From positions 310,001 through 374,000 of the forward strand of contig NZ_FAOZ01000003.1 in NCBI RefSeq assembly GCF_001536285.1: a stretch of 64,000 nucleotides of DNA. The letters are read 5' to 3'. The translations under genes and the position numbers were made by a program. Numbering within the stretch: the first letter of the stretch is position 1; the number at the start of each line of letters is the position of its first letter. Origin of the DNA: Parafrankia irregularis. GTDB taxonomy: Bacteria; Actinomycetota; Actinomycetes; Frankiales; Frankiaceae. This document shows positions 1 through 64,000 of this stretch, piece after piece. The notes under the pieces were generated by a model. That model did not search any database, had not been told where the DNA came from, and saw nothing but the letters and a program-made list of their open reading frames with translations.

Positions 1-944
1 GTCGCCGCGCCGGTCGAGGTCCAGCCCTCGACCCGCTGGGGGTCGGCGAAGGTCAGATGGGCGTACTCCGAGCTGGAGACACCGACGAAGACTCCGGTGG
101 CGCTGCCTCGCAGCGAGGACGGCGGCAGCCCGGCATGCTGCAGCGCCTCCCAGGAGATCTCCAGCAGCAGGCGTTGCCGCGGGTCCATCAGCGCCGCCTC
201 CGCGGGACTGATACCGAAGAACTCGGCGTCGAAGCCCGCCACGTCGCCGATGAACCCGCCGCGGCGCACCGCCTGGCTGACGTCCGCGTCGGCGTCGTCA
301 GCGGCGCCGGCGACGGTTCGCACGACAGCGCCCGCGGCGAGGCCGGGAGTGCCGAGCACGCCGCTGTCGGCCTCGTCCCAGCGCCCCGGCGGCACCGTCG
401 AGACGGCGTCGGTGCCCTGGGCCAGCAGCTCCCACAGCTCACCCGGCCGCGTCACCCCGTCGGGATGCCGCGGACCGCCCGGGAACCGGAACCCGACCCC
501 GATGATGGCCAGCGCGTCATCCCCGACCGGATCATCGGAATCCGCGGCACCCACGGAATCGCGGGAGCCGAGGTCGGTGCCGGCCGGGTCCGAGTGCGCC
601 CGGTCCGGGTCCACCAGGTCGGAGTCCGCGTTCACCGGGTCGGAGTCAGCTGCGGTGCCGGCTCCCGGGGCGGGGGCGGCCAGCCGTCGTGCCAGCGCGG
701 CGAGCGTCGGATGCTGCCAGAGCAGCGTCGGCTCGAGCGCGGTGTCGAGCAGATCCTCCAGGTCGCTGGTCATCGCGACCGCGTCCCGTGACGACAGCCC
801 GAGGTCCACCAGCGGCTGGTCGATGTCGATCTCGGCCGGATCGAGCCCGAGGCTCGCGGCGACCTGGTCGGAAAGCCAGCGCAGCAGGTCGGCTTCGCTC
901 AGGGATGTGGCGGGGCTCGTGCCGTCCCCGGGCGCGTCGGTCAC
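1..944 (-). CDS. Type I polyketide synthase, N-terminal part (ACP then KS), partial
   Basis: About 314 residues are visible before the gene runs off the left edge. An acyl-carrier domain comes first (residues ~15-90), with the phosphopantetheine region DLGLSSRDAVAM and probable attachment Ser52. An Asp/Ser-rich linker follows, then a ketosynthase from ~155 (IIGVGFRFPGG, FFGISPAEAALMDPRQR, GVFVGVSSSEYA). The active-site Cys lies outside the window. The GTG start shares GTGA with the stop of the upstream fatty acyl-AMP ligase, so the two are translationally coupled. An N-terminal ACP directly after such a ligase is the Pks13 arrangement, in which the ligase makes an acyl-AMP and loads it on this ACP (family knowledge). 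The final product is unknown. Mycolic acid synthesis is not implied because no other genes for it are visible. Confidence 0.9.
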   Translation of the reverse strand, partial: MTDAPGDGTSPATSLSEADLLRWLSDQVAASLGLDPAEIDIDQPLVDLGLSSRDAVAMTSDLEDLLDTALEPTLLWQHPTLAALARRLAAPAPGAGTAADSDPVNADSDLVDPDRAHSDPAGTDLGSRDSVGAADSDDPVGDDALAIIGVGFRFPGGPRHPDGVTRPGELWELLAQGTDAVSTVPPGRWDEADSGVLGTPGLAAGAVVRTVAGAADDADADVSQAVRRGGFIGDVAGFDAEFFGISPAEAALMDPRQRLLLEISWEALQHAGLPPSSLRGSATGVFVGVSSSEYAHLTFADPQRVEGWTSTGAA

Positions 945-3094
945 CGGGACGCACCGGTGACGGCGAACGCGCCGGCCAGGTAGCGCTCCCGGCAGGCGTG
1001 CCGGGCAATCTTGCCGCTGCTCGTGAGCGGGATCGTGCCCGGGCGGGTCAGTACGACCTCGCGTACCGCCACCCCGTGGCTCACGGCGACCGCGCCGCGG
1101 ATCACCCCGGCCATTCTGGTCACCTCGGCCGGCTGGCCGGCGACCTCCGCGGTGATCTCCGCGGCCACCACGACGGCCTCGCCGTGGTCGGTGCTGACGG
1201 TGAACGCGGCCGAGCGGTTGGGCCGCACCGCCTCGTGGGCGGCTTCCACCGTCGCCTCGATGTCCTGCGGGTAGTGGTTGCGCCCGTCGATGACGATCAG
1301 GTCCTTCAACCGACCGGTGACGTACAGGGCACCCTCGTGGAGCATCCCGAGATCACCGGTGCGTAACCAGCCGTCGTCCTGCCAGCCGTCGGGCGACCAG
1401 CCTGCCGGCAGCGCCGCCGTGCGCTCACCGGCCGGCGCCGCGAGCCGCTGCCCGAAGGTCGCCTCGGTGCGGGCCGGCTGGTTGAAGTAGCCCCGGGCGA
1501 CGTTCGGCCCGCGGACCCAGATCTCGCCGACGACATCGGGTGGGCAGAGCCGGCCCGCCTGCGGGTCGACCACGGCGACCCGTTGCCCGGCCGGCACGCC
1601 GCAGGACAGCAACGGGATGAGCCGCCGCTGCGGGGCGCCCTGTTCCGGGCCTTGTTCCGGACGTCTTTCCGGGTCCTGCCCCGGCTCCCGGCCTGGGCCG
1701 GGCCGGGCCGTCTGCTGCCGCCGCGGCCCCTGCTGCTGGGGGATGCCCGGCTGCGCCGGCCGCTCGGACTCGTCCACCGGCAGGGCACGCCCGGCGGCGA
1801 GCATCTCCGCGTCGAACCACACCGGTCGCTGCGGGCGCCCGCTGGCACCCCCGCACACGTAGACGGTCGCCTCGGCGAGGCCGTACGAGGGGCACAGCGC
1901 CTCTGGCCGCAGCCCCAGCGGGCCGAAGGTCGCCAGGAAGCGTTCGAGCGTGGCGGGCCGGACCGGCTCCGACCCGTTGCCCAGGACCCAGACGTCGTCC
2001 AGCCGCAGCCCTTCCCGCTCCTTCGGGCGGACCCGGTCGACCGCGAAGTCGAACGCGAAGTTCGGCGCCATGGCCACCGCGCCGCGGTTCTCGGCGAGAT
2101 GACGCAGCCACCGGCCCGGGCGCTGCAGGAAGGCCACCGGGTCGAGCAGGACCGACCGGACACCGCCGGCCACGGTCCCGCCGACGACCAGCACGAGGCC
2201 CATGTCGTGGAACAGCGGCAGCCAGCTCACCACCGTGTTCCGAGCCGGATGGCAGCGGTAGCCGGCCATCGCCTGCGCGGTGTTCGCCACGATGTTGCCG
2301 TGGGTGACGAGCACGCCGGACGGGGTCCGTGTCGAACCGGAGGTGTACTGGATGTAGGCGACGTCGTCCAGGCGGGGCCGCGGGCCTGCCGGTGCCCAGC
2401 CGGGCGGCACCGGCAGCACCGGCGAAGCGGCCGGCTCGGCGGGTGCGGCAGCCGCGGCGGGCTCGCCGGGTCCGGCGGAGGGGGCACCTGGGCCGTCGAT
2501 GACGCAGATCGCCACCGCCTGCGCACGTGTCTCGAGGTACGCGCGAACGGACGGCAGGACGGACGTCGTCGTGGCCACGCAGTTGGGTACGCAGTCGTCG
2601 AAGACGGCGGTCAGCCGGTCACTGTGGCCGATCAGGTCCGGTGGGAACAGCGGCACGGCGACGACCCCGGCCCGCAACGCGCCGAGGAAGGCGATGACGT
2701 AGCCGAGCCCCTGCGGGGAGAGGATGACCATCCGGCCGCCGGCCGGCACCGCCTGGGCTATCTGCCAGGCGGCGGCGCTCACCGCGGCGTCGAGCTGCCC
2801 GAAGGTGGTGGACGTCTCCACTCCCGACCGGTCGGTGCCGTAGTCCACGAAGCTCATCGCGATGTCGTCGGGGCGGGCCGCCGCCTGCTCCGACAGATGC
2901 TCGTCCAGGGTCCGCGCGCAGATCAGCGCCCCGGCTGCGTCCAGCGTGCCTTCGTCGCCGGGCACCGTGGCCGGACCGGGCCGTCTTTCGGAGGCTGCGG
3001 ACGACGGCTGGGCCCGCCCCGCGGAGGATAAAGAGCTGTCAGGTTTCGACCCCATACTGTGCCCCATTTTCTCCAGCACGGAATCGTGTGGCAC
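941..3094 (-). CDS. Fatty acyl-AMP ligase (FadD32-like FAAL)
   Basis: This 717-residue member of the ANL adenylating superfamily should activate a fatty acid as acyl-AMP and pass it to the ACP of the overlapping PKS. Visible motifs are the P-loop-like YIQYTSGSTRTPSGV, SWLPLFHDMGL, PSYGLAEATVYV, WLRTGDLG and GRLKDLIVIDGRNHYPQDIE. The length and the HYPQDIE region fit FAALs better than acyl-CoA ligases. An unusual Gln/Arg/Pro-rich linker interrupts the protein at ~435-485, just before LIPLLSCGVP. The start is uncertain: GTG at 3094 gives the longest form and has no clear Shine-Dalgarno, while in-frame ATGs lie 27 and 39 bases inside, the latter preceded by GGGG. The stop overlaps the PKS start. 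Confidence 0.92.
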   Translation of the reverse strand: MPHDSVLEKMGHSMGSKPDSSLSSAGRAQPSSAASERRPGPATVPGDEGTLDAAGALICARTLDEHLSEQAAARPDDIAMSFVDYGTDRSGVETSTTFGQLDAAVSAAAWQIAQAVPAGGRMVILSPQGLGYVIAFLGALRAGVVAVPLFPPDLIGHSDRLTAVFDDCVPNCVATTTSVLPSVRAYLETRAQAVAICVIDGPGAPSAGPGEPAAAAAPAEPAASPVLPVPPGWAPAGPRPRLDDVAYIQYTSGSTRTPSGVLVTHGNIVANTAQAMAGYRCHPARNTVVSWLPLFHDMGLVLVVGGTVAGGVRSVLLDPVAFLQRPGRWLRHLAENRGAVAMAPNFAFDFAVDRVRPKEREGLRLDDVWVLGNGSEPVRPATLERFLATFGPLGLRPEALCPSYGLAEATVYVCGGASGRPQRPVWFDAEMLAAGRALPVDESERPAQPGIPQQQGPRRQQTARPGPGREPGQDPERRPEQGPEQGAPQRRLIPLLSCGVPAGQRVAVVDPQAGRLCPPDVVGEIWVRGPNVARGYFNQPARTEATFGQRLAAPAGERTAALPAGWSPDGWQDDGWLRTGDLGMLHEGALYVTGRLKDLIVIDGRNHYPQDIEATVEAAHEAVRPNRSAAFTVSTDHGEAVVVAAEITAEVAGQPAEVTRMAGVIRGAVAVSHGVAVREVVLTRPGTIPLTSSGKIARHACRERYLAGAFAVTGASR

Positions 3095-3410
3095 GCAAAT
3101 TCAGTGGACCGAATTCACGCCGTTATCCACACAGTCCGGACATTCTTCGGCGATACTCCCACCCGACAACCGCAGCCGCACCTACACGAGCAACTGCCAC
3201 GGCAGGGCGTCATTCGGTGACGCGCCACCCAGAATGTCCGACTCTGCCCTTTTAATCCTCGGTGCGACCCTCCAATTTTGGCGACTGCCCTATGTGGCCG
3301 GCCTCCAGTCGAGCCAAACAAGGGCCCCGAAAAACATTCACCCAACTAATCCACAACACGGACGGGTCTCGATAATTCGCCCGCAGGCGACACCCAACCC
3401 GCGCCACGCT
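3095..3410. other. Intergenic region upstream of the FAAL/PKS genes
   Basis: This stretch lies between the end of the ABC permease and the start of the acyl-AMP ligase, both on the minus strand. It is visibly more AT-rich than its surroundings. It presumably holds the promoter of the FAAL-PKS operon and the end of the transporter transcript. I see no convincing gene, clear hairpin or confident -35/-10 pair. Confidence 0.5.
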
Positions 3411-4322
3411 TTATACAATTCCCCGGACGAAAGGTGTGCCGAGCGCCACGGGCTGGCGGGTGCGTCGCAGGACGAGCACCATCGCCAGCAGGGCCAGCAG
3501 GTACGGGGCGACGATCAGCAGCTGGCTGTTGAGCTGGACGCCGACCGCCGGCAATGCCAGCCGCAGCGCGTCCGCGAGGCCGAACAGCGCCACCCCGACG
3601 ATCGTGCCGCGCAGCCGCCACGCACCGAAGATCACGGCCGCGATCACCAGGTAGCCCCGCCCCGCGGTCATGTTGTCGTTGAACGAACCGACCGCCCCGA
3701 CCGCGAGGTGTGCCCCGCCCAGGCCCGCGAACAGCCCGCACCACAGCAGCGCCTGCCGCCGGCGCAGGTTCACCGCGATGCCGGTGACGTCCGCTCCCTG
3801 CGGGTTCTCACCGACCGCGCGCAGTTCCAGGCCCCACCTGGTCCGCTCGACGAGCCACCACGTCAGCGGGACGAGCCCGAGCAGCAGGTACACCGGCCAG
3901 CGCTGGACGAACAGCGGCTCGCCGACCAGCGGGATGTCACGCAGCACCGGGATGCTCACCTGGGCGACCTGGTGCCCGGTGAGCTCGAGGCTCTCGTTGA
4001 AGAAGCTGGTCGCGCCGAGGGCCAGCACGTTGAGGGTGAGCCCCACGATGAACGTGTTCACGACCAGCCGGTGCGACATGTTGCCGTGGATCAGGCCGAG
4101 CAGCAGGCCCGCAAGCGCGCCCACCACCAGCCCGAGCGTCGCCGAGCCGGTCGCCGACGAGGCTGCGACCGCGGTGAACGCACCTGTGATCATCATCGCC
4201 TCGATGGAGATGTTCATGGTGCCGGCCCGCTCCGCGAGGTACTCACCGCAGGCGGCGAACCCCAGCGGTGCCGCGAGCCGGATCGCGCTGGACAGGATCG
4301 TGGCGCCGTCGTCCAGGATCAT
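3411..4322 (-). CDS. ABC transporter permease, BPD_transp_2 family (NupQ/YufQ-like)
   Basis: The 303-residue membrane permease is the second inner-membrane subunit of the BMP-type importer encoded here. Repeated hydrophobic helices, the segment GFAACGEYLAERAGTMNIS and the loop ELRAVGENPQGADVTGI are typical of the nucleoside/simple-sugar permease family. The start ATG is placed at 4322 because it forms an ATGA overlap with the stop of the first permease. A longer reading of the same frame upstream would overlap the whole first permease and is not credible. It is the last gene of the transporter operon. The FAAL gene follows after a 316-bp gap and is probably separately expressed. Confidence 0.93.
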   Translation of the reverse strand: MILDDGATILSSAIRLAAPLGFAACGEYLAERAGTMNISIEAMMITGAFTAVAASSATGSATLGLVVGALAGLLLGLIHGNMSHRLVVNTFIVGLTLNVLALGATSFFNESLELTGHQVAQVSIPVLRDIPLVGEPLFVQRWPVYLLLGLVPLTWWLVERTRWGLELRAVGENPQGADVTGIAVNLRRRQALLWCGLFAGLGGAHLAVGAVGSFNDNMTAGRGYLVIAAVIFGAWRLRGTIVGVALFGLADALRLALPAVGVQLNSQLLIVAPYLLALLAMVLVLRRTRQPVALGTPFVRGIV

Positions 4323-5608
4323 CGGGCCCTCGCCATCGTCGATTCGGAGTTCGCGGCCACGGCCGGACGGCCCGCGGTGCCCGCCGCGGCCCGTCCGCGG
4401 CGGCGGTCGGCGGCGGCGCGCAGCAGCGCCAGCACGGCCGGGGGCAGCACGAAGGCGAGCACGAGCAGCGCCTGGGTGACGTCGATCAGATAGGCGGGCA
4501 CGCCGGTCGAGGCGAGCACCCCGCCGCCGGACCGCAGCGCACCGAACACCAGCGCGGTGGCGACCGAGGCGACCGGGCTGTTGCGGGCGACCAGTGCGAC
4601 CAGCAGACCGTCCCAGCCGTAGTTGTCCGACATCGCCGGCTGGAGCCGGTAGACCTCGCCCGCGAGCACCGCGCCGCCGGCCAGGCCGGAGAACCCTCCG
4701 GAGATCGCCAGCGCGAGCCCGCCGAAGGTGGCCGCACGTACCCCGGCGTGCCGCGCGGCGAGCGGGTTGAGTCCCAGCATCCGAACCTTGAAACCCCACC
4801 GGCTGCGGGCCAGCGCGACGCCGGTGACGACCGCGAGCACCACCGCGATGATCGCGCCCGCCCCGATACTGAGATCGGGATACTGCCCGATCGACGGCAG
4901 CCGGAAGGACGGGGCGAGCGCGTCGGACTGCGCCGCCACGATCGCGCCCGGCCGGCGGGTCTCCTGCAGCAGCGACGGGCTGCTCACGACGTAGCTCACC
5001 AGCTGCTGCGCCACGAAGATCATGAGCATCGTGCTGACGACGACGTCCACCCCGCGGCGGTAGTGCATCACCGCGGGCACCGCCGCCCAGGCCGCGCCGC
5101 CCAGCGCCGAGCCGAGCAGGGTCAGCGTCAGCACCAGCGCCGGCGGCCCCTGGGTACGCAGCCCGACGAACGCACCGACCATCGCGCCGACGAGGAGCTG
5201 GCCCTCCTGGCCGATGTTGAACACGCCCGCGCGGCTGCTGATGCACGCACCCACGGCCACCAGCAGCAACGGGGTCATCTCGACCAGTGTCTGGCTGATC
5301 GCACCGGGGCTCCCGACACTTCCGTCCAGCATCGAGGAGAACACCTCGGACGGTGAGCCGCCCGTCGTGGTGACCAGCAGCGCGGTCACACCGAGCGCCA
5401 CGGCCACCGATGCCATCGTGCACACGGCGACGAGCAGCGGCGAGACGCCCGTGCTGGACGGTCTGAGCAGGGCCCGCGCGGCCCGGTCCACCGACCCGCG
5501 CAGCCCGTGGTCGCCGGTGCCGATGCCGGTGCCAGTGCCAGTGCCAGTGCCGGTGCCGGTGCCGGTGCCGGGCGCGGACGGCGGGCGGGCCGGAGCGTGG
5601 ACGCTCAT
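4319..5608 (-). CDS. ABC transporter permease, BPD_transp_2 family (NupP/YufP-like)
   Basis: This 429-residue permease has about eight to ten hydrophobic segments. It carries SSRAGVFNIGQEGQL near residue 125 and the loop VRMLGLNPLAARHAGV near 270, both characteristic of the first permease of BMP-dependent nucleoside/purine importers. The N-terminus is odd: residues ~14-32 are a Gly-Thr dipeptide repeat encoded by nine hexanucleotide units (see repeat at 5516-5569). It lies in the cytoplasmic tail before the first membrane segment. ATG 5608 overlaps the stop of the ATPase gene by four bases and the stop overlaps the next permease start, so all three are coupled. Confidence 0.93.
   Translation of the reverse strand: MSVHAPARPPSAPGTGTGTGTGTGTGTGIGTGDHGLRGSVDRAARALLRPSSTGVSPLLVAVCTMASVAVALGVTALLVTTTGGSPSEVFSSMLDGSVGSPGAISQTLVEMTPLLLVAVGACISSRAGVFNIGQEGQLLVGAMVGAFVGLRTQGPPALVLTLTLLGSALGGAAWAAVPAVMHYRRGVDVVVSTMLMIFVAQQLVSYVVSSPSLLQETRRPGAIVAAQSDALAPSFRLPSIGQYPDLSIGAGAIIAVVLAVVTGVALARSRWGFKVRMLGLNPLAARHAGVRAATFGGLALAISGGFSGLAGGAVLAGEVYRLQPAMSDNYGWDGLLVALVARNSPVASVATALVFGALRSGGGVLASTGVPAYLIDVTQALLVLAFVLPPAVLALLRAAADRRRGRAAAGTAGRPAVAANSESTMARAR
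5516..5569 (-). repeat. Hexanucleotide tandem repeat coding (Gly-Thr)n
   Basis: Nine consecutive 6-bp units of ggtgcc or agtgcc (one gatgcc) sit inside the permease gene. Read on the minus strand they encode Gly-Thr dipeptides in the N-terminal tail. The unit is a multiple of three, so copy-number change would not shift the frame. Confidence 0.9.
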
Positions 5609-7530
5609 CGCGCCGGCCCGGTGAGCGCGGCACCGCCGACGAGCAGGCCCAGGCTTTCGGCGTCGGCGTCCTCGGGGGCGAGCTCGCCGGCCATCCGGCC
5701 GGCGGAGATCACCGCGATCCGGTCCGACAAGGCCATCACCTCCTCCAGTTCGGTCGACACGAGCAGGACCGCGACCCCGCGGGCCGCCGCTGCCCGCAGC
5801 TCGACGTACATCGACTCGATGGCACCGACGTCCAGCCCACGGGTGGGCTGGGCCGCGACCAGCACCGACGGTCGTCCCGCCAGCTCGCGGGCGAGCACGA
5901 CCCGCTGCTGGTTGCCGCCGGACAGCGTCCGCAGCGGCGCGTCCAGCGAGGGGCAGGAGATGGCGAACCGTTCGGCGAGCTCGGCGGCGTGCCGCAGCTG
6001 CCGGCGCCGGCTGACCAGCATCCGGCCGCTGACCGGCGCGAGATCGGTGAGCACCAGGTTGTCTGCGACGCTCATGTCCAGCACGCAGCCGGAGCGGTGG
6101 CGGTCCTCGGAGATCACCCCGACTCCGGCAGCGTGCAGGGCACCGGGGCGACGCAGGTCGATGGGCCGGCCCCCGACCCGCACCTCGCCGGCAGCCGGGA
6201 TGATCAGGCCGGACATCAGATCGCCGAGGGTGTGCTGCCCGTTGCCCTCCACCCCGTAGAGGCCGACGATCTCGCCGGGACGCAGGCTGAGCGTGAAGGC
6301 GTCCAGCAGGGCGCTCCCGGCAGGTGAACGCACCAGCACGCCGTCCAGCTCAAGCGCGGCCGCCTCGTCGGCGGCCGGCTGGCTGGTCCGCGTCCCGGCG
6401 GTGGCGGGGGCCGGCGGGACGCTGCGTGCCGTGGCCGGCGCCGTCGCCGCGGCTGTCGCCGGCGTCAGGCCGAGGGCGGCGGCCTCCTCGCCGAGCGCCA
6501 CCTCCCGGCCGACCATCTCGCGGGCGAGCGTGGCCGCGTCGGTACCGGACGTCTCCCGTCGCGCGACCACCCGGCCCCGGCGCAGCACGGTGACCCGGTC
6601 GGTGGCGGTGAGGATCTCGGTCAGCTTGTGGCTGATCAGGACGACCGCCTTTGCCGCTCCCGCCCCCGCCCCCGCGCCAGCTCCCACTCCCGCTTCTGGA
6701 CAGGCAGCCGCAGCCGGCGGGCCGTCGCCGGTGACCGCACGGCGCAGCACGGCGAACAGGTCCCGCGATTCGGCCAACGACAGAACCGAGGTGGGCTCGT
6801 CGAGAATGATCACATCAGGGTCCCGGCGCAGGCACTTGATGATCTCGACGCGCTGGCGCTGCCCGGCGGACAGCGTGTCGACCCGGGCGAGCGGATCCAC
6901 GGCGATGCCGTACCGCTCGCCGATCCGCACCGTCTGGGCGCAGGCCTCCTCCCGCCGCAGTCGACCACCTCCGGCCCAGCGCCGCCCGGCCCGCATCCGC
7001 CCGGCCCACCGCCCGTCGCCCGGCAGCCGATCACCGCCGTCCCGTCCGCGACCGGCGCCCTGGCTGGCGGGCAGCCCGGCGAGACCGGCCGTCGCGTCCC
7101 CAAGAATGACGTTCTCCCAGACGGTCAGGGCGCCGACCAGGCTGAAGTGCTGGTGAACCATGCCGACACCGATACCGGCCGCGGCCCGCGGGTCCGTGAC
7201 GTCGATCGGTTCGCCGTCCCGCAGGATCATGCCGGCATCCGGCCGGATCAGCCCGCTGAGCACCTTCATCAGGGTCGACTTGCCGGCCCCGTTCTCGCCG
7301 AGCAGCCCGTGGATCTCCCCGCGGCGCACGGCCAGGTCGATGCCGTCGCAGGCGACGACCTGGCCGTACCGCTTGGTGATGCCCCGCAGCTCGATGGCCG
7401 GGGCAGCCACCGAGACGTGGTCCGGGGCGTGGTGGGCCTGACGCGGGACGTGGTGGGTGTGGTCCGGGCCGGGAGCGGGCGCCGGGATGCGAACGGTCGC
7501 GGTCGCGGTGGGCCGGGAGGTATCGGTCAT
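5605..7530 (-). CDS. ABC transporter ATP-binding protein, tandem NBDs (NupO/RbsA-type)
   Basis: This cytoplasmic ATPase of 641 residues has two fused nucleotide-binding domains and energises the BMP-type importer. The first domain has Walker A GLLGENGAGKST, signature LSAGQRQRVEI and Walker B VIILDEPTSVLS. The second has the degenerate Walker A GVEGNGQHTL that is usual in this family, LSGGNQQRVVLARELAG and a relaxed Walker B (VLVAAQPTRGLDVG). Long Gly/Arg-rich insertions occur in the first domain after the Q-loop region, and an (Ala-Gly)n stretch lies near the switch region, making the protein longer than the usual ~510 residues. ATG 7530 follows the lipoprotein gene by 60 bases with GAGGAG about 11 bases upstream. 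Confidence 0.95.
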   Translation of the reverse strand: MTDTSRPTATATVRIPAPAPGPDHTHHVPRQAHHAPDHVSVAAPAIELRGITKRYGQVVACDGIDLAVRRGEIHGLLGENGAGKSTLMKVLSGLIRPDAGMILRDGEPIDVTDPRAAAGIGVGMVHQHFSLVGALTVWENVILGDATAGLAGLPASQGAGRGRDGGDRLPGDGRWAGRMRAGRRWAGGGRLRREEACAQTVRIGERYGIAVDPLARVDTLSAGQRQRVEIIKCLRRDPDVIILDEPTSVLSLAESRDLFAVLRRAVTGDGPPAAAACPEAGVGAGAGAGAGAAKAVVLISHKLTEILTATDRVTVLRRGRVVARRETSGTDAATLAREMVGREVALGEEAAALGLTPATAAATAPATARSVPPAPATAGTRTSQPAADEAAALELDGVLVRSPAGSALLDAFTLSLRPGEIVGLYGVEGNGQHTLGDLMSGLIIPAAGEVRVGGRPIDLRRPGALHAAGVGVISEDRHRSGCVLDMSVADNLVLTDLAPVSGRMLVSRRRQLRHAAELAERFAISCPSLDAPLRTLSGGNQQRVVLARELAGRPSVLVAAQPTRGLDVGAIESMYVELRAAAARGVAVLLVSTELEEVMALSDRIAVISAGRMAGELAPEDADAESLGLLVGGAALTGPAR

Positions 7531-7590
7531 GCGCGGTCAGCTCCTCGGATGTCCTCGGTTCGGCGAAAGGTCTGCGGCCGCCGAGGGGGC

Positions 7591-8700
7591 TCAGCCGCCG
7601 AGCTTCGCGACCTCGTCGGCCGGGACGATGGCACCCGAACCGATGTCCGAGATGAACTTGTTGACCGCGGCGGTCTGCTCGTCCGTGCCGGCGCAGACCT
7701 TCACGGTCGGCACCGCGTCGACGCCCATCTTCCAGTGCCTGGTGACGCCCATCTTCAGCGTGCCGGCGGAGAAGTCCTTCAGCGCGGCCGCGAAGTAGTC
7801 ACCGGGGCTGAAGATCGCTGAGATGGCGAACTTCGCGGTCGGGTCGGAGCAGCGGTCGGTACCGGGGGTCAGCGTCGGCACACCCGCATCGCTCGCGATC
7901 TTCGCCGCGGCGTCGGTCGCGCCGCCCAGGTACGGGTAGAACATCTTGACGCCCTGGTTGATCTGCGCCTGGGCGGCTTCCTGCCCCTTGGCCGCGTCGT
8001 CGAACGAACCGGTGTAGGTGGCGAGAACCTCCGCGTCCGGGATCACCTCGCGGATGCCGGCCTTGAACGCCTTGTAGGCGAGGACGGAGAAGTCCGCCTC
8101 CGGCCCGGTGACATAGCCGGCCTTGGTGTCCCCGTTCTCCTTCATCAGCAGGCCGGCGGCGTATCCGGCCGCGAGCAGGCTCTCGTTGACGTCGTCCTGG
8201 GAGGTCGAGATGTAGGGGGTGAGCTCGACGCCCTGACCGGCGGCGACGTACCAGGCCGTCTTCGCGCAGACGGCCTCCTGGGCGACGGGCAGCGCGTCCT
8301 TGAGCTCGCTGGCACCGACGGCGACCAGGTCGACACCCTGCCGGCAGACGTTGCGGGCGGCCGACACCGCGTCGGCCGGGTTGATCTTGTCCTGGGTGAT
8401 GATCTGCCAGCCCTGGTCGGCCGCGAACGTCTTCGCCGAGGCCACGAAGCTCTCGTAGTAGCCGTTGTCGTTGGTGTCACCGGGGCTGAGGATGCCGATG
8501 ACGATCTTGCCGTCACCGTTCACGTCCGGCTCGCCGGCCGGGACGGTGCCCGCGGCCGGGGCGGCCGACGCGCCGTTCTCGGCCGAGGTCGCGCTCGTGG
8601 AGTTGTCACCGCAGGCGGCCACGAGTGCCAGCGACAGCGCGGCCGCCGAGACGGCGGTCAGGCGTGGGATAGCGCGGTGGAGCGAGAACCTAGCAGTCAA
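7591..8700 (-). CDS. BMP-family substrate-binding lipoprotein
   Basis: The 369-residue precursor has a lipoprotein signal with lipobox LVAAC (Cys30), followed by a basic-membrane-protein domain (GILSPGDTNDNGYYESF). This family binds nucleosides, purines or related solutes outside the membrane for the downstream ATPase and permeases. The start is a rare TTG, supported by GGAAGG seven bases upstream. No ATG or GTG lies between it and the lipobox that would leave a full signal peptide. It is the first gene of a four-gene minus-strand operon. The ligand cannot be read from sequence. The amidohydrolase and dioxygenase genes upstream suggest an N-containing compound. Confidence 0.93.
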   Translation of the reverse strand: MTARFSLHRAIPRLTAVSAAALSLALVAACGDNSTSATSAENGASAAPAAGTVPAGEPDVNGDGKIVIGILSPGDTNDNGYYESFVASAKTFAADQGWQIITQDKINPADAVSAARNVCRQGVDLVAVGASELKDALPVAQEAVCAKTAWYVAAGQGVELTPYISTSQDDVNESLLAAGYAAGLLMKENGDTKAGYVTGPEADFSVLAYKAFKAGIREVIPDAEVLATYTGSFDDAAKGQEAAQAQINQGVKMFYPYLGGATDAAAKIASDAGVPTLTPGTDRCSDPTAKFAISAIFSPGDYFAAALKDFSAGTLKMGVTRHWKMGVDAVPTVKVCAGTDEQTAAVNKFISDIGSGAIVPADEVAKLGG

Positions 8701-9186
8701 CGTCGTACCTTCCGCGACAGGGAGTACAGGCGAAGTTCAGGTGGCTCGCGGCCTACGACGCTGTAGAGCCGCCTCCGTGGTGGGGAGCCGCACGGAGGTG
8801 GGTACTGCCAAGCGGAGAGGGAGCCGGCCGTGACGCCTCGGCCTGTCCGCACGACGCTTCGGCACGTCGGCACGACCCTCCGGGGCGTCCGCGCGACGCT
8901 TCGGCGCGGATCACGGCGCGATGGTGGTCCCGACCTCGCGCCGGTGCCCGGCCGGCCGGCACCGATGCCGCCCTCGCTCCTCCCGACCGCAAGCGGCCCG
9001 GATACGTCCTGACCAGGCAAAACCCTCTGCGATGCACGTTAGTCGAGCGGTCCGGGGGCTTCGCTGTGCCTTGGGCACCAACCCGCCGCACGGCTTCCGG
9101 CCCGGGATTCGTTCGTTACAGTCAGCTGTTCCGGGCGCCACACGCCCGACATCTCGGACAGCGATCAGGAAGGGTGGGGGCGGGCG
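8701..9186. other. Intergenic region upstream of the BMP transporter operon
   Basis: No gene is apparent here. Between about 8830 and 8925 there are imperfect copies of a gacgcttcggc/gtcggcacgac-like motif, giving a low-complexity patch. The region should contain the promoter for the transporter (minus strand) and the end of the TauD transcript. I could not identify a convincing promoter or terminator. The TGTGC-N5-GCACA element found upstream of the amidohydrolase is not present. Confidence 0.45.
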
Positions 9187-10269
9187 TCAGTCGCCCCAGT
9201 CGGTGCGCACCGCCGCCGCCTCACGGATGCGGAAGTGTCCCTGGGTGTCCCTGACGGCGTCCTCGGTCCGGGTGCTGGACCGGTCCACCACCACGTGCTT
9301 GCCGAAGTTCTCCACCAGCGGGCGGCCGACATCCCGGCGCAGCCACAGGCGCAGCAGGTGGCGGGTGTGGGCGAAGTCGGCGCCGTTGACGAACTCGGTA
9401 CGCGAATGCAGCGCCGCGTAGTTGAGAAGCCACTGGATGTCGCCGGGCTGGAAGTCCATGTCGAGCGCGACACCGTCGGAGTAGGTGATCTCCTCGATCA
9501 GCGCGAGCGCCTCCCGCTGCGGCCCGGTGAGCGGCGGCACGCCCGGGTAGCGATGTGCCGACTCGATCATGTCGGCGCCCGCGTACATGCTGAAGCAGCC
9601 CTGGGTCCAGCTGACGATCGGCGAGGTGTAGGTGTCCGCCGGTGCGTCCGGGTCCTGCCGCCGCCAGTCGTAGTGCCAGGGTTCCAACAGCAGCGGAGCC
9701 AGGTCGGGGCGGCGCGCGAGCAGCTCGTTGAAGACCGTCGCGCCGCTGACCAGGCTGCTCAGGCCACCGGACGCCGGTGGACGCAGGCACATCAGCGCCA
9801 CCGCGTCGGAGCTGTCGGAGTGGTAGGGCAGCTTGTCCCGGGTCCGCGACGGCAGGCCGCCCTCCTCGTAGGCCTTGTCCGACACGCCCACGATGTGGTC
9901 GATGAGGTCACCGAGCTCGTTCTGGCGGATCGGTTCACCCAGGTGCAGGCCGATCAGGTAGAAGATCGCCGCGGCGAGGGTGTCGTCGTACTCCTCCATC
10001 CGCAGCCCGCGGATGAGGACGAAGCCCCGGCCGGAGTCCATGTCGGCGCCGAACCGGCGGATCGCCTCGGCGGCGGCCGTGAGCGGGTACTGCGCGGCGC
10101 TGACGGTCCGCAGGTCCGGGTCGTCGGCGATGAACCGCCGCCCGACCTCCTCCAGCTCGGCCACCTGGTCCGGGCCGAGCCGGAAGATCCAGTCGTCGGT
10201 GCGGGACAGTTCGTCGCCGCGCCAGACGAACGGCCCGGTGACCGGCTCCAGCGTGGTGGTGATGGTCAT
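9187..10269 (-). CDS. TauD/TfdA-family Fe(II)/2-oxoglutarate dioxygenase
   Basis: The 360-residue oxygenase should couple 2-oxoglutarate decarboxylation to hydroxylation of an unknown small molecule. The metal-binding HxD is seen in KLPYHSDSSDAVAL (~residue 149). The distal His and the 2-oxoglutarate-binding Arg lie in LNYAALHSRTEFV and FAHTRHLLRLWLRR near 295-320. It follows the amidohydrolase by 82 bp on the same strand, with an 18-bp repeat in the gap, and should be co-transcribed with it. Pairing with an ATZ/TRZ-type hydrolase suggests sequential oxidation and hydrolysis in one pathway. Taurine use is not implied; this superfamily is broad. Confidence 0.9.
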   Translation of the reverse strand: MTITTTLEPVTGPFVWRGDELSRTDDWIFRLGPDQVAELEEVGRRFIADDPDLRTVSAAQYPLTAAAEAIRRFGADMDSGRGFVLIRGLRMEEYDDTLAAAIFYLIGLHLGEPIRQNELGDLIDHIVGVSDKAYEEGGLPSRTRDKLPYHSDSSDAVALMCLRPPASGGLSSLVSGATVFNELLARRPDLAPLLLEPWHYDWRRQDPDAPADTYTSPIVSWTQGCFSMYAGADMIESAHRYPGVPPLTGPQREALALIEEITYSDGVALDMDFQPGDIQWLLNYAALHSRTEFVNGADFAHTRHLLRLWLRRDVGRPLVENFGKHVVVDRSSTRTEDAVRDTQGHFRIREAAAVRTDWGD

Positions 10270-10300
10270 GGGTGTGCTGTTCCTTTCCCTGTCCTCTTCC

Positions 10301-10370
10301 TATGCCCGGGAGCCTCGCTATGCCCGGGAGCCTCGCCGCCCGGGAGCCTCGCTATGCCCAGGAGCGGGGT
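10301..10370. repeat. 18-bp tandem repeat between amidohydrolase and dioxygenase genes
   Basis: Two identical units of tatgcccgggagcctcgc are followed by a 16-bp unit lacking the first TA and by a degenerate copy. The array covers the end of the amidohydrolase gene, including its TAG stop at 10352-10354, and most of the gap to the TauD gene. Each unit contains the palindrome CCCGGG. It may only be replication slippage, or it may affect the intercistronic mRNA. Confidence 0.85.
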
Positions 10371-11737
10371 ATCCGCAGGTCTGCCCGGTCGAGCAGGGCC
10401 GCCGCACGGTCGCGGGCCGCCGCCCACAGCGCGTCGGAGTCCACTGTCGTGACCCGACCGCCCCGCACCACCTGGCGGCCGGCGACAAGCACGTCACGCA
10501 CCGTGTGGGTCGGCGCGTTCCACACCAGCTGGCGGGCCAGGTCGCCGACCGGCACCCACGCCGGGTCGTCGGTGCGGAAGACGACGATGTCCGCCTCCAG
10601 GCCCTCGGCCAGCGCTCCGGTCACCCCGCCGAAGCCGATCGCGGCCGCGCCGTCGACGGTGGCCAGCGCGAACGCCTCCCCCGCCCGCAGCGGGGCGACA
10701 CCGTCGGCGGGGGCGTCCCGCGACAGCCCGGCCAGCAACCGCGCCGCGTCCAGGACGTCGACCCGGTCACCGGCGTTGTGCGAGTCGCACCCCAGCGCCA
10801 GCCGGCCACCGGCCCGCCAGAACGGGACGTGCCGTCCTGCCCTGGTCAGTCCCTGCCCGAGCCGCAGGTACGCCCACGGGCAGCAGGCGACAGCAGTGCC
10901 GGTCGCGGCGAGGATCTCGATCTCCTCTTCTGACAGCCACACTCCGTGGCCGAGCAGCAGCCGGGGGCCGAGCACGCCGAGCGCGGCCAGATGCTCCACC
11001 GGCCCACGCCCGCTGCGCCGCCGGTAGGCGTGGACGTCGTCGACACTCGGCGCCAGGTGCAGGGTGAAGCCGGTGTCCAGCTCCTGGGCGAGCCCGGCGG
11101 CGCCGACGAGCAGCTCGTCGCTGGCGAGGTCGTGGCCCACGAGAGTGACCCACCCGCTGACCAGCCCGCCGGGCGGGAACGCCCGGACGACCTCGGACTG
11201 CCGGGCGAGCACCTCCTCGACCGGACCGGAGTAGGGCAGCCCCGGCGCGTCCCAGCCCCAGGTGCCCAGCGTCGCCCGGATCCCGGCGCGGCGCAGCGCC
11301 GCACCGACCCGCTCCGGGTGGGCCACAGTGCCCGGCTCGACGATCGTGGTCACCCCGGCCCGCAACGCCTCGACCGCGGTGAGCAGCGCCGAGATCTCGT
11401 CGTCCGCGGGCAGGTGCGCGGCGTGCAGGGGCATCGCCCACTCGAAGATCGACGCCTGGGAGTCGATGTCGTCCGGGATGACGCTGCGTACCAGCGGATC
11501 TCCGGTGGTGTGCTGGTGGGCGTTGATCAGGCCTGGTGTGACCACACAGCCGGTCGCATCCAGCTCGGTGCTGCCGGGGAACGCGGCCCTGATCTCGTCG
11601 GTCGGGCCGACGCCCACGATCCGCCCGTCACGCACAGCGACCGCGCCGCCGTCGAGGACGCGTCGCCCGGTGTCCATCGTGACCACCTGGCCGCCGATGA
11701 CCAGGAGGTCCGCGGGGCCGGCCATGCCGGCTGGCAT
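10352..11737 (-). CDS. Amidohydrolase, ATZ/TRZ (SAH/guanine deaminase-like) family
   Basis: The metal-dependent hydrolase (461 residues) probably deaminates or hydrolyses a heterocyclic or amide substrate in the cytoplasm. Motifs in order are NAHQHTTGD (metal HxH), TLHLAPSVDDVHA, LLGHGVWLSEEE and the metal Asp in GCDSHNAGD. The start at 11737 is chosen because AAGGA lies seven bases upstream. ATG 11773 is also possible: it lies seven bases after the putative -10 TAGCAT and would give a leaderless mRNA with 12 more residues. It is the first gene of the amidohydrolase-TauD unit and has its own promoter with the shared TGTGC dyad. A paralogous hydrolase sits at 41285-42748. Confidence 0.92.
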   Translation of the reverse strand: MPAGMAGPADLLVIGGQVVTMDTGRRVLDGGAVAVRDGRIVGVGPTDEIRAAFPGSTELDATGCVVTPGLINAHQHTTGDPLVRSVIPDDIDSQASIFEWAMPLHAAHLPADDEISALLTAVEALRAGVTTIVEPGTVAHPERVGAALRRAGIRATLGTWGWDAPGLPYSGPVEEVLARQSEVVRAFPPGGLVSGWVTLVGHDLASDELLVGAAGLAQELDTGFTLHLAPSVDDVHAYRRRSGRGPVEHLAALGVLGPRLLLGHGVWLSEEEIEILAATGTAVACCPWAYLRLGQGLTRAGRHVPFWRAGGRLALGCDSHNAGDRVDVLDAARLLAGLSRDAPADGVAPLRAGEAFALATVDGAAAIGFGGVTGALAEGLEADIVVFRTDDPAWVPVGDLARQLVWNAPTHTVRDVLVAGRQVVRGGRVTTVDSDALWAAARDRAAALLDRADLRIPRSWA

Positions 11738-11779
11738 GACCTGATCCTTCGACGTCGACCCGGTGGATGTCATGGTCCG

Positions 11780-11824
11780 GATGCTAGGAACAGGCCGGCG
11801 GCCTCCGTATGTGCTGCTGACACA
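11780..11824 (-). promoter_or_regulatory. Shared promoter/operator, site A (amidohydrolase-TauD)
   Basis: On the plus strand the site reads GATGCTAGG (11780-11788), 21 bp of spacer, then the imperfect dyad TGTGC-TGCTG-ACACA (11810-11824). On the minus strand this is a TGTG/CACA dyad centred about 33 bp upstream of the -10-like TAGCAT, near -43, a position typical of activator sites. The same layout recurs at 45027-45071 and 49381-49426. Confidence 0.7.
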
Positions 11825-11915
11825 AGAACCGTCCACGCGGTTTCGGGCGAACGGCGCCGGACGCTGATCCCGCACACCCGCCGTTCACCGGCCGCGGCGG
11901 CTGCTGATTCGCCCG

Positions 11916-12863
11916 TCAGGATCCGTCGGCCGGTGGGTGTGGAAGCAGTCGCGCGGCCCACGCTCCGGTTCCGATCAGCCTGGCGGCCTCGCTCTTGATG
12001 ATCTCGATGACCCTGGTGGCGAAGCCGGTCGGCAGTTCGAGGTGTGTGGTCACGGCGATACCGAACCGGGTGGCGAGTGACGGGTCGCGCAACGGAGCCG
12101 CCCGCAGGACACCGGCGTCGATCTCGGGCCCGCAGGCCGAAAGCGGGAGAACACCCCAGCCGTAGCCCGCGCCGATGAGGTCCTTCATCACCTGCAGCGA
12201 ATCGGTGACGAACCGTGCGGTGATCCTCAGCTTGAGCCGCAGCGCCGTGTTCTCGACGCTGGTGCGCACGCCGGTCGCGCTCGCCGGCAGCACCAGCGGG
12301 TGTGCTGTCAGCTCGGCGAAGCTGACAGCGCGGTCCGGCCGCAGGTCGGCGGAGCCGGCCCCGACCACGAGAAGGTCGTCCTCCAGCAGATCCTCGTAGA
12401 AAAGCCTCCCATCCGAGAGGGGACCTATCATCGCAATGTCAACGACGCCTTTGAGGATTCCCTCGACGAGCTCCTCGGTACCCGCGACGGTTATCTGGAA
12501 ATGCACCTTGGGAAATGCGGCCCCCAGGCTTTCCAGCAGCGGCACGGCCAGCACTCCGGCGGCGGTCGTCGGCAGCCCGATATGCAGGCCCCGCTCGATG
12601 CGCGCGAGCGGGGATCCGACATAGAGCATCGCGAGCTCGAGCTGGCGCAGCGGTGCGGCCGTGGTGGCACGCAGCCGCTCACCCTCCTCGGTCAGCTGAA
12701 CGCCGCGAGCGGTCCGCAGGAAGAGCGTGACGCCCAGATCCTCCTCCAGCAGCCGAATGTGCCGGCTGAGCGCCGGCTGGGCGATCCCGAGAACGCTGGC
12801 GGCGCGGCTGATGGAACCTTCGTCCGCGACGCGCAGGAAGTAGCCGAGCCGGTGGGTGTCCAT
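11916..12863 (-). CDS. LysR-family transcriptional regulator
   Basis: This 315-residue regulator has an N-terminal winged helix-turn-helix (FLRVADEGSISRAASVLGIA then QPALSRHIRLLEEDLG) and a LysR substrate-binding domain from about residue 90. The latter has the usual periplasmic-binding-like fold. It starts 10 bp after the VOC gene, so it is probably transcribed with TesB and VOC. It lies 178 bp upstream of the amidohydrolase gene on the same strand. It could regulate that unit, but the TGTGC dyad there recurs near PucR genes and lacks the T-N11-A pattern expected for LysR. A role in the TesB-VOC unit is equally possible. Confidence 0.94.
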   Translation of the reverse strand: MDTHRLGYFLRVADEGSISRAASVLGIAQPALSRHIRLLEEDLGVTLFLRTARGVQLTEEGERLRATTAAPLRQLELAMLYVGSPLARIERGLHIGLPTTAAGVLAVPLLESLGAAFPKVHFQITVAGTEELVEGILKGVVDIAMIGPLSDGRLFYEDLLEDDLLVVGAGSADLRPDRAVSFAELTAHPLVLPASATGVRTSVENTALRLKLRITARFVTDSLQVMKDLIGAGYGWGVLPLSACGPEIDAGVLRAAPLRDPSLATRFGIAVTTHLELPTGFATRVIEIIKSEAARLIGTGAWAARLLPHPPADGS

Positions 12864-12873
12864 GCCTAGGGGG

Positions 12874-13479
12874 TCATGCCCGCGGCACCTGGTAGCCGCC
12901 GCGGGTGATCAGGCGGACCGGGTCGCTGCCGTCCCATTCCGCGCAGGTCCGCGAGATCCGGTCCAGCTGCACGAGAAAATTCGGCGTCTGTTCCACCACC
13001 TCGGTGTAGAAGCCGAAGTCCGCGCTGGTGTCGAAATAGGCCACCCGGAAGGAGCCGCTGACGCTTTCGCAGGCGAGTTCGTAACCCAGCTGCGCGTAGT
13101 GCGCCTTCCTGCCCTCGTAGTCCGGCGTCACCGTGCAGAGCTGATGCAGCGCCGACACCCGGCCGCGCCGCCATTCCCGGTAGATCCCGGGGCGGTCGCA
13201 GAGCTGCTTCACGAGCTCGATCTGCACCGGCCCGGCCTGCGCCACCGCGATCTGGATCGTCACGGTGGCCGGCTCGCCGCGGTAGGTCGCCTGCTGGTCG
13301 ACGACCGGCATGACATGGAACGGCCCCACCCCGAAGACCCGGGCCCACCTCGCCGCGGCCTCCAGCAGATCGTCGACCAGGAAGCCGAGCTGGAAGAACC
13401 GGAACTCGCCGGCCGGCCCACCACCGGGATCACTGACCGGCCAGTCCTGTTCGAACAGTGAATGTTCCGGCCGGCTCAT
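12874..13479 (-). CDS. VOC (glyoxalase/dioxygenase superfamily) protein
   Basis: The 201-residue protein has two beta-alpha-beta-beta-beta modules of the vicinal oxygen chelate fold. The opening segment FFQLGFLVDDLLEAAARWAR and the His in FGVGPFHVMPVV are visible. The second half has YDTSADFGFYTEVVE-like glyoxalase features. It resembles glyoxalase_4-type proteins found in catabolic and CoA-ester operons. Start ATG 13479 overlaps the thioesterase stop as ATGA and has GGAAGGAAGG upstream. A longer in-frame reading extends into the thioesterase gene and is not credible. The reaction is unknown; an epimerase-like or ring-cleavage role is possible. Confidence 0.85.
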   Translation of the reverse strand: MSRPEHSLFEQDWPVSDPGGGPAGEFRFFQLGFLVDDLLEAAARWARVFGVGPFHVMPVVDQQATYRGEPATVTIQIAVAQAGPVQIELVKQLCDRPGIYREWRRGRVSALHQLCTVTPDYEGRKAHYAQLGYELACESVSGSFRVAYFDTSADFGFYTEVVEQTPNFLVQLDRISRTCAEWDGSDPVRLITRGGYQVPRA

Positions 13480-14441
13480 GACGCCCTTCCTTCCTGAGTC
13501 ACCGCCGGGCGCACGAGCACATCCTGCACGACGGTCGCCACAAGCTGCCCGTTCTCGTCGCGGATCGTGCCTCGCGCCAGGCCCCGGCCGCCACTGACCG
13601 CGAGCGCGTCCTGGGTGTGCACATGCCACCGGTCGAATCGACAGGGCCGGTGCAGCCACAGGGCGTGATCCAGGCTGAACCCGCCCAGCCTGCCCACCGC
13701 GGCGAGGTCAGGGTAGGAGCGGAACACGATATCCATGAGGAAGTAGTCGCTGGCATAGGCGAGCAGTGCTGCGTGCAGCGCCGGGTCGTCACCGACGGCG
13801 CGCGGCAGCCGCATCCAGTGCGACCGGGAACCCTGCGCCGGCGCCCCGCCGAGGAAGGTCGGTGGCTCCCCCATCCGGATCTCGACCGCCGGCGGCCGCT
13901 CGATCCAGGAGCGGCTGGCCGCGCCCGGACCCGCGGGAACCTTCTGTGCCCACTCCTGGATGGATGGCAGGTCCTCGGGGCGTCCCGGATCGGTGATCGA
14001 CCCGTCAGGTCCGCCAGGCACCCCGGACCCGGACCCGGCCACGGGCGGCAGCGCCGCGTCAGCCGTCACGGTGCCCGCTCGGAAGCTCGCGAGGGCTTCG
14101 AGGAGGGGGCGACCGCCCTGCAGCAGGGTGACCCGCCGCGTCGCCGACGAGCGTCCGTCTCGTACCCGCTCGACCTCGATGTCGATCGGGTGTTCCGGGA
14201 CGCCGGCCTCCACGAACGCCGCGTGCAGGGACTGCACGGTCGTCCCCGGCGCGGTCGCGCTCGCCGCGGCCAGCGCCTGCGCGAGCAGCTGACCGCCGAA
14301 GATCCGACCTGGAAACTGGCCGGGCGCGGACCCGGCCCGAAACCTGTCGTCGCCGACCGGGTCCAGCTCCAGGGCCTGGAGAAGTCCGTCGAGCGAGCCG
14401 AGAACTGCCGGTTCGTGGAGACTGCCAGCGGGCGGGGACAT
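13476..14441 (-). CDS. Acyl-CoA thioesterase II (TesB-like)
   Basis: The 321-residue double-hotdog thioesterase should hydrolyse acyl-CoA to free acid and CoA. It shows GRIFGGQLLAQALAAA near residue 50, and a C-terminal hotdog with SLDHALWLHRP, DRWHVHTQDA and GRGLARGTIRDENGQLVATV, which is the TesB signature region. A Gly/Pro-rich linker separates the two hotdog halves. ATG 14441 is preferred; a further 12 codons upstream would need a TTG start. It is the first gene of TesB-VOC-LysR, all overlapping or within 10 bp, and lies 80 bp downstream of the imine reductase gene. Confidence 0.92.
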   Translation of the reverse strand: MSPPAGSLHEPAVLGSLDGLLQALELDPVGDDRFRAGSAPGQFPGRIFGGQLLAQALAAASATAPGTTVQSLHAAFVEAGVPEHPIDIEVERVRDGRSSATRRVTLLQGGRPLLEALASFRAGTVTADAALPPVAGSGSGVPGGPDGSITDPGRPEDLPSIQEWAQKVPAGPGAASRSWIERPPAVEIRMGEPPTFLGGAPAQGSRSHWMRLPRAVGDDPALHAALLAYASDYFLMDIVFRSYPDLAAVGRLGGFSLDHALWLHRPCRFDRWHVHTQDALAVSGGRGLARGTIRDENGQLVATVVQDVLVRPAVTQEGRAS

Positions 14442-14521
14442 GCGCCCACTATCCAACACACGTGCGGCTTGGATCAAAGATCCGTCCGCTGGACCCGTGT
14501 TCGTGGGCCGCGGCGCGTCCC

Positions 14522-15415
14522 TCAGCCGCCGCCTCTGATCATCTCGTAGAGAACGGTCCAGTTCTCGGTGCCGCGACCCGCCGCGACGGCCTGGTCGTAG
14601 TGCGCTTTGACGGCTCTGGGCAGCTGGGTGTCGATACCGGCCTTCTCACTCGTCCAGACGATGTGGTTCGCGGTGGCGCCCATCATCCGCGCGGTGCTCA
14701 GGTCGCCGGGGTGCTCGCCGCCCTCCAGGAGCCGCGCGAGGTCATGCCCATCCCCGACCATCGCCGGGATGCCGCTGACGAAGTCCAGCGCGCCGGGCAG
14801 GAAGTCGCCGGCCGCGACACCGGCGGCGGTGACGAGCGCGGTGGCGTGGAGCAGGCTTGACAGGGCGGTGAGAAAGACGTCCAGATGTGCCTGGTAGTAG
14901 AGCTGGGCAAGGCCCTGGTCCGACCCCAGGTATCTGGGCTCGCCGATCAGCCGGAGCGTCGGCTCGTGCGCGTCGAACACGGCGCGCGGCCCACTGTAGA
15001 ACACGTATGCCCCCGGGCCGCCGACGGCGGGAGCGGGCACCATCACGCCGCCCGTGATGAAGCTCGCGCCGTGCCCGGCCGCCCATTCCGCCGCTTCCCG
15101 GGAGGCGTCGGGGGTGTCCGAACTGAGATTGACCAGCACTTTCCCGTCGAGAGCTCCGGGGCGCGGCGCGCCTTCCACGACCGGGCCGAGGATGTCGTAC
15201 ATCGCCTGGTAGTCGGTGAGACTGAGGATGATCAGCTCACTGGCGGCGACCGCCGCGTGCGGCGTCGGCGCCAGTACGGCACCCGCTGCGACAAGGTCGT
15301 CGGCGCGCCCGGCGGTGCGGTTCCACACCGTCACCGGATGGCCGGACCGCAGCAGGGACGCGGCGGTCGCGCGCCCCATCGGGCCGAGGCCCAGCAAGGT
15401 GATACGGGTCGTCAT
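14522..15415 (-). CDS. NAD(P)-dependent imine reductase-like oxidoreductase
   Basis: The 297-residue protein starts with a Rossmann motif (LLGLGPMGRATAASLLRSG) and the NADPH-type segment VTVWNRTAGRADDLVAAGA. A C-terminal helical domain follows, as in 6-phosphogluconate and beta-hydroxyacid dehydrogenases. The GLGPMG and WNRT pattern is especially typical of bacterial imine reductases, which reduce cyclic imines to amines. The start ATG 15415 has AAGGA seven bases upstream; a longer reading to 15511 would run through the promoter region. It is divergent from an HxlR regulator, which probably controls it. Beta-hydroxyacid dehydrogenase activity is the main alternative. Confidence 0.87.
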   Translation of the reverse strand: MTTRITLLGLGPMGRATAASLLRSGHPVTVWNRTAGRADDLVAAGAVLAPTPHAAVAASELIILSLTDYQAMYDILGPVVEGAPRPGALDGKVLVNLSSDTPDASREAAEWAAGHGASFITGGVMVPAPAVGGPGAYVFYSGPRAVFDAHEPTLRLIGEPRYLGSDQGLAQLYYQAHLDVFLTALSSLLHATALVTAAGVAAGDFLPGALDFVSGIPAMVGDGHDLARLLEGGEHPGDLSTARMMGATANHIVWTSEKAGIDTQLPRAVKAHYDQAVAAGRGTENWTVLYEMIRGGG

Positions 15416-15489
15416 GGACCGTCCTTCGCGCTCATTGGTGGTCTGAATGGCGTGCTGTTCAGACCCTCTATCCCCGCCTTCCTCCCGGC

Positions 15490-15530
15490 AAGTACCTACG
15501 TTTTTGTTCAATACTCACCAGGAAGTAAGT
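15490..15530. promoter_or_regulatory. Candidate HxlR operator between imine reductase and HxlR genes
   Basis: The divergent intergenic region (15416-15556) is AT-rich for this genome and holds two related direct half-sites. These are AAGTACCT at 15490-15497 and AAGTAAGT at 15523-15530, 33 bp apart (about three helical turns). They flank TTTTTGTTCAATA. Autoregulation by the adjacent HxlR protein is inferred. Confidence 0.35.
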
Positions 15531-15556
15531 GACAGCCGAGGAGAGGGTGCGGTCTG

Positions 15557-15916
15557 ATGGCGACGAGCGCGCGGCGCGGTCCGTACGTCTGTGGCATCGA
15601 CGCCGGTATGGACGTGGTGTCGGGGAAGTGGAAGTCCCTGATCCTCTGGGAGCTGAACAACCACGGAACCCGGCGCTTCGGAGAGCTGCGGCGCGGCCTT
15701 CCCGGCGTCAGCGAGAAGATGCTCATCCAGCATCTTCGCGAGATGGAGGAGGACGACCTGGTTCACCGCGAGGTGTACCGCGAGGTCCCGCCCCGGGTCG
15801 AGTACTCCCTCACCGAGCACGGCACATCCCTCAACGAGGCCCTCCGCTCGCTGGGTGAGTGGGGGATGCGACGCTGTGAGCGCCTCGACGCCGAGGATGC
15901 GCCCACGCCCGCATGA
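15557..15916 (+). CDS. HxlR-family winged-helix regulator
   Basis: This small (119-residue) MarR-like DNA-binding protein has the HxlR hallmark MDVVSGKWKSLILWELNNH followed by RRFGELRRGLPGVSEKMLIQ and the wing HREVYREVPPRVEYSLTEHG. A conserved N-terminal Cys (Cys12, YVCGIDAG) is present; in several family members this residue senses electrophiles or redox state. It is divergent from the imine-reductase-like gene, with 141 bp between starts, so reciprocal control is likely. ATG 15557 is used; the Shine-Dalgarno is the weak GAGAGGGTG upstream. Confidence 0.93.
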   Translation: MATSARRGPYVCGIDAGMDVVSGKWKSLILWELNNHGTRRFGELRRGLPGVSEKMLIQHLREMEEDDLVHREVYREVPPRVEYSLTEHGTSLNEALRSLGEWGMRRCERLDAEDAPTPA

Positions 15917-16106
15917 CACGAAGATCACCCCGGCGCGGCGGCACCAGCCGTGGCCTGCCTGTCCACCGCCCGGAGCGATCGGTGACGCCGGCAGCGTGAC
16001 GGGCACGGGAGGGTCTCCGGTCGCGCCACAACGGCGTGCGCTGTTCGCCATACGTTGGTATGTGTGGTGTCCAGTCAGATTCAGACACGGATGGAAGGTG
16101 TGGACT

Positions 16107-16838
16107 GTGCCTAGGCAGAGGCCGTCGGGCCGGCCGGCCGGTGACCGAGGCGGGGCTTCGGCCGCCGGCACGGAGGGCACCGGATCCGTCCGCGAGCCGT
16201 CGGCCGACGACGACTCGGCCCCGGTCACCGCCAGCGGCCGGCCGAAGGGTGGCCTGCGGGCCGCCCAGCGGGCGTTCACCCATGCGAGGTTCATCGACTC
16301 GGCCGTCGTCGAGTTCACCGAGCGCGGGTACGCACGCACCACGGTCGACGACATCCTTGCCAGAGCCGGCACGACGCGAGCCACCTTCTATCTTCATTTC
16401 CGGAGTAAGGCGGATATTCTCCGCGAGCTGTACGACCGGGTGATGGCCGTGTTCGAAGGCATCTACGCCGACCTCGACGGCCTCGGATGCGATCCGACAC
16501 TGGACGGCATCCGGGCCTGGCTCCGGCTGGATGTCGAACGGTGGGCACAGGTCCGGCATTACGCCGTCCCGCTGGCCGAAGGCGCGGTCATTGAGCCTGA
16601 GATAAGGGCGCTCGTCGAGCAGGGCTACGAGTATCACATCCAGTCTCTCGCCCAAGCGCTGTTCGCAGACCGCGAGGACGTCAAACCGGAGGACGCCGAG
16701 CTCGCCGCCATCATCCTGCTGAATCCACTGATGAACTTCTACGACCGCTACATGCACGGACGACTGACGGACACCGAGCGGATGATCACGCTGGTCGCGG
16801 CCGCCTGGATGGCGATCATCAAGGTGCCGGGTCGGTGA
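16107..16838 (+). CDS. TetR-family transcriptional regulator
   Basis: The 243-residue regulator has a basic, Pro/Ser-rich N-terminal tail. A TetR helix-turn-helix then follows at ~residues 60-105 (FIDSAVVEFTERGYARTTVD, ILARAGTTRATFYLHFRSKA), with an all-helical ligand domain to the end. GTG 16107 is chosen because GGAAGG lies eight bases upstream; a longer in-frame extension back to 15855 overlaps the HxlR gene. It lies upstream of, and on the same strand as, the P450/SDR catabolic operon, 740 bp away. The promoter there contains a near-perfect TAGACACTGTATCTA dyad, so repression of that operon is a good inference. Confidence 0.93.
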   Translation: MPRQRPSGRPAGDRGGASAAGTEGTGSVREPSADDDSAPVTASGRPKGGLRAAQRAFTHARFIDSAVVEFTERGYARTTVDDILARAGTTRATFYLHFRSKADILRELYDRVMAVFEGIYADLDGLGCDPTLDGIRAWLRLDVERWAQVRHYAVPLAEGAVIEPEIRALVEQGYEYHIQSLAQALFADREDVKPEDAELAAIILLNPLMNFYDRYMHGRLTDTERMITLVAAAWMAIIKVPGR

Positions 16839-17274
16839 CGGCGTAGCCAGATCAACACCACGACGCCGCGCCCGTCGACCGGGCGGACTCCGCACGACGC
16901 CCGAAGTCCGAAGCCCGAAGCTCCGACCGGGCTTGGCCGTCTCGACGGCCGGGTCCGGTCCAGGCTGGGCTGGGGTCGGGTGGGGTGGGGTGGGCAATCC
17001 CGGGTCGATCCGCGCGCAGCTGGCTCTCGACGCGTTACCGGTGGGCCCGTTCGGACGTCACGATGACCCCACATCTCCGAGCCGGCGGGACGGGCTTCGG
17101 ACGGACCAGGACCAGCGGCGACGCCGTCCGATTCGACGAGACGCCCGGCCTTCCTGATCGCCGGACAGGACCGAGGGCCGGGAGTGGCCGAGGGCTGCCC
17201 CATGCATCGAGCCACCGGGCTCGCAGGGCGAGGCCAGGCGTTCAACCGAGGGAACTAGGCAGACACAGAAGCCA
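16839..17274. other. Intergenic region after the TetR gene
   Basis: This non-coding stretch of over 400 bp lies between TetR and the promoter at 17275. It includes a G-rich run near 16970-16995 (ggtcgggtggggtggggtgggc) that could form unusual single-strand structure. I see no gene, clear terminator or RNA. Confidence 0.4.
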
Positions 17275-17303
17275 TTGACTAGACACTGTATCTACCTTAT
17301 GGT
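17275..17303 (+). promoter_or_regulatory. Promoter with embedded TetR-type dyad upstream of the P450/SDR operon
   Basis: TTGACT (17275-17280) and TATGGT (17298-17303) are separated by exactly 17 bp, matching a housekeeping sigma promoter. The spacer starts with the 15-bp dyad TAGACACTGTATCTA (17280-17294), six of seven pairs matching. A repressor bound there would block RNA polymerase. The TetR protein at 16107-16838 is the obvious candidate. The leader to the first gene is about 265 bases. Confidence 0.6.
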
Positions 17304-17494
17304 CACCCCACTGGACAGCGCAGTCCCCAGCGGCCGGCCCTCCTGATCGAGCGCCACGCGCGCTGCGGCCCGCTGCTGGCCAGAGGTCGACGAAGCCGGT
17401 CCGAACGCTCCCGCAATCGTCGATCGCTACATCAAATATTCAATATTTTCCTGGCGCTCCTGCTTGGGCAGGTGAGCCCGGCCGGGAGCCACTG

Positions 17495-17563
17495 CGCCAC
17501 GTGGCACCTCGGCGCAGCGTTCGCACATTCCGCCACGTGTCACCTGGGGGGGCCGTGGCACCT
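17495..17563 (+). repeat. CACGTG-type repeats just upstream of the binding-lipoprotein gene
   Basis: Two copies of CGCCACGTG(G/T)CACCT lie at 17495-17509 and 17531-17545, 36 bp apart. A partial third copy, GTGGCACCT, is at 17555-17563. The first contains the perfect palindrome GCCACGTGGC. They fall in the 5' leader ending 15 bp before the start codon. They could be operators or could fold in the mRNA near the ribosome-binding site. Confidence 0.6.
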
Positions 17564-17578
17564 GCGAGGGAGTATCCG

Positions 17579-18934
17579 ATGGGTGTCTCACGATTAGTCG
17601 TCATGCTCGCGGCCGCGACAGCGCTGGTGACCGGAGCCGCGGCCTGCGGCGGCGACGGTGATTCCGGCACACCGGCCAGCGGGCCGACCGTCACCGACGC
17701 CGCCATCAAGGCCGGGCCGCCGAACGGCTGGAGCGACGGCGGAGTCACGGTCGACGCAAGCGAGCTGAAGTGCGGGCTGACCGCGTCCGATCCGACCCGC
17801 GGCATCACCGACACCTCCATCAAGGTCGGCGGCCTGGCCTACCTGACCAGCCCCAGCGGCAGCACCATGGCGGGGACCGAGGCCGGCGCCAAGGTGCGCT
17901 TCCAACGCGAGAACGACGCCGGCGGCATCAACGGCCGCACGATCGACTACATCGGGACCCTCGACGACGGCAACGACTCCGCCCGCAACGTGAGCCAGGC
18001 CAAGGTCCTCGCGGACCAGGAAAAGGTGTTCGCCGTCGTCCCCGAGATGACAGCCCACGCCAGCTACCTGGACACCTTCTGCAGCGAGGGCGTGCCCTTC
18101 TTCGGCTGGGGATTCAACGCCGGCTACTGCGGCAACACGATCGGCTTCGGCATCACCGGATGCCTCACCGACCTGCCGAAGACCACGTCGTCCCTCTACG
18201 GGATCATGGTGCAGTCGATGCTCGGTGGTGACGCCAAGGGTGCGACCGTCGCGGTGATCGGCAACGACGGCGACTCCTCCCGCACCGGCCTGGCCGACGT
18301 CAAGCTGCAGATCGAATCCGTCGGGGCGAGGGTCGTCTACGCCGAGGCCCCGGTTCCGTACGCCGGCCTCGCCGACGCCACCCCGATCGTCAGCAAGATC
18401 ATGACGTCCGCCGACGGCGCTCCTCCGCAGGCGGTGGTCTACACCACCGACTTCACCTCGACCACGAAGCTCATCCAGGCGCTGACCTCGGCCGGTTTCA
18501 GCGGCGGGCAGCTCAGCCCCCTCGGCTATGACCCGCGGCTGGCCGCGGCGAACTTCGCCGGGCTCCAGAAGTCGTACACGCTGCTGCAGTGGTCGCCGAC
18601 CGAGGACGCGTCGTCGGACGGCGTGCGGCAGCTCATCGCCGACTTCAGGAAGTACGCGCCCCAGGAGGCGATCAGCCTGCCCGCCATGGCCGGCTACTGG
18701 GCCGCCGACCTGTTCGTCGACGCCGCGACGAAGACCGGTCGAGACCTGACGGTCGACAGCTTCCTGAAGACGCTGAACAGCGACTACAGCTACTACGTCG
18801 ACGGCGCGGTGCCACAGACCCGGTACCCGCTCAACCATGTCGTCAACGCCCCCTGCGGATCGCTCGTGCAGCTGAACGGGACCAAGTACGACATCACCAG
18901 CAAGCTTTCCTGCGGACAGGTCCTCAAGAAATAG
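17579..18934 (+). CDS. Branched-chain-amino-acid-type ABC substrate-binding lipoprotein
   Basis: The 451-residue exported lipoprotein belongs to the Leu/Ile/Val-binding (Peripla_BP_6) superfamily. The lipobox is TGAAAC near residue 23, then a low-complexity Gly/Asp/Ser linker. The mature domain starts around ITDTSIKVGGLAYLTSPSG and includes RENDAGGINGRTIDY, typical of the family. ATG 17579 has GAGGGAG six bases upstream, which excludes the longer reading from 17501. No permease or ATPase gene accompanies it. It heads an operon with a P450, two SDRs and an LLM oxidoreductase, suggesting that it captures the substrate (steroid-, terpenoid- or aromatic-like) that those enzymes degrade. Its transporter partners would be elsewhere. 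Confidence 0.92.
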   Translation: MGVSRLVVMLAAATALVTGAAACGGDGDSGTPASGPTVTDAAIKAGPPNGWSDGGVTVDASELKCGLTASDPTRGITDTSIKVGGLAYLTSPSGSTMAGTEAGAKVRFQRENDAGGINGRTIDYIGTLDDGNDSARNVSQAKVLADQEKVFAVVPEMTAHASYLDTFCSEGVPFFGWGFNAGYCGNTIGFGITGCLTDLPKTTSSLYGIMVQSMLGGDAKGATVAVIGNDGDSSRTGLADVKLQIESVGARVVYAEAPVPYAGLADATPIVSKIMTSADGAPPQAVVYTTDFTSTTKLIQALTSAGFSGGQLSPLGYDPRLAAANFAGLQKSYTLLQWSPTEDASSDGVRQLIADFRKYAPQEAISLPAMAGYWAADLFVDAATKTGRDLTVDSFLKTLNSDYSYYVDGAVPQTRYPLNHVVNAPCGSLVQLNGTKYDITSKLSCGQVLKK

Positions 18935-19054
18935 TGGTCATTGCGGCGACATGCCACGCAATGGATTTCGGAAACGACCGTGCACCGATTTCTGGTAACC
19001 CATCCAGCCGGTGCTCGTCGCCGGCGCCGCCATCAGCTGTAAACGGAGGACCTG

Positions 19055-20260
19055 ATGGTCGATTTCAATCCCTACGATGCCGGGACCTGGGCGGATCCCT
19101 ACCCGACCTACGCCGCGCTACGCGCCGAGGCGCCCGTCTACCGGAATGACGACCTGCGGTTCTGGGCGTTGTCACGGCATGCCGACGTGCTGGCGGCGCA
19201 CAACGACTGGGAGACCTACTCCAGCGCGGGCGGGGTCACGATCGAGGGGATCGAGAAGGATTTCCCCATGCTGGTCGTGAAGGATCCGCCGGACCATCAC
19301 TGGCACCGCAGAATCGTCAGCAAGGTGTTCACACCACGGCGGATGTCGGAGCTGGAGCCGTTCATCCGCCGCCAGGCCAGGGAGCTCCTCGACGCCCAGC
19401 GGGACGCCACCGAGTTCGACATCGTCGGCGAGTTCGCGCTCCCGCTGCCGCTGGAGATCATCAGCGAGCTGTTGGGCATCCCCGTCGAGCACCGCATGAC
19501 CGTGAACCGGCTGTCGGACCTGCTCACCGAACGCGGACCGGACACCGACCCGAACCAGTTCGCCGAAGCCATCGGTGGCCTGCTGGCTCTCTACCTGGAA
19601 CTGGTCGTGGAACGGCGCCGGAAGCCACAGGACGACGTCATCTCCATGATCATACAGACGGAGGTGACGGACGACGAGGACGGCCGCACCCGACGCCTGT
19701 CGGATGAGGAGATCGCCTTCCGGTTCCTCGAGCTGGGCACGGCCGGCCACGAAACCGTCGCCAGGGCGATTCCCAACGGGCTCATGGCGATGACCCGCTT
19801 CCCTGACCAGGCCCGGATGCTGCGCGACGACCCGTCGCTGGCGACGAAGGCCGTCGAGGAGACGCTGCGTCTCGACCCACCGTCGCAGCTACAGGGCCGC
19901 ACGACCACCAGGGACGTCACCCTGCACGGCGTCACGATTCCCGCCGGTGCGAAGGTCATGCTGGTCACCGGCTCGGCGCTGCGCGACGAGACCGTCTACG
20001 ACCGCCCCGACGTCTTCGATCTCACGCGCCAGCACCATCCGTCGACGCTGTTCTTCGGTTTCGGTATCCACCGATGCCTCGGCGCGCATCTGGCCCGCCT
20101 GGAGATAAAGATCGCGTTCGAGGAGATCTTCGCCCGCTATCCGGAGTTCCATCTCGACCTCGACCGCGCCGAGTGGCAGGTCTCCACCAACGTGCGCGGG
20201 GTCAGCGGCCTTCCCTTCATCGTCGACCCGGCTGGCGCATCGGTCCCGGCGGGAGCGTGA
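19055..20260 (+). CDS. Cytochrome P450
   Basis: This soluble class I-type P450 of 401 residues should hydroxylate a hydrophobic substrate using ferredoxin-delivered electrons. Key motifs are the I-helix oxygen-binding LGTAGHETVAR (Glu in place of the more common Asp), the K-helix EETLR, and the heme loop FGFGIHRCLGAHLAR with the thiolate Cys near residue 347. A perfect GGAGGA lies four bases before ATG 19055. It is 120 bp after the binding-protein gene, and its stop abuts the next start. No ferredoxin or reductase gene is adjacent. The family cannot be assigned from sequence alone. Confidence 0.96.
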   Translation: MVDFNPYDAGTWADPYPTYAALRAEAPVYRNDDLRFWALSRHADVLAAHNDWETYSSAGGVTIEGIEKDFPMLVVKDPPDHHWHRRIVSKVFTPRRMSELEPFIRRQARELLDAQRDATEFDIVGEFALPLPLEIISELLGIPVEHRMTVNRLSDLLTERGPDTDPNQFAEAIGGLLALYLELVVERRRKPQDDVISMIIQTEVTDDEDGRTRRLSDEEIAFRFLELGTAGHETVARAIPNGLMAMTRFPDQARMLRDDPSLATKAVEETLRLDPPSQLQGRTTTRDVTLHGVTIPAGAKVMLVTGSALRDETVYDRPDVFDLTRQHHPSTLFFGFGIHRCLGAHLARLEIKIAFEEIFARYPEFHLDLDRAEWQVSTNVRGVSGLPFIVDPAGASVPAGA

Positions 20261-21154
20261 ATGAGCGTCAATGCTGATCTTTCCGGCCGCCGGGTCCTGG
20301 TGGTCGGTGCCTCCTCCGGAATCGGCAGGGCGATCGCGTTGTCAGCCGCGGCGGCGGGCGCCCGGATCGCCGTCGTCGGCCGGCGGGAGAACCTGCTGGA
20401 CGACCTGGTCAAGGAGGCCGGCGGCGGCATCCCCATTGTCGCGGACGTCAGCGACGACGCGTCGGCGAAGCGGGCGGTCGCCGAGGCCGTGGCCGGTATG
20501 GGCGGCGTCGACGCCGCGCTGCTGCCCTTCGCCTGGTCCTCGGTGGGCCTGCTCGCCGACGCCGACGCCGACATGTGGAACAGGACCTTCGCCACCAACG
20601 TGACCGCGCCGACCCTGGTGACCCGCCACGTCGTCCCGGTTCTGGCAGAGGGTGGATTCATCGGCTACGTGTCCTCGATCAGCGCCGCAAAACCCATGCA
20701 CGGCCTGGGTGCCTACGGCGCGAGCAAGGCCGCGCTCGAACACTCGATTCTCACCTGGCGTCTTGAGCACAGCGACGTCCGTTTTCTGCGCATCGTGGTC
20801 GGGCCCACCCTGCCGACGGACTTCTATCGCGACTACGACTGGGAACTCGTCAACAAGGTCACCCCGCGGTGGGTCGAGCACGGCCTCCTGGAGGTCAACT
20901 ACCTGGCGGTCGACGAGGTCGGGCAGGTCGTCGCCGAAGCGGCGGCCTGGATCCTCGCGCACCCCGCGGTCGTCGTCGAGGACCTCGTCCTCAAGCCACC
21001 ACTCAAGATCATGACAGCCGCCGCGGTCGCCGCGACCGCCGCCCAGGCCGACGGCTCCCTGCCCGAGGGCGCGGCGGACAACGCGCTGGGCAAGGTCCAG
21101 GCCGACCGCCGGGCGGAACGTGCGGCCGAAGAGCACGGGCACGCCCGCGCATAG
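20261..21154 (+). CDS. Short-chain dehydrogenase/reductase
   Basis: The 297-residue classical-type SDR has the cofactor loop VVGASSGIGRAIAL, an NVTAPTLV-like segment in place of the NNAG strand, SSISA and catalytic YGASK (Tyr and Lys). An extended C-terminus of about 60 residues (Ala/Asp/Arg-rich) follows the catalytic fold. The ATG directly follows the P450 stop with no gap, so translation is coupled. It probably oxidises the alcohol produced by the P450 or acts on a later intermediate. Substrate unknown. Confidence 0.92.
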   Translation: MSVNADLSGRRVLVVGASSGIGRAIALSAAAAGARIAVVGRRENLLDDLVKEAGGGIPIVADVSDDASAKRAVAEAVAGMGGVDAALLPFAWSSVGLLADADADMWNRTFATNVTAPTLVTRHVVPVLAEGGFIGYVSSISAAKPMHGLGAYGASKAALEHSILTWRLEHSDVRFLRIVVGPTLPTDFYRDYDWELVNKVTPRWVEHGLLEVNYLAVDEVGQVVAEAAAWILAHPAVVVEDLVLKPPLKIMTAAAVAATAAQADGSLPEGAADNALGKVQADRRAERAAEEHGHARA

Positions 21155-21230
21155 CACTCGAGCCATGCACCGACATGAACCTGTCCGCGGGGTCGGAGAT
21201 CCCGCGGACACGACACAGGGAAGGACAGCC

Positions 21231-22079
21231 GTGGGAAAGCTGGACGGAAAGGTCGTCTTCATCACCGGCGCGGCCCGGGGCCAGGGACGCAGCCACGCCA
21301 TCAGGCTGGCCGGCGAGGGCGCCAGCATCATCGCCGTCGACATCTGCGCGCAGATCGACAGCGTGCCCTACCCGCTGGCGACCCCGGACGATCTGGCGGA
21401 GACGGTCAAGAGCGTCGAGAACCTCGGCGGCGCGATCGTCGGCGTCCAGGCGGACGTCCGTGACCGCCCGGCGCTGCGGGCCGCGCTCGACGAGGGGCTG
21501 GCGCAGTTCGGCCGGCTCGACGTCGTCTGCGCGAACGCGGGCGTCTGCCCGGCCGTCGACGCGACACTGGCGGCGGGTTTCGTCGACGGCATGGACGTCG
21601 ACCTGATCGGGGTGATGAACACCGTCGCGATCAGCCTGCCGCACCTCGGCTCCGGCGCCTCGATCATCGTCACCGGCTCCACCGCTGGGATGATCGAGGG
21701 CACCACGGAGCGGATGGGCAACACCGGCGGTGTCGGCTACTCCCTCGCCAAGCAGATGATCGCCCGGTATGTCGAGGTGCTGGCCCTGCAGCTGGCGCCG
21801 GCGATGGTCCGGCTGAACGCGATCCACCCGACCAACGTCGACACCCACCTGCTGCACAACGAGACCATCTACAAGGCCTTCCGCCCGGACCTGGAGCATC
21901 CGACGCGGGAGGACGCCGAGCTCGCCTTCCCCGCGATGCAGGCGATGCCGATCCCCTACATCGACCCGAGCGACGTCTCCGCGCTGGTCTCGTTCCTCGC
22001 CAGTGACGAGTCCCGCTACATCACCGGGCTCAATCTGCGGATCGACGCCGGGGCGATGCTGAAGGCGTCCCCCGTCTGA
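21231..22079 (+). CDS. Mycofactocin-coupled SDR family oxidoreductase
   Basis: The 282-residue SDR starts KLDGKVVFITGAARGQGRSH and continues to IIAVDICAQI. The GQGRSHA motif and an insertion after the second beta strand define the mycofactocin-coupled SDR family, whose bound NAD is re-oxidised by mycofactocin rather than exchanged (family knowledge). The catalytic region GSTAGMIE...GVGYSLAKQM keeps Ser, Tyr and Lys. GTG 21231 has GGGAAGGA five bases upstream; a longer reading would overlap the previous gene. Its stop shares TGATG with the LLM gene. It implies that the genome makes mycofactocin; none of the mft genes is in this window. Confidence 0.92.
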   Translation: MGKLDGKVVFITGAARGQGRSHAIRLAGEGASIIAVDICAQIDSVPYPLATPDDLAETVKSVENLGGAIVGVQADVRDRPALRAALDEGLAQFGRLDVVCANAGVCPAVDATLAAGFVDGMDVDLIGVMNTVAISLPHLGSGASIIVTGSTAGMIEGTTERMGNTGGVGYSLAKQMIARYVEVLALQLAPAMVRLNAIHPTNVDTHLLHNETIYKAFRPDLEHPTREDAELAFPAMQAMPIPYIDPSDVSALVSFLASDESRYITGLNLRIDAGAMLKASPV

Positions 22080-23071
22080 TGTACACGCTGAGATTCGACA
22101 TGCGCGCGCCCGAGACGGGGGCGCCGGCGCGGGAGCTGTACTCGGCGGCGACCGACATCGCGGCGTGGGCCGAGACGCGCGGGTGCGTGAGCGTGCTGCT
22201 CTGTGAGCATCACATGTCGGAGGACGGCTACCTTCCGTCACCCATGATCCTCGCCGGGGCGATGGCGGCGCGGACCTCGACCGTGATGATCACCATCGCC
22301 GCACTCGTGCTGCCCTTATACGACCCGATCCGCCTCGCGGAGGAGATGGCGGTGCTCGACATCGTCAGCGGCGGGCGGATGACCTACGTCGCCGGCATCG
22401 GCTACCGGCCGGCCGAATACGAGATGTACGGGATCGACTTCCACCGCCGTGGACGGATCGCCGATGAGAAGCTCACGCTCCTGCTGCGCGCGAAGACCGG
22501 CGAATCCTTCGAGCACGATGGCCGGCGCATCCGCGTCACCCCGGCCCCGCTCACTCCTGGCGGCCCGATGGTCGCCTGGGGCGGCGGCAGCCCCGCCGCC
22601 GCACGCCGCGCCGGTCGGCACGGCATCGGCTTCTTCGCCCAGAGCGGCGAGAAGGAGCTGCAGGTCATCTACGAGGCTGCGGCACGCACGGCCGGCCATG
22701 AACCCGGCATGTGCATCCTGAACCCCCCTGACGAGCCCAACACCGTCTTCGTGGCCGAGGACGTCGACGAGGCCTGGGACGAGCTGGGGCCCTATCTCAT
22801 GCACGATGTGCGCAGCTACGCCGCCTGGAACGGCGGCGACACCGCCACGGCCAGCCTCTCGTCCGCGCGGACGGCGGACGAGCTGCGGGCGGAGCGGCGC
22901 AGCCACCAGATCCTGACCGTCGACGAGGCCGTGAACCGGGTCCGGGCCGGCGGCATCCTGCAGCTGCACCCGTTGGTCGGCGGCCTGCCGCCCGACGTCG
23001 GCTGGCGCTATCTGCGGACCGTGGCCGAGCAGGTCCTGCCGGCCGCCCGGCCCCCGGCCGCATCGGCCTGA
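22079..23071 (+). CDS. LLM-class flavin/F420-dependent oxidoreductase
   Basis: This luciferase-like monooxygenase-fold protein (330 residues) has CEHHMSEDGYLPSP near the N-terminus, MAVLDIVSGGRMTYVAGIGY, and a TIM-barrel pattern to the C-terminus. Actinobacterial members of this clade commonly use F420 or FMN. The start overlaps the preceding stop (TGATG). It is the last gene of the catabolic operon and is followed after 50 bp by a strong hairpin terminator. Redox chemistry on the substrate handled by the P450/SDR enzymes is inferred. Confidence 0.92.
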   Translation: MYTLRFDMRAPETGAPARELYSAATDIAAWAETRGCVSVLLCEHHMSEDGYLPSPMILAGAMAARTSTVMITIAALVLPLYDPIRLAEEMAVLDIVSGGRMTYVAGIGYRPAEYEMYGIDFHRRGRIADEKLTLLLRAKTGESFEHDGRRIRVTPAPLTPGGPMVAWGGGSPAAARRAGRHGIGFFAQSGEKELQVIYEAAARTAGHEPGMCILNPPDEPNTVFVAEDVDEAWDELGPYLMHDVRSYAAWNGGDTATASLSSARTADELRAERRSHQILTVDEAVNRVRAGGILQLHPLVGGLPPDVGWRYLRTVAEQVLPAARPPAASA

Positions 23072-23121
23072 CGCCACCGCGGACCCGGCGTCCGGGCCCC
23101 CGCCGACAGCGCTGTCACGGG

Positions 23122-23147
23122 CCGCACCGCCTTCGGCGGCGGTGCGG
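23122..23147. terminator. Bidirectional terminator between LLM and AIM24 genes
   Basis: A perfect 10-bp stem, CCGCACCGCC (23122-23131) and GGCGGTGCGG (23138-23147), has a TTCGGC loop. It lies between convergent genes, ending one base before the stop codon of the minus-strand gene. T-runs are short, as usual in high-GC genomes. Confidence 0.8.
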
Positions 23148-23846
23148 TCATTTCCGGCTGAACGGCAGCTTGGCGGTCAGCCAACCGACCAGTTCCTTCG
23201 GGTTGCGCGACTGCGTCCACACCCGTCCCGGTCCGGTGAACTCGAACACGAGACGCTCGCCGGACTTGAGCGACTGGATCAGACTGGAACTGATCTTACG
23301 GGTGGTGTAGAAGACGCTGTCGCCGAACGCAACCAGGTGGCCCGAGTCGAGAACGAACCGCGTGCCGGCGGCGAGGTCGACGATGTCGATCGCGCCGTAG
23401 CATGAGGCGACTATCTTTCCGGCACCCGTCGCCCGGACAAGGAAGCCACCCTCGCCGCCGGCCAGGTTCTTGAATCCGCCCCAGGCCGTCTCGAGCTCGA
23501 CGCCGTCGGACGACGACAGCCACGCGCCACGCGCCAGATTGACCGCTCCGGCGGCACCGGTATCCGAATCGCCCAGGTCGATGACGCAGACGTCACCGGG
23601 CAGGTTCGCCGCAACGTCGACCCACCCGCCTTCCGCGCCGGCGGTGAACCGGGTGATGAAAAGCGACTCGCCGCCCAGCACGCTGCGCCTGAGGCCTTTC
23701 AGCAGCCCGCCGTCCGTGCTCGATTCGACGGTGACGGCGTCCGCGACGGCCATCATCGCGCCCGACTCGGCCCGCACCGTCTCGCCGGGCGCCATGCCCA
23801 GGCGCGCGACCGCGAAGGACGGGCTGTGCCGGATGTCGACCTGCAT
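23148..23846 (-). CDS. AIM24-family (TIGR00266-like) protein
   Basis: The 232-residue beta-rich protein starts MQVDIRHSPSFAVARLGMAP and has LARGAWLSSSDGVELET, CYGAIDIVDLAAG and a C-terminal PGRVWTQSRNP, which are typical of the AIM24/TIGR00266 family of unknown biochemical role. There is no signal peptide or membrane segment. Transcription stops at the hairpin shared with the LLM gene. The promoter region upstream is AT-rich and carries a 20-bp dyad. Confidence 0.9.
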   Translation of the reverse strand: MQVDIRHSPSFAVARLGMAPGETVRAESGAMMAVADAVTVESSTDGGLLKGLRRSVLGGESLFITRFTAGAEGGWVDVAANLPGDVCVIDLGDSDTGAAGAVNLARGAWLSSSDGVELETAWGGFKNLAGGEGGFLVRATGAGKIVASCYGAIDIVDLAAGTRFVLDSGHLVAFGDSVFYTTRKISSSLIQSLKSGERLVFEFTGPGRVWTQSRNPKELVGWLTAKLPFSRK

Positions 23847-23867
23847 GCGGCCACCACCTGACCTCGA

Positions 23868-23887
23868 AAATACGATTAACAGTATTT
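23868..23887. promoter_or_regulatory. Inverted repeat upstream of the AIM24 gene
   Basis: AAATAC (23868-23873) and GTATTT (23882-23887) form a perfect 6-bp dyad with an 8-bp spacer. It is centred about 31 bp before the AIM24 start codon in a patch much more AT-rich than the genome. It could be an operator overlapping the promoter. No dedicated regulator gene is adjacent. Confidence 0.5.
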
Positions 23888-23950
23888 ACCGACCAGCTAC
23901 TCCGCCGAATATATAAGTGACGCAATGGGCCTGTACCGGGCACGCCCCTG

Positions 23951-25021
23951 TCAGGTCATCGCCGGGTAGTCGGTGTAGCCGCGGTGGTCACCACCGAAGA
24001 AGCCGCTCCGGTCCGGGTCGTTGAACGGGCCGCCGGCAATCAGCCGCGCCGGCAGGTCCGGGTTCGCCAGGAAGAGGGCACCGTAGGAGATCACATCCGC
24101 GGTTCCGTCCTGGACGAGGTCCAGCTCGGCCGGGCCGGTCGACTCCGGGAGGGTGTTCGGGTTGAGGATGAACGTTCCGGGCCACTGCGCGCGCAGGCTC
24201 GTGGTGAGATCGCGCTGCCCGGCGGTCTCCATGACGTGCAGGTAGACCGCACCCAGACCGGCGACGGCGCTCACCAGGCTCTTGTAGGTCAGGTCCAGGT
24301 CGTCCTCGGCGATGTCGTGCAGCGGGTTCCCCGGCGAGATCCGCAGGCCGACCCGGTCGGCGCCGATCGCGTCGACGGCCGCGGCGGTGACCTCGACCGC
24401 GAAACGGATCCGCCCCTCGATCGAGCCGCCCCAGCCGTCGGTGCGCTGGTTGGCGTTGGTGGAGAGGAACTGGTGGATCAGGTAGCCGTTGGCCCCGTGC
24501 AGCTCGACGCCGTCGAACCCGGCGGCGATCGCGTTGCGGGCGGCCTGGGCGAAGTCCTCGATCGTCTGCACGATCTCGGTCTCGGTCAGTGCGCGCGGCG
24601 TCCCGAACGGCTTGAACCCCTCGCGGGTGTACATCTCCCCCGTGGCCGTGACCGCCGACGGCGCCACCGGGGTCAGCTCACCGGGCAGCAGCGTGGCGTC
24701 GCCGACGCGGCCGGCGTGCATGAGCTGCGCGAAGATCGCCCCGCCGGCCTCGTGGACCCGGTCGGTGACGGTGCGCCACGCCTCGACCTGCTCATCCGAG
24801 TGCAGTCCCGGGGTGTCCGGATAGCCCTGGCCGACGATCGAGGGCTGGACACCCTCGGTGATGATCAGCCCGGCGCTCGCACGCTGTGCGTAGTAGGTGG
24901 CCATCAGCTCGGTCGGGGTTCCGCCGGGGCCGAACGCCCGGCTTCGCGTCATCGGCGCCATGGCGATCCGGTTGGACAGGACGATGCGGCCGAGGCGGTA
25001 GGGGTCGAACGCGGTGGCCAT
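23951..25021 (-). CDS. Old yellow enzyme family NADH:flavin oxidoreductase (alkene reductase)
   Basis: The 356-residue FMN-dependent TIM-barrel enzyme should reduce activated C=C bonds or nitro compounds. Visible features are the N-terminal LSNRIAMAPMTRSRA, FAQLMHAGRVG, the substrate-binding pair in GVELHGANGYLIHQFLS (HxxN type of classical OYEs) and NQRTDGWGGSIEGR. The C-terminal phosphate-binding strand includes DVISYGALFLANPDLP. It is divergent from a MarR regulator, with 183 bp between starts, an arrangement common for OYEs induced by electrophiles. Confidence 0.95.
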   Translation of the reverse strand: MATAFDPYRLGRIVLSNRIAMAPMTRSRAFGPGGTPTELMATYYAQRASAGLIITEGVQPSIVGQGYPDTPGLHSDEQVEAWRTVTDRVHEAGGAIFAQLMHAGRVGDATLLPGELTPVAPSAVTATGEMYTREGFKPFGTPRALTETEIVQTIEDFAQAARNAIAAGFDGVELHGANGYLIHQFLSTNANQRTDGWGGSIEGRIRFAVEVTAAAVDAIGADRVGLRISPGNPLHDIAEDDLDLTYKSLVSAVAGLGAVYLHVMETAGQRDLTTSLRAQWPGTFILNPNTLPESTGPAELDLVQDGTADVISYGALFLANPDLPARLIAGGPFNDPDRSGFFGGDHRGYTDYPAMT

Positions 25022-25163
25022 CGCAAGAGCTCCTCATCGGATTCGGGTCGAGTCACCCACGGGCTACGCATGTGATGCACGGCCGGGCAGCGCCGCAACG
25101 AATACGCGCACCACCAGATCGTTGAGTCACTCATGTATTGCGCCGCCACTGTACCCCAATGCA

Positions 25164-25174
25164 TGACTGGGTCA
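25164..25174. promoter_or_regulatory. Possible MarR half-site dyad in the OYE/MarR divergent region
   Basis: TGAC-TGG-GTCA is an 11-bp inverted repeat about 30 bp upstream of the MarR start, in the divergent promoter region with the OYE gene. It is short, so chance occurrence cannot be excluded. Confidence 0.3.
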
Positions 25175-25204
25175 ACCATGGAGTCGGCCGAGTAATCTGG
25201 GGGC

Positions 25205-25747
25205 GTGACTGATCGAGAGGCCCGCTTCGCCGAGGCAGGCCGCCTGGCGCAGATGCTTGTCGACATCGGCGAGCGCGCGAAGGCCGACTTCGCCTGCACG
25301 GTGGCCTCGTTCGGCCTGCCCGCGCATCTCGCCCGCGCGATCGTCGGCCTCACCAGCCCCGCCCCCATGCGGGACCTCGCCGACCAGCTGGGGTGCGACC
25401 GCTCCTACATCACCAGCCTGGCCGACCAGCTGGAGGAGCGCGGACTCGTCACCCGGGTCCCCGGCGAGGACCGGCGCGTCAAGCTGCTCGCGCTGACCGA
25501 CGCCGGCCTGGCACTACGCAACCAGATCGCCACCGCCGTCGCCGAGCGCAACATCATCCTCCGTCGCCTGACGGACTCCGAGCGCGCGGCCCTCGCCCCG
25601 CTCCTCGAACGCCTCCTCGACGACGCTGTGGACGGCTACCAGCCCCTCCCCCGCCGAGACGCCACCTGCGTTCCGTCCGAGATCGACTGCCTGCCCACCC
25701 CAACGGCCGCGCGTCACCTGCCCGGCGAATGCCGGGGCGACGACTGA
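25205..25747 (+). CDS. MarR-family transcriptional regulator
   Basis: The 180-residue winged-helix regulator has the recognition region MRDLADQLGCDRSYITSLAD and the wing EERGLVTRVPGEDRRVKLLA, typical of MarR. The start is GTG 25205. A short, Pro/Cys-containing tail (about 30 residues) extends beyond the usual ~145-residue length. It is divergent from the OYE gene and likely represses it and itself, releasing DNA on binding a phenolic or electrophilic ligand (family knowledge, not shown here). Confidence 0.93.
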   Translation: MTDREARFAEAGRLAQMLVDIGERAKADFACTVASFGLPAHLARAIVGLTSPAPMRDLADQLGCDRSYITSLADQLEERGLVTRVPGEDRRVKLLALTDAGLALRNQIATAVAERNIILRRLTDSERAALAPLLERLLDDAVDGYQPLPRRDATCVPSEIDCLPTPTAARHLPGECRGDD

Positions 25748-25973
25748 CAGGCCCACCCACAACCGCCCCTGGAGTGCATCGGGGGCACGCCGCCCCTCGA
25801 CCCGGGCGACACCACCAGCGACGCGATCCCCTCTGATCATTGTGTGTCGGCGACAGGAGCCGGGCAGGCCAACGGGTGGCGCCGCCGTCCGTCGAGGGCG
25901 GGACGCTCGCGGCCTGCCGCGTCGACCAGCGCGCAGCCGAGTGGCTCGTCGAGATGGCGTGGAGGTAGTGGTG

Positions 25974-27656
25974 GTGGCGGGGCTCCGAGCAGTCCGGGGT
26001 GCCCCGTCGGATCCTGTGCGCTCGGCCAGATGGTCCGGCCTACCCCCGCCTTTTCGCCACGCGCTGGTGGGCTGCACGCTGCTCGTCGGGCTGGCGGCCC
26101 TGTCCGCGGCAATGGTGGCCCCGAGGCCGGCACAGATCGCCACGACGATCATCGCGTTCGTCTCCGAGATCACCGCCGCGTCGGCCTGCTTCCGGAGTGC
26201 CCGGCACGCCGCGGCGGACGATCGGCGATGGCGGGTGCTCATCGGCATGTTCGCGGCCGGTCTCGCGGGAGGTGCCCTCCTGACCGCGGTGACCTTCCTG
26301 AATGGCGACACGATCAGGTCCGCCACGACCTCGACGCTTCTCGGCCTGATCGTCTTCTACGGACTGGCACTGGCCGGGCTGCTGTACCTGCCCGCCGATC
26401 CGGTCGAGGGCCGGAGCGCGCGCGGGCGAGACGGTGGCCTGGACCGATGGCATGTGATCGTCGTGCTGGACAGCCTCCTGATCGTCGGTTCGGCCCTCCT
26501 GTTCGAATGGGGGACGTCGCTGGCGGCGATCGTCCGGGCAAGCGCGCCCGACCCCGCCCAGCTTCTCGCCGCGCTCGTCCACCAGCTGACGGTGCTCGTC
26601 CTCGTGACTGCCGTGCTGCTCATCGCCGCCTTCCGCCGGCCACGGTCCCCGGCGACCCTGGCGCTGCTCGGCGGCGGCCTGCTCGGGTACGCCCTCACGA
26701 ACAGCATCTACGTCTACCGCTACGCCCACGGTGACTACGACCTGCCAGCGTGGAGCCTGCTGCCGCTCATCGTCTCGCTCCAGCTGATTACCCTCGCCGC
26801 GCTGGCACCGGCCAGCGCGGCTGTGGATCGGAACACCACCGCCGAGCCCGGTCCGCGGGCGATGTGGGTGCATACCGCCCTGCCGTACGCCGTGCTCGCG
26901 GCGGCCGGCCTGGTGCCTGTCGGCAAGCTGGTCGCGGGCGGTCCGCTCGACCCGGTCGAGGCATATGGCGCGGTGTCACTGCTGGTCCTGGCGTTCACCC
27001 GCCAGATGATCACTCTCGCCGAGAACACCCGTCTCCTCGTAGAGGTGAGAGAACGGGAGAAACAGCTGAACTATCAGGCGTTCCACGACCCCCTGACCGG
27101 ACTGGCCAACCGGGCGCTGTTCGCCCGACGCCTGCGGCACGAGGTCGACCCCGGCGTCGAGCCGCGCGGCGACGACACGGCCACCGGCGGACAGGCCGCC
27201 GTGTCCGTCCTGTTCGTCGACCTGGACCAGTTCAAGCGGGTCAACGACACCTTCGGGCACGCCATCGGCGACGAACTCCTCAAGATCACCGCAGGCAGAC
27301 TGAGGGCCGGAACCCGCGCGAACGACCTGGTCGCCCGGCTCGGCGGCGACGAGTTCGCCGTCATCCTCGACGGCTCCGGCCCAGACGATCCGGTCCGCGT
27401 GGCCCAGCGACTCGCGGCCACGGTGCAGACACCATGCCAGCTCGCGGGCCAGACGTTCCAGCCACGCGCCAGCCTCGGGCTCGTCACCCTCGACCCCGAC
27501 ACCAGGCCGATGACCCCCGACAGCCTGCTCCACCAGGCCGACCTCGCGATGTACGCGGCGAAACGCGCCGACACCACCAAACTCGTCATCTACAACGGCC
27601 GCCTGGGAGTCCACCCCGGCCGCGACCCGCCGCAGATCCACTGGACGCCCAACTGA
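25974..27656 (+). CDS. Membrane-bound diguanylate cyclase (GGDEF)
   Basis: This ~561-residue protein has an N-terminal region of roughly eight hydrophobic segments (to ~residue 340), a short coiled segment (ENTRLLVEVREREKQLNYQA), then a GGDEF domain. The catalytic loop RLGGDEFAVIL lies near residue 457. RAND, five residues before GGDEF, matches the RxxD inhibitory site, so product feedback is expected. No EAL domain is present; the protein should synthesise c-di-GMP. The start is uncertain among GTGs at 25959, 25968, 25971 and 25974. GGAGG at 25961-25965 favours 25971 or 25974. It stands alone between MarR and the acidic-protein gene. Confidence 0.93.
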   Translation: MAGLRAVRGAPSDPVRSARWSGLPPPFRHALVGCTLLVGLAALSAAMVAPRPAQIATTIIAFVSEITAASACFRSARHAAADDRRWRVLIGMFAAGLAGGALLTAVTFLNGDTIRSATTSTLLGLIVFYGLALAGLLYLPADPVEGRSARGRDGGLDRWHVIVVLDSLLIVGSALLFEWGTSLAAIVRASAPDPAQLLAALVHQLTVLVLVTAVLLIAAFRRPRSPATLALLGGGLLGYALTNSIYVYRYAHGDYDLPAWSLLPLIVSLQLITLAALAPASAAVDRNTTAEPGPRAMWVHTALPYAVLAAAGLVPVGKLVAGGPLDPVEAYGAVSLLVLAFTRQMITLAENTRLLVEVREREKQLNYQAFHDPLTGLANRALFARRLRHEVDPGVEPRGDDTATGGQAAVSVLFVDLDQFKRVNDTFGHAIGDELLKITAGRLRAGTRANDLVARLGGDEFAVILDGSGPDDPVRVAQRLAATVQTPCQLAGQTFQPRASLGLVTLDPDTRPMTPDSLLHQADLAMYAAKRADTTKLVIYNGRLGVHPGRDPPQIHWTPN

Positions 27657-28118
27657 CCGTCGGATGGCACGTTTGTTTCGGGGGGACGCGGCATCCGGGC
27701 CTTCCCGCCGGCCGGTGGAGCTGTCTCCGCGGGACATCAGCCTGGCCAGCGGCACCACACCCTCTCACCCGCGCACCGCACGCGGCGTGCTCGGGGCCCG
27801 GGCTCGACCTGCTCGCCGACCTGGTGGAATCGCCGAACGGAAGGAGCTGAATGCCGCGAACAACGCGTCCGCGTTTCGCCGCCCTACCGAACTCTCCGGC
27901 CTGAAGCGTCGGGCGGCCGTCGCGGCGGTTCCGGGTGGCACTACATACTGCCACGCCCACCGGAAACCAGCGCTGTTCCAGTGGCTATGCGCAGAGAAAG
28001 TAACTGGTGCTAATCGTGGGGGTGGTAGCTACAACTGCGGAACTCACCGTCCGGCTTTCCGTCGCCAACCAGCTCGTTTACCTTGGATCTCGCCGACGTC
28101 GGCGCGCACATCCGATAC
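27657..28118. other. Intergenic region between convergent GGDEF and acidic-protein genes
   Basis: A 462-bp stretch with no convincing coding signal. Part of it (about 27840-28118) is less GC-rich than the flanks. No strong terminator hairpin, tRNA or insertion-sequence end is visible. It is the downstream border of the three-gene HerA locus and would be a natural place to look for an island edge. Confidence 0.45.
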
Positions 28119-29915
28119 CTATCTCCCGAACCAGTTCTTCAACCGGATCGCCAACGCTTCAAAGTAGGGTCCATGATTCATGGCTTCTTTGATCAAACTA
28201 GCGAGGGGGAGCCCGTCGAACCGGCTCATAGCCGTGCCAAGCTCAGCGGCAAGTTCAGCGGCGGTACGGTTGCGATCGGCGCGTGCCACATCCAGCTCGA
28301 TTTCGTCGTCCGAAAGGCCATCCACAGAATCGGCGTCTGTACCGGAACCTCCGTCGTCATCGTCAGATCCATCTCTCCGGTGGGAAGAGTGATCATCTTG
28401 GCGGTTCTCGTCCACGTCCGGTCGTTCCTGACGGTCGCCGTCCGGCGTTCGGTCCCGCGCTGACTCCTCACCTTCTCGTACTGGCGCCCCGTCATCGTCC
28501 GGTCCGTTGTTGCTGTCACCAGGATCGACAGGGTCACCGTCGCCTGCGGGGTCGGATTCGCCGTCGTCGTTGGCACCTGACCCAACCGCGTCAGTCCGGG
28601 AGTGCGCCGTGCTTTCGGAGGGGGCGTTTCCCTCGTCGCTGCCAGTTCCCGAGGGGACGTCGCCGTGCTCGGTACCCGGGCCGGCCTGCCCAGTGGTGTC
28701 CGCTTCTTCCCGAGCGTCTCCACCCTGACCGCCGCGCGCGCCTCCATCGACCAGCGCTGCGCCGGGTATCGACTGGGCGGGGATATCAGGCGTCGTTTCA
28801 GTTGGTGTCTCGGCTGGTGTTACGGCGGGGCCGTCGAAGAAGGCGCCTGCCGCACTGGAGATCGTCTCGGCCCCTTCGAGGAGCATTTCTGCCGCACTGA
28901 TGATCGTCTCGGCCAGCTCTTCAGTGACGTCCCTGGCGGCGGAGCCGTCGGCGGCTTCGCTGGATGGCTCGGTAGCCGGCTCCCCGATTCCCAGCGCATC
29001 GGTAGCCGGGTCCGAGATGTCGGTGTCTGTCGGTTCCGCGTGATTGGCGATCTCGTTGTTGTCGACGGTCTTCTCGTCGTCGCCTCTGACGGGGTTCTGG
29101 TCGGTCCTGTCGAGGTCGGTGTCCGCGCTGACTGGTTCGGCGCTTTGGGTCTCCAGCGGGTCGGCGACGGTGTCCGCTTCCCCCTGCTCAGCCTCGGGAG
29201 GCAGTTCTTCCCGCGCAGGATCCTCCTCGCCCAAGCGCTCCTCCGCCAGGCGTTCCGGCGTCCTGCTCACGTCAGGAGCGGCTGTCCGGTCCGGAATCTC
29301 GTCGAGATGATCCGACTCGTGGTGGTCTGCGTCGCCCGGTTGGCGGTCTGGGATCTCGCTGTCCGCATGGCTCCCCTCGTCATCGGGCTGCCGCGGAATC
29401 TCGTCGTCCTCGTTCAGCGACGGTTCGTCGTTGAGGGCGGCGGCCTTGTGTTCGGTCGCGTCCTGTGTCGAGCGGTCGTCGCGCGAGCCGTCCGATGGTG
29501 GCATGGCGTCACCAGAATCAGCGGCCTGAGCACTGTCCGCTTCGACGGACGATGCGTTGTCCGCTTCGGTGACCTGGTCGGATTCACCTAGCGGGTTGGC
29601 TTCGTCAGGCTCGTCAGTTTCGCGGTCCAGATCGTCGAGCTTATCCGCAGTATCACGATCCGACGGCCCGTTCGAACCAGAGCCGTCATCGAACTCGTCA
29701 GGCCCGTCAGTTTCGCGATCCAAATCATCGAACTTATCCGCAGCAACACCATCCGACGGCCCTTCGAGATTTGAGGCGCCGGATGATGGGGTGAGGTCGG
29801 CGGATGCGGGTTCGTTGCCGTCGAGGTCTTGGGCCTTGGCTTCGGCGGCGGAATCGGTGGGCGGTGGGGGCGGTGGAGGGATATCAGCAGAATCGGCTGC
29901 TCCATCGACGGGCAT
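28119..29915 (-). CDS. Very acidic, largely disordered protein of the HerA locus
   Basis: The 598-residue protein is dominated by Asp, Glu, Ser, Pro and Gly, with no signal peptide or membrane segment. It opens with an oligoproline tract (ADIPPPPPPPTD). A 31-residue unit containing ADK(F/L)DDLDRETD is repeated twice near residues 50-110. A possibly helical segment (EELAETIISAAEMLLEGAET) lies near 330. Only the last ~65 residues look foldable (ELAAELGTAMSRFDGLPLAS, then FEALAIRLKNWFGR). It starts three bases after the ATPase stop, with AGGAG inside the upstream gene, so it belongs to that operon. Codon usage is less extreme in GC than neighbours. Function unknown; a scaffold, chaperone-like decoy or exported substrate are all conceivable. 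Confidence 0.82.
   Translation of the reverse strand: MPVDGAADSADIPPPPPPPTDSAAEAKAQDLDGNEPASADLTPSSGASNLEGPSDGVAADKFDDLDRETDGPDEFDDGSGSNGPSDRDTADKLDDLDRETDEPDEANPLGESDQVTEADNASSVEADSAQAADSGDAMPPSDGSRDDRSTQDATEHKAAALNDEPSLNEDDEIPRQPDDEGSHADSEIPDRQPGDADHHESDHLDEIPDRTAAPDVSRTPERLAEERLGEEDPAREELPPEAEQGEADTVADPLETQSAEPVSADTDLDRTDQNPVRGDDEKTVDNNEIANHAEPTDTDISDPATDALGIGEPATEPSSEAADGSAARDVTEELAETIISAAEMLLEGAETISSAAGAFFDGPAVTPAETPTETTPDIPAQSIPGAALVDGGARGGQGGDAREEADTTGQAGPGTEHGDVPSGTGSDEGNAPSESTAHSRTDAVGSGANDDGESDPAGDGDPVDPGDSNNGPDDDGAPVREGEESARDRTPDGDRQERPDVDENRQDDHSSHRRDGSDDDDGGSGTDADSVDGLSDDEIELDVARADRNRTAAELAAELGTAMSRFDGLPLASLIKEAMNHGPYFEALAIRLKNWFGR
29602..29762 (-). repeat. Internal duplication in the acidic-protein gene
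   Basis: Two 68-bp segments, 29602-29669 and 29695-29762, are near-identical direct copies with a 93-bp period (31 codons). They encode the repeated ADK(F/L)DDLDRETD unit. The duplication keeps the frame. Confidence 0.85.
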
Positions 29916-29918
29916 GGG

Positions 29919-32900
29919 TCAGGTGCTCCTGTTCTGCCGTTCCACCAGGTCAGCGATCTGGTTGCCGAGTTTCGCGAGCCCCGGTCCCGCGCATGCCGAG
30001 CGCAGTGCGGCGCGTAGGTGGTGGGGTGTGGTGCCGCCGACGAGCTGTCGTAACGCTGGGAGGAGTCCGCTGACCTCGATGTCGCCGAGGCTGACGGCGT
30101 CCTGGCCTGCGGCGTTGGCAGGATGTTCCTGGAGTTCCCTCAGCTGCTCGACGACCGTCGCGCCGACGAGCAGGAGGCCGCGGCGGCGCCAGTCAGGCGT
30201 GTCGGGATGTGGTCTGGTGGTCGCCCAGGGCTCGCTGGAGGCGCGGACAAGCGCGCGTCGCACGTCCTGCCAGCGGTACTTCCCCGCGGTCCACTGGCGC
30301 GTGTCCCCGGTGACGGCAGGGAGACCTGCGGAGAGTCGGTGCAGGGTGTCCGAGAGGCGGTCGGCTGTGTCGTCCGGGTCGACGAACGGTCGCAGCGCGC
30401 TCGCGCGGGCCGAGACGGCGCGGTCCACCGCATGGGCCAGCGCACAGTCGAGGCTTCGGGGTGGCAGCGACGCCAGCCGGGTGCGCAGCTCCGCCGACGG
30501 GGCGGGTGCAGGGAGTTTCAGGAGGTGCGCGAGCCCGATCATCTGGTGGGCCGCGACGGCTTCGACCCAGATGAGCAGGTCGGGTTCGGCTGCGAGGTGT
30601 GCCGCGTCGTTCACTTCCGCGAGGGTGCAGGCCCGCTGGCGGCAGTCAGCTCCACACAGCTGGCTGCGCCGACCCGCCAGCGGGACGCCGTCGTGGCGTG
30701 CGCCCGCGGCGGATTCCCGGTCGGAGCCGGGCGTCATCCGGGTGAGCACCGGCCGGTCCATCCCGTCCACGGTGACGGCGGCCACGCCGGCCGGCAGCGC
30801 GACGACCAGCTCCGACTGGGGGCGCTGGAGGTTCATGGTCGCGCCGACGGCGGCGCGGTCATCGGCCGACGGGAGCCGGTGCATGACCTTCAGCGCGGTG
30901 TTCTTCAGCACGTCCGGGACGATCTTGGCGGGAATCTGCTCGACGACCAGGACGCCCTCGCCGTAGGCACGGATCTCGGCGAGCAGTGACGCGAAGAGCT
31001 CGACGGCAGCTGCGGCAGGCCCGTGGTCGACATTGCGCAGCAGGCGGTGGGCCTCCTCGACGACCAGCAGGTGCCGCAGCCGGTCCGCCTCATCGCCGGC
31101 CGCCGCGCCGCCGGCGTGCCGGACACGCAGATGCTCGACGATGCGGACCAGCACGGCGCCGAGCAGGAACGCCTTGTCCTGGTCGTTGGTGATGTCCTCC
31201 AGTTCGAAGACCACGTTGCGGGTGAGGAGCGCGCCGATGTCCAGCGGGTGCCCGCCCTCGAAGAACCGACCGGGTGTTCCCTCCCGCAGCGAGCCGATCC
31301 GGACGTCGACGAAGCCCCGGACGTCCGCGGTGACCTGCGTTCCGTAACCGATCCGCTCGACCACCCGCGACGCGGTGCGCTGCAGGTCGCCGAGCGTCGG
31401 GTAGCGCGGCCGGGCGGGCCGCAGCTCCTCGTCGTCGTACATTCGCGGCCGGTGAGCTGGACGCATCCGGCTGGCGACCAGGTCCCAACCGGCATCGGAG
31501 TAGCAGACGGTCAACGCCCGCGCCAGCACCTGCGGGAATGGCTCGTGAGACTCGAACGCCGCCAGGAAGAGTGCCCGGACCAGGTCGATGTGGCTCTGCA
31601 GCGGGAACCCGGGCTCGGGCTCCAGGGGGTTGAGCGCCGCGGGTGCCGCGTCGATCCGGCCTGGCCGGATCACCAGCACGTCGTGGCCCGTGAGCCGTCC
31701 GGCCATCCGCGCGTACTCCGCCTTCGCCGGTTCGAGCACCATCCACGGAACCGGGTCGGGTGCGGTGGAGAGGGCCTCCAGCAGGGAGCGAACCGTCTGG
31801 GATTTCCCCGAGCCGGTCGCCCCGCAGACGAAGGCATGCCGGTTCAACGTCGCCCGGCTGACGGCCAGCGGCCCGGCGGGCGTCCATCCGGCGTCGAGCA
31901 CCTCGCCGAGGTGGATGTCGCCACCCGCGGAGTCGTCCGTGCGGTTCGGCGGTTCGGCTGCGGCGAGGTGCCGAAGGGCGCCCTCGGGCGTGACGTCGAA
32001 CGTGTGCGGGGCGACCAGAGTGATACCGGGAAGCTCCCGCCGGGGTGGCCGCGCGATCGCCGCGAGCAGCTCCGCACTTGCCCGGAACGGATACCGAGGG
32101 GCGGTCTGAGCCTCGAGCGCGACGGTGAGCGGTTCCGGCGGCTCCGGTGACGGAGTCAGCACGTACGGCAGGTCGTCGAGGTCGCTCGTGCCGCACAGAA
32201 GCGCCGCGGTCAGGCGGGCGTCGACCGGGTCCGCGCCGCCGGCGAGTACCCGCACCTCCCACATGCCGCTCGCGGCCGCGCGGGTCAGCTCGCGGTAGCG
32301 GGCGTCGCTGCGTTCGAGTTCCACGCGGGCCTGCGCGTCCCGGTCCCGCTGCTGCAGGAAGGGGATCGATCGGAGCAGGTCCGCGCTCTCGGCCTCGACG
32401 GACCTCGGTGACACGGGCGTGGCGAGAACCAGCCAGGCGTAGGCGCCCGGCAGGTGTGCGACGTGGTCGTCGAACGAGCCGCGACGCTGCGCCCTTCCGC
32501 TCGCCGCGGGGGCATGCGCGGGCCGCGACCACAGCGCGTCCGAGATGCCGGTGCAACGCTGCCACACCGGGAAAGCGCCGAGCGCGGTGACGACCGCGGC
32601 TGTCTCGATCGCGACGGCCTTGCCACCAGGCGGATAGAGCACGGGTTCCGGCTCACCGGTGGTCCGCTCTGGCGACCCGGCCGTGGACGTTCCGCGCGCG
32701 GCGGGTGGGAACCCCGGGTATCCGCCGACGAGGAACCAGGTGTGTGGGTCGCCGGGCCGGCGTAGCCACGCCACCGCGATCATCGCCCCTGGCGCCGCCC
32801 CGGCGACCAGCGCGGCGTGCGCCGCGACGAGCGCCGCGCACAGCTGTGTCGGTGTCTCGTCAGGCTGGCCGTCCTCCGGTGGGCGGGGTACCGAGATCAG

Positions 32901-32939
32901 CCGGTGGAATCGGAGACCGTGCAGGTCCACCGCGTTCAT
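29919..32939 (-). CDS. HerA/VirB4-like (DUF87) P-loop ATPase
   Basis: The 1006-residue protein has an uncharacterised N-terminal half. An ATPase core of the FtsK-HerA superfamily follows: Walker A GATGSGKSQT (Lys379), Walker B HLLVVEEAHRLL (~623-634) and the downstream GVLVVEQIPAKIVPDVLKNT segment typical of HerA/VirB4/TraG motors. After the core lies a Cys cluster (C762, C766, C771, in LCGADCRQRAC) that could bind a metal, and a ~230-residue helical C-terminal domain. Such hexameric motors move DNA or protein. It starts nine bases after the membrane-protein stop and is followed at three bases by the acidic-protein gene. No nuclease, relaxase or other conjugation gene is nearby, so its job is open. 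Confidence 0.88.
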   Translation of the reverse strand: MNAVDLHGLRFHRLISVPRPPEDGQPDETPTQLCAALVAAHAALVAGAAPGAMIAVAWLRRPGDPHTWFLVGGYPGFPPAARGTSTAGSPERTTGEPEPVLYPPGGKAVAIETAAVVTALGAFPVWQRCTGISDALWSRPAHAPAASGRAQRRGSFDDHVAHLPGAYAWLVLATPVSPRSVEAESADLLRSIPFLQQRDRDAQARVELERSDARYRELTRAAASGMWEVRVLAGGADPVDARLTAALLCGTSDLDDLPYVLTPSPEPPEPLTVALEAQTAPRYPFRASAELLAAIARPPRRELPGITLVAPHTFDVTPEGALRHLAAAEPPNRTDDSAGGDIHLGEVLDAGWTPAGPLAVSRATLNRHAFVCGATGSGKSQTVRSLLEALSTAPDPVPWMVLEPAKAEYARMAGRLTGHDVLVIRPGRIDAAPAALNPLEPEPGFPLQSHIDLVRALFLAAFESHEPFPQVLARALTVCYSDAGWDLVASRMRPAHRPRMYDDEELRPARPRYPTLGDLQRTASRVVERIGYGTQVTADVRGFVDVRIGSLREGTPGRFFEGGHPLDIGALLTRNVVFELEDITNDQDKAFLLGAVLVRIVEHLRVRHAGGAAAGDEADRLRHLLVVEEAHRLLRNVDHGPAAAAVELFASLLAEIRAYGEGVLVVEQIPAKIVPDVLKNTALKVMHRLPSADDRAAVGATMNLQRPQSELVVALPAGVAAVTVDGMDRPVLTRMTPGSDRESAAGARHDGVPLAGRRSQLCGADCRQRACTLAEVNDAAHLAAEPDLLIWVEAVAAHQMIGLAHLLKLPAPAPSAELRTRLASLPPRSLDCALAHAVDRAVSARASALRPFVDPDDTADRLSDTLHRLSAGLPAVTGDTRQWTAGKYRWQDVRRALVRASSEPWATTRPHPDTPDWRRRGLLLVGATVVEQLRELQEHPANAAGQDAVSLGDIEVSGLLPALRQLVGGTTPHHLRAALRSACAGPGLAKLGNQIADLVERQNRST

Positions 32940-32948
32940 CGCATCGCC

Positions 32949-34913
32949 TCAGCCGGCATACCCGGGCGGCTGCCCCTGCCACGCCGGTTGCGCGGATGGA
33001 AGCGGGTAGGCGTGCGGCGGAGGGTAAGCGCGCCCGGGCCCGCCGTGTCCCGGCACAGCTGGTCCTGGCGCGCCCTCGGGCACGCGGTTCACGTCCGCGA
33101 CCTTGGGGAGCAGCACGGTGCCCGGATTGCAGTCTCCGCTGCGTACCCGGCCCGGGCCGTCCACGGTTCCGACGAGGACGAACGCCGTCGCAGGCAGGCT
33201 CTGCAGCACGGTCGGTTCGACGGTGTACTCGTGCACCCGCTGGTAGGTGGAACCGTCGTTACGAGAAGTCGTCTCGGTGAAGCTCCGCGTACGCTGCCAG
33301 GTTTCGGAGAACGAACTGCTCACCGAGGAGTTCCGGCTGTCCGTCGAGTGCAGTCCGTAGCCCGAGCTGCGGCCTTCCGACACCGACTCTCCGACCTGCT
33401 CTCCGTGGCTGGAGCTCACACCGTCGGCAAGGCTGCGGCCGATCTGCTCGGTGAGCTGGGAGAGCGTGAACCGGTAGCCCCTGCCGATGAAGTCGGCCGC
33501 GACGCCGGCCTCCCGCGCGTTACCGAGACGCATGATCACGGCAGCCCCCCCGTGGGTGCCGAGCAGGCGTTCGGCGTCGTCGGCGAGCCGCTCGAACATC
33601 AGGACCAGACGGACCTGGGTCAGCTCGGCATGCCGGACGAGTGCGTCGAGGGCGGTGCGGCCGACACGGTCGGCGCCGGCGACGACGAGGACCGGGCGGC
33701 TGGTCATAGATGACCGTTGACGCATCCGCGCGAGAACCGCCTGGACAACGATCCGGTCGACGAGCGACTTGTGACGGGCCGACACCCCACGGCTCGAGGT
33801 GGCGAGCACCCGCAGATGCCGGTCGGGCCACCAGCCCGGGTCACCTGCCGGACGCCGGGGCGCCGGGCCAGGGGTCGGCTGTTCCGCGAAGTGGTCGAGC
33901 TCGGTGCGCAGGAAGCGGATCTGATCGGCGACCCGGTCCCGCTGGGCGAGACCGTGCATGCGCTGCTGCAGCGCGGCGATCTCCGCGGTGGCGAGCAGCC
34001 CCGTGTGGAGTGCGTCCTCGTGGTTGTCCAGCACGCGCAGCGCGGCGGCGAGACGCGCGAAGGAGAAAGGCGGCGCGAGCCTTGTGGTGACGGTCCTGAG
34101 GATGTCGGCGTCGATGACCCGAAGCGTCGGCTCACCGCCGTCGCGGCGCTCGGCGTCGATGGCGTCCGCGATCAGATCGGCGACCTCGTTGGCATCGAGA
34201 CCGTCGAGCGTCCCGACCTGCTCCAACGCGGCGGGAAGTTCGTGGACGTCCGCCGGAACACCCGCGTGGCCGGCCAGCGAGACGAGCTCGTCGGCCACGC
34301 CTCGCTCGGTCAGGTCGATCAGCAGGATACCGCGACCCGACCCCAGAAGGGACGCACCACAGGTGGCGAGAAGACTGCTCCAACCCGCCGTTGTTCCACC
34401 AAGGACGTCGATTCTCGGGGCTCCGACGGCGTCGAGGGGGAAGTACAGCGTCGCCCGCTCGATCCGCTCCGCCTCGGCCTGGTCATGTGCGTACAGGCGT
34501 TGCCGCCACTGCACCGTCAGGACCTGGTAGGAGCGCTCATAGTGCATGAACTCCGCAGACGCCTGTGCGTTCGCATCGATGACGCGGCGATGGAGGATCG
34601 AAACCCGGATGAACGGGATTGAGGCGATGAAGACGCCGATGGTCAGAAGGAGAACGGCGGGAGCCTGATCACGCTCGTAGAAACCGGCGAGCGACCACAG
34701 CCCGAAGAGACCACCTATCAGCATCCAGGGGCCGAAGGATGTCTGCTCCTGCGTGCGTTGGAGGTCGGACACGTCCGGCGGCGAAGGCGGCTGCCAGATC
34801 GGCGGGCGGTGCAGCTCCGGGGCCGGCGCGGGCGGTGCCGGCGGCACGAACTCCCAGCCCCAGCGCTCGCGCGGGATGAACAGCAACCGGACAAGCTCGG
34901 TCGCCGTGTTCAC
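32949..34913 (-). CDS. Membrane-anchored TraD/TraG-like partner protein with degenerate P-loop
   Basis: The 654-residue protein has a Pro-rich N-terminus and two membrane helices (~61-79 and 84-107). A large cytoplasmic region resembles the nucleotide-binding fold of coupling proteins: GGTTAGWSS (172-180) where a P-loop would be, followed by GILLIDLTERG. The Lys of Walker A is missing, so ATP hydrolysis is doubtful. Near the C-terminus, NAREAGVAADFIGRGYRFTL is followed by a long Ser/Thr-rich segment (SSSHGEQVGESVSEGRSS and onward) and a Pro/Gly/Tyr-rich tail. It is first of the three-gene operon and probably anchors the HerA-like motor to the membrane. This assignment rests on fold-level resemblance. 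Confidence 0.78.
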   Translation of the reverse strand: MNTATELVRLLFIPRERWGWEFVPPAPPAPAPELHRPPIWQPPSPPDVSDLQRTQEQTSFGPWMLIGGLFGLWSLAGFYERDQAPAVLLLTIGVFIASIPFIRVSILHRRVIDANAQASAEFMHYERSYQVLTVQWRQRLYAHDQAEAERIERATLYFPLDAVGAPRIDVLGGTTAGWSSLLATCGASLLGSGRGILLIDLTERGVADELVSLAGHAGVPADVHELPAALEQVGTLDGLDANEVADLIADAIDAERRDGGEPTLRVIDADILRTVTTRLAPPFSFARLAAALRVLDNHEDALHTGLLATAEIAALQQRMHGLAQRDRVADQIRFLRTELDHFAEQPTPGPAPRRPAGDPGWWPDRHLRVLATSSRGVSARHKSLVDRIVVQAVLARMRQRSSMTSRPVLVVAGADRVGRTALDALVRHAELTQVRLVLMFERLADDAERLLGTHGGAAVIMRLGNAREAGVAADFIGRGYRFTLSQLTEQIGRSLADGVSSSHGEQVGESVSEGRSSGYGLHSTDSRNSSVSSSFSETWQRTRSFTETTSRNDGSTYQRVHEYTVEPTVLQSLPATAFVLVGTVDGPGRVRSGDCNPGTVLLPKVADVNRVPEGAPGPAVPGHGGPGRAYPPPHAYPLPSAQPAWQGQPPGYAG

Positions 34914-35139
34914 GTCGCCACCGTCGGCCTCACCGGGGCTGCCGATGTCGGTATGGGGCGGATCCGTGCTGGCGGTCGGAATGCCGTGGCCACGCAGGCC
35001 GTGCTCGCGTCAGCGATGCCAACCGTTCCTCCACCCCGGTGGAGCCCCGGTGGCCCCTACCGAGCGTTCACTGTTCCACGCCTCACGTCCCCGAGTCGTT
35101 GGCACAGAGCGCGGAGAAGTTTGGGAAACAGCGCACGGC

Positions 35140-36159
35140 TCAGGCGTCCAGGTCGCGAGATTCCGCGCGCCTGAGATCCCTGGGTGGGGCGCCGTAGGCG
35201 GCCCGGAAGGCGCGGCTGAAGTCCGCGGGATGGCGGAATCCCCACCGGGCGGAGATATCGCCGATTGTGAGGTGTCCCAACCGGGGATTCAGAAGATCAT
35301 CTTTGCAGCGCTCGAGGCGGCGGCGTCGAACCATCGCGCCGACCGTCTCGGGCTGCCCCTGGAACAGCTGGTGCAGCGTGCGCACGGATATGTGATGGGC
35401 TGCGGCAATGGTGGCTGGCCGCAGTTCTCGGTCACCGAGGTTGTGGTCGATGAAGGTGTCGATGCGTGCCCGCAGCACCTGCTCACGGGTTTCCACCGGC
35501 AGCGTGCGCTGCGCGCCCAGGTGACTCGCGAGGAAGGTGCTGGCCAGATCGAAGCCGATGCGGCCCAACCGATGCAGTTCAGTCGAGCCAGGCGCGGCGG
35601 TCTCCTCCCGGAAGCCGGACAGGAACTGGCCTAGCAGCGCTCCCGTCTGGCTCCGCACGAGGAGAGCACTGCCCAGCAGCCGGTCCGCCGCGTCGCCCGA
35701 CAACGGCAGGGAGGCTCTGGGCAGCCGCATCAGCGTCACACGTTTCTGGCGACCGTGGTCCAGGAAATCGGCCGCCAGGGGGTGGGACGTGTCGAACAGT
35801 GCGATGCCTCCGGACTCGAGACATGTGACATTGCCGGATTGTTCCACTCTGATTGGGCTGCCGTGGACCATGAACAGGTAGTAGTCCTCCGGGTCGTAGC
35901 TCCGGATGAGGGCGGGGCTCCGACGGCCCGACAGCGGCGAGAACGTGAGTGTCGTTACGGCTCCACCAGCCAGATCGAACACGTTGATTTTCCCGCGGAA
36001 ACAATCAGCATAATCACTGGTCGCCGCGGTGGGCATGATATCCTGACACATTCGATGCATCCACCACTCGAACCGTTCCCGGGTCGGAACGATGTCAGTG
36101 GACAGGGTCGTTACGGGGTCCCGCACCAGGGGCAGATTCTGGGACACAGGTTCAGACAC
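35140..36159 (-). CDS. AraC-family transcriptional regulator
   Basis: The 339-residue regulator has an N-terminal sensor domain of the AraC-binding-like type (FSPLSGRRSPALIRSYDPED, YLFMVHGSPIRVEQ) and a C-terminal double HTH from ~240. The HTH includes ATIAAAHHISVRTLHQLFQG and IGDISARWGFRHPADFSRAF then RAAYGAPPRDLRR. GTG 36159 is used: the in-frame reading upstream is long, Arg/Pro-rich and lacks a ribosome site. It is separated from the HerA locus by 226 bp and from the PucR gene by 128 bp, with all on the minus strand. The target is unknown. Confidence 0.9.
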   Translation of the reverse strand: MSEPVSQNLPLVRDPVTTLSTDIVPTRERFEWWMHRMCQDIMPTAATSDYADCFRGKINVFDLAGGAVTTLTFSPLSGRRSPALIRSYDPEDYYLFMVHGSPIRVEQSGNVTCLESGGIALFDTSHPLAADFLDHGRQKRVTLMRLPRASLPLSGDAADRLLGSALLVRSQTGALLGQFLSGFREETAAPGSTELHRLGRIGFDLASTFLASHLGAQRTLPVETREQVLRARIDTFIDHNLGDRELRPATIAAAHHISVRTLHQLFQGQPETVGAMVRRRRLERCKDDLLNPRLGHLTIGDISARWGFRHPADFSRAFRAAYGAPPRDLRRAESRDLDA

Positions 36160-36287
36160 TCGTTTACCGATCCGCAAAGACGAAGTATGACAGACAGTTC
36201 GTACGATCTTACGGCTGAAGCCCGTTTGGACGCGGAAGTACGGCGCAGCCGGTGATGTAAGGTATGGACGGCTGCCGGTGGATCGGA

Positions 36288-37604
36288 TCAGCTCCCAGCG
36301 CTGGACAATGCGACGAACCGGCGGGCGAGGGTGGCCGCGTGCAGATCGGTCAGGCGCCCGACCGCGATCGCCGCGACCGGGCCGGCCAGGCCCGCCACCA
36401 GCGCGGGCAGGCGGCGGCGCATCCGGGCAGGTGAAGCTCCCAGGCGCGCGGCGGTGGCGTCGACGCTGCCGTCCGTCTCCAGCCACGCGTGCAGCAGATC
36501 GACATCCGCGGGGGCCAGGCCGGCCAGTGTCCGCTCGGCGAAAGCCCTCAGGCGCTGCGGCGGGATGCCGACGAGCAGCCGTTCCAGGCCCAGGTCGTCG
36601 AAGAGCAACGACGTCCGCTCGGGGTCGCCGGTACGCGAACGGTCGTCCGGCGCTGAGGCGCCGCCCCGCGCTGGGGTGCCGTCCCGTACGGGGTCGCCGG
36701 CCTGCGCGTGGCCGGCTCGCAGCAGGGCCAGGACCGCGTCCGCCGCGCCGAAGGAGGTGGCGGTCTCCGACGGGTCGACCGGGTCGCCCGGCACCACCGG
36801 TCCCGCGGCGGCGAGAACCGCGCCCGGTGAGCCGAGCTGGAAGGCGAGGTGCCGCGTCAGCCGGCCGAGCTCGGCCGGCACGTCACCGGACAGCAGCGTC
36901 CATGCCCGGTCACGGTCGCGCAGCACCGGGAAGCCGATCACCTCACAGGCCTTCGCCCAGGCGTCCTGGTCACTGCCGCGGTGCCACAGTGCCGCACCCG
37001 CGTGGGGGATGCGGACGTCCAGCCCGGCGCTCTCCGCGACGCGGACGAACTCGGCTGCCGGCCCGATCGCGCCATGCCGCAGGTCGTCGATCACCACATC
37101 GACCCCGCGGGCGAGGCCGGCGGCGTGGGCGTCGCGCCGCAGCGCCACGATGGCAAGCGCCGTGGCGGCGGCCTCGACCAGCCGATCGGCGTACGCCTGG
37201 TCGGCGTCGAGCAGGAGCGCGCCCAGGTAGCGCTGTCCGATGCGCACCGGGCCGCCGTGCCCGCACCAGCCGTCCCGGCACCTGACGGCGGCCGGGCCGA
37301 GCGCGGGACGGACCAGCAGGGCGGCCAGTGCGACGGCGGAGCTGCCCGCGGTCGGCCCCCGCGGGGTCGACGGCTCGGAGGCGGCCAGCAGCGCTCCGGT
37401 CAGGTCGAGCAGCCGGAACTCCCGGCCTGTGGCGGTGGCGAGCAGGCCGAGCAGGGTGCCCCATCCCGCGCCGTCGAAGGCCGCCTCGACGAGGTCGGCT
37501 TCCAGCCCGGCCAGATCCGGAGCCGCATGCACGGAAGCTGTATGCACGGATGCTGTATGCACGGATGCTGTATGCACGGAAGCCGCCGGGGGCACGGCTA
37601 CCAT
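36288..37604 (-). CDS. PucR-type regulator with diverged helix-turn-helix
   Basis: The 438-residue protein has a sensor-like N-terminal half (FRLLDLTGALLAASEP; VEAAATALAIVALRRDAHAA), a GGDEF-like central region and a C-terminal HTH of the PucR family. The recognition helix is unusual: LGASPARMRRRLPALVAGLAG replaces the common H-x-NTVxYRLxR pattern, so DNA binding may be altered. The N-terminus carries four tandem SVHTA-type pentapeptides. ATG 37604 overlaps the methyltransferase stop by seven bases. It is the last gene of the seven-gene operon, and its paralogue at 46603-47994 keeps a normal HTH. Confidence 0.88.
   Translation of the reverse strand: MVAVPPAASVHTASVHTASVHTASVHAAPDLAGLEADLVEAAFDGAGWGTLLGLLATATGREFRLLDLTGALLAASEPSTPRGPTAGSSAVALAALLVRPALGPAAVRCRDGWCGHGGPVRIGQRYLGALLLDADQAYADRLVEAAATALAIVALRRDAHAAGLARGVDVVIDDLRHGAIGPAAEFVRVAESAGLDVRIPHAGAALWHRGSDQDAWAKACEVIGFPVLRDRDRAWTLLSGDVPAELGRLTRHLAFQLGSPGAVLAAAGPVVPGDPVDPSETATSFGAADAVLALLRAGHAQAGDPVRDGTPARGGASAPDDRSRTGDPERTSLLFDDLGLERLLVGIPPQRLRAFAERTLAGLAPADVDLLHAWLETDGSVDATAARLGASPARMRRRLPALVAGLAGPVAAIAVGRLTDLHAATLARRFVALSSAGS
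37527..37585 (-). repeat. 15-bp tandem repeat coding SVHTA units in the PucR N-terminus
   Basis: Four units of atgcacgga(a/t)gctgt (the last truncated) run head to tail with 15-bp periodicity. Read on the minus strand they encode Ser-Val-His-Thr-Ala repeats near residues 9-26. The frame is preserved with any copy number. Confidence 0.9.
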
Positions 37605-38683
37605 GCCCCCGGTGGCTCGGTGGCGATGACGGCCAGTTGGCCGGGCAGCAGCGAACGGACAGCCCAGGGCACCAGGCCCACCTCGGCCAGCCACGACATC
37701 AGCACCGGCAGCTCGATCACCTCGGCCTCCCAGGTGTTCGCCAGCAGGGTCAACGCCATCGACTGCGGCAGCGCGGCCTCAAGGTCGCGGCCGGTCGGAG
37801 GCCGCGCCGGGCGGTAGTAGTCGGAGATCACGACGAAGCCGCCGGGGCGCATCGCTCCCCTGGCCCGCAGCAACAGCGCCTTGGCCAGGTCGGCGGACTG
37901 CAGCCCGAGGACGTGCCCGATGGTCACCACGGCCGCCTCCCCGACGGGCAGGACGGCGTCCAGATAGCTGCCGGCCTGCACCTCGAGACGGTCGGCCACG
38001 CCGTGGGTGGCTGCCGCGGCCTGCGCGAACGGAATGATCGACGGCAGGTCGACGGCCAGAGCGCGCGCCCGCGGCCAGACCTGCAGCATTCCGATCGCCC
38101 ACGGAGCGGCGCCGGCGCCGAGGTCGAGCACCAGCGCGTCCGGGCCGGGATCGGGCAGGTCGGCGGCGACGGCGGCGGCGACCGCCCGCTGGGTGGGTGC
38201 GCTCGCCTGGGCGAGCCTCCCGTAGAACAGGCCGGCGTCGTCCTCGACGGTGCGGGTCGGCCGGCCGCGCCGCAGGGTGGCCGACAGTTCCGGCCAGGCG
38301 GACGTCGGACCGGGCGAGAAGCGCAGCATGTCGGCCATGGACAGGTCGGAGCCGCGCAGCAGGAAGCACCGCGCCGCCGGGGTGAGCGCGAAACGACGCT
38401 CCCCGGCGGCCTCCAGCAGGCCGGCGGCGACCAGGTAGTCCAGGACGACGACGAGCCGCGTCGGCGCGACCTCGGTGCGCGCCGCGAGCTCGTCCACCCC
38501 GCCGGGCCCGTCCGCGAGCGCCTCGAAGACACCCAGGTCGAGCGCGGCGACGACCGCCCAGTAGCGGGTGTAGCCGGCGATGACCTCCCAGATCGGCAGC
38601 GGCGGGCCGGCGGGGAAGAGCGTCCCCTCCAGGTCCGGGCCGGCCTCGGCCCACGCCGCGTGCGCTCCCACCTGCTCCACCAC
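37598..38683 (-). CDS. SAM-dependent methyltransferase, O-methyltransferase (Methyltransf_2) family
   Basis: This 361-residue enzyme has an N-terminal winged-helix dimerisation domain (YWAVVAALDLGVFEALADGP, RLVVVLDYLVAAGLLE) and a class I Rossmann domain with SAM motif LVLDLGAGAAPWAIG. This resembles plant-type and polyketide O-methyltransferases. The start is placed at GTG 38683 because GGAGG precedes it; GTG 38680 (better spacing) and GTG 38704 are alternatives. It is about 200 bp downstream of the formamidase gene and overlaps the PucR gene. A paralogue with the same motifs lies at 42778-43866 in the same operon. The substrate is unknown. Confidence 0.88.
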   Translation of the reverse strand: MVEQVGAHAAWAEAGPDLEGTLFPAGPPLPIWEVIAGYTRYWAVVAALDLGVFEALADGPGGVDELAARTEVAPTRLVVVLDYLVAAGLLEAAGERRFALTPAARCFLLRGSDLSMADMLRFSPGPTSAWPELSATLRRGRPTRTVEDDAGLFYGRLAQASAPTQRAVAAAVAADLPDPGPDALVLDLGAGAAPWAIGMLQVWPRARALAVDLPSIIPFAQAAAATHGVADRLEVQAGSYLDAVLPVGEAAVVTIGHVLGLQSADLAKALLLRARGAMRPGGFVVISDYYRPARPPTGRDLEAALPQSMALTLLANTWEAEVIELPVLMSWLAEVGLVPWAVRSLLPGQLAVIATEPPGAW

Positions 38684-38884
38684 ATGCCCTCCGGGGGTCA
38701 CCACCAGGCCTCGCCGGACCTGGTCAGGCCGGATTCACCCGCGGGCGGCACGGCGGGAACGACAGCCCAGGCATCGTATGCACGGGATCGAACCGTTTCC
38801 GCCGCAGCCCGCGGCGGCGGCGAAAACAGCCGCCCGGCCGCGGCGGAGGCTGCGGCCGCGCCGGCCACGGCTTCGGGCAGAAGC

Positions 38885-40015
38885 TCACACCGCCGGGAAG
38901 TCGCTCTTACGGATCTTGCAGTGGACGCCCTTGACGTCGTCGACGACCTGGCTGACCGCGAAGTCCCCGGCGGCGGACAGATACGCCATCGCGGCGGCGC
39001 GGCTCATCCCCATCCGCGTCGACAGGAACGCGACAGCGGCCCGGGTCGCCTTGCGCATCGCTTCGTCGAGGTCGCGGTCCATGCCGAGCGGCAGCCAGTA
39101 GGCGTCCGTCTCACCGAAGGGCTCGCGCAGCACACCGACGACCCGGTCGGCCTCGGCGCCGCGCAGGACGTCCAGCACCACCGTGGCGCGCAGCGGCGCC
39201 TCCAGCGCGGTGAGCGCGACCTCGCCGTCGCCCTGCGCGTAGTGCGGGTCACCGACGTAGAACAGCCCACCGTCGACCTGGACGGGCAGGTAGAACGTAC
39301 TGCCGGCGCCGAGCATCGCCACGTCGACGTTGCCCCCGTGACCGCCCGGCGGCACCGACGGCACCGGTTCGGTGACGTTCGGCGCGACTCCCATCACGCC
39401 GAGGAACGGGGCCAGCGGGAACACCGCCTCCGCGCCGGGCAGGCCCGGGTTGCCGAACGGCAGCACCCCGTAGTCGAGGCCGCCGGAGCGACGGGTCCGG
39501 ACGAACGTGCACACCGAGCCGTAGCGGTCGGGATGGGCCACGTCGGCGTCCGGGTGGCGGACGGTGCCCTCCGGGAACTCGCCGGCCAGGCAGCCGAGCC
39601 CATGCCGGTTGCTGATCACACCGAACGGGGCGCGCAGGTCGAGGCCGACCACCCGGACCCGCAGCAGGTCCCCGGCCACCGCCCCGTCGACCTGGATGGG
39701 GCCGGTCACGACATGTGGCCCGGCGTCGAAGTCGTGCACGATACCGGACGCGGCGATCGCCACCTGGTCGGCTGGCACCTCGTCCGGCCGCGCGCCGTGC
39801 GCGCCGAAATACGCCAGCGGGTCCCGGCCCTGGTCCTCCATGATCCCCTCATGGCTGACCGTGTCGATGATGACCGCGCTTCCCGGCGCGACCCTCAGGA
39901 CAGGCGCCGATTCGGCATTGGGCAGCCAGCCCCAGCGGACGGTGTCCGGCGTCGAGGGCAGGTACGCGGCGCCGTCGATGCCCGCGGCCGCCGGGCCCGT
40001 GCTCAGGGTCGTCAT
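38885..40015 (-). CDS. Acetamidase/formamidase (FmdA/AmdA) family amidohydrolase
   Basis: The 376-residue enzyme should hydrolyse a short amide to the acid and ammonia. Family signatures include GPIQVDGAVAGDLLRVRVV, GCLAGEFPEG and the conserved GDPHYAQGDGEVALTALE. ATG 40015 overlaps the Rieske stop as ATGA, which rules out the longer reading to 40387. The coupling to a Rieske oxygenase suggests that the amide is produced by oxidative attack (ring opening or N-dealkylation) in the same pathway. The C-terminus ends KIRKSDFPAV after a conserved VKGVHCKI. Confidence 0.92.
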   Translation of the reverse strand: MTTLSTGPAAAGIDGAAYLPSTPDTVRWGWLPNAESAPVLRVAPGSAVIIDTVSHEGIMEDQGRDPLAYFGAHGARPDEVPADQVAIAASGIVHDFDAGPHVVTGPIQVDGAVAGDLLRVRVVGLDLRAPFGVISNRHGLGCLAGEFPEGTVRHPDADVAHPDRYGSVCTFVRTRRSGGLDYGVLPFGNPGLPGAEAVFPLAPFLGVMGVAPNVTEPVPSVPPGGHGGNVDVAMLGAGSTFYLPVQVDGGLFYVGDPHYAQGDGEVALTALEAPLRATVVLDVLRGAEADRVVGVLREPFGETDAYWLPLGMDRDLDEAMRKATRAAVAFLSTRMGMSRAAAMAYLSAAGDFAVSQVVDDVKGVHCKIRKSDFPAV

Positions 40016-41235
40016 GCCGCCACCTCGATCTTGTTCGCCGCGGCGGATGCCGCCGTGGGAACCGGGGCACGGTCGGCGCCCGGCCAGTGCGCGGTGTAGC
40101 GGCGGACCAGCCAGCGGTTGAACTGCGCCTGCGCCTCCTCCAGGTACGAGTAGCGCCCGCGCGGGGCGAACCGGCTGGTCAGCCCCTGCTGGACGCCGGT
40201 CGTCGCCTCGACGTCCTGGGCGACGATGCCGTTGACCCCGGCGTTGGAAAGCTCGTACTTCTCCTCGAAGAGCCGGTCGCGCAACGCGTCCGGATGGAAC
40301 AGGTAGTTCACATCCACCGCGATGTGCCCGGCGTCGACCGGACGGATCAGAAAATAGAACGCCTGGTCCGGCGCGACACCGATGCACAGCGTCGGCGGGA
40401 CGAGCGCGAAGGCCGCGCGGGAGCGCTCCTCCTCGGTGATTCCCGGGAAGACCGGCAGCAGCGCACGCTGCAGCGCGTTGAAACCGCCGTCGGGGTGAAG
40501 AAAACCGTTCGTACGGGCGATCGCCGCGTCATCGTCGTCGTAGGGCAGGAACTCCGAACGGTCACTCGGGCAGAAGTCGTGCACGCCGGCATGCAGCCGG
40601 CTCGCGTGGTAGCCGTCGTTGAAGTTCTCGAACATCACCTTCCAGTTCCAGGGCATGGAAGGACTGGAGAAGGAGTTCCGGGCGACGCACCGCTCGAGTT
40701 CGAAGTTCGCCAGCAGCGCGTCGAGCTTCGCCAGCCTCGGTGCCAGCGGCAACGGGTCGGCCCGCAGGCTGGTGAAGACGAAGCCCTGCCACAGCTCGAC
40801 GGGCAGTGACGGCAGGCCGTGCCGGGAACGGTCGAAGCCCTCCGTGCGGCCCATCTCGCGGGCGCCGACCAACCTGCCGTCGAGGCCGTACGTCCAGTGG
40901 TGGTAGGCGCATTTGAAGGCGCGGCAGTTTCCGCTGCCCTCGCTCACCAGCATTCCGCGGTGCTGGCAGACCGGGGAGAGCACCCGGATCCGCCCGTCCT
41001 GCCCGTGGACCATGGTGAGCCGTTCACCGATGATGTCGACGTTGACGAAGTCGCCCGGGTTCGCCACGTCGGACGCCCGGCCGAGGCAGAGCCATTCCTG
41101 GCCGAAGACGGCATCCTTCTCAAAGGCGAAGAACTCCGCGTCGGTATAGACGGAAGGTGGCAGCGTGACCGCCTGTGCGGTCGGCCGCACGGAGTCGGCG
41201 AAGGATTCCAGCAGCTGCGGGGTGAGTACCGTCAT
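40012..41235 (-). CDS. Rieske non-heme iron oxygenase, alpha subunit
   Basis: This 407-residue oxygenase has a Rieske [2Fe-2S] centre from C90-QH and C109-AYHH (VCQHRG, CAYHHWTYG). The mononuclear iron ligands lie in MFENFNDGYHASRLHAGV (~205-220). The layout matches ring-hydroxylating or N/O-demethylating monooxygenases of the choline/stachydrine group. No beta subunit, ferredoxin or reductase gene is adjacent, so electron donors must come from elsewhere. ATG 41235 is 49 bp after the amidohydrolase stop, and the stop overlaps the formamidase start. Confidence 0.94.
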   Translation of the reverse strand: MTVLTPQLLESFADSVRPTAQAVTLPPSVYTDAEFFAFEKDAVFGQEWLCLGRASDVANPGDFVNVDIIGERLTMVHGQDGRIRVLSPVCQHRGMLVSEGSGNCRAFKCAYHHWTYGLDGRLVGAREMGRTEGFDRSRHGLPSLPVELWQGFVFTSLRADPLPLAPRLAKLDALLANFELERCVARNSFSSPSMPWNWKVMFENFNDGYHASRLHAGVHDFCPSDRSEFLPYDDDDAAIARTNGFLHPDGGFNALQRALLPVFPGITEEERSRAAFALVPPTLCIGVAPDQAFYFLIRPVDAGHIAVDVNYLFHPDALRDRLFEEKYELSNAGVNGIVAQDVEATTGVQQGLTSRFAPRGRYSYLEEAQAQFNRWLVRRYTAHWPGADRAPVPTAASAAANKIEVAA

Positions 41236-41284
41236 GGCGTCTTCCTGATAGGCGGAATGCAGAGGCGGAGCTGCTGGCGGGCGG

Positions 41285-42748
41285 TCAGACCAGCGTCCAG
41301 CGGGATTTCGCGGGCAGTCCGGAGCGGGCCGTGATCGCCTCTCCGGCCGCCTGCGCGGCGGCGTAGAGCGCCTCCTCGTCGATCACCGTGTGGTGGTAGT
41401 TCTCGACCACGCGGCGGCCGTCGACCCACACGCTGTGCACACCGCGGCCGTCGGCGGACCACACCAGCTGGTTGGCGACGTTGAGCAGCGGGCGCCATTC
41501 GGGGCGGTCGGTGTCGTGCGCGACGAGGTCGGCCCTGCGTCCGGGCGCCAGCACGCCGATCTCGTCGGCCAGGCCGAGGCCGCGGGCACCGCCGACGGTC
41601 GCCATCGCGAACGCCTCCTCGGCGGGGAACATCGTCGGGTCCTGGCGGCCGTCCTTGAACAGCCCGGCGACCAGGTAGGTCGCGCGCATCAGGTCGGAGT
41701 AGTTGCTGGCGTTGTTGCCGTCGGTGCCGATGGCGACGTTGACCCCGCGGGCGGCCATCTCGGGGAACCTCCCGATCCGCGTCACGCCGTAGGAGACCTT
41801 CAGCGCCGTCGTCGGGCAGTGCGCGACGGACGTCCCCGTCCGCGCGAGCAGGTCGATCTCGGCGTCGTCGACGTGCACCGCATGGGTGAGGATGACGTTG
41901 TCCCCGAGCACGCCGAGGTCGGCGAGGTGCTCCATCGGGCGGCGCCCGTAGGTGGCGAGGAAGTACGCCGGGTCGACCTCGGCCGGCGACATGTGGAACG
42001 ACAGCCCGGTGCCCCGCTCGCGGGCGAGCCCGGCCGCCGCCTGCCACAGCTCGTCGCTGCAGGTGTTGTGGCCGACGAGGATCGGCCAGGCGGCGATCCG
42101 CCCGTCGGCGGCGGAGGCGAACCGGTCGAGCTCGTCGACCAGCCCCTTGATGGCGTCGTCGGTGTTCTGCCGGTAGACGTCCGGCTCCGGTGGCAGGTCC
42201 CAGGTCCAGCGGCCGACCCGGCCACGGATGCCGGTCTCGGCGAGCCCGTCGACGACGGCGTCGAGGAAGCGGATCGTGCCCGCCTCCAGGAAGCTGGTGG
42301 TGCCGCTGCGCAGCATCTCCAGGGCGGCGAGCTGGCCGGACAGCCGCTCCTCCGGCTCGTTGTAGGCGGCGTAGAGCGGGCAGAGCCAGGCGAAGACGTT
42401 CTCCTCGAAGGGCGTGTCATCCGGGACGTAGCCGCGGGTCAGCGGCTCGCCGGTGATGTGGATGTGCGTGTTCACCAGGCCCGGCGTCAGCACGAACCGA
42501 CGTCCGTCGACGGTCTCGGCGGCCCGGTACCCGGCGAGGATCTCGGCGGTCGGACCGACGGCGGCGATCGTGTCACCGGCGATCGCGACCGCGCCGTCCC
42601 GCAGGACCCGGCGATCGTCGTCCATGGTGACCACGACCGCTCCGGCGATGATCGTGTCGACCGGCACAGGCGCGCCGGCCGGCGCCGCCGCGGGCACGGA
42701 GTCGGGTGGGGAGTCAGCTGGGGAGAGGTCCTCGGGAGGCATCGTCAC
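41285..42748 (-). CDS. Amidohydrolase, ATZ/TRZ family (second copy)
   Basis: The 487-residue metal-dependent hydrolase has a metal-binding HIH (NTHIHITGE), GLSFHMSPAEVDP, LTHAVHVDDAEID and the metal Asp in AIGTDGNNASNYSDLM. It is homologous to the gene at 10352-11737 (shared layout PGL(I/V)N.H.H, E.GT, LGVLG....GH/TH). The first ~25 residues are Pro/Ala-rich and dispensable-looking. GTG 42748 has AGGA seven bases upstream; ATG 42742 is an alternative. It sits between the second methyltransferase (29-bp gap) and the Rieske gene, in the seven-gene operon under promoter site C. Confidence 0.93.
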   Translation of the reverse strand: MTMPPEDLSPADSPPDSVPAAAPAGAPVPVDTIIAGAVVVTMDDDRRVLRDGAVAIAGDTIAAVGPTAEILAGYRAAETVDGRRFVLTPGLVNTHIHITGEPLTRGYVPDDTPFEENVFAWLCPLYAAYNEPEERLSGQLAALEMLRSGTTSFLEAGTIRFLDAVVDGLAETGIRGRVGRWTWDLPPEPDVYRQNTDDAIKGLVDELDRFASAADGRIAAWPILVGHNTCSDELWQAAAGLARERGTGLSFHMSPAEVDPAYFLATYGRRPMEHLADLGVLGDNVILTHAVHVDDAEIDLLARTGTSVAHCPTTALKVSYGVTRIGRFPEMAARGVNVAIGTDGNNASNYSDLMRATYLVAGLFKDGRQDPTMFPAEEAFAMATVGGARGLGLADEIGVLAPGRRADLVAHDTDRPEWRPLLNVANQLVWSADGRGVHSVWVDGRRVVENYHHTVIDEEALYAAAQAAGEAITARSGLPAKSRWTLV

Positions 42749-42777
42749 TTCCGGTTCCTGGGTGTGGATGAGGGATG

Positions 42778-43866
42778 TCAGGGGCGGCGGGCGGTCATCA
42801 CGGTCTGGCCGGGCAGCGGCTGGAGCGTCGCGGCCGGTTCCAGGCCCGCCGCCCGCATCCAGCCGTGCAGGTCGGCGACCCGGAAAACGCCGTCGCCGCC
42901 GGTTGACGCGAGCATGGTGAGGCCCATGAGCAGGGCCGGAGCGGACGGTGCGGCGGGCACCTCCGGCCGCGGGTAGTCGGCGACGACCAGCGTGCCGCCC
43001 GGCCGCAGCGCCGCCGCGGCCCGCGCCACCAGCCGGCGCGCTCCCGCGACGGACTCGGCCCGCAGCACATGGCCGAGGACGACGACGTCGGCGGCGGCGT
43101 CCGGAAGCTCCACCTGGTGGTAGTCGCCCGCCACCACCCGCACCCGGGCACCGGCCCGCACAGCGTCGACCGCGGCATCACCCACCACGGCGATCGCCCC
43201 TTCGGTCACGGCGACGACCTCGGGCAGCTCCACCGCGAGCGCGTGGGCCCGCGGCCACGCCGTCAGGAACGCCAGCGTCCACGGTGCGGCGCCGGCGCCC
43301 AGATCGATCACCAGCGGGTCGGCCCCGATCGGGCTCAGCGTGTCGACGACCGCGCGGGCGACCTGCCGTTGCACAGGAGCGGTGGCCCTGGCCAACGCCG
43401 GGTAGAAGCCGCCCGGGTCGTCCTCGATCCGCACCGCCGGCGCGCCGCGACGCAGCGTCTGGGCGAGCTCCGGCCACCGTTCGTGAGGCCCTGGTGCGCC
43501 GCGGACGAGCGCCACCATCGTCCGTGGCGCACCGGCGAGCAGATATGTGGCCGCGACCGCACCGAGCTGATAGCCGATGGCGGGCTCGTGGGTGAGCAGG
43601 CCGAGTGCCACCAGGGTGTCGGCGAGCAGCGCCGTCCGGTGCTCGTCCACGTCCACCGCGGCGGCCAGCGCGGACGCCGGCTGCGGGCCTGCGGCCAGTT
43701 GTTCGAACAGGCCCAGGTCCAGCGCGGCGACGACCGCCCAGTACCGGGTGAAGCCGTGGATCACCTCCCAGACCGGTGCCGGGCCGGGCACGACCGGCTC
43801 CGCGGCCAGCTCCGTCGACGAGCTCGGGTCGCGCAGATCACTCGGGTCGCTCAGCTCGACAGTCAT
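42778..43866 (-). CDS. SAM-dependent methyltransferase, O-methyltransferase family (second copy)
   Basis: The 362-residue paralogue of the gene at 37598-38683 shares WEVIHGFTRYWAVVAALDLG at the N-terminus and the SAM motif LVIDLGAGAAPWTLAF. A later acidic loop is VVVLGHVLRAESV, and its C-terminus is HGWMRAAGLEPAATL. ATG 43866 overlaps the MDR stop as ATGA, so the long upstream reading in the same frame is only a shadow of the MDR gene. Two related methyltransferases in one operon suggest two methylations of one scaffold, or a heterodimer. Confidence 0.9.
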   Translation of the reverse strand: MTVELSDPSDLRDPSSSTELAAEPVVPGPAPVWEVIHGFTRYWAVVAALDLGLFEQLAAGPQPASALAAAVDVDEHRTALLADTLVALGLLTHEPAIGYQLGAVAATYLLAGAPRTMVALVRGAPGPHERWPELAQTLRRGAPAVRIEDDPGGFYPALARATAPVQRQVARAVVDTLSPIGADPLVIDLGAGAAPWTLAFLTAWPRAHALAVELPEVVAVTEGAIAVVGDAAVDAVRAGARVRVVAGDYHQVELPDAAADVVVLGHVLRAESVAGARRLVARAAAALRPGGTLVVADYPRPEVPAAPSAPALLMGLTMLASTGGDGVFRVADLHGWMRAAGLEPAATLQPLPGQTVMTARRP

Positions 43867-44906
43867 GGGCGGAGAAGCACCTTGCCGACGGCCCGGCGCT
43901 CCTCCAGGCGGGACTGCGCCGCGGCGGCGTCGGCGAGCGGGAACTCCTCGTCCACCGGCGTCACCAGACCGCCACGCCAGTAACGCTCCAGCACCTCGCC
44001 GAACTCGCGGGCCGGGTACGGGTCGGAGCCGAGCAGCTTCAGGCCGAAGTGGAAGCTGTATTCCAGCGGCACCGTCGCCTCGGCGCCGGAGGTGTCGCCG
44101 ACGAACACCAGCCGCCCGCGGGGCGCCAGGCTGAACAGGGACGCCGGCCACGTCGCCGGGCCGACATGGTCGAGCACCATGTCCACACCGCGGCCGTCGG
44201 TCGCCTCCCGTACCGCGCCCACCACCTGCTCGGATGGTGTGTCCGCCCCGGCGAGGATCAGATGGTCGGCGCCGATGCCGCCGGCGAACGCCAGCTTGTC
44301 GGCGCTGCTCGCGGTCGCGATGACGGTCGCTCCGAGCTGCTTGGCGAGCTGCACCGCGGCGAGGCTCACCCCGCTGGCCGCGGCGTGCACCAGCAGCGTC
44401 TCGCCTTCGCGAAGCCCACCGACCGGGCTCAGCGCGTGCCAGGCCGTCGTCCAGATCGTCGGCAGCAGCGCCGCCTCCGCCAGCGGTACATGATCGGGAA
44501 CGAGATGTGCGTTCAACGCGGGGACCAGCACATATTCGGCGTAGCCGCCGGGAGCGTTGCCGCCGAGCACCCGCGTGTCCGGGCAGAAACCGTCGTTGCC
44601 CCGCAGGCAGGTCTCGCACTTCCAGCACGGCACCGCCGGATTGACCACCACCCGGTCGCCCTCGCGCAGCTCACCGGCCGCCGGGCCGACCGCCACGACC
44701 GTGCCGGCGATATCCATTCCCGCGATATGCGGGGACGCGAACCCGGGTATCTTCGCCGGACCGCGGCGCTGCATGACGTCCAGGTGGTTCAGACCGCAGG
44801 CCGCGACCTGGACGACGACCTCGCCGGCCCCCGGAACAGGGTCGGGAACAGTCTCGACCGCGAGCACCTCCACGCCACCGAACCCGTGCTGTACGACCGC
44901 CCGCAC
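43863..44906 (-). CDS. Zinc-type medium-chain dehydrogenase/reductase
   Basis: The 347-residue MDR has a GroES-like N-terminal domain (ACGLNHLDVMQRRG), a structural zinc loop with four Cys (CWKCETCLRGNDGFC), and a Rossmann region VHAAASGVSLAAVQLAKQLG. The catalytic zinc His-Glu pair is not in its usual GHE form (PHIAGMDIAG), so a quinone-oxidoreductase or enoyl-reductase-like activity is possible. GTG 44906 has AGGAGG five bases upstream. It is the first gene of the seven-gene operon, with promoter element C about 120 bp upstream. Confidence 0.93.
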   Translation of the reverse strand: MRAVVQHGFGGVEVLAVETVPDPVPGAGEVVVQVAACGLNHLDVMQRRGPAKIPGFASPHIAGMDIAGTVVAVGPAAGELREGDRVVVNPAVPCWKCETCLRGNDGFCPDTRVLGGNAPGGYAEYVLVPALNAHLVPDHVPLAEAALLPTIWTTAWHALSPVGGLREGETLLVHAAASGVSLAAVQLAKQLGATVIATASSADKLAFAGGIGADHLILAGADTPSEQVVGAVREATDGRGVDMVLDHVGPATWPASLFSLAPRGRLVFVGDTSGAEATVPLEYSFHFGLKLLGSDPYPAREFGEVLERYWRGGLVTPVDEEFPLADAAAAQSRLEERRAVGKVLLRP

Positions 44907-45026
44907 TCACGCCTCCTGTAGTTCTGGCAGTTGTCCATGCCACCGCCGACCAGAGCCGGTGCAGGTCATTTCCCTGGTGAGCCGGCCGGGCGGGGATTCG
45001 GCGGAGCCGTTTCCCGCGCCGGCACC

Positions 45027-45071
45027 GACGCTAGGTCCCGGCGGCGTCAGGCCCGATGTGCCGGGCGCACA
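45027..45071 (-). promoter_or_regulatory. Shared promoter/operator, site C (seven-gene operon)
   Basis: Plus-strand GACGCTAGG (45027-45035), 21 bp spacer, then the perfect-arm dyad TGTGC-CGGGC-GCACA (45057-45071) followed by AA. On the minus strand the -10-like TAGCGT lies about 33 bp downstream of the dyad centre, and the MDR start is about 120 bp further. The arrangement is the same as at sites A (11780) and B (49381). Confidence 0.75.
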
Positions 45072-45149
45072 AACGCTGGTCGGACCCGCCCGCTCGGCGA
45101 CGGTCACCGGAACTGCCAGGACAGCGGACGTAGCACTCCCGAAACGGAG

Positions 45150-45182
45150 CACGCCGGGCGACATGATCAGTCGCCCGGCGTG
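45150..45182 (-). terminator. Strong 13-bp hairpin
   Basis: CACGCCGGGCGAC (45150-45162) and GTCGCCCGGCGTG (45170-45182) form a perfect 13-bp stem with a 7-base loop. It lies about 107 bases after the stop of the minus-strand gene at 45290 and upstream of promoter C. A terminator insulating the seven-gene operon is the simplest reading. No T-run follows. Confidence 0.65.
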
Positions 45183-45289
45183 GCCAGGGGATAGGGGATG
45201 CCGAGGAGGGGCGAGGTGCCGGCCGTCCACGGCCGTCGTGCGGTCAGAACGGATCAGGACGCGACCTCAGGACGGACCAGGACTGGGCC

Positions 45290-45592
45290 TCAGGACGGGA
45301 CCTGTACCGCGTAGACCTGCTCGTGGTCGGCGGGTGTCCACATCCAGCCGGCGCCCAACCGGGAGCCCAGCACGTCGGCCGCGCGCACCGGGTACGGCTC
45401 CTCCGGATTCGTCATTCCCCACCGCCTCGCGATCGTGTGAGCTTCGGCACGCGCGGAGGTGATCGCCTCCTCCTCATCCGCGTACACACCGATGATCCTC
45501 AACACCGGCTCCTCGATGATTCCGCATTCAATGCATCCGACCTTGCAGACGAGCCAGCTCACGTTACTTCGCACCGAACCCACCCTCCGCAT
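45290..45592 (-). CDS. Small hypothetical cysteine-containing protein
   Basis: This 100-residue product has no family I recognise. Three Cys lie near the N-terminus (LVCKVGCIECGI), followed by a short alpha/beta pattern (VLRIIGVYADEEEAITSARA, EAHTIARRWGM) and a C-terminus PADHEQVYAVQVPS. The two CxxC-like spacings could bind a metal or iron-sulfur cluster. ATG 45592 is used; GTG 45574, preceded by GGAGGG, is a good alternative. It is monocistronic on the minus strand and followed by a strong hairpin. Confidence 0.6.
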   Translation of the reverse strand: MRRVGSVRSNVSWLVCKVGCIECGIIEEPVLRIIGVYADEEEAITSARAEAHTIARRWGMTNPEEPYPVRAADVLGSRLGAGWMWTPADHEQVYAVQVPS

Positions 45593-45864
45593 TCACGATA
45601 TTTCCAGGTGCCGACGCCCCGCTCCTGAACCGCCGAACGAGCGACTTTCAGAATGCGCGACAACAACGTGAGTTCAGGCGAACTCACGGCGGCCAGGTTA
45701 CGTAGCAGACCATCGGGAACCGCGCTGAGCCCGTTATGGGGTGGGCCACCGGTCAGCCGCACGCCGCTGACCAGCCATCGGCCGCCGGAACAGCCCGAGA
45801 TCCGGAACCATCGGCAGACACGAAAGGTGGGCGAGGGCGAATCACCCGCGGTGTTCGATCACGC

Positions 45865-46440
45865 TCACTTCGGCAGGCTGGCGGGTTCCGGCGTACCTGG
45901 AAGGCCCCCGGGCGGATCCGCCGGACTGCCGTCGAGCCGGGCCCGGCTCTGCGCGACAAGCCGCTGGACCTCCAGCTCGACCTGCTCCGCGTCAAGCCCC
46001 AGCGACCGGCCTATGTGGGCTGACCAGACCTCGGAACGCAGATTCGTCTCGAAGTCGATGTCGGCACGGATGTTGTCCCGGGCAGCCTGGCGATTCTGGC
46101 TCACCATGACGAAGGTCGACAGGAAGATCGCCTCCAGGCTGACGACCATCGTGAGCAGACCGAACGGGTACGGGTCGAAGACCGCCGCCTTGCCGAACAC
46201 GCCCAGGTTGACCAGGATCCATCCGGCGAACCACACCGCGTGCAGATAGGCGAAGCGCATCCTTCCCGCGGACCTGGTGATCGCGTCCGCGACCCGCTCC
46301 TCGGTCCCGCGCATGCGGGCGAAGGTCTCCCGCTCGTGGGGCAACGTGACCATCGAGCGGTGCGGCGTGGCGGTGACGCTGTCCGCAGGCGACGGCACGT
46401 TGGCGTCGCCTGCGCCCCGCTGCCCCGGCGTAAGGGTCAC
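45865..46440 (-). CDS. DUF1003 family membrane protein
   Basis: The 191-residue protein has two membrane helices (YLHAVWFAGWILVNLGVFG; FGLLTMVVSLEAIFLSTFVM) flanked by the DUF1003 hallmarks ERVADAITRSAGRMRF and VSQNRQAARDNIRADID. GTG 46440 is chosen because GGAGGAG lies about seven bases upstream; it adds a ~50-residue variable N-terminus to the conserved region. The C-terminus is Pro/Gly-rich. Biochemical role is unknown for the family. It is isolated on the minus strand, 162 bp after PucR2. Confidence 0.9.
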   Translation of the reverse strand: MTLTPGQRGAGDANVPSPADSVTATPHRSMVTLPHERETFARMRGTEERVADAITRSAGRMRFAYLHAVWFAGWILVNLGVFGKAAVFDPYPFGLLTMVVSLEAIFLSTFVMVSQNRQAARDNIRADIDFETNLRSEVWSAHIGRSLGLDAEQVELEVQRLVAQSRARLDGSPADPPGGLPGTPEPASLPK

Positions 46441-46602
46441 GACGCGTCTCCTCCTGCCCGGCCTGTCGGCCTCCCGGCGCTCACCATTCTCGCAAGGCCA
46501 TCGGCAACGGCGTTGCCCGCGGACGGCCCAAGCTGGCCACATCTGCGGGCTCATCCGGGCGGTACCGGACCTGGTGCCCTGGCGGCCCGGGAGGCCGGGA
46601 GG

Positions 46603-47994
46603 CTACGTCGGAACCGGCCGACGCTCGGTGACCGACTCGTCGGCGGAAGCCGTGGGCGCCGCCGACAGTGCCTGGAGGACCTCGCGGGCCACCACCGCGG
46701 CGTGCAGGCGCCACATGCGGGTCGGTTCGTCGTCCTGCAGACCGAGCAGTTCCCTGACCCGGTTCATCCGGTAGCCGACCGAGTTGCGGTGGACGTGGAT
46801 GCGTTCGGCCACCGCGGCCCGGCTGCCGTTGGTCTCCAACCAGGCCGCCAGGGTGACGAACAGGTCGGGCCGTTCGAGCAGCGGGCCGAGCTCGGCGCGG
46901 GTGAACGCCTCCAGACGGCTGCGCGGCACCGCGAGCAGCAGGCCGGCCAGACCCAGCTCCGAGTGCACCAGCGTCATCCCGTCGCCGCGATGGCGCAGCA
47001 GGGCCAGCACCGCCTCCGCCTCGCTGAACGAGGATGTCGTCTCGGCGAGGTCGAAGCCGTTGTCGGTGACGACCGGGCCGGCGGCCGCGAGGACGGGGCG
47101 GTCCGGCCCGACCATGCCCTGCAGACGGTCCCGGATGCGGCCGAGCTCGCGCTCGATGTCGCCGGTGAGCACCGTCCAGCCCAGCTCACCGTCCCGCGCG
47201 GTGGGCGACTCGATCCAGGTGAGGCCGGTGCCCCAGGCCCGCCCATGCCGGCCGTCGTAGAAGAACAGGGCGGCGGCGTGCGGAACGGCCAGGTCGAGAC
47301 CGAAGCGCGCGGCGGAGCGCAGCATCTCCTCGTGGCCTCGCGGTGATCCGAAACGGAGCTCGTTCGCCAGGCGGCTGGCGCTTTCCGCCCGCGCGGCGGC
47401 CTCCGCGTCCCGCCGCACCGCGACGATCGCCAGTGCGGTCCGCGCGGCGTTGACCAGTGCGTCGAGGCCATCCCGATCATCATCGGCGGCATCCTGGCCA
47501 GCGCTGCCGGCTTCCGTTTCCGGGGCCGGCGGGCCGACGCCGATCAGGAGCAGCCCGACGTAGCGCGAGCCGGCCTGGACGGTCGCACCCCGGCCGCGCC
47601 AGCCGTCCTCACAGGTCACCTCGGTGTATCCGGGCCGGGTCAGCAACGCGGTCAGTCCGCCGCTCACTCCGGCCGCTGCCCCGGTCGATCCGGCTGACCC
47701 GGCCGTTCCCGCCGGGCCTGCCCAGCCGGTCGTTCCCGCCGGGCCCGGCGGGTTCGCCGCGACGACGTCGCCGTGCACGCCCAGCAGCCGGACCGGACGA
47801 CCGGCCGCGGCCGCGAGCCGGCGGACGACCGGGCGCCAGTCGCTGCCCGACAGCGCGAGCTCGGTCAGCTCCCGGGCCAGCGCGGCGATGTCCGGCGCGG
47901 GCCGGGTGATGTCCGGCGCAGGCCACGGACCGCCCTGGAGCTCGGTGGGTCCCTGCGGCGCCACAGTCGTCGCGACGCGGTTGCTGGATGACAC
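46603..47994 (-). CDS. PucR-family transcriptional regulator
   Basis: This regulator of about 463 residues has an N-terminal sensory region (VRLLGVHGDVVAANPPGPAG; Gly/Ala/Thr-rich loop near 110-130) and a central GGDEF-like region (WTVLTGDIERELGRIRDRL). The canonical C-terminal HTH is AVAERIHVHRNSVGYRMNRV. PucR proteins typically activate purine or amide catabolism genes in response to an intermediate. The start is uncertain: GTG 47994 is preferred over a TTG at 48081. It lies 149 bp downstream of the SnoaL-like gene and probably shares promoter B. It is the best candidate to bind the shared TGTGC dyads. Confidence 0.9.
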   Translation of the reverse strand: MSSSNRVATTVAPQGPTELQGGPWPAPDITRPAPDIAALARELTELALSGSDWRPVVRRLAAAAGRPVRLLGVHGDVVAANPPGPAGTTGWAGPAGTAGSAGSTGAAAGVSGGLTALLTRPGYTEVTCEDGWRGRGATVQAGSRYVGLLLIGVGPPAPETEAGSAGQDAADDDRDGLDALVNAARTALAIVAVRRDAEAAARAESASRLANELRFGSPRGHEEMLRSAARFGLDLAVPHAAALFFYDGRHGRAWGTGLTWIESPTARDGELGWTVLTGDIERELGRIRDRLQGMVGPDRPVLAAAGPVVTDNGFDLAETTSSFSEAEAVLALLRHRGDGMTLVHSELGLAGLLLAVPRSRLEAFTRAELGPLLERPDLFVTLAAWLETNGSRAAVAERIHVHRNSVGYRMNRVRELLGLQDDEPTRMWRLHAAVVAREVLQALSAAPTASADESVTERRPVPT

Positions 47995-48143
47995 CCTGGC
48001 GTCACGTCCTCTCGAGCCTGTGTCAGCGGTTGCGGGCTTCCCACCTGCGGGTTCGCAGGTCCACCGGGCAGGATTACACAACGCGGCGGCAGCTCGGAAC
48101 CGACGTGCGCAGATCCCGCGACGATGCGCCGGAGCGCGCCGGA

Positions 48144-48656
48144 TCAGTCCGCCGCGGCAGTCCCCTCCGGCGTCGCCGCGCCGTCGGCGGGCCGCGACCC
48201 GGCGGGAACCGCCCCGCTGTCCCAGTAGTCAACGCGGTGCGCGACCAGTCCAGCCCGCAGGGTAAGCAGCCACAGACCGCGAATCCGCAGCGCCCCCTCG
48301 GGCATCGACGCCGTCATCAGATACGGCACAGCGACCCGATCACCGGCCGCGACCGGGTCGGCGTCCGGGACGTACCGCAGCCCCGGGAACGCCGCGAGGA
48401 AGCCTGGCAGGCGCTCCCGGTAGGCAGCCCGCCCCACACAGCCCCGGCCCGCCGGCGAGGCGTGCTCGTTGCGGAAGTCCTCGGTCACACAGGCCGCGAC
48501 AGCATCCGGATCACCGGCGTTCAGCGCCGCGATGTAGGCCGCGGCCGGCCGGGGCAGGCCGGTCCACGTCGCCTGCTCTCCGCCGAGTGCCTGCTCTCCG
48601 CGCACCTGCTCTCCGCCGAGTGCCGAGGTTCCGTCCGTGGGTGGTGCAAAGGTCAC
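48144..48656 (-). CDS. SnoaL-like (NTF2 superfamily) protein
   Basis: The 170-residue cone-fold protein has AAYIAALNAGDPDAVAACVT, DFRNEHASPAGRGCVGRAAY, FLAAFPGLRYVPD and VDYWDSG. This is the usual order of ester-cyclase/hydroxylase-like SnoaL proteins, though catalysis is not assured. GTG 48656 overlaps the VOC stop as GTGA. The first ~25 residues include a repeated GEQ motif from a short DNA repeat. Its neighbours are a VOC protein and PucR2. Confidence 0.85.
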   Translation of the reverse strand: MTFAPPTDGTSALGGEQVRGEQALGGEQATWTGLPRPAAAYIAALNAGDPDAVAACVTEDFRNEHASPAGRGCVGRAAYRERLPGFLAAFPGLRYVPDADPVAAGDRVAVPYLMTASMPEGALRIRGLWLLTLRAGLVAHRVDYWDSGAVPAGSRPADGAATPEGTAAAD

Positions 48657-49231
48657 GACTTCGGGCCCCACAGTTCGCGGACGGTCGAGAAAACCCGCTG
48701 GTTGTGGCTGAACTCGATCACGTTGCCGTCCGGGTCGGTGACGGCGCAGATGTAGCCGATCGGGTCGGGCATGTCCCGGGGCTCCCAGTGCAGGCAGCCG
48801 GCGTCCCGGGCCCGGTCGGCGGCCTTGTCGACGTCCGCGCGGGTGGGCAGCTCGATGCCGATGTGCGCGAACGGCTTCATGATCCCCTGCTGGCTGCCGC
48901 GCGCGTTGTTGAACGCGGCGAGGACCAGCACGAACGGCGTCTCCCACTGGCCGGGGTTGGACAGCCAGGCGTTGCGGCCGTCGGCGTCCTCCCGCTCGGC
49001 CACCACGACCAGCGGAGTCATGCTCGTGTAGAAGGCGACGGACGCGTCCAGGTCACCCGACGGAAGGGCGATGTGGGTCCAGCGCGGCTGCGCGAGCCCC
49101 GGCCCGCCCGTGACCGCGGCGGCACTGTCACTCTCAGACCGCGGGCTCTCGGGCCGCACGCTCTCAGGCCGCACGCTCTCAGGCCGCGATGTCGTCTCAG
49201 GCCGCGCTGCTGTTGTCGCTTCGATCGTCAC
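48653..49231 (-). CDS. VOC family glyoxalase/bleomycin-resistance/dioxygenase protein
   Basis: The 192-residue protein has a repetitive N-terminal tail (RPESVRPESVRPESPRSES) and then a complete VOC domain. The domain shows WTHIALPSGDLDASVAFYTS, FAHIGIELPTRADVDKAADR, and the C-terminal metal Glu in TDPDGNVIEFSHN. The two metal His (THIAL, AHIGI) and Glu are all present, so a metal-dependent dioxygenase or glyoxalase role is plausible. GTG 49231 is about 150 bases downstream of promoter element B. It is followed by SnoaL-like and PucR2 genes. Confidence 0.9.
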   Translation of the reverse strand: MTIEATTAARPETTSRPESVRPESVRPESPRSESDSAAAVTGGPGLAQPRWTHIALPSGDLDASVAFYTSMTPLVVVAEREDADGRNAWLSNPGQWETPFVLVLAAFNNARGSQQGIMKPFAHIGIELPTRADVDKAADRARDAGCLHWEPRDMPDPIGYICAVTDPDGNVIEFSHNQRVFSTVRELWGPKS

Positions 49232-49380
49232 CCGACGTCACTCCTCATGCTCCGCCCACGTGGCGAGATGGTGCGTCCACGTGGTCCGCCTGTCGCTGTC
49301 GCTCCCCGCCCGGCCGTCTGGAACTCCTACCCGGTTCGGCCGCCGGTGCCACGTCCGCCGGGCACCCAGCGTCGTGCCGA

Positions 49381-49426
49381 GATGCTAGGAACGGCCCGGT
49401 ACCCGCACCGATGTGCCAGAAGCACA
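49381..49426 (-). promoter_or_regulatory. Shared promoter/operator, site B (VOC-SnoaL unit)
   Basis: Plus-strand GATGCTAGG (49381-49389), 22 bp spacer, then the dyad TGTGC-CAGAA-GCACA (49412-49426) followed by AAA. It lies in the divergent region between the VOC gene (minus) and the HATPase-PP2C gene (plus). On the minus strand TAGCAT is a -10-like element downstream of the dyad. It nearly repeats sites A and C. Confidence 0.75.
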
Positions 49427-49516
49427 AAAGATCCGGGCTACCAGCCCGGTGCGCCGGGTCCGCGTTACACGTTCCGGTCGCGGCCGCGACCGGTCTGGCC
49501 GGCTAGGCATCCCCGA

Positions 49517-52477
49517 ATGTCTGAAGAGGTGCTTTTCGCCGATCCCGGGTATACATGGGCAGTGGACAACGGCTCGGCCGCGCCGGACCCGTGGCCAGCG
49601 GCGGAGCCGGTAGCGGCGGCGCGGGCCGCTGACGGCTGGCTGCTGCGAGGCCGCTGGATCCTGGCCAGCGAGCCTTCGGCCCCGGCGATGGTCCGCCGGC
49701 TGATCAAGGCCGCGCTGGCCGGGGACTCGTGGGCTGACGATCTTCGGCCCGACGTCGCCCTCATCGCGAGCGAGCTGACGGCGAACGCCTGGCTGCATGG
49801 CCAGCCACCCGTCGAGGCCCGGCTTTTCGCCGCCCATGAGGCCGTGCGCATCGAGATCAGTGACGGCAGCCCCACTCCCCCGGTGTGCCCGCCGGTCGGT
49901 GGGCAGGGGCTGACCGGCCGCGGCCTCGGGCTGGTCGCCGCCCTCGCCACCCGGTGGGGGGTCGACGGCGCCGGCGCCAGCGGCAAGGTCGTCTGGGCGG
50001 AGCTGGCCCGCGGGTGCGCCGACTCGGGCACCGCGCCGATCATCGACACCTCCATCGACGCCGACCCTTCCACGGCCGGGCGGACCAGCTTCAACGTCAG
50101 GCTCGGGGACGTCCCGACGGATCTCCTGCTCGCGGCGAAGAACCACGTCGACGGGCTGGTCCGGGAGTTCACCCTGGCCACCACAGGTGCGCAGGCCGGG
50201 TCGAGCGGGCCGCTGCCCACAAGGCTGGCCGAACTGCTGCGGATCGTGACCACCCGCTTCTCCGAGCCCCGCAAGGCGATCAAACGCCAGGCGCTGGCCG
50301 CCGCGGCGGCCGGCCTCCCGCGCACCACCCTGGACCTCGCCCTGTCGCCCCGTTCCGCGGTCGCGGGCGAGGCCTACCTCGCGGCGCTGGAGGAGATCGA
50401 GAGCTACGCCCGCGCGGCCCGGCTGCTGACCCTGCAGTCACCGCCGCAGCATGTCGCCTTCCGCCGCTGGTACGTCCGCGCGCTGGTCGACCAGCTGCGG
50501 GCGCTGGAGGGCGGCGGCGGCCCGATCACGACACCGAGCTTCGAGCAGTACCTGCTCAACACCCTCGACGCGGAGGTCCTCGCCGGCCGCGCAACCGAAC
50601 GCGCGGCACGGCTGCAGCGGGTCACCGCCGCGCTGGCCAGCGCGACAACCGCGGAGCAGGTCGCGGACGTCGTCGTCTCCGAAAGTGTGACCGCCCTGGC
50701 CGCGTCGGGCGGCGTCCTGCTCGTGCCGGCGGATCCCGGCCACGCCGGGCAGCGCGGCGGTCAGGTGCTGATCCCGGGCGCGGTCGGGTACGGCGAGGAG
50801 CTGATGGCCCAGCTGCGTGCCGAGCGCCTCGACGACCGGCTGCCCGCCGTGGACGCGCTGCGCAACGGTCGGGCGATCTGGCTGGAGTCCCGCGCCGAGT
50901 GCTATCTGCGCTATCCGGATCTGGCCCGACTGGAGCCGTCGGTGGTGGCCATGTGCTGCCTGCCGCTGGTGGTCACCAGGCAGGTGCTCGGCGCGCTGCG
51001 CTTCTCGTTCGACCATTCGCGCCTGTTCGACGCCGACGAGCGGAACTTCATCGAGGCGCTGGCCGCGCAGACCGCGCTGGCGCTGGAACGAGCCCGCCTG
51101 TTCACCGCCGAGCGCCACGCCAGGGAGCGGGCCGCGTTCCTCACCGCCGCGAGCGACCTGTTCGCCTCGACGCTCGACTCCGGCCGGATCCTCGAACGCC
51201 TCCTGCGGCTGCTGGTACCGCGGCATTCCGTGGCGGCGGCCAGCTGGCGGATCCCACCGCACGGCATCTCGGCGTCGGTCCCGCTCGACGCCACCGTCGT
51301 CACGGCCGCCACCGGCGGGGCGGACGTCGTCCGGACGCAGGGCGTCCCACCACCGGGCCCGGTGGTGGCGGCGGCCGGGCGTGGCACGGTCGTCCGTGAG
51401 CCGACCACGGGCACGGTGGCCTTCCCGCTCATCGTCGCCGGGCGCACCGCCGCCGTCGTCGCGTTGGGCCGCGCCGGCTTCGCGGACGGCTCGGCAGGCG
51501 GCGCCGCGGACGGCACAGCCGACGACGCGGCGGGCAGCACGGCGGACGACGCCAGCCGGCCCGACCGCGCACCCGCCAGGCTTCCCGGAGGCACCACCTT
51601 CGCAGCCACCGCTTTCCCAGACACCGCTTTCCCGGGCACCGCCTTCCCGGACACCGCCTTCGCGGGCACCGCCGTGGCAGACACCGCTTCCGAGGACGAG
51701 GCGCTGGTCGAGGAGCTCATCCGCCGTGCGAGCGGTGCGTTCGGGAACGCGCTCCAGTTCGAGCGCGAGCGCGAGATCGCGGTGACGCTGCAGCGCAGCC
51801 TGCTGCCCCGACGGCTGCCGCGCGTCGCCGGGCTCACCTTCGCCTGGCGCTACCTGCCGGGCAGCGCGGGTGCGCTGGTCGGCGGCGACTGGTACGACGT
51901 TCTCGCCCTGGAGGGTGGCCGGGCCGCGCTCATCATCGGCGACGTCATGGGGCACGGGCTGCACGCCGCCGCGACCATGGGGCAGCTGCGCGCGACCGCG
52001 CGGGCCTACGCCCTGGACAGCTTCCGGCCCGCCGCCATCCTCACCGCGCTCGACGCCGCGATGAACCGCCTGGAGCAGGCGAGCATCAGCACCGTGACGA
52101 CGGCCGTCCTCGACCCGCGCCGCCGGGTGCTCACCGTGGCCTCGGCCGGCCACCTCCCGCCGTTGCTGATCCCGCGTCGGCGGCGGCCCTGGTTCCCGCC
52201 CGTGGAGCCGGGGCCGCCGTTGGGTGCCGGCGTCGCGGACTACCCGGAGCTGGAGGTGCCGCTGGAACCCGGAAGCACCGTGGTGCTGTTCACCGACGGG
52301 CTCGTCGAGGACCGTTCCCGGCCCATCGACCAGGGCCTGGAGCTGCTCCGCCGCCACGCGGCGCCCGGGCTGTCGCCCGAACGGCTCTGCGACGGCCTGC
52401 TCGCCACCCTCGACCGGACCCACGGCAACGAGGACGACGTGGCGATGCTCGCCGTCAGCCTGACGGACGCCGACTGA
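49517..52477 (+). CDS. HATPase-GAF-PP2C (SpoIIE-type) multidomain phosphatase
   Basis: The 986-residue regulatory protein joins three functions. Residues ~45-170 form an anti-sigma-type HATPase (ASELTANAWLHG, GRGLGLVAALATRWG). One clear GAF domain (~375-525) and a second, weaker sensor region follow. The C-terminal ~230 residues are a PP2C/SpoIIE phosphatase (VGGDWYDVLAL, GDVMGHGLHAA, SAGHLPPLL, VVLFTDGLVEDRS). It could both phosphorylate an anti-sigma-factor antagonist and dephosphorylate it, i.e. an RsbW and an RsbU in one chain. A linker near 697-722 is a TAFPD/TAFPG repeat. ATG 49517 is the first plausible start; no strong Shine-Dalgarno is seen. No STAS partner or sigma factor is adjacent. 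Confidence 0.92.
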   Translation: MSEEVLFADPGYTWAVDNGSAAPDPWPAAEPVAAARAADGWLLRGRWILASEPSAPAMVRRLIKAALAGDSWADDLRPDVALIASELTANAWLHGQPPVEARLFAAHEAVRIEISDGSPTPPVCPPVGGQGLTGRGLGLVAALATRWGVDGAGASGKVVWAELARGCADSGTAPIIDTSIDADPSTAGRTSFNVRLGDVPTDLLLAAKNHVDGLVREFTLATTGAQAGSSGPLPTRLAELLRIVTTRFSEPRKAIKRQALAAAAAGLPRTTLDLALSPRSAVAGEAYLAALEEIESYARAARLLTLQSPPQHVAFRRWYVRALVDQLRALEGGGGPITTPSFEQYLLNTLDAEVLAGRATERAARLQRVTAALASATTAEQVADVVVSESVTALAASGGVLLVPADPGHAGQRGGQVLIPGAVGYGEELMAQLRAERLDDRLPAVDALRNGRAIWLESRAECYLRYPDLARLEPSVVAMCCLPLVVTRQVLGALRFSFDHSRLFDADERNFIEALAAQTALALERARLFTAERHARERAAFLTAASDLFASTLDSGRILERLLRLLVPRHSVAAASWRIPPHGISASVPLDATVVTAATGGADVVRTQGVPPPGPVVAAAGRGTVVREPTTGTVAFPLIVAGRTAAVVALGRAGFADGSAGGAADGTADDAAGSTADDASRPDRAPARLPGGTTFAATAFPDTAFPGTAFPDTAFAGTAVADTASEDEALVEELIRRASGAFGNALQFEREREIAVTLQRSLLPRRLPRVAGLTFAWRYLPGSAGALVGGDWYDVLALEGGRAALIIGDVMGHGLHAAATMGQLRATARAYALDSFRPAAILTALDAAMNRLEQASISTVTTAVLDPRRRVLTVASAGHLPPLLIPRRRRPWFPPVEPGPPLGAGVADYPELEVPLEPGSTVVLFTDGLVEDRSRPIDQGLELLRRHAAPGLSPERLCDGLLATLDRTHGNEDDVAMLAVSLTDAD
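51608..51682 (+). repeat. 15-bp repeat coding TAFPD/TAFPG linker
   Basis: Five 15-bp units starting accgc(t/c)ttccc encode TAFPD, TAFPG, TAFPD, TAFAG and TAVAD between the sensor region and the phosphatase domain. The length is in frame, so it acts as an expandable linker. Confidence 0.88.
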
Positions 52478-52499
52478 CCGCTGACCGGCCAGCCACGGA

Positions 52500-52538
52500 G
52501 CGGCCAGCCACGGACCGACCGGTCCGCAGGCTGGCCGC
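52500..52538. terminator. Long hairpin, bidirectional terminator
   Basis: Outer arms GCGGCCAGCC (52500-52509) and GGCTGGCCGC (52529-52538) enclose inner arms CGGACC (52511-52516) and GGTCCG (52521-52526). This gives a 16-bp bulged stem with a four-base loop. It lies between the convergent phosphatase gene (ends 52477) and MDR gene (ends 52548). Confidence 0.8.
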
Positions 52539-52547
52539 GGCTTCGCC

Positions 52548-53561
52548 TCAGGGAGCCAGGATCAGGCGCAGCGGGTTTCCCTCCTTGGTGTGCATGCGCC
52601 GGACCGCGACGCTCGCCTTGCCCAGCGGCAGGACGTCGGTGATGGAGCGGGAGAAGTCGAGCCGGCCGTGGTCGACCAGGTCGACCAGCCGCGGCACGAC
52701 GTCGTCACCCGAACCGAAATGCCCCATGATCCGGTGCTTGCGGTAGCTGAAGGTCGTGCTGTCCCGCAGTGTCAGGGGCCGGCCGGACAGCCCGACGACC
52801 ACCAGGCGGCCCTCCTCCGCGAGCACGCCCAGCACCTGGTCGTAGACCGAGGCGACCCCGGCGAAGTCGAAGGCCGCGTTCAGCCCGGCGCCCTCGGTGA
52901 GGAAGAGGATCTGGTCCTTGAGCGTCGGGTCGCGGGGATCGAGGGCGAGATCGGCGCCGAGCTCCAGTGCCCGTGCCCGCGCGCCGGGCACCGGATCGAC
53001 CGCCACGAGCGGATAGGCGCACACGGCCCGGAGCAGCTGGATCGCGTGCGAGCCCAGACCGCCCACACCCCACACGCCGGCCGCCTCGCCAGGGCGAACC
53101 TGCGCGGTGTTGACGATCGCGCTCCAGGGGGTGGAGACGGCGTCCGGAATGATGGCGGCCTGCTCGAAGGGGATCGAGTCCGGCAGGGCGAAGATCGAGT
53201 CGACGCTGGCCAGCGCGTAGTCGGCCCAGCCTCCGTCGTAGTCGACGCCGCGGGTGTAGGTCTCGCCGTCCCTGATCTCGCCGGCCTGCAGGACGACCCG
53301 CTGGCCGATGGACCATCCGCCGACCTCGGGCCCGAGCTCCGCGATCGTGCCCGCGACCTCGTGCCCGATCGTGACGGTGTCCTCGGCGAGATGCCGCGGC
53401 CGGCCGAGCGATCCGTCGATGAGGTGGACGTCCGACATGCACACCCCGGCCGCCGCGACCTTCACCAGCACCTGCCAGGGCCCGGGCACCGGCCTGGGGA
53501 CGTCCTCGATCGTCAGGGTGCGGCTGGGGACGTGGAGGCGGGCCGCCCGCATCAGGTCCAC
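52548..53561 (-). CDS. Medium-chain alcohol dehydrogenase/reductase
   Basis: The 337-residue MDR has the GroES-like part AAAGVCMSDVHLIDGS and GHEVAGTIAELG, which keep the Cys and His-Glu of the catalytic zinc site. The Rossmann motif is GVWGVGGLGSHAIQLLRA. The four-Cys structural zinc loop is absent; the corresponding region reads LQAGEIRDGETYTRGVDYDG. GTG 53561 is chosen because GGAGG lies nine bases upstream; ATG 53552 is an alternative and a longer reading to 53765 is not supported. It is transcribed away from the GntR gene at 54226, which may regulate it. Confidence 0.92.
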   Translation of the reverse strand: MDLMRAARLHVPSRTLTIEDVPRPVPGPWQVLVKVAAAGVCMSDVHLIDGSLGRPRHLAEDTVTIGHEVAGTIAELGPEVGGWSIGQRVVLQAGEIRDGETYTRGVDYDGGWADYALASVDSIFALPDSIPFEQAAIIPDAVSTPWSAIVNTAQVRPGEAAGVWGVGGLGSHAIQLLRAVCAYPLVAVDPVPGARARALELGADLALDPRDPTLKDQILFLTEGAGLNAAFDFAGVASVYDQVLGVLAEEGRLVVVGLSGRPLTLRDSTTFSYRKHRIMGHFGSGDDVVPRLVDLVDHGRLDFSRSITDVLPLGKASVAVRRMHTKEGNPLRLILAP

Positions 53562-54133
53562 GGATATCTTCCTCCGAATCTTCGTCGAGGTGGCAGGTAT
53601 GCGCCGTCGCCGGCCGAGTCCGTTCGCCAGGGGTCGTTCACTGCGGCGAACGCATGAATCGCACCCTCTCAACAGACGACAATTCCCCAACAGGACGCAG
53701 TGCGGCAACAGGCCATCGGCCCTTCGTGGGACCAGGTACCTGGATGATTTCATCTCCGCCGCCACGCCGGGCGCGCAGGTCCCCGTCCGGCCCGGCGGTG
53801 TGCATCAACGCACCGAACCCTTTTCTCCGGATCAGCTGCGACGACCGGCCCCGGGCATTCTCGTCGCATTGTCCCGCAATCCCGGGGCGCAGCCGTGGAC
53901 CATCGTCCAACTTGTCCGTTTCACCCGATTTAATCCACTGTTTCCCTGTCCGGACGTCGCCTGGCCACACTGGCGGCATGTCCCGGTCCGCGGCGGCCCA
54001 GACCACCCCCCGGGCGCCTCGGTCACACCGGCCGGGCGGCGTCGCCGCCCACCGGGCAGGGTTGGGTACCGCCGGCAGGTAGGGTTATCAACTGCAAGAA
54101 CTCGCCCGCCTCGTGGTGCCGGACCACAGCGGT
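53562..54133. other. Intergenic region between MDR and GntR genes
   Basis: This divergent spacer of more than 570 bp contains no convincing gene. Its middle (about 53640-53960) is less GC-rich. The part next to the GntR gene contains a perfect 18-bp direct repeat, described separately. Promoters for both divergent genes are expected here. Confidence 0.45.
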
Positions 54134-54171
54134 GCGTTGATCGCGCACCGTACGCGTTGATCGCGCACCGT
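54134..54171 (+). promoter_or_regulatory. Perfect 18-bp direct repeat, probable GntR/FadR operator
   Basis: GCGTTGATCGCGCACCGT occurs at 54134-54151 and again at 54154-54171, a 20-bp period (about two helical turns). Each copy is part of a GTGCG/CGCAC inverted pair. It ends 54 bp before the start codon of the GntR regulator, so autoregulation is likely. The published FadR-type TNGTNNNACNA pattern is not obvious. Confidence 0.6.
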
Positions 54172-54225
54172 GCGGATGGACCACCTCGGCCGCCGAAGCG
54201 GCCGACGCAGAGAAGGTCGACGAGG

Positions 54226-55011
54226 GTGGACGAGCCGAGGAGAGCACGCAACCGCGAGCGGGTGGTGCCGCGGGAGAAGCCGCAGCGCATCGCCGACGAG
54301 CTGCGGCGGCTCATCATCCAGGGCGAGCTGGCGGACGGCGAGTCCCTCGGGCACGAACCAGACCTGGTCGCCCGTTTCGGTGTCTCCCGCCCGTCACTGC
54401 GCGAGGCACTGCGCATCCTCGAGGCCGAGGGCCTGATCTCGGTCAAGCGCGGTGTCCTCGGCGGCATCGTGGCGCACCGGCCCAACCATCGGATGACCGC
54501 CCGCACGGCCGCCCTGGTCCTGCAGGCACGCGACGTCCCGCTGGCGGACGTGTACGAGGCGCGCAGCACGCTCGAACGCTTCGCCGCCCAGATCGTCGCC
54601 GGCTCCGACAGCCATCAGGAAGCCGCCACCGAGCTGCGCCGGCTGACGGCCGAGCAGCTCGAGGTCATCGACGATCCGGAGCGGTTCGGTCAGGCCAACT
54701 CGCGGTTCCATGCCCGGCTGGTCGAACTGGCCGGGAACCAGACGCTGGGCATCGTCGCGGAGATGCTCAACGAGATCGTCGCACGCGCCGTCGCCGCGGT
54801 GAGCCACCCGGAGGACGGTGGGGACCCGCTGGAGTCGGAGGAGACGCGCCTGCGCGGCCTTCGTTCCCAGGCCCGTCTCGCGGCACTCGTCGAGGCCGGC
54901 GACGCCTCGGCGGCCGAGAGGCACTGGGCGGAGCACATGGCGGTCGTCGGGCGGGTCCTGCTGGCCCACCGCGCGAAGACCGTGATCGACCTGATGCAGC
55001 ACGAGTACTGA
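54226..55011 (+). CDS. GntR/FadR (FCD)-family transcriptional regulator
   Basis: The 261-residue regulator has a GntR winged helix (IADELRRLIIQGELADGESL, LVARFGVSRPSLREALRILE, GLISVKRGVLGGIV) and a C-terminal all-helical FCD domain with the metal/ligand-binding region ANSRFHARLVELAGNQTL and HWAEHMAVV. Start GTG 54226 has AGAAGG about nine bases upstream; a longer frame reading from 53308 runs through intergenic DNA. The stop codon overlaps the left arm of a terminator hairpin. It is convergent with a second FCD-type GntR gene. Confidence 0.93.
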   Translation: MDEPRRARNRERVVPREKPQRIADELRRLIIQGELADGESLGHEPDLVARFGVSRPSLREALRILEAEGLISVKRGVLGGIVAHRPNHRMTARTAALVLQARDVPLADVYEARSTLERFAAQIVAGSDSHQEAATELRRLTAEQLEVIDDPERFGQANSRFHARLVELAGNQTLGIVAEMLNEIVARAVAAVSHPEDGGDPLESEETRLRGLRSQARLAALVEAGDASAAERHWAEHMAVVGRVLLAHRAKTVIDLMQHEY

Positions 55012-55033
55012 GCCTTCTCCGCGGAGAAGGCTC
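55010..55033. terminator. Bidirectional terminator between two GntR genes
   Basis: GAGCCTTCTC (55010-55019), loop CGCG, GAGAAGGCTC (55024-55033): a perfect 10-bp stem. The whole 24-bp element is palindromic. It lies at the end of the plus-strand GntR gene and downstream of the minus-strand one. Confidence 0.85.
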
Positions 55034-55096
55034 AGCGAGTGCCGGGTCGGTGGCCACGGCCGTTCGCGCGGCCGAGCACGATCGCGGTCGAGAACG

Positions 55097-55843
55097 CTAC
55101 GACGTGCCGTCGGGGGCCCAGAGGATGTTACGGGTCCTCAGCATGGTGACGACACGTTCTCCGTGCTGTTCGAGCAACGCGACGAACGCCGCTTCGGCAC
55201 TCGCGCCGTCCCGAGCCTTCACCGCCCGGTAGACAGCGGAGATGCCCTTCTTCTGCGGCGTGATCGTGCCCGGGACGAGCGCGAAGAAGTTCCCCGGCAC
55301 GATGCCCATCATCAGGCGGCTCATCGCCTTGAGCCGGGGCGAGGCCGCCAGCGCGAAGATCTGCCGGAGAAACACCTCGTTCGCGTCGAGCACGACCTCC
55401 GGGTCGGTCGCCGCGTGCAGCGTACGCTCCGCCGCCCGCAACCGGCCGATGCCCTCGTCATCGCCACGCTCGGTCGCACGCGCCGCCGCGAAACCGTAGA
55501 GCATGCCGAGGATGCCGTAGTGGTCACGGACCGAGTTCTCGTCCAGACCGTGCACGAAGGCGCCGCGGTGCAGCTCGTTGGTCACCCAGCCCTCACGGTC
55601 GAGGACGATGATCGCCTCCCGCACCGGAATCCGGCTCACGCCGAGCTCCTCGGCGATCTCGTCCTGGCGCACATGATCACCCTGGCGCAGCACGCCCGAG
55701 AAAATCAGGTTGCGGATGTGCTCCGCGACCTGGGTACCGCTGCTGCGGCGATCAATCGCCGGGCGGCGGCCGGACGCATGTTCCGCGACGGGCGCCGACG
55801 GGACTCGGCCATGGGCAGGTATCGGGGGGCTCCTTCTCGTCAT
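55097..55843 (-). CDS. GntR (FCD)-family transcriptional regulator
   Basis: The 248-residue regulator has the HTH TQVAEHIRNLIFSGVLRQGD, DEIAEELGVSRIPVREAIIV and wing LDREGWVTNELHRGAFVHGL, followed by an FCD-type helical domain (VLDANEVFLRQIFALAASPR). The start ATG 55843 leaves a ~35-residue basic tail; the longer reading to 55993 has no support. It is 210 bp downstream of the ThDP-like gene on the same strand and may regulate that gene, whose promoter carries a palindrome. Confidence 0.9.
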   Translation of the reverse strand: MTRRSPPIPAHGRVPSAPVAEHASGRRPAIDRRSSGTQVAEHIRNLIFSGVLRQGDHVRQDEIAEELGVSRIPVREAIIVLDREGWVTNELHRGAFVHGLDENSVRDHYGILGMLYGFAAARATERGDDEGIGRLRAAERTLHAATDPEVVLDANEVFLRQIFALAASPRLKAMSRLMMGIVPGNFFALVPGTITPQKKGISAVYRAVKARDGASAEAAFVALLEQHGERVVTMLRTRNILWAPDGTS

Positions 55844-56053
55844 CCGGCGCTGACGCCAGGCACCGGATCTCTCCACGCCGCCCAGCGCAAGACTGAGACA
55901 GCCTGCCAATCGTATCCAAGCTACGCACCGCACCGGCCCAGGCCCGCGCTGGTCAGCGCCGATCCGCACCGGTCGGAGACAAAGCTGAGACACAGACGGA
56001 CACCGGAAGATCCGGTGAGGCTGGAAAGGGTGGTAGGGTCCCCGACCGGCCGG

Positions 56054-57484
56054 TCACCCGGGTAACCGGCCGGGCCAGGCGAGCGGCGGGCCGGCCACAC
56101 CAACCAGCTCCGCGGTCGCCGAGAAGTCGACCGGAACCTCGATCACATGCACGCCGGGCTTCGCCAGCGCCGCCGCGAGCCGATCACGGTGTTCCTGCGC
56201 CGAACGCAGATCGCCGTCATCACCCCAGATCTCGACCACGATCGTTCCTGGGGCACCAGCCGCCCGGTCAAGCAGTGTGCCGGTCACGCCGGTCGTGGGC
56301 AGGGCGTCGACCACGGCCACGGCGGACCCGCCCGGCCGGGACGCCGCGCCGAGCGCACCGGCCAGCGCCACGCCCGCCGAGCCGACCGGTGGCACCCGGA
56401 CACTGCCGAGCCGGGTCGTCGGCAGCGCCCGGGCGACCCAGAGCGCGGCATGGCCGGGCTGCGTCCAGACGGCGGCGCCGTCCGGCAGCATCTCGGCGAT
56501 GTCGGCGGCGGCCCGCGCGGGGTTCAGCGGCCCGGCGGTCTGCTGGTAAAGCGGCTGCACGACCGCGGCCAGCTCCCGGTAGAGCCGCGGACGCTCGCCG
56601 CCGGCCTGGACACCGGCCCCGCCGCGTGGGCGCAGCGCGGCCGGGGCGCCCATCAGCTCCTCCGGTGCCAGCTCGAGGATCTGATCCGGCCGCACGCCCG
56701 CGGCCCGCAGCAGGTCTGTCGGCCACTCGTCGGCGTCGAGCCCCACGGCGACGACGAGCCCGGACCCGCTGGCGCCGGCGAGCGCCAGGTCGAGTTCCTG
56801 CAGGCCACCGGTCCCCAGGTGGAAGGGGCTGTCCCAGCGGAACAGGCCTTTGGCCGTGAAGGTGTTCAGCACACCCAGGCCGGTGCGCTCGGCGAACGCC
56901 CGCAACTGCTCGACGGCACCGGACCGGATCACGCCCCGGCCCGCGAGGATGAGATCGACCGGCGGGACAGCGCCCGTGTCGTCGGGGGTGACGGCGCTCG
57001 CACCGGCCGGGAAACGGGCCGCGAGGCCGGGGTCGGCCCACAGCCGCGGCACGCCGGGCTGGTCCGCAAGCGCGCCGCCCGTCGCGGATGACGCGGCCGA
57101 CGCTGGTAGTACGGCCCCTGCGGGTGATACGAGCGGCTGTGGTGGCGCGGCCGGGTCGAATCCGAGCCGGACGGCGATCACGCCCAGGCCTCGCCGGCGG
57201 GCCTCGGTAACCTCGGCGACGACATCCGCCGGTGAGGAGACCGGCGTGGGCCGCGCCGCCGCCGTGACGGGGCGCGACACCAGGGTGAGCACATCGCCGT
57301 CGAGCACCGCCCCGAGGCCGCCGCCCATCGTGCCCTCGGCCTCCGCGACGAGCAGCGCGCTCGGCAGATCGGAGGCATCCAGGCATGCGACCCCGGCCTC
57401 GCCGCCGCCCCCGAGCGGCGGCCCGCCAGGCGTGCAGGCCAGGACACCGACACCCAGCCGTGCGAGCAGATCCATCAGTGCCAT
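56054..57484 (-). CDS. Degenerate thiamine-diphosphate-enzyme homologue
   Basis: The 476-residue protein keeps the order of a ThDP enzyme: a short PYR-like N-terminal domain, a central TPP_enzyme_M domain (LILAGRGVIRSGAVEQLRAF, LGVLNTFTAKGLFRWDSP) and a PP-like C-terminal domain (VWTQPGHAALWVARALP, GSAGVALAGALGA). Key catalytic elements look absent. No conserved Glu is seen in the N-terminal domain, and the GDG...N metal/diphosphate motif is replaced by AVAVVDALPTTGVTG. The usual length is ~550, so the N-terminal domain is reduced. It may be a non-catalytic homologue or use other residues. ATG 57484 has GGAGG upstream. Confidence 0.8.
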   Translation of the reverse strand: MALMDLLARLGVGVLACTPGGPPLGGGGEAGVACLDASDLPSALLVAEAEGTMGGGLGAVLDGDVLTLVSRPVTAAARPTPVSSPADVVAEVTEARRRGLGVIAVRLGFDPAAPPQPLVSPAGAVLPASAASSATGGALADQPGVPRLWADPGLAARFPAGASAVTPDDTGAVPPVDLILAGRGVIRSGAVEQLRAFAERTGLGVLNTFTAKGLFRWDSPFHLGTGGLQELDLALAGASGSGLVVAVGLDADEWPTDLLRAAGVRPDQILELAPEELMGAPAALRPRGGAGVQAGGERPRLYRELAAVVQPLYQQTAGPLNPARAAADIAEMLPDGAAVWTQPGHAALWVARALPTTRLGSVRVPPVGSAGVALAGALGAASRPGGSAVAVVDALPTTGVTGTLLDRAAGAPGTIVVEIWGDDGDLRSAQEHRDRLAAALAKPGVHVIEVPVDFSATAELVGVAGPPLAWPGRLPG

Positions 57485-57500
57485 GCCACCTCCACCGATC

Positions 57501-57540
57501 GCTGCTAGGATAATTTATACAAAATCAGTGCCGACGGCAC
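57501..57540 (-). promoter_or_regulatory. Promoter/operator region of the ThDP-like gene
   Basis: The palindrome GTGCCG-A-CGGCAC (57528-57540) lies about 30 bp from CCTAGCAG (minus strand; plus GCTGCTAGG at 57501-57509), with the AT-rich TAATTTATACAAAAT between. The layout is reminiscent of sites A-C, but the dyad and spacing differ. The TTGTATAAATTA string also resembles GntR-type half-sites. Confidence 0.45.
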
Positions 57541-57609
57541 ACCCAGTCCAGGACGCCGGGCGGGCGCCGGCGAGCTCCAGCCAGGGGAGGAACCACGATC
57601 AACAAGACG

Positions 57610-58353
57610 TCACAGATCCTGCCATCCTTCCTCCCGATCCGCCCGGCTCGGCTGCCGACCGATCCGCAGCGGTGACAGCGGAGCATCCCGCATGAGGAAC
57701 CTGTGTCGCGACTCGCTGGCATCCAGCAGCCGGCGGTGCCACTGGCCCGCGCCCGAGCTCCGGTCCAGCGTGGCCTTTTCGAGGTCGGCCCACTCCGCCC
57801 AGCTCGGAATAGCCCAGAGCAGCAAGCATTCGGCATCATCCGCCATGGCGGTGTGGAATGCGCCGACCAGCTGCCACCCATGTTCGGTATAACACGGAAT
57901 CGCCTCGTCCGCGACCACGGAGAGGAATTCCGGTGCAGTGCCCCGCGGCACCCTGATCATTTCATGCGCGTACAGCTCACCGCGCACACCGTCGGCACAG
58001 AGCTCGGAAACGGTGCGGGTCCAGGGGGCCGGAACGAGGATCCGGTCGAATCCGCCGCTGCGGTACTCGGCCGCCTCCAGCCACCATTTCTCGAGCTTCG
58101 GGTCCTGGAACGTGGCGCTGGACGTCTCATGCTGCAGGCCGGCGGCCAGCCCGTCGAAGCCGTCCTCCTCCCACAGGTTCACGACCTGCGGCCACCGGCC
58201 CGTCGTGCCGACGACGCCCCAGACCCCGTAGCAGAGCTGATTACGCTCCTCCTGCGCGATCGGGCTCCAGTTCGCCGTCATGTGGTGGACGTAACGGGCC
58301 CTGTTCGAACCCTTGATATCAATGAACTCGTGCGTGTAGACCTTGGTATTCAC
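57610..58353 (-). CDS. NIPSNAP/EthD-like dimeric alpha-beta barrel protein
   Basis: The 247-residue protein appears to hold two ferredoxin-like repeats. The first is VYTHEFIDIKGSNRARYVHH; the second is ELYAHEMIRVPRGTAPEFLS then YTEHGWQLVGAFHTAM and LLWAIPSWAEWADLE. This is the pattern of NIPSNAP-type proteins. There is no signal peptide. It lies between the ThDP-like gene (125 bp away, same strand) and a divergent acyl-CoA dehydrogenase, so a role in the degradative cluster is likely. The specific function is unknown. Confidence 0.75.
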   Translation of the reverse strand: MNTKVYTHEFIDIKGSNRARYVHHMTANWSPIAQEERNQLCYGVWGVVGTTGRWPQVVNLWEEDGFDGLAAGLQHETSSATFQDPKLEKWWLEAAEYRSGGFDRILVPAPWTRTVSELCADGVRGELYAHEMIRVPRGTAPEFLSVVADEAIPCYTEHGWQLVGAFHTAMADDAECLLLWAIPSWAEWADLEKATLDRSSGAGQWHRRLLDASESRHRFLMRDAPLSPLRIGRQPSRADREEGWQDL

Positions 58354-58394
58354 GGATCACGCCCTCCCGGCCTCCCGAACGGGGCCAAAGCATG

Positions 58395-58437
58395 CATCAG
58401 ACGGTTCCGACAGAATAACTGGTGTCCTGTTCTGATG
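58395..58437. promoter_or_regulatory. Dyad in the divergent NIPSNAP/acyl-CoA dehydrogenase promoter region
   Basis: CATCAGA (58395-58401) and TCTGATG (58431-58437) are perfect inverted arms 29 bp apart, with an additional CAGAA near 58411. The position between divergent starts at 58353 and 58509 suits a repressor site, possibly for one of the GntR or other regulators. Confidence 0.35.
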
Positions 58438-58508
58438 GCTAGTACCGTTTTCGCGATAACCACCGGCCACCTTGGCCGTCCGGCGACACCGAACATTCGG
58501 GAGGTTCG

Positions 58509-59654
58509 ATGACCTCGTCGTTCAGCACGGAACTCGAAGAACTACGCTCAGCGGTCCGGTCGTTCCTCGACGACACCACCGGGGAGAACGCGGTCCGGGC
58601 GTACCTGGGCGCCGCCGAGGAATTCGACCGCACCGCGTGGTCGGTCCTGGCCGAGCAGCTCGGCCTGCTCGGGCTCGCCATTCCGGAGGAGTACGGCGGC
58701 GCCGACCACGGATTCACCGAACTGGCGGTGGTGTTCGAGGAGATGGGCCGGGCCCTGTACGGCGGCCCGTTCCTGGCCACCGTCGCGGCGGGCCAGGCAA
58801 TCCTGCTCATCGGGGACGCCGCGGCCAGCGCGGACCTACTGCCCGCGATCGCCTCCGGCCAGACCGTGGCCACCGTCGCCGTCGCCGAGCGCGACGGGCG
58901 GTGGGAGGAGGCCTCCGTCCAGACCCGCGCGACCCGCACCGGTGACGGTGCCGATGCCGGCGGAGCCGGCTGGCGCCTCGACGGCACCAAGATGTTCGTG
59001 CTCGACGGCTGCGCCGCGGACCTGATCCTCGTCGCCGCGCGCACCGACCGCGGTGTCGGCCTGTTCGCCGTCGACGCCGCGACCGCTGGCACAGCCGTTG
59101 GGTTGCGGCGCACCCCGCTGGCGACCCTCGACCAGACCCGGAAGCAGGCCCGCATCGACCTCGACGGTGTCGAGGCCCGGCTGATCGGCGCCGAGGGAGC
59201 CGGGTGGGCCGCGGTCGAGGGCACCTACCAGCGTGTTCTGGTCGCGCTCGCGGCGGAGCAGGTCGGCGGCGCGGCCCGGGCCCTGGAGATGGCGGTGGAC
59301 TACGCCCGCTCCCGGTTCCAGTTCGGCCGGCCCGTCGGCTCCTTCCAGTCGATCAAGCACAAGTGCGCGGACGTCCTGATCGAGGTCGAGTCGGCCCGTT
59401 CGGCCGCCTACGCGGCCGCGGCGGCCGCCGCGACCGACGACCCGGAGCTGCCGCTGCTGGCGAGCCTCGCGGCCGCCTACTGCACGGAGGCCCACCTGCA
59501 CGCCGCGTCGGAGAACATCCAGATCCACGGGGGCATCGGCTTCACCTGGGAGCACCCGGCCCACCTGTACTTCAAGCGGGCGTCCAGTGCGCGGTTGATG
59601 TTCGGGGACCCGGCCTACCACCGGGAGCGGGTCGCCCAGCTCATCCCCGAGTGA
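58509..59654 (+). CDS. Acyl-CoA dehydrogenase (FadE-type, steroid/branched-acyl class)
   Basis: The 381-residue flavoprotein should introduce a 2,3-double bond in an acyl-CoA. It has LGLLGLAIPEEYGGADHGF near residue 50, WRLDGTKMFVLDG in the middle domain and LEMAVDYARSRFQFGRPVGS. The C-terminal QIHGGIGFTWEHPAHLYFKR is typical of FadE subunits that form alpha2beta2 heterotetramers with a second FadE. GGGAGG four bases before ATG 58509 is an excellent ribosome site. It is divergent from the NIPSNAP-like gene and convergent with the thiolase. A partner subunit may be the gene at 62776. Confidence 0.94.
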   Translation: MTSSFSTELEELRSAVRSFLDDTTGENAVRAYLGAAEEFDRTAWSVLAEQLGLLGLAIPEEYGGADHGFTELAVVFEEMGRALYGGPFLATVAAGQAILLIGDAAASADLLPAIASGQTVATVAVAERDGRWEEASVQTRATRTGDGADAGGAGWRLDGTKMFVLDGCAADLILVAARTDRGVGLFAVDAATAGTAVGLRRTPLATLDQTRKQARIDLDGVEARLIGAEGAGWAAVEGTYQRVLVALAAEQVGGAARALEMAVDYARSRFQFGRPVGSFQSIKHKCADVLIEVESARSAAYAAAAAAATDDPELPLLASLAAAYCTEAHLHAASENIQIHGGIGFTWEHPAHLYFKRASSARLMFGDPAYHRERVAQLIPE

Positions 59655-59734
59655 GCGGACGGCACGCCGCCGCGTTGGTGAAGCTCGCGCCCCACCAACG
59701 CGGCAGAACCCCTGGTTTCGACCGGGCGAGCGCG

Positions 59735-59782
59735 AAGATCTGAGGATCTCGGTCGTTCCAGCAACCAGAATCCTCAGATCTT
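59735..59782. terminator. Terminator between convergent acyl-CoA dehydrogenase and thiolase genes
   Basis: AAGATCTGAGGAT (59735-59747) and ATCCTCAGATCTT (59770-59782) form a perfect 13-bp stem around a 22-base loop, followed on the plus strand by TCT. It lies between stops at 59654 and 59823. Confidence 0.75.
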
Positions 59783-59822
59783 TCTCGGCAGCAGCGGCGC
59801 CGCGCCAGACGCCAGGCGGCAG

Positions 59823-61040
59823 CTATGCGGGGATGCGCTCGAAGATCGCGGTGATGCCCTGCCCGCCGCCGATGCACAGGGTTTCCAGCCCGTAGCGGAC
59901 CTCACGGCGGTGCATCTCGTGCAGCAGCGTCGCGAGGATCCGCCCGCCGGTCGCGGCGACCGGGTGGCCGAGCGAGATCCCGGAGCCGTTCACGTTGAAA
60001 CGGTCCCAGTCCGCGGCGCCGAACCCCCACTCGCGGGTGCAGGCCAGCACCTGCGCCGCGAAGGCCTCGTTCAGCTCGATCAGATCGATGTCCGAGAGCT
60101 TCAGGCCGGCGCGCTCCAGCGCCTTGGCGGTCGCCGGCACCGGTCCGATGCCCATCCGCGACGGCTCCACGCCGGCGGCGGCCCAGCTCACCAGACGGGC
60201 CAGCGGACGCAGCCCAAGCCGCTGCGCCGCCTCCGGATGCGTCACCACACACGCCGACGCCCCGTCGTTCTGCCCGCTGGAGTTCCCGGCGGTGACGGTC
60301 GACTCCGGGTCGGTGCGGCCCATCACCGGCCGCAGCCGGGCCAGTGACTCGAGGGTGGTGTCCGCGCGAGGATGCTCGTCGGTGTCCACCACCGTCGCTC
60401 CGCCGCGCTTCGGCACGGAGACGGGGATGATCTCCTCGGCGAACCGGCCCGCGGCCTGCGCGGCGACGGCCCGCTGGTGCGAGCGCAACGCGAACTCGTC
60501 CTGCTCGGCACGCGGGATCCCGTACTCGCGCCGCAGGTTCTCCGCCGTCTCGATCATCCCGCCGGGTACCGGGTGGTTCTCGCCACCGGCGGTGACCCGC
60601 CCGCGGGCGAGCGCGTCGTGCAGGGTCAGGTTGCCGCCGCGCGCCCCCCACCGCAGCTCGGTGGAGTAGAAGGCCGCGTTGCTCATGCTCTCCGCACCGC
60701 CGGCGATGACCACCTCGGCGACGCCGGTCTGCACCTGCATCGCGGCCAGGGCCATCGCCTGGACCCCCGATCCGCACCTGCGGTCGAGCTGCAGGCCGGG
60801 GACGGTGATGTCCAGGCCGGCGTCCAGCGCGACGACACGGCCCAGTGCCGGGGCCTCCATCGTCGGGTAGCAGGAGCCGAACACCACGTCGTCGACGTCC
60901 GCCGAGCCCAGACCCGTCCGCTCCAGCAGCCCGCGCACGACCGCCGCGCCGAGCGCGTGCGCACTCAGCGGCTGCAGTGCCCCGCCGTAGCGGCCGACCG
61001 CGGTTCGAACCGGCTCGCAGATCACCGCTTCACGCATCAC
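59823..61040 (-). CDS. Acetyl-CoA acetyltransferase/3-ketoacyl-CoA thiolase
   Basis: The 405-residue thiolase should cleave a 3-ketoacyl-CoA with CoA. The nucleophilic Cys is in LDRRCGSGVQAMALAA (~residue 88), the His in NEAFAAQVLA and GSGISLGHPVAATGGR, and the second Cys in CIGGGQG near the C-terminus. It is the last of four minus-strand genes: acyl-CoA dehydrogenase, two enoyl-CoA hydratases, thiolase. The set lacks only a 3-hydroxyacyl-CoA dehydrogenase for a full beta-oxidation turn. ATG 61040 or 61037 may be the start. Confidence 0.95.
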   Translation of the reverse strand: MMREAVICEPVRTAVGRYGGALQPLSAHALGAAVVRGLLERTGLGSADVDDVVFGSCYPTMEAPALGRVVALDAGLDITVPGLQLDRRCGSGVQAMALAAMQVQTGVAEVVIAGGAESMSNAAFYSTELRWGARGGNLTLHDALARGRVTAGGENHPVPGGMIETAENLRREYGIPRAEQDEFALRSHQRAVAAQAAGRFAEEIIPVSVPKRGGATVVDTDEHPRADTTLESLARLRPVMGRTDPESTVTAGNSSGQNDGASACVVTHPEAAQRLGLRPLARLVSWAAAGVEPSRMGIGPVPATAKALERAGLKLSDIDLIELNEAFAAQVLACTREWGFGAADWDRFNVNGSGISLGHPVAATGGRILATLLHEMHRREVRYGLETLCIGGGQGITAIFERIPA

Positions 61041-61129
61041 ACACCATCCCGATCACTCACGCCGCCGTCCATCCGCTGACCTGCCCGCCCGTATGCCCGC
61101 GCCCGGGGCGCGTTCGCGGGCCGTCCGGG

Positions 61130-61957
61130 CTATTCACCCACGGGCGGGGTCTGCGGCGCGAGTTCCACCCAGCGCGGCTCGCGCTTCTCCACGAAGGCCT
61201 GCGGGCCCTCCGTCTGGTCCGGATGTCCCCATACGGAGACCAGTTCGTCGGCGCCGTTGCGGCAGGCGTCGGTCAGGCCGCTCTCCAGCGCGCCCCACAG
61301 CGCCCGCTTCGTCGCCGCCATCGCGGCCGGCGAGTTGCGCGCGATCGTCTTGGCGAGCTCCCCTGCGCGTTCCCGCAGCCGCTCGGGCTCGACGAGCTCG
61401 CTGACCATGCCGAGCTCGTAGGCCCGCTGCGCCGACATCCGCTCGAACCGGCCGACCAGCGCCATCCGCATCACCGGCTCGAACGGCATCTTGCGCAGCA
61501 GCGCGATGTTCTCGAACGCCACCACCTGGCCGGCTGACACGTGCGGGTCGAAGAACTGCGCGTCGGACGACGCCAGCACGATGTCGGCGTCCGCCACGAA
61601 GTGGAACCCGCCCCCGGCGCACAGGCCGTTCACGGCGGCGATCACCGGCTTGCGCACCTTCTGGTGCCAGGCGGTGAAGTGCAGGTCCAGCTTCTCGACG
61701 GACTCGCGGTAGCGCTCCATGCCCAGCCCGTCGGTGGCGAGCTCGGTCATGTCCACGCCGGTCTGGAACGCCCGTCCCTCACCGGTGTGGACGATCACCT
61801 TGACCGCCGGGTCGGAGTCGAGCTCGGTCCAGGCGGTGGCGAACTCGTCCCGCATCCGGCTGCTCATCGCGTTCAGCTGGCGCGGCCGGTTGTTGATCAA
61901 CCAGCCGACCGGCCCCCGGCGCTCCACAATCAGGGTCTCGTAGGACGAATAGCTCAC
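61130..61957 (-). CDS. Enoyl-CoA hydratase/isomerase family protein (copy 1)
   Basis: The 275-residue crotonase-fold protein has the oxyanion loop NGLCAGGGFHFVADADIV and a segment DPHVSAGQVVAFENIALL, where crotonases carry a catalytic Glu; here that stretch has no clear Glu of the usual spacing. GTG 61957 overlaps the stop of copy 2 (GTGA), with GAGAGG seven bases upstream. It shares long identical stretches with copy 2 (ARNSPAAMAATKRALWGALE), indicating a recent tandem duplication. It lies upstream of the thiolase. Confidence 0.92.
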   Translation of the reverse strand: MSYSSYETLIVERRGPVGWLINNRPRQLNAMSSRMRDEFATAWTELDSDPAVKVIVHTGEGRAFQTGVDMTELATDGLGMERYRESVEKLDLHFTAWHQKVRKPVIAAVNGLCAGGGFHFVADADIVLASSDAQFFDPHVSAGQVVAFENIALLRKMPFEPVMRMALVGRFERMSAQRAYELGMVSELVEPERLRERAGELAKTIARNSPAAMAATKRALWGALESGLTDACRNGADELVSVWGHPDQTEGPQAFVEKREPRWVELAPQTPPVGE

Positions 61958-62772
61958 CGATGTGCCTCTCTCACGGGCGGTCCGGGCTCGGCCCACCGCG
62001 GCTCACGTCGCTCGGCGAAGGCCGCTGGGCCTTCCAGCTGGTCGGGATGGCCCCACATGCCCATCAGCTCGGCCGCGCCGGTGACGCAGGCGTCCGACAG
62101 GCCGGACTCCAGCGCGCCCCACAGCGCCCGTTTCGTCGCCGCCATCGCGGCCGGCGAGTTGCGGGCGATGGTCTCGGCGAGCTCCTGCGCCCGCTCCCGC
62201 AGCCGCTCGGGCGGATCGACGATCTCGCTGATCATGCCGAGCTGGTAGGCGCGGGCGGCACCGATCCGCTCGTGCCGGCCGGCCAGCGCCATCCGGGCGA
62301 TGGTCTCCGCGGCCATCCGCCGGCTCAGCGCGATCCCCTCGAACGCCGTCGCCTGCCCGACCGACACATGCGGGTCGGTGAACTCGGCGTCCGAGGCGGC
62401 GATCACGATGTCGGCGTCGGCGACGAAGTGCAGGCCGCCGCCGGCGCACAGCCCGTTCACCGCGGCGATGACGGGCTTCGCGACCTTCGTGTGCCACGCG
62501 GTGATCTTCAGCTCGGCTCGGCGGGTCTGCCGCGAGTGCTCCCGCAGCGCCGCCGGGTCACGGCTCAGCTGGACCACGTCCAGCCCGGTCTGGAAGCGCT
62601 CACCGGCCCCGGTGTTGACGATGACTCGGACCGCGGGATCCGCGTCCAGCTCGGCCCAGGCCGCCGGCAGCGCCGAGAGCATGGCGGCGTCCATGGCGTT
62701 GCCGACCTCGGGCCGGTCGAACACGAGCCAGCCCACCGGCCCGTGCCGTTCCACCAGCAGCCCCGATGACAC
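61954..62772 (-). CDS. Enoyl-CoA hydratase/isomerase family protein (copy 2)
   Basis: The 272-residue paralogue of copy 1 has NGLCAGGGLHFVADADIV and FTDPHVSVGQATAFEGIALS. The GTG start at 62772 follows the acyl-CoA dehydrogenase stop by three bases. Its C-terminus (GHPDQLEGPAAFAERREPRW) closely matches copy 1 (GHPDQTEGPQAFVEKREPRW). The two could act as a heteromer or on successive intermediates. Confidence 0.92.
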   Translation of the reverse strand: MSSGLLVERHGPVGWLVFDRPEVGNAMDAAMLSALPAAWAELDADPAVRVIVNTGAGERFQTGLDVVQLSRDPAALREHSRQTRRAELKITAWHTKVAKPVIAAVNGLCAGGGLHFVADADIVIAASDAEFTDPHVSVGQATAFEGIALSRRMAAETIARMALAGRHERIGAARAYQLGMISEIVDPPERLRERAQELAETIARNSPAAMAATKRALWGALESGLSDACVTGAAELMGMWGHPDQLEGPAAFAERREPRWAEPGPPVREAHR

Positions 62773-62775
62773 CCG

Positions 62776-64000
62776 TCAGCTCCGGGGGACGTCGCGCCAG
62801 GGCTTGCCCTGGTACGGGTCGGGCTCGCGGGGCAGGCCGAGCACACGCTCGGCGAGGATGTTCTTGTTCACCTCGGTGGTGCCTCCCTCGATGGTGTTCG
62901 CGCGGCTGCGGAGCATGCCCCGCACCTCGTGGATGAGCGACTCCGCGTACTGGGCCGCGACCGCGTCGGCATCGGTGCCAGCACCAGCTCCGGCGCCGCC
63001 GTCGGCACTGGCGGCGGGCCCCGCCTGGACGGCCGGGCTCTCCCAGGCCGCGCCGGACGCCCCGAGGATCTCGACGGCGAGCGCCTGCATGCGCTGGTTG
63101 AGCGTGCCCTGCTGCACCTTGCCGATCGAGCTCTCCGGCCCCGGCGCCAGGCCGGCCCGCAGCCGCTGGCGCACCCGCTCGTTCGTCCAGCCCCGGATCC
63201 GTTCCTCGGTGTAGAGCTTCACGATCTCCTGGCGCATCACCGGGTCGTCCCAGCCACCCGGCAGGCCCTGCGCGCTGACCTTGCGCGCCAGCCGGATCAG
63301 GCTGGCGATACCCGAGCCGCCGATGCGGTCCACGCCGCCCGACCCCGCGCCCGACACCATCTGCCGCTCACCGGACAGCGTCGCGCCCGCCACCCGCCAG
63401 CCGTCGCCGACCCGGCCGATCCGCTGGCTGTCGGGGACGACGGCCTCGTCCAGGAAGACCTCGCAGAAGTCGACCTCGCCGGTGATGTGCCGCAGCGGGC
63501 GGACGTCCACCCCCGGCTGGTGCATGTCCAGCAGGAAGTAGGTGATCCCGGCCCGCTTGGGGACGTCCGGATCGGTGCGGGCCAGCAGCACGCCGTAGTC
63601 GGCACGGAAGCCCCAGGTCGTCCACACCTTCTGGCCGGTGATGATCCACGAGTCACCCTCGCGGACCGCCCTGGTCGCGAGCGACGCGAGATCGGAGCCG
63701 GCGCCGGGCTCGGAGAACAGCTGGCACCAGAACTCCTCGTTGCGCACGATCGGGGGCAGGAAACGCAGCCGCTGCTCCTCGGTGCCGTGCGCGAACAGGG
63801 CCGGTGCCGCGTTCGACAGGCCGAGCGGGTTGAGCCGGCCCAGGTTGAACGGACGCAGCTCCGCGTCGACGACGCGGGCGAGGTCGGGCGCCAGGCCCAG
63901 CCCGCCGTAGGCCGGCTCCCAGGTCGGCGCGACCAGCCCGGACCGGCCGAACACCGGGTACCACCGCTCGTACTCGTCCCGCGAGCGCACCAGCCGGATC
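62776..64000 (-). CDS. Acyl-CoA dehydrogenase, 5' end beyond the window
   Basis: About 408 residues are visible; the frame stays open through the right edge (IRLVRSRDEYERWYPVFG), so the true start lies outside. Features include WEPAYGGLGLAPDLARV, FCQLFSEPGAGSD-like EFWCQLFSEPGAGSDLASLA, and the C-terminal NTIEGGTTEVNKNILAERVLGLP, typical of FadE enzymes. An Ala/Gly/Asp low-complexity insertion (AAWESPAVQAGPAASADGG onward) lies near the C-terminal domain. It is the first visible gene of the minus-strand acyl-CoA degradation operon and could pair with the dehydrogenase at 58509. Confidence 0.93.
   Translation of the reverse strand, partial: IRLVRSRDEYERWYPVFGRSGLVAPTWEPAYGGLGLAPDLARVVDAELRPFNLGRLNPLGLSNAAPALFAHGTEEQRLRFLPPIVRNEEFWCQLFSEPGAGSDLASLATRAVREGDSWIITGQKVWTTWGFRADYGVLLARTDPDVPKRAGITYFLLDMHQPGVDVRPLRHITGEVDFCEVFLDEAVVPDSQRIGRVGDGWRVAGATLSGERQMVSGAGSGGVDRIGGSGIASLIRLARKVSAQGLPGGWDDPVMRQEIVKLYTEERIRGWTNERVRQRLRAGLAPGPESSIGKVQQGTLNQRMQALAVEILGASGAAWESPAVQAGPAASADGGAGAGAGTDADAVAAQYAESLIHEVRGMLRSRANTIEGGTTEVNKNILAERVLGLPREPDPYQGKPWRDVPRS

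Follow-up and report, generated by a model that had tools for sequence, protein, structure and literature searches.

Four dyads in a stretch of DNA from a soil actinobacterium are, with a probability of roughly 0.78, operators through which a single local activator, in all likelihood the protein PucR2, would switch on four operons. The window (the whole stretch that was analysed) comprises 64,000 nt of Parafrankia irregularis (GCF_001536285.1, contig NZ_FAOZ01000003.1, forward-strand positions 310,001-374,000). Because the same switch stands before four gene groups and recurs nearly letter for letter in relatives, these groups are very probably co-activated by a single PucR-type activator. A sequence-only reading of the same DNA had proposed three elements of this kind, and all three were located where it had placed them, reading on the minus strand; s4 is new. 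The sites and their -10 elements are as follows.

11809..11825, minus strand: s1, dyad TTGTG-N7-CACAT upstream of amidohydrolase-TauD, kept in seven genomes
11781..11786, minus strand: -10 of s1, TAGCAT, with the same spacing and ATG in seven genomes
45056..45072, minus strand: s2, dyad upstream of the seven-gene Rieske/formamidase operon, kept in seven genomes
45028..45033, minus strand: -10 of s2, TAGCGT
49411..49427, minus strand: s3, dyad upstream of VOC-SnoaL-PucR2, kept in six genomes and as a relict in G021
49382..49387, minus strand: -10 of s3, TAGCAT
9061..9081, minus strand: s4, TTGGTGCCCAAGGCACAGCGA, upstream of the BMP/ABC importer operon
9036..9041, minus strand: -10 of s4, TAACGT, spaced as in s1 and s2

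The layout of s1-s3 is TGT-N9-ACA (TTTTGT-N9-ACAT in the s3 of Parafrankia); s4 is weaker, with GGT-N9-ACA instead, and its element was present at the orthologous position in all seven loci examined. The spacers between CTAGG and TGTGC measured 21, 21 and 22 nt, in agreement with the 21-22 nt reported earlier. From the dyad centre to the first T of the -10 the distance was 31 nt (s1 and s2) or 32 nt (s3), and to the -10 centre 33.5-34.5 nt, the measure on which the earlier figure of 33-35 bp holds. The spacing thus varies slightly: s3 is one base longer than s1 and s2, and the s2 of one relative (G034) has one base more. Inspection by eye revealed no -35 at these promoters. The amidohydrolase ATG at 11773 suggests that the s1 transcript is leaderless or nearly so. 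CCTAGC, formerly counted as a separate promoter element, is simply the -10, of the TANNNT type; it was ruled out as an independent element, since it varies as CCTANNNT among orthologous promoters, and the -10 of s2 outside Parafrankia, in the other genus, reads CCTACGTT or CCTACGGT.

The four operons carry the following genes in addition to those of the two PucR proteins.

7591..8700, minus strand: BMP/PnrA-like substrate-binding protein, importer operon (s4); Pfam Bmp
5605..7530, minus strand: ABC ATPase with two ABC domains, importer operon; Pfam ABC_tran in two stretches
3411..5633, minus strand: ABC permease region, importer operon; Pfam BPD_transp_2
10352..11773, minus strand: amidohydrolase, s1 operon; Pfam Amidohydro_1; start inferred from the conserved ATG
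9187..10269, minus strand: TauD/TfdA-type dioxygenase, s1 operon; Pfam TauD
43863..44906, minus strand: zinc-type alcohol dehydrogenase, first gene of the s2 operon; Pfam ADH_N and ADH_zinc_N
42778..44628, minus strand: ORF with O-methyltransferase a, s2 operon; Pfam Methyltransf_2; the real start probably lies downstream of the ORF start
41285..42748, minus strand: amidohydrolase, s2 operon; Pfam Amidohydro_1
40012..41235, minus strand: Rieske oxygenase alpha subunit, s2 operon; Pfam Rieske and Ring_hydroxyl_A
38885..40387, minus strand: ORF with FmdA/AmdA-type amidase, s2 operon; Pfam FmdA_AmdA
37598..38704, minus strand: O-methyltransferase b, s2 operon; Pfam Methyltransf_2
48653..49231, minus strand: VOC/glyoxalase-fold protein, s3 operon; Pfam Glyoxalase
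48144..48947, minus strand: ORF with SnoaL-like protein, s3 operon; Pfam SnoaL_2

The set probably imports and degrades one nitrogen-containing compound. For the Rieske protein, the best NCBIfam and PDB matches were to glycine betaine or carnitine monooxygenase, and for the amidohydrolase to deoxyadenosine, 8-oxoguanine or triazine deaminases; these matches lie far under the curated cut-offs or are broad relatives, and therefore no substrate is named.

Dyad-bearing orthologous promoters were found in seven genomes: the window's own, G020, G027, G029, G030, G032 and the metagenome-assembled genome (MAG) G034. In six of them, from two genera, all four sites stand at the orthologous promoters, and the MAG has three (s1, s2 and s4), so that s1-s3 account for 20 sites over the seven genomes, window included. 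When the window was compared with 14 promoters at orthologous places in the other genus, the sequences agreed at 154 of 154 arm positions (the arms being part of the search pattern) and at 68 of 70 -10 positions, as against 51% for the inner six bases, 34% for the upstream flank, 37% for the spacer and 39% downstream. The sites were retained through operon rearrangements, s1 and s2 being divergent in G034, and s3 and s2 having opposite orientations to those of the window relative to each other in Pseudofrankia. In these alignments, identical arms, diverged flanks and rearranged operons together make a phylogenetic footprint. In the scans run, the element was found only in genomes with the cluster or a cluster remnant, apart from two strays that lack a -10. 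Among 75 loci outside the family that carry relatives of the s2 amidohydrolase (L018-L092, among 80 kept of 163 confirmed), there was no match to PucR1 or PucR2 at 1e-4. The dyad expression was matched in one of these 75 loci, L092. The element is kept upstream of orthologous operons, a check that the sequence-only reading had proposed, and the comparisons support an activator-type site common to the operons that defines a local regulon. The proposal of three operons stands as far as a local regulon goes; it was incomplete, the importer operon being a fourth target.

Two PucR-type genes lie within the target operons.

46603..48081, minus strand: PucR2, predicted activator with predicted autoregulation from s3, s3 operon; Pfam HTH_30
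36288..37694, minus strand: PucR1, a PucR2 paralogue whose recognition helix has diverged in the alignment, last gene of the s2 operon

PucR2 is the best candidate for the regulator and, on sequence grounds, the likely binder of the two. It carries the C-terminal PucR HTH (PF13556; E=2.2e-16, 59.8 bits against a cut-off of 27); for the GGDEF-like domain PF17853 it scored 24.4 bits, just below the cut-off of 24.5. The N-terminal PucR domain PF07905, which serves as the family label in PMC7652997, was not among its matches at E<=1e-3, and PucR2 was therefore classed as an HTH_30-type rather than a PF07905-type protein. Its only PDB match was MabR (9f80, E=7.5e-5), in the HTH region. PucR2 was present in all six genomes holding s1-s3, with orthologues 76-96% identical to that of the window and a nearly invariant HTH. 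Shortened PucR2-like proteins with a near-identical HTH occur in G018 and G019, and the dyad was not found in the loci examined there.

PucR1 may have a part in this circuit. It is 38-40% identical to PucR2 proteins, the conserved recognition-helix motif is replaced, and it gave no Pfam match at 1e-3, PF13556 included. We consider it a tentative possibility that PucR1, produced upon activation of the s2 operon, no longer reads DNA in the canonical way and acts in trans as a partner of PucR2, either in a heterodimer on the operator or as a feedback sensor, supplying inducer input or negative feedback. Matches to PucR1 at E<=1e-20 were confined to the six genomes that have s1-s3. The gene closes the s2 operon wherever mapped, and a dN/dS of about 0.20, measured for one genome pair, suggests purifying selection. 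The loss of its conserved recognition helix and the asymmetric outer bases of the operator (T...T) would also suit a heterodimer. Against this, the PucR1-PucR2 contact is hypothetical, and the predicted structures (mean pLDDT 31.5 for PucR2 and 53.9 for PucR1) are too poor to use. If such a partnership existed, it would form a built-in loop in which an operon, once activated, produces an altered version of the protein that activates it.

It is unlikely that the operator is read by a regulator encoded elsewhere (CRP/FNR, TetR, MarR or the genome's FasR/MabR-like PucR, the last with a TGT-N9-ACA site) with PucR2 just one of its targets. This would account for the two genomes in which sites persist although no intact PucR2 was detected: G034, in which neither PucR2 nor PucR1 was found, and G021, in which a perfect s3 dyad accompanies a PucR2 shrunk to a 32-residue match. 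G034, however, is an 850-contig MAG, and the contig that carries its cluster breaks off close to where PucR1 would be, so the absence of PucR proteins may be a gap. MabR/FasR sites do share the core spacing, but a housekeeping regulator would be expected to have sites elsewhere, and in the scans only genomes carrying the cluster or its remnant had the element, two strays without a -10 apart. The CRP motif is TGTGA-N6-TCACA, to which the N5 spacing does not conform. Among the subset of Pseudofrankia-locus ORFs that was scanned or mapped, no regulator other than PucR1 was recognised.

The neighbouring LysR protein (11916-12863) had been named as a candidate together with the PucR proteins, and its gene adjoins s1 on the same strand. 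That the dyads are its operators is very improbable. A relative occurs in four of the six genomes with s1-s3 (G000, G020, G029 and G030), but no match at 1e-50 was obtained in G027 or G032, both with all sites, and matches were present in G017, G019, G028 and G033, all without sites. LysR boxes follow the rule T-N11-A; none is centred on the dyad axis, and off-centre ones occur. LysR does not fit this distribution across genomes and was rejected as the common regulator. An AraC protein (35140-36486) was also rejected: among 11 mapped loci it occurred only in L013 and L097, the two EUN1f loci covering its position, and the mapped Pseudofrankia loci lack it. GntR proteins lie near 53308-55993 in the window.

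Scans bore on the earlier claim that the elements were unlikely to arise by chance: it held for their placement at promoter spacing. Taken by count, the bare dyad is not rare. With up to two mismatches, the bare dyad occurred 33 times in the window (34.9 expected), and TTGTG-N7-CACAT three times in the genome against four for the backwards control. All three genomic dyad matches are in the window, on one strand and at promoter spacing. A genome scan had been suggested with a matrix; run with patterns, it found the dyad TGTGY-N5-GCACA plus -10 at fixed spacing three times in 9.5 Mb, only at three window promoters (control, 0); patterns of this kind miss weak sites such as s4. In 35 family genomes the dyad plus -10 pattern gave nine real matches against seven in the control, and all nine were at these promoters; two family-scan matches (G020 C393 and G032 C266) had no correctly placed -10 and were taken as chance. 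Of 393 class genomes, 8 contained the 21-mer TTTGTGCNNNNNGCACATCGG; its 14 matches fell without exception at s2 or s3, the G021 relict being one of them (control, 0). By dyad score alone, neither s1 (17.1) nor s4 (10.7) exceeded the best of the shuffled windows (19.7), and a dyad-like match at 19202, inside a P450 gene and without a -10, scored above s4 (15.0). Chance, or plain conservation between close relatives, is hardly credible as an explanation: the unremarkable bare counts and the near identity of G020 to the window's genome in this region would favour it, but across genera the arms are identical amid flanks of near-random identity, and the 21-mer control was zero in 393 genomes.

With PucR2 as the activator, a dimer would bind TTTGTGC-N5-GCACAT and its variants through the C-terminal HTH. 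The operators would be centred at about -43/-44, immediately 5' of promoters with a good TANNNT -10 and no -35 by eye, and in the presence of an inducer PucR2 would recruit RNA polymerase; activation, inducer and transcription starts are all inferred. The ABC importer would then be turned on from s4, amidohydrolase-TauD from s1, the Rieske/amidohydrolase/amidase/O-methyltransferase operon with PucR1 last from s2, and VOC-SnoaL-PucR2 from s3, the last amounting to positive autoregulation. The analysis offers, for relatives of Frankia, a computed regulon under a predicted PucR-type regulator, with regulator, operator, promoters and four operons, and ties importer, oxygenases, amidohydrolases and methyltransferases into a single functional unit that can be assayed together. 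In the titles and abstract openings of literature on Frankia and PucR, and on Parafrankia or Pseudofrankia and regulons, this regulon was not described, nor was it in those on PucR with TGTGC/GCACA among the matches listed. The available portions of PMC9894248 and PMC13198045 held no usable operator.

The closest known systems are MabR of Mycobacterium and FasR of Streptomyces coelicolor, which like PucR2 have a PucR-type C-terminal HTH (as seen in the PucR2-MabR sequence match). In the available text of PMC5541348, MabR/FasR are activators with a TGT-N9-ACA operator, as in s1-s3, and MabR itself activates from TTTTGT(N)9ACAAAA. The main form of our operator, sharing this layout, suggests a common reading rule among actinobacterial PucR HTH proteins. 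As far as that text goes, MabR/FasR control genes of fatty-acid synthase II, and their sites lie at about -67, -87 or -147, whereas here an import and catabolic set would be controlled from about -43. In our operator the inner bases are predominantly GC...GC, ACAT forms the right arm, and GGT replaces TGT in s4. According to the available sections of PMC7652997, most of the PucR-type regulators that have been characterised activate transcription, and several bind inverted repeats (17 and 24 bp for PutR and AdeR, as cited there). The same sections describe Bacillus subtilis PucR, PutR and AdeR, likewise PucR-type, as regulators of nitrogen-compound use, the PucR site being non-palindromic, unlike our dyads. 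They also describe GabR of Corynebacterium glutamicum, which, as we propose for PucR2, is a PucR-type protein that activates a local catabolic operon and binds 21-bp inverted repeats. GabR uses two repeats at one promoter and has a divergent regulator gene, whereas here one repeat stands at each of four promoters and the regulator gene lies within a target operon.

Inspection of the window sequence confirmed the three promoter elements proposed in the sequence-only reading, and a fourth site was added to them. Each lies upstream of a gene set that, from strand and gene order, we infer to be one transcript:

11780-11824, minus strand: s1, before an amidohydrolase and a TauD-type dioxygenase
45027-45071, minus strand: s2, before an alcohol dehydrogenase, an O-methyltransferase, an amidohydrolase, a Rieske oxygenase, an FmdA/AmdA amidase, a second O-methyltransferase and PucR1 (36288-37694)
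49381-49426, minus strand: s3, before a VOC protein, a SnoaL-like protein and PucR2 (46603-48081)
9061-9081: s4, before a BMP-type binding protein, an ABC ATPase and a permease

On the minus strand, s1, s2 and s3 carry TTGTG-N7-CACAT followed by a -10 hexamer, TAGC(A/G)T, at a near-constant distance (31, 31 and 32 nt, respectively, from the dyad centre to the first base of the -10). Taking the hexamer to start at -12 puts the dyad centres near -43/-44, where activators that contact RNA polymerase next to the -35 region can bind. No -35 hexamer was seen by eye at these promoters. At s1 an ATG lies 7 nt past the -10 in all seven genomes that have this site, so its transcript probably has little or no leader.

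The conservation of these elements had been judged unlikely by chance, which did not hold for counts of the bare dyad but did hold for its placement. With up to two mismatches, the dyad occurred 33 times in the window versus 34.9 times in shuffles, an unremarkable count, and TTGTG-N7-CACAT had three exact matches in the whole genome versus four for the backwards control. However, the three exact matches returned by this genome scan, which the sequence-only reading had suggested, were s1-s3 and nothing else, all in a single window and on a single strand, with the -10 at equal spacing in each. The combined dyad and -10 pattern gave three matches in this genome versus none for the control, and nine versus seven in the 35 genomes of the family set, where all nine real matches were at s1-s3-type promoters.

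The orthologous operons of relatives bore out the proposal. Across the 35 family genomes a relaxed dyad pattern matched 23 times and its control 10 times, and 18 of the 23 were s1, s2 and s3 in six genomes: the window's own (G000), G020 (presumably Parafrankia sp. EUN1f), G027 (presumably Pseudofrankia asymbiotica), G029 (presumably Frankia nepalensis CN7), G030 and G032 (presumably Pseudofrankia sp. BMG5.36). Two more were s1 and s2 of G034 (presumably MAG HOG45C), one was a relict s3 in G021, and two lay elsewhere without a -10. A Rieske orthologue (at least 82% identity) was found in exactly the seven family genomes that have s1 and s2. The window was also compared with 14 promoters of orthologous operons in the other genus, G020 and G021 being excluded. 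The arms were identical at 154/154 letters, a perfect score that is partly built in because the arms formed part of the search pattern. The -10 positions were identical at 68/70 (one extra spacer base being allowed in s2 of G034), the CGG directly after the dyad at 37/42 and the inner six dyad bases at 43/84, whereas identity was 34% in the upstream flank, 37% in the spacer and 39% in the downstream stretch. The contrast between arms and flanks is not a product of the search pattern, nor is the presence of s1, s2 and s3 together in each of the six genomes with Rieske and PucR2 orthologues. In a sample of 393 class genomes drawn from a larger group, the 21-bp form TTTGTGCNNNNNGCACATCGG had 14 matches in 8 genomes and no control matches; all 14 were at s2 or s3 (one being the G021 relict), and none was outside the family.

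Ten of the 14 non-Parafrankia sites were used to build a matrix, which was set against 60 Markov windows, whose best scores had a mean of 11.4 and a maximum of 19.7. In the window, s2 (30.3), s3 (22.9) and s1 (17.1) ranked highest, followed by a match at 19202 (15.0) within a P450 gene and without a -10, and then by s4 (10.7), which has TAACGT at the equal 19-nt distance upstream of the importer operon. Judged only by dyad score, neither s1 nor s4 would be conspicuous, and the case for both comes from -10 spacing and orthologues: the s4 element TTGGTG(C/T)C(C/G)AAGGCACA, with TA(A/G)C(G/C)T at equal distance, was in the orthologous place in 7/7 loci examined. The regulon reading was right, and the candidate regulon is larger than had been claimed, since it includes the importer operon. 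About 30 bp upstream of s4, a GTAACGA block (9112-9120, minus strand) was also conserved in 7/7 loci, with GTAACGAA in six. It resembles a half-site of the box bound by GlnR, a nitrogen-control regulator, and the importer operon may thus additionally be under nitrogen control.

The four units form one cluster with s3 inverted in G027, G030 and G032; in G029, s3 is on a different contig from s2, s1 and s4, which share one; G034 has s1 and s2 in divergent orientation; and 33 kb separate s1 and s2 in the window. Across these arrangements the sites have travelled with their operons. Between s1 and s2, three adjacent minus-strand ORFs (28119-34913), also present in EUN1f, perhaps form a mobile or defence block; the largest has HerA/FtsK-like ATPase matches, and the other two had no Pfam hits. 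Relatives of the s2 amidohydrolase (64-70% identity) occurred widely among MAGs of Acidimicrobiia and other actinobacteria, and 75 loci encoding such relatives (L018-L092) gave no match to PucR1 or PucR2.

The neighbouring LysR protein (11916-12863), which the sequence-only reading had listed for a binding test, is present in G000, G020, G029 and G030. A search at 1e-50 missed it in G027 and G032, although both carry the sites, and it matched in G017, G019, G028 and G033, which carry none. PucR2 has a PucR HTH that is nearly invariant across orthologues, is encoded inside a target operon, and was found in all six genomes that carry s1-s3, with 76-96% identity to the protein of the window; at E<=1e-50 it was absent from the rest of the 35 genomes save for shortened relatives in G018 and G019. 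Some observations stand against PucR2 as the binder. G034, an 850-contig MAG, has s1, s2 and s4, yet neither PucR2 nor PucR1 had a match in it. In G021, which had no Rieske orthologue and no s1 or s2 match, PucR2 is reduced to a 32-residue HTH match (L101, contig C7 near 108153), yet VOC and SnoaL persist at the locus alongside a perfect s3 dyad, with the -10 now CAGCAT. This looks like recent decay, although the persisting dyad could be used by another regulator. In G018 and G019 a VOC gene is followed by a shortened PucR2-like gene that lacks the N-terminal part and has a near-identical HTH; no dyad was found near it in the 3.7-4.1 kb loci examined.

PucR1, the last gene product of the s2 operon, is a paralogue of PucR2 (38-40% identity) and at E<=1e-20 occurred, among the 35 family genomes, only in the six with s1-s3. 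A Pfam search gave no HTH_30 match in PucR1, and in the alignment a different, basic stretch replaces the PucR2 motif HRNSVGYRMNR. In one genome pair, by the NG86 method, its dN/dS was 0.20 overall and 0.35 in the HTH, versus 0.10 in PucR2, and PucR1 thus appears to be under purifying selection. From these features PucR1 is probably still functional, with its reading of DNA either altered or lost; it may serve as a partner or in feedback.

With PucR2 as the predicted activator, the system would be a PucR-type local activator regulon, a kind already known. In a PDB search with PucR2 at 1e-3, MabR was the sole match. MabR is described as having an activating role and recognizing TTTTGT(N)9ACAAAA, and its Streptomyces relative FasR as recognizing highly similar repeats (PMC5541348). 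The sites s1-s3 share TGT-N9-ACA with this operator, and s3 of Parafrankia reads TTTTGT-N9-ACAT, whereas s4 differs in having GGT-N9-ACA. According to the MabR structure paper (PMC11617747), the two recognition helices would best fit neighbouring major grooves separated by one turn, a geometry that agrees with half-sites about 10 bp apart.
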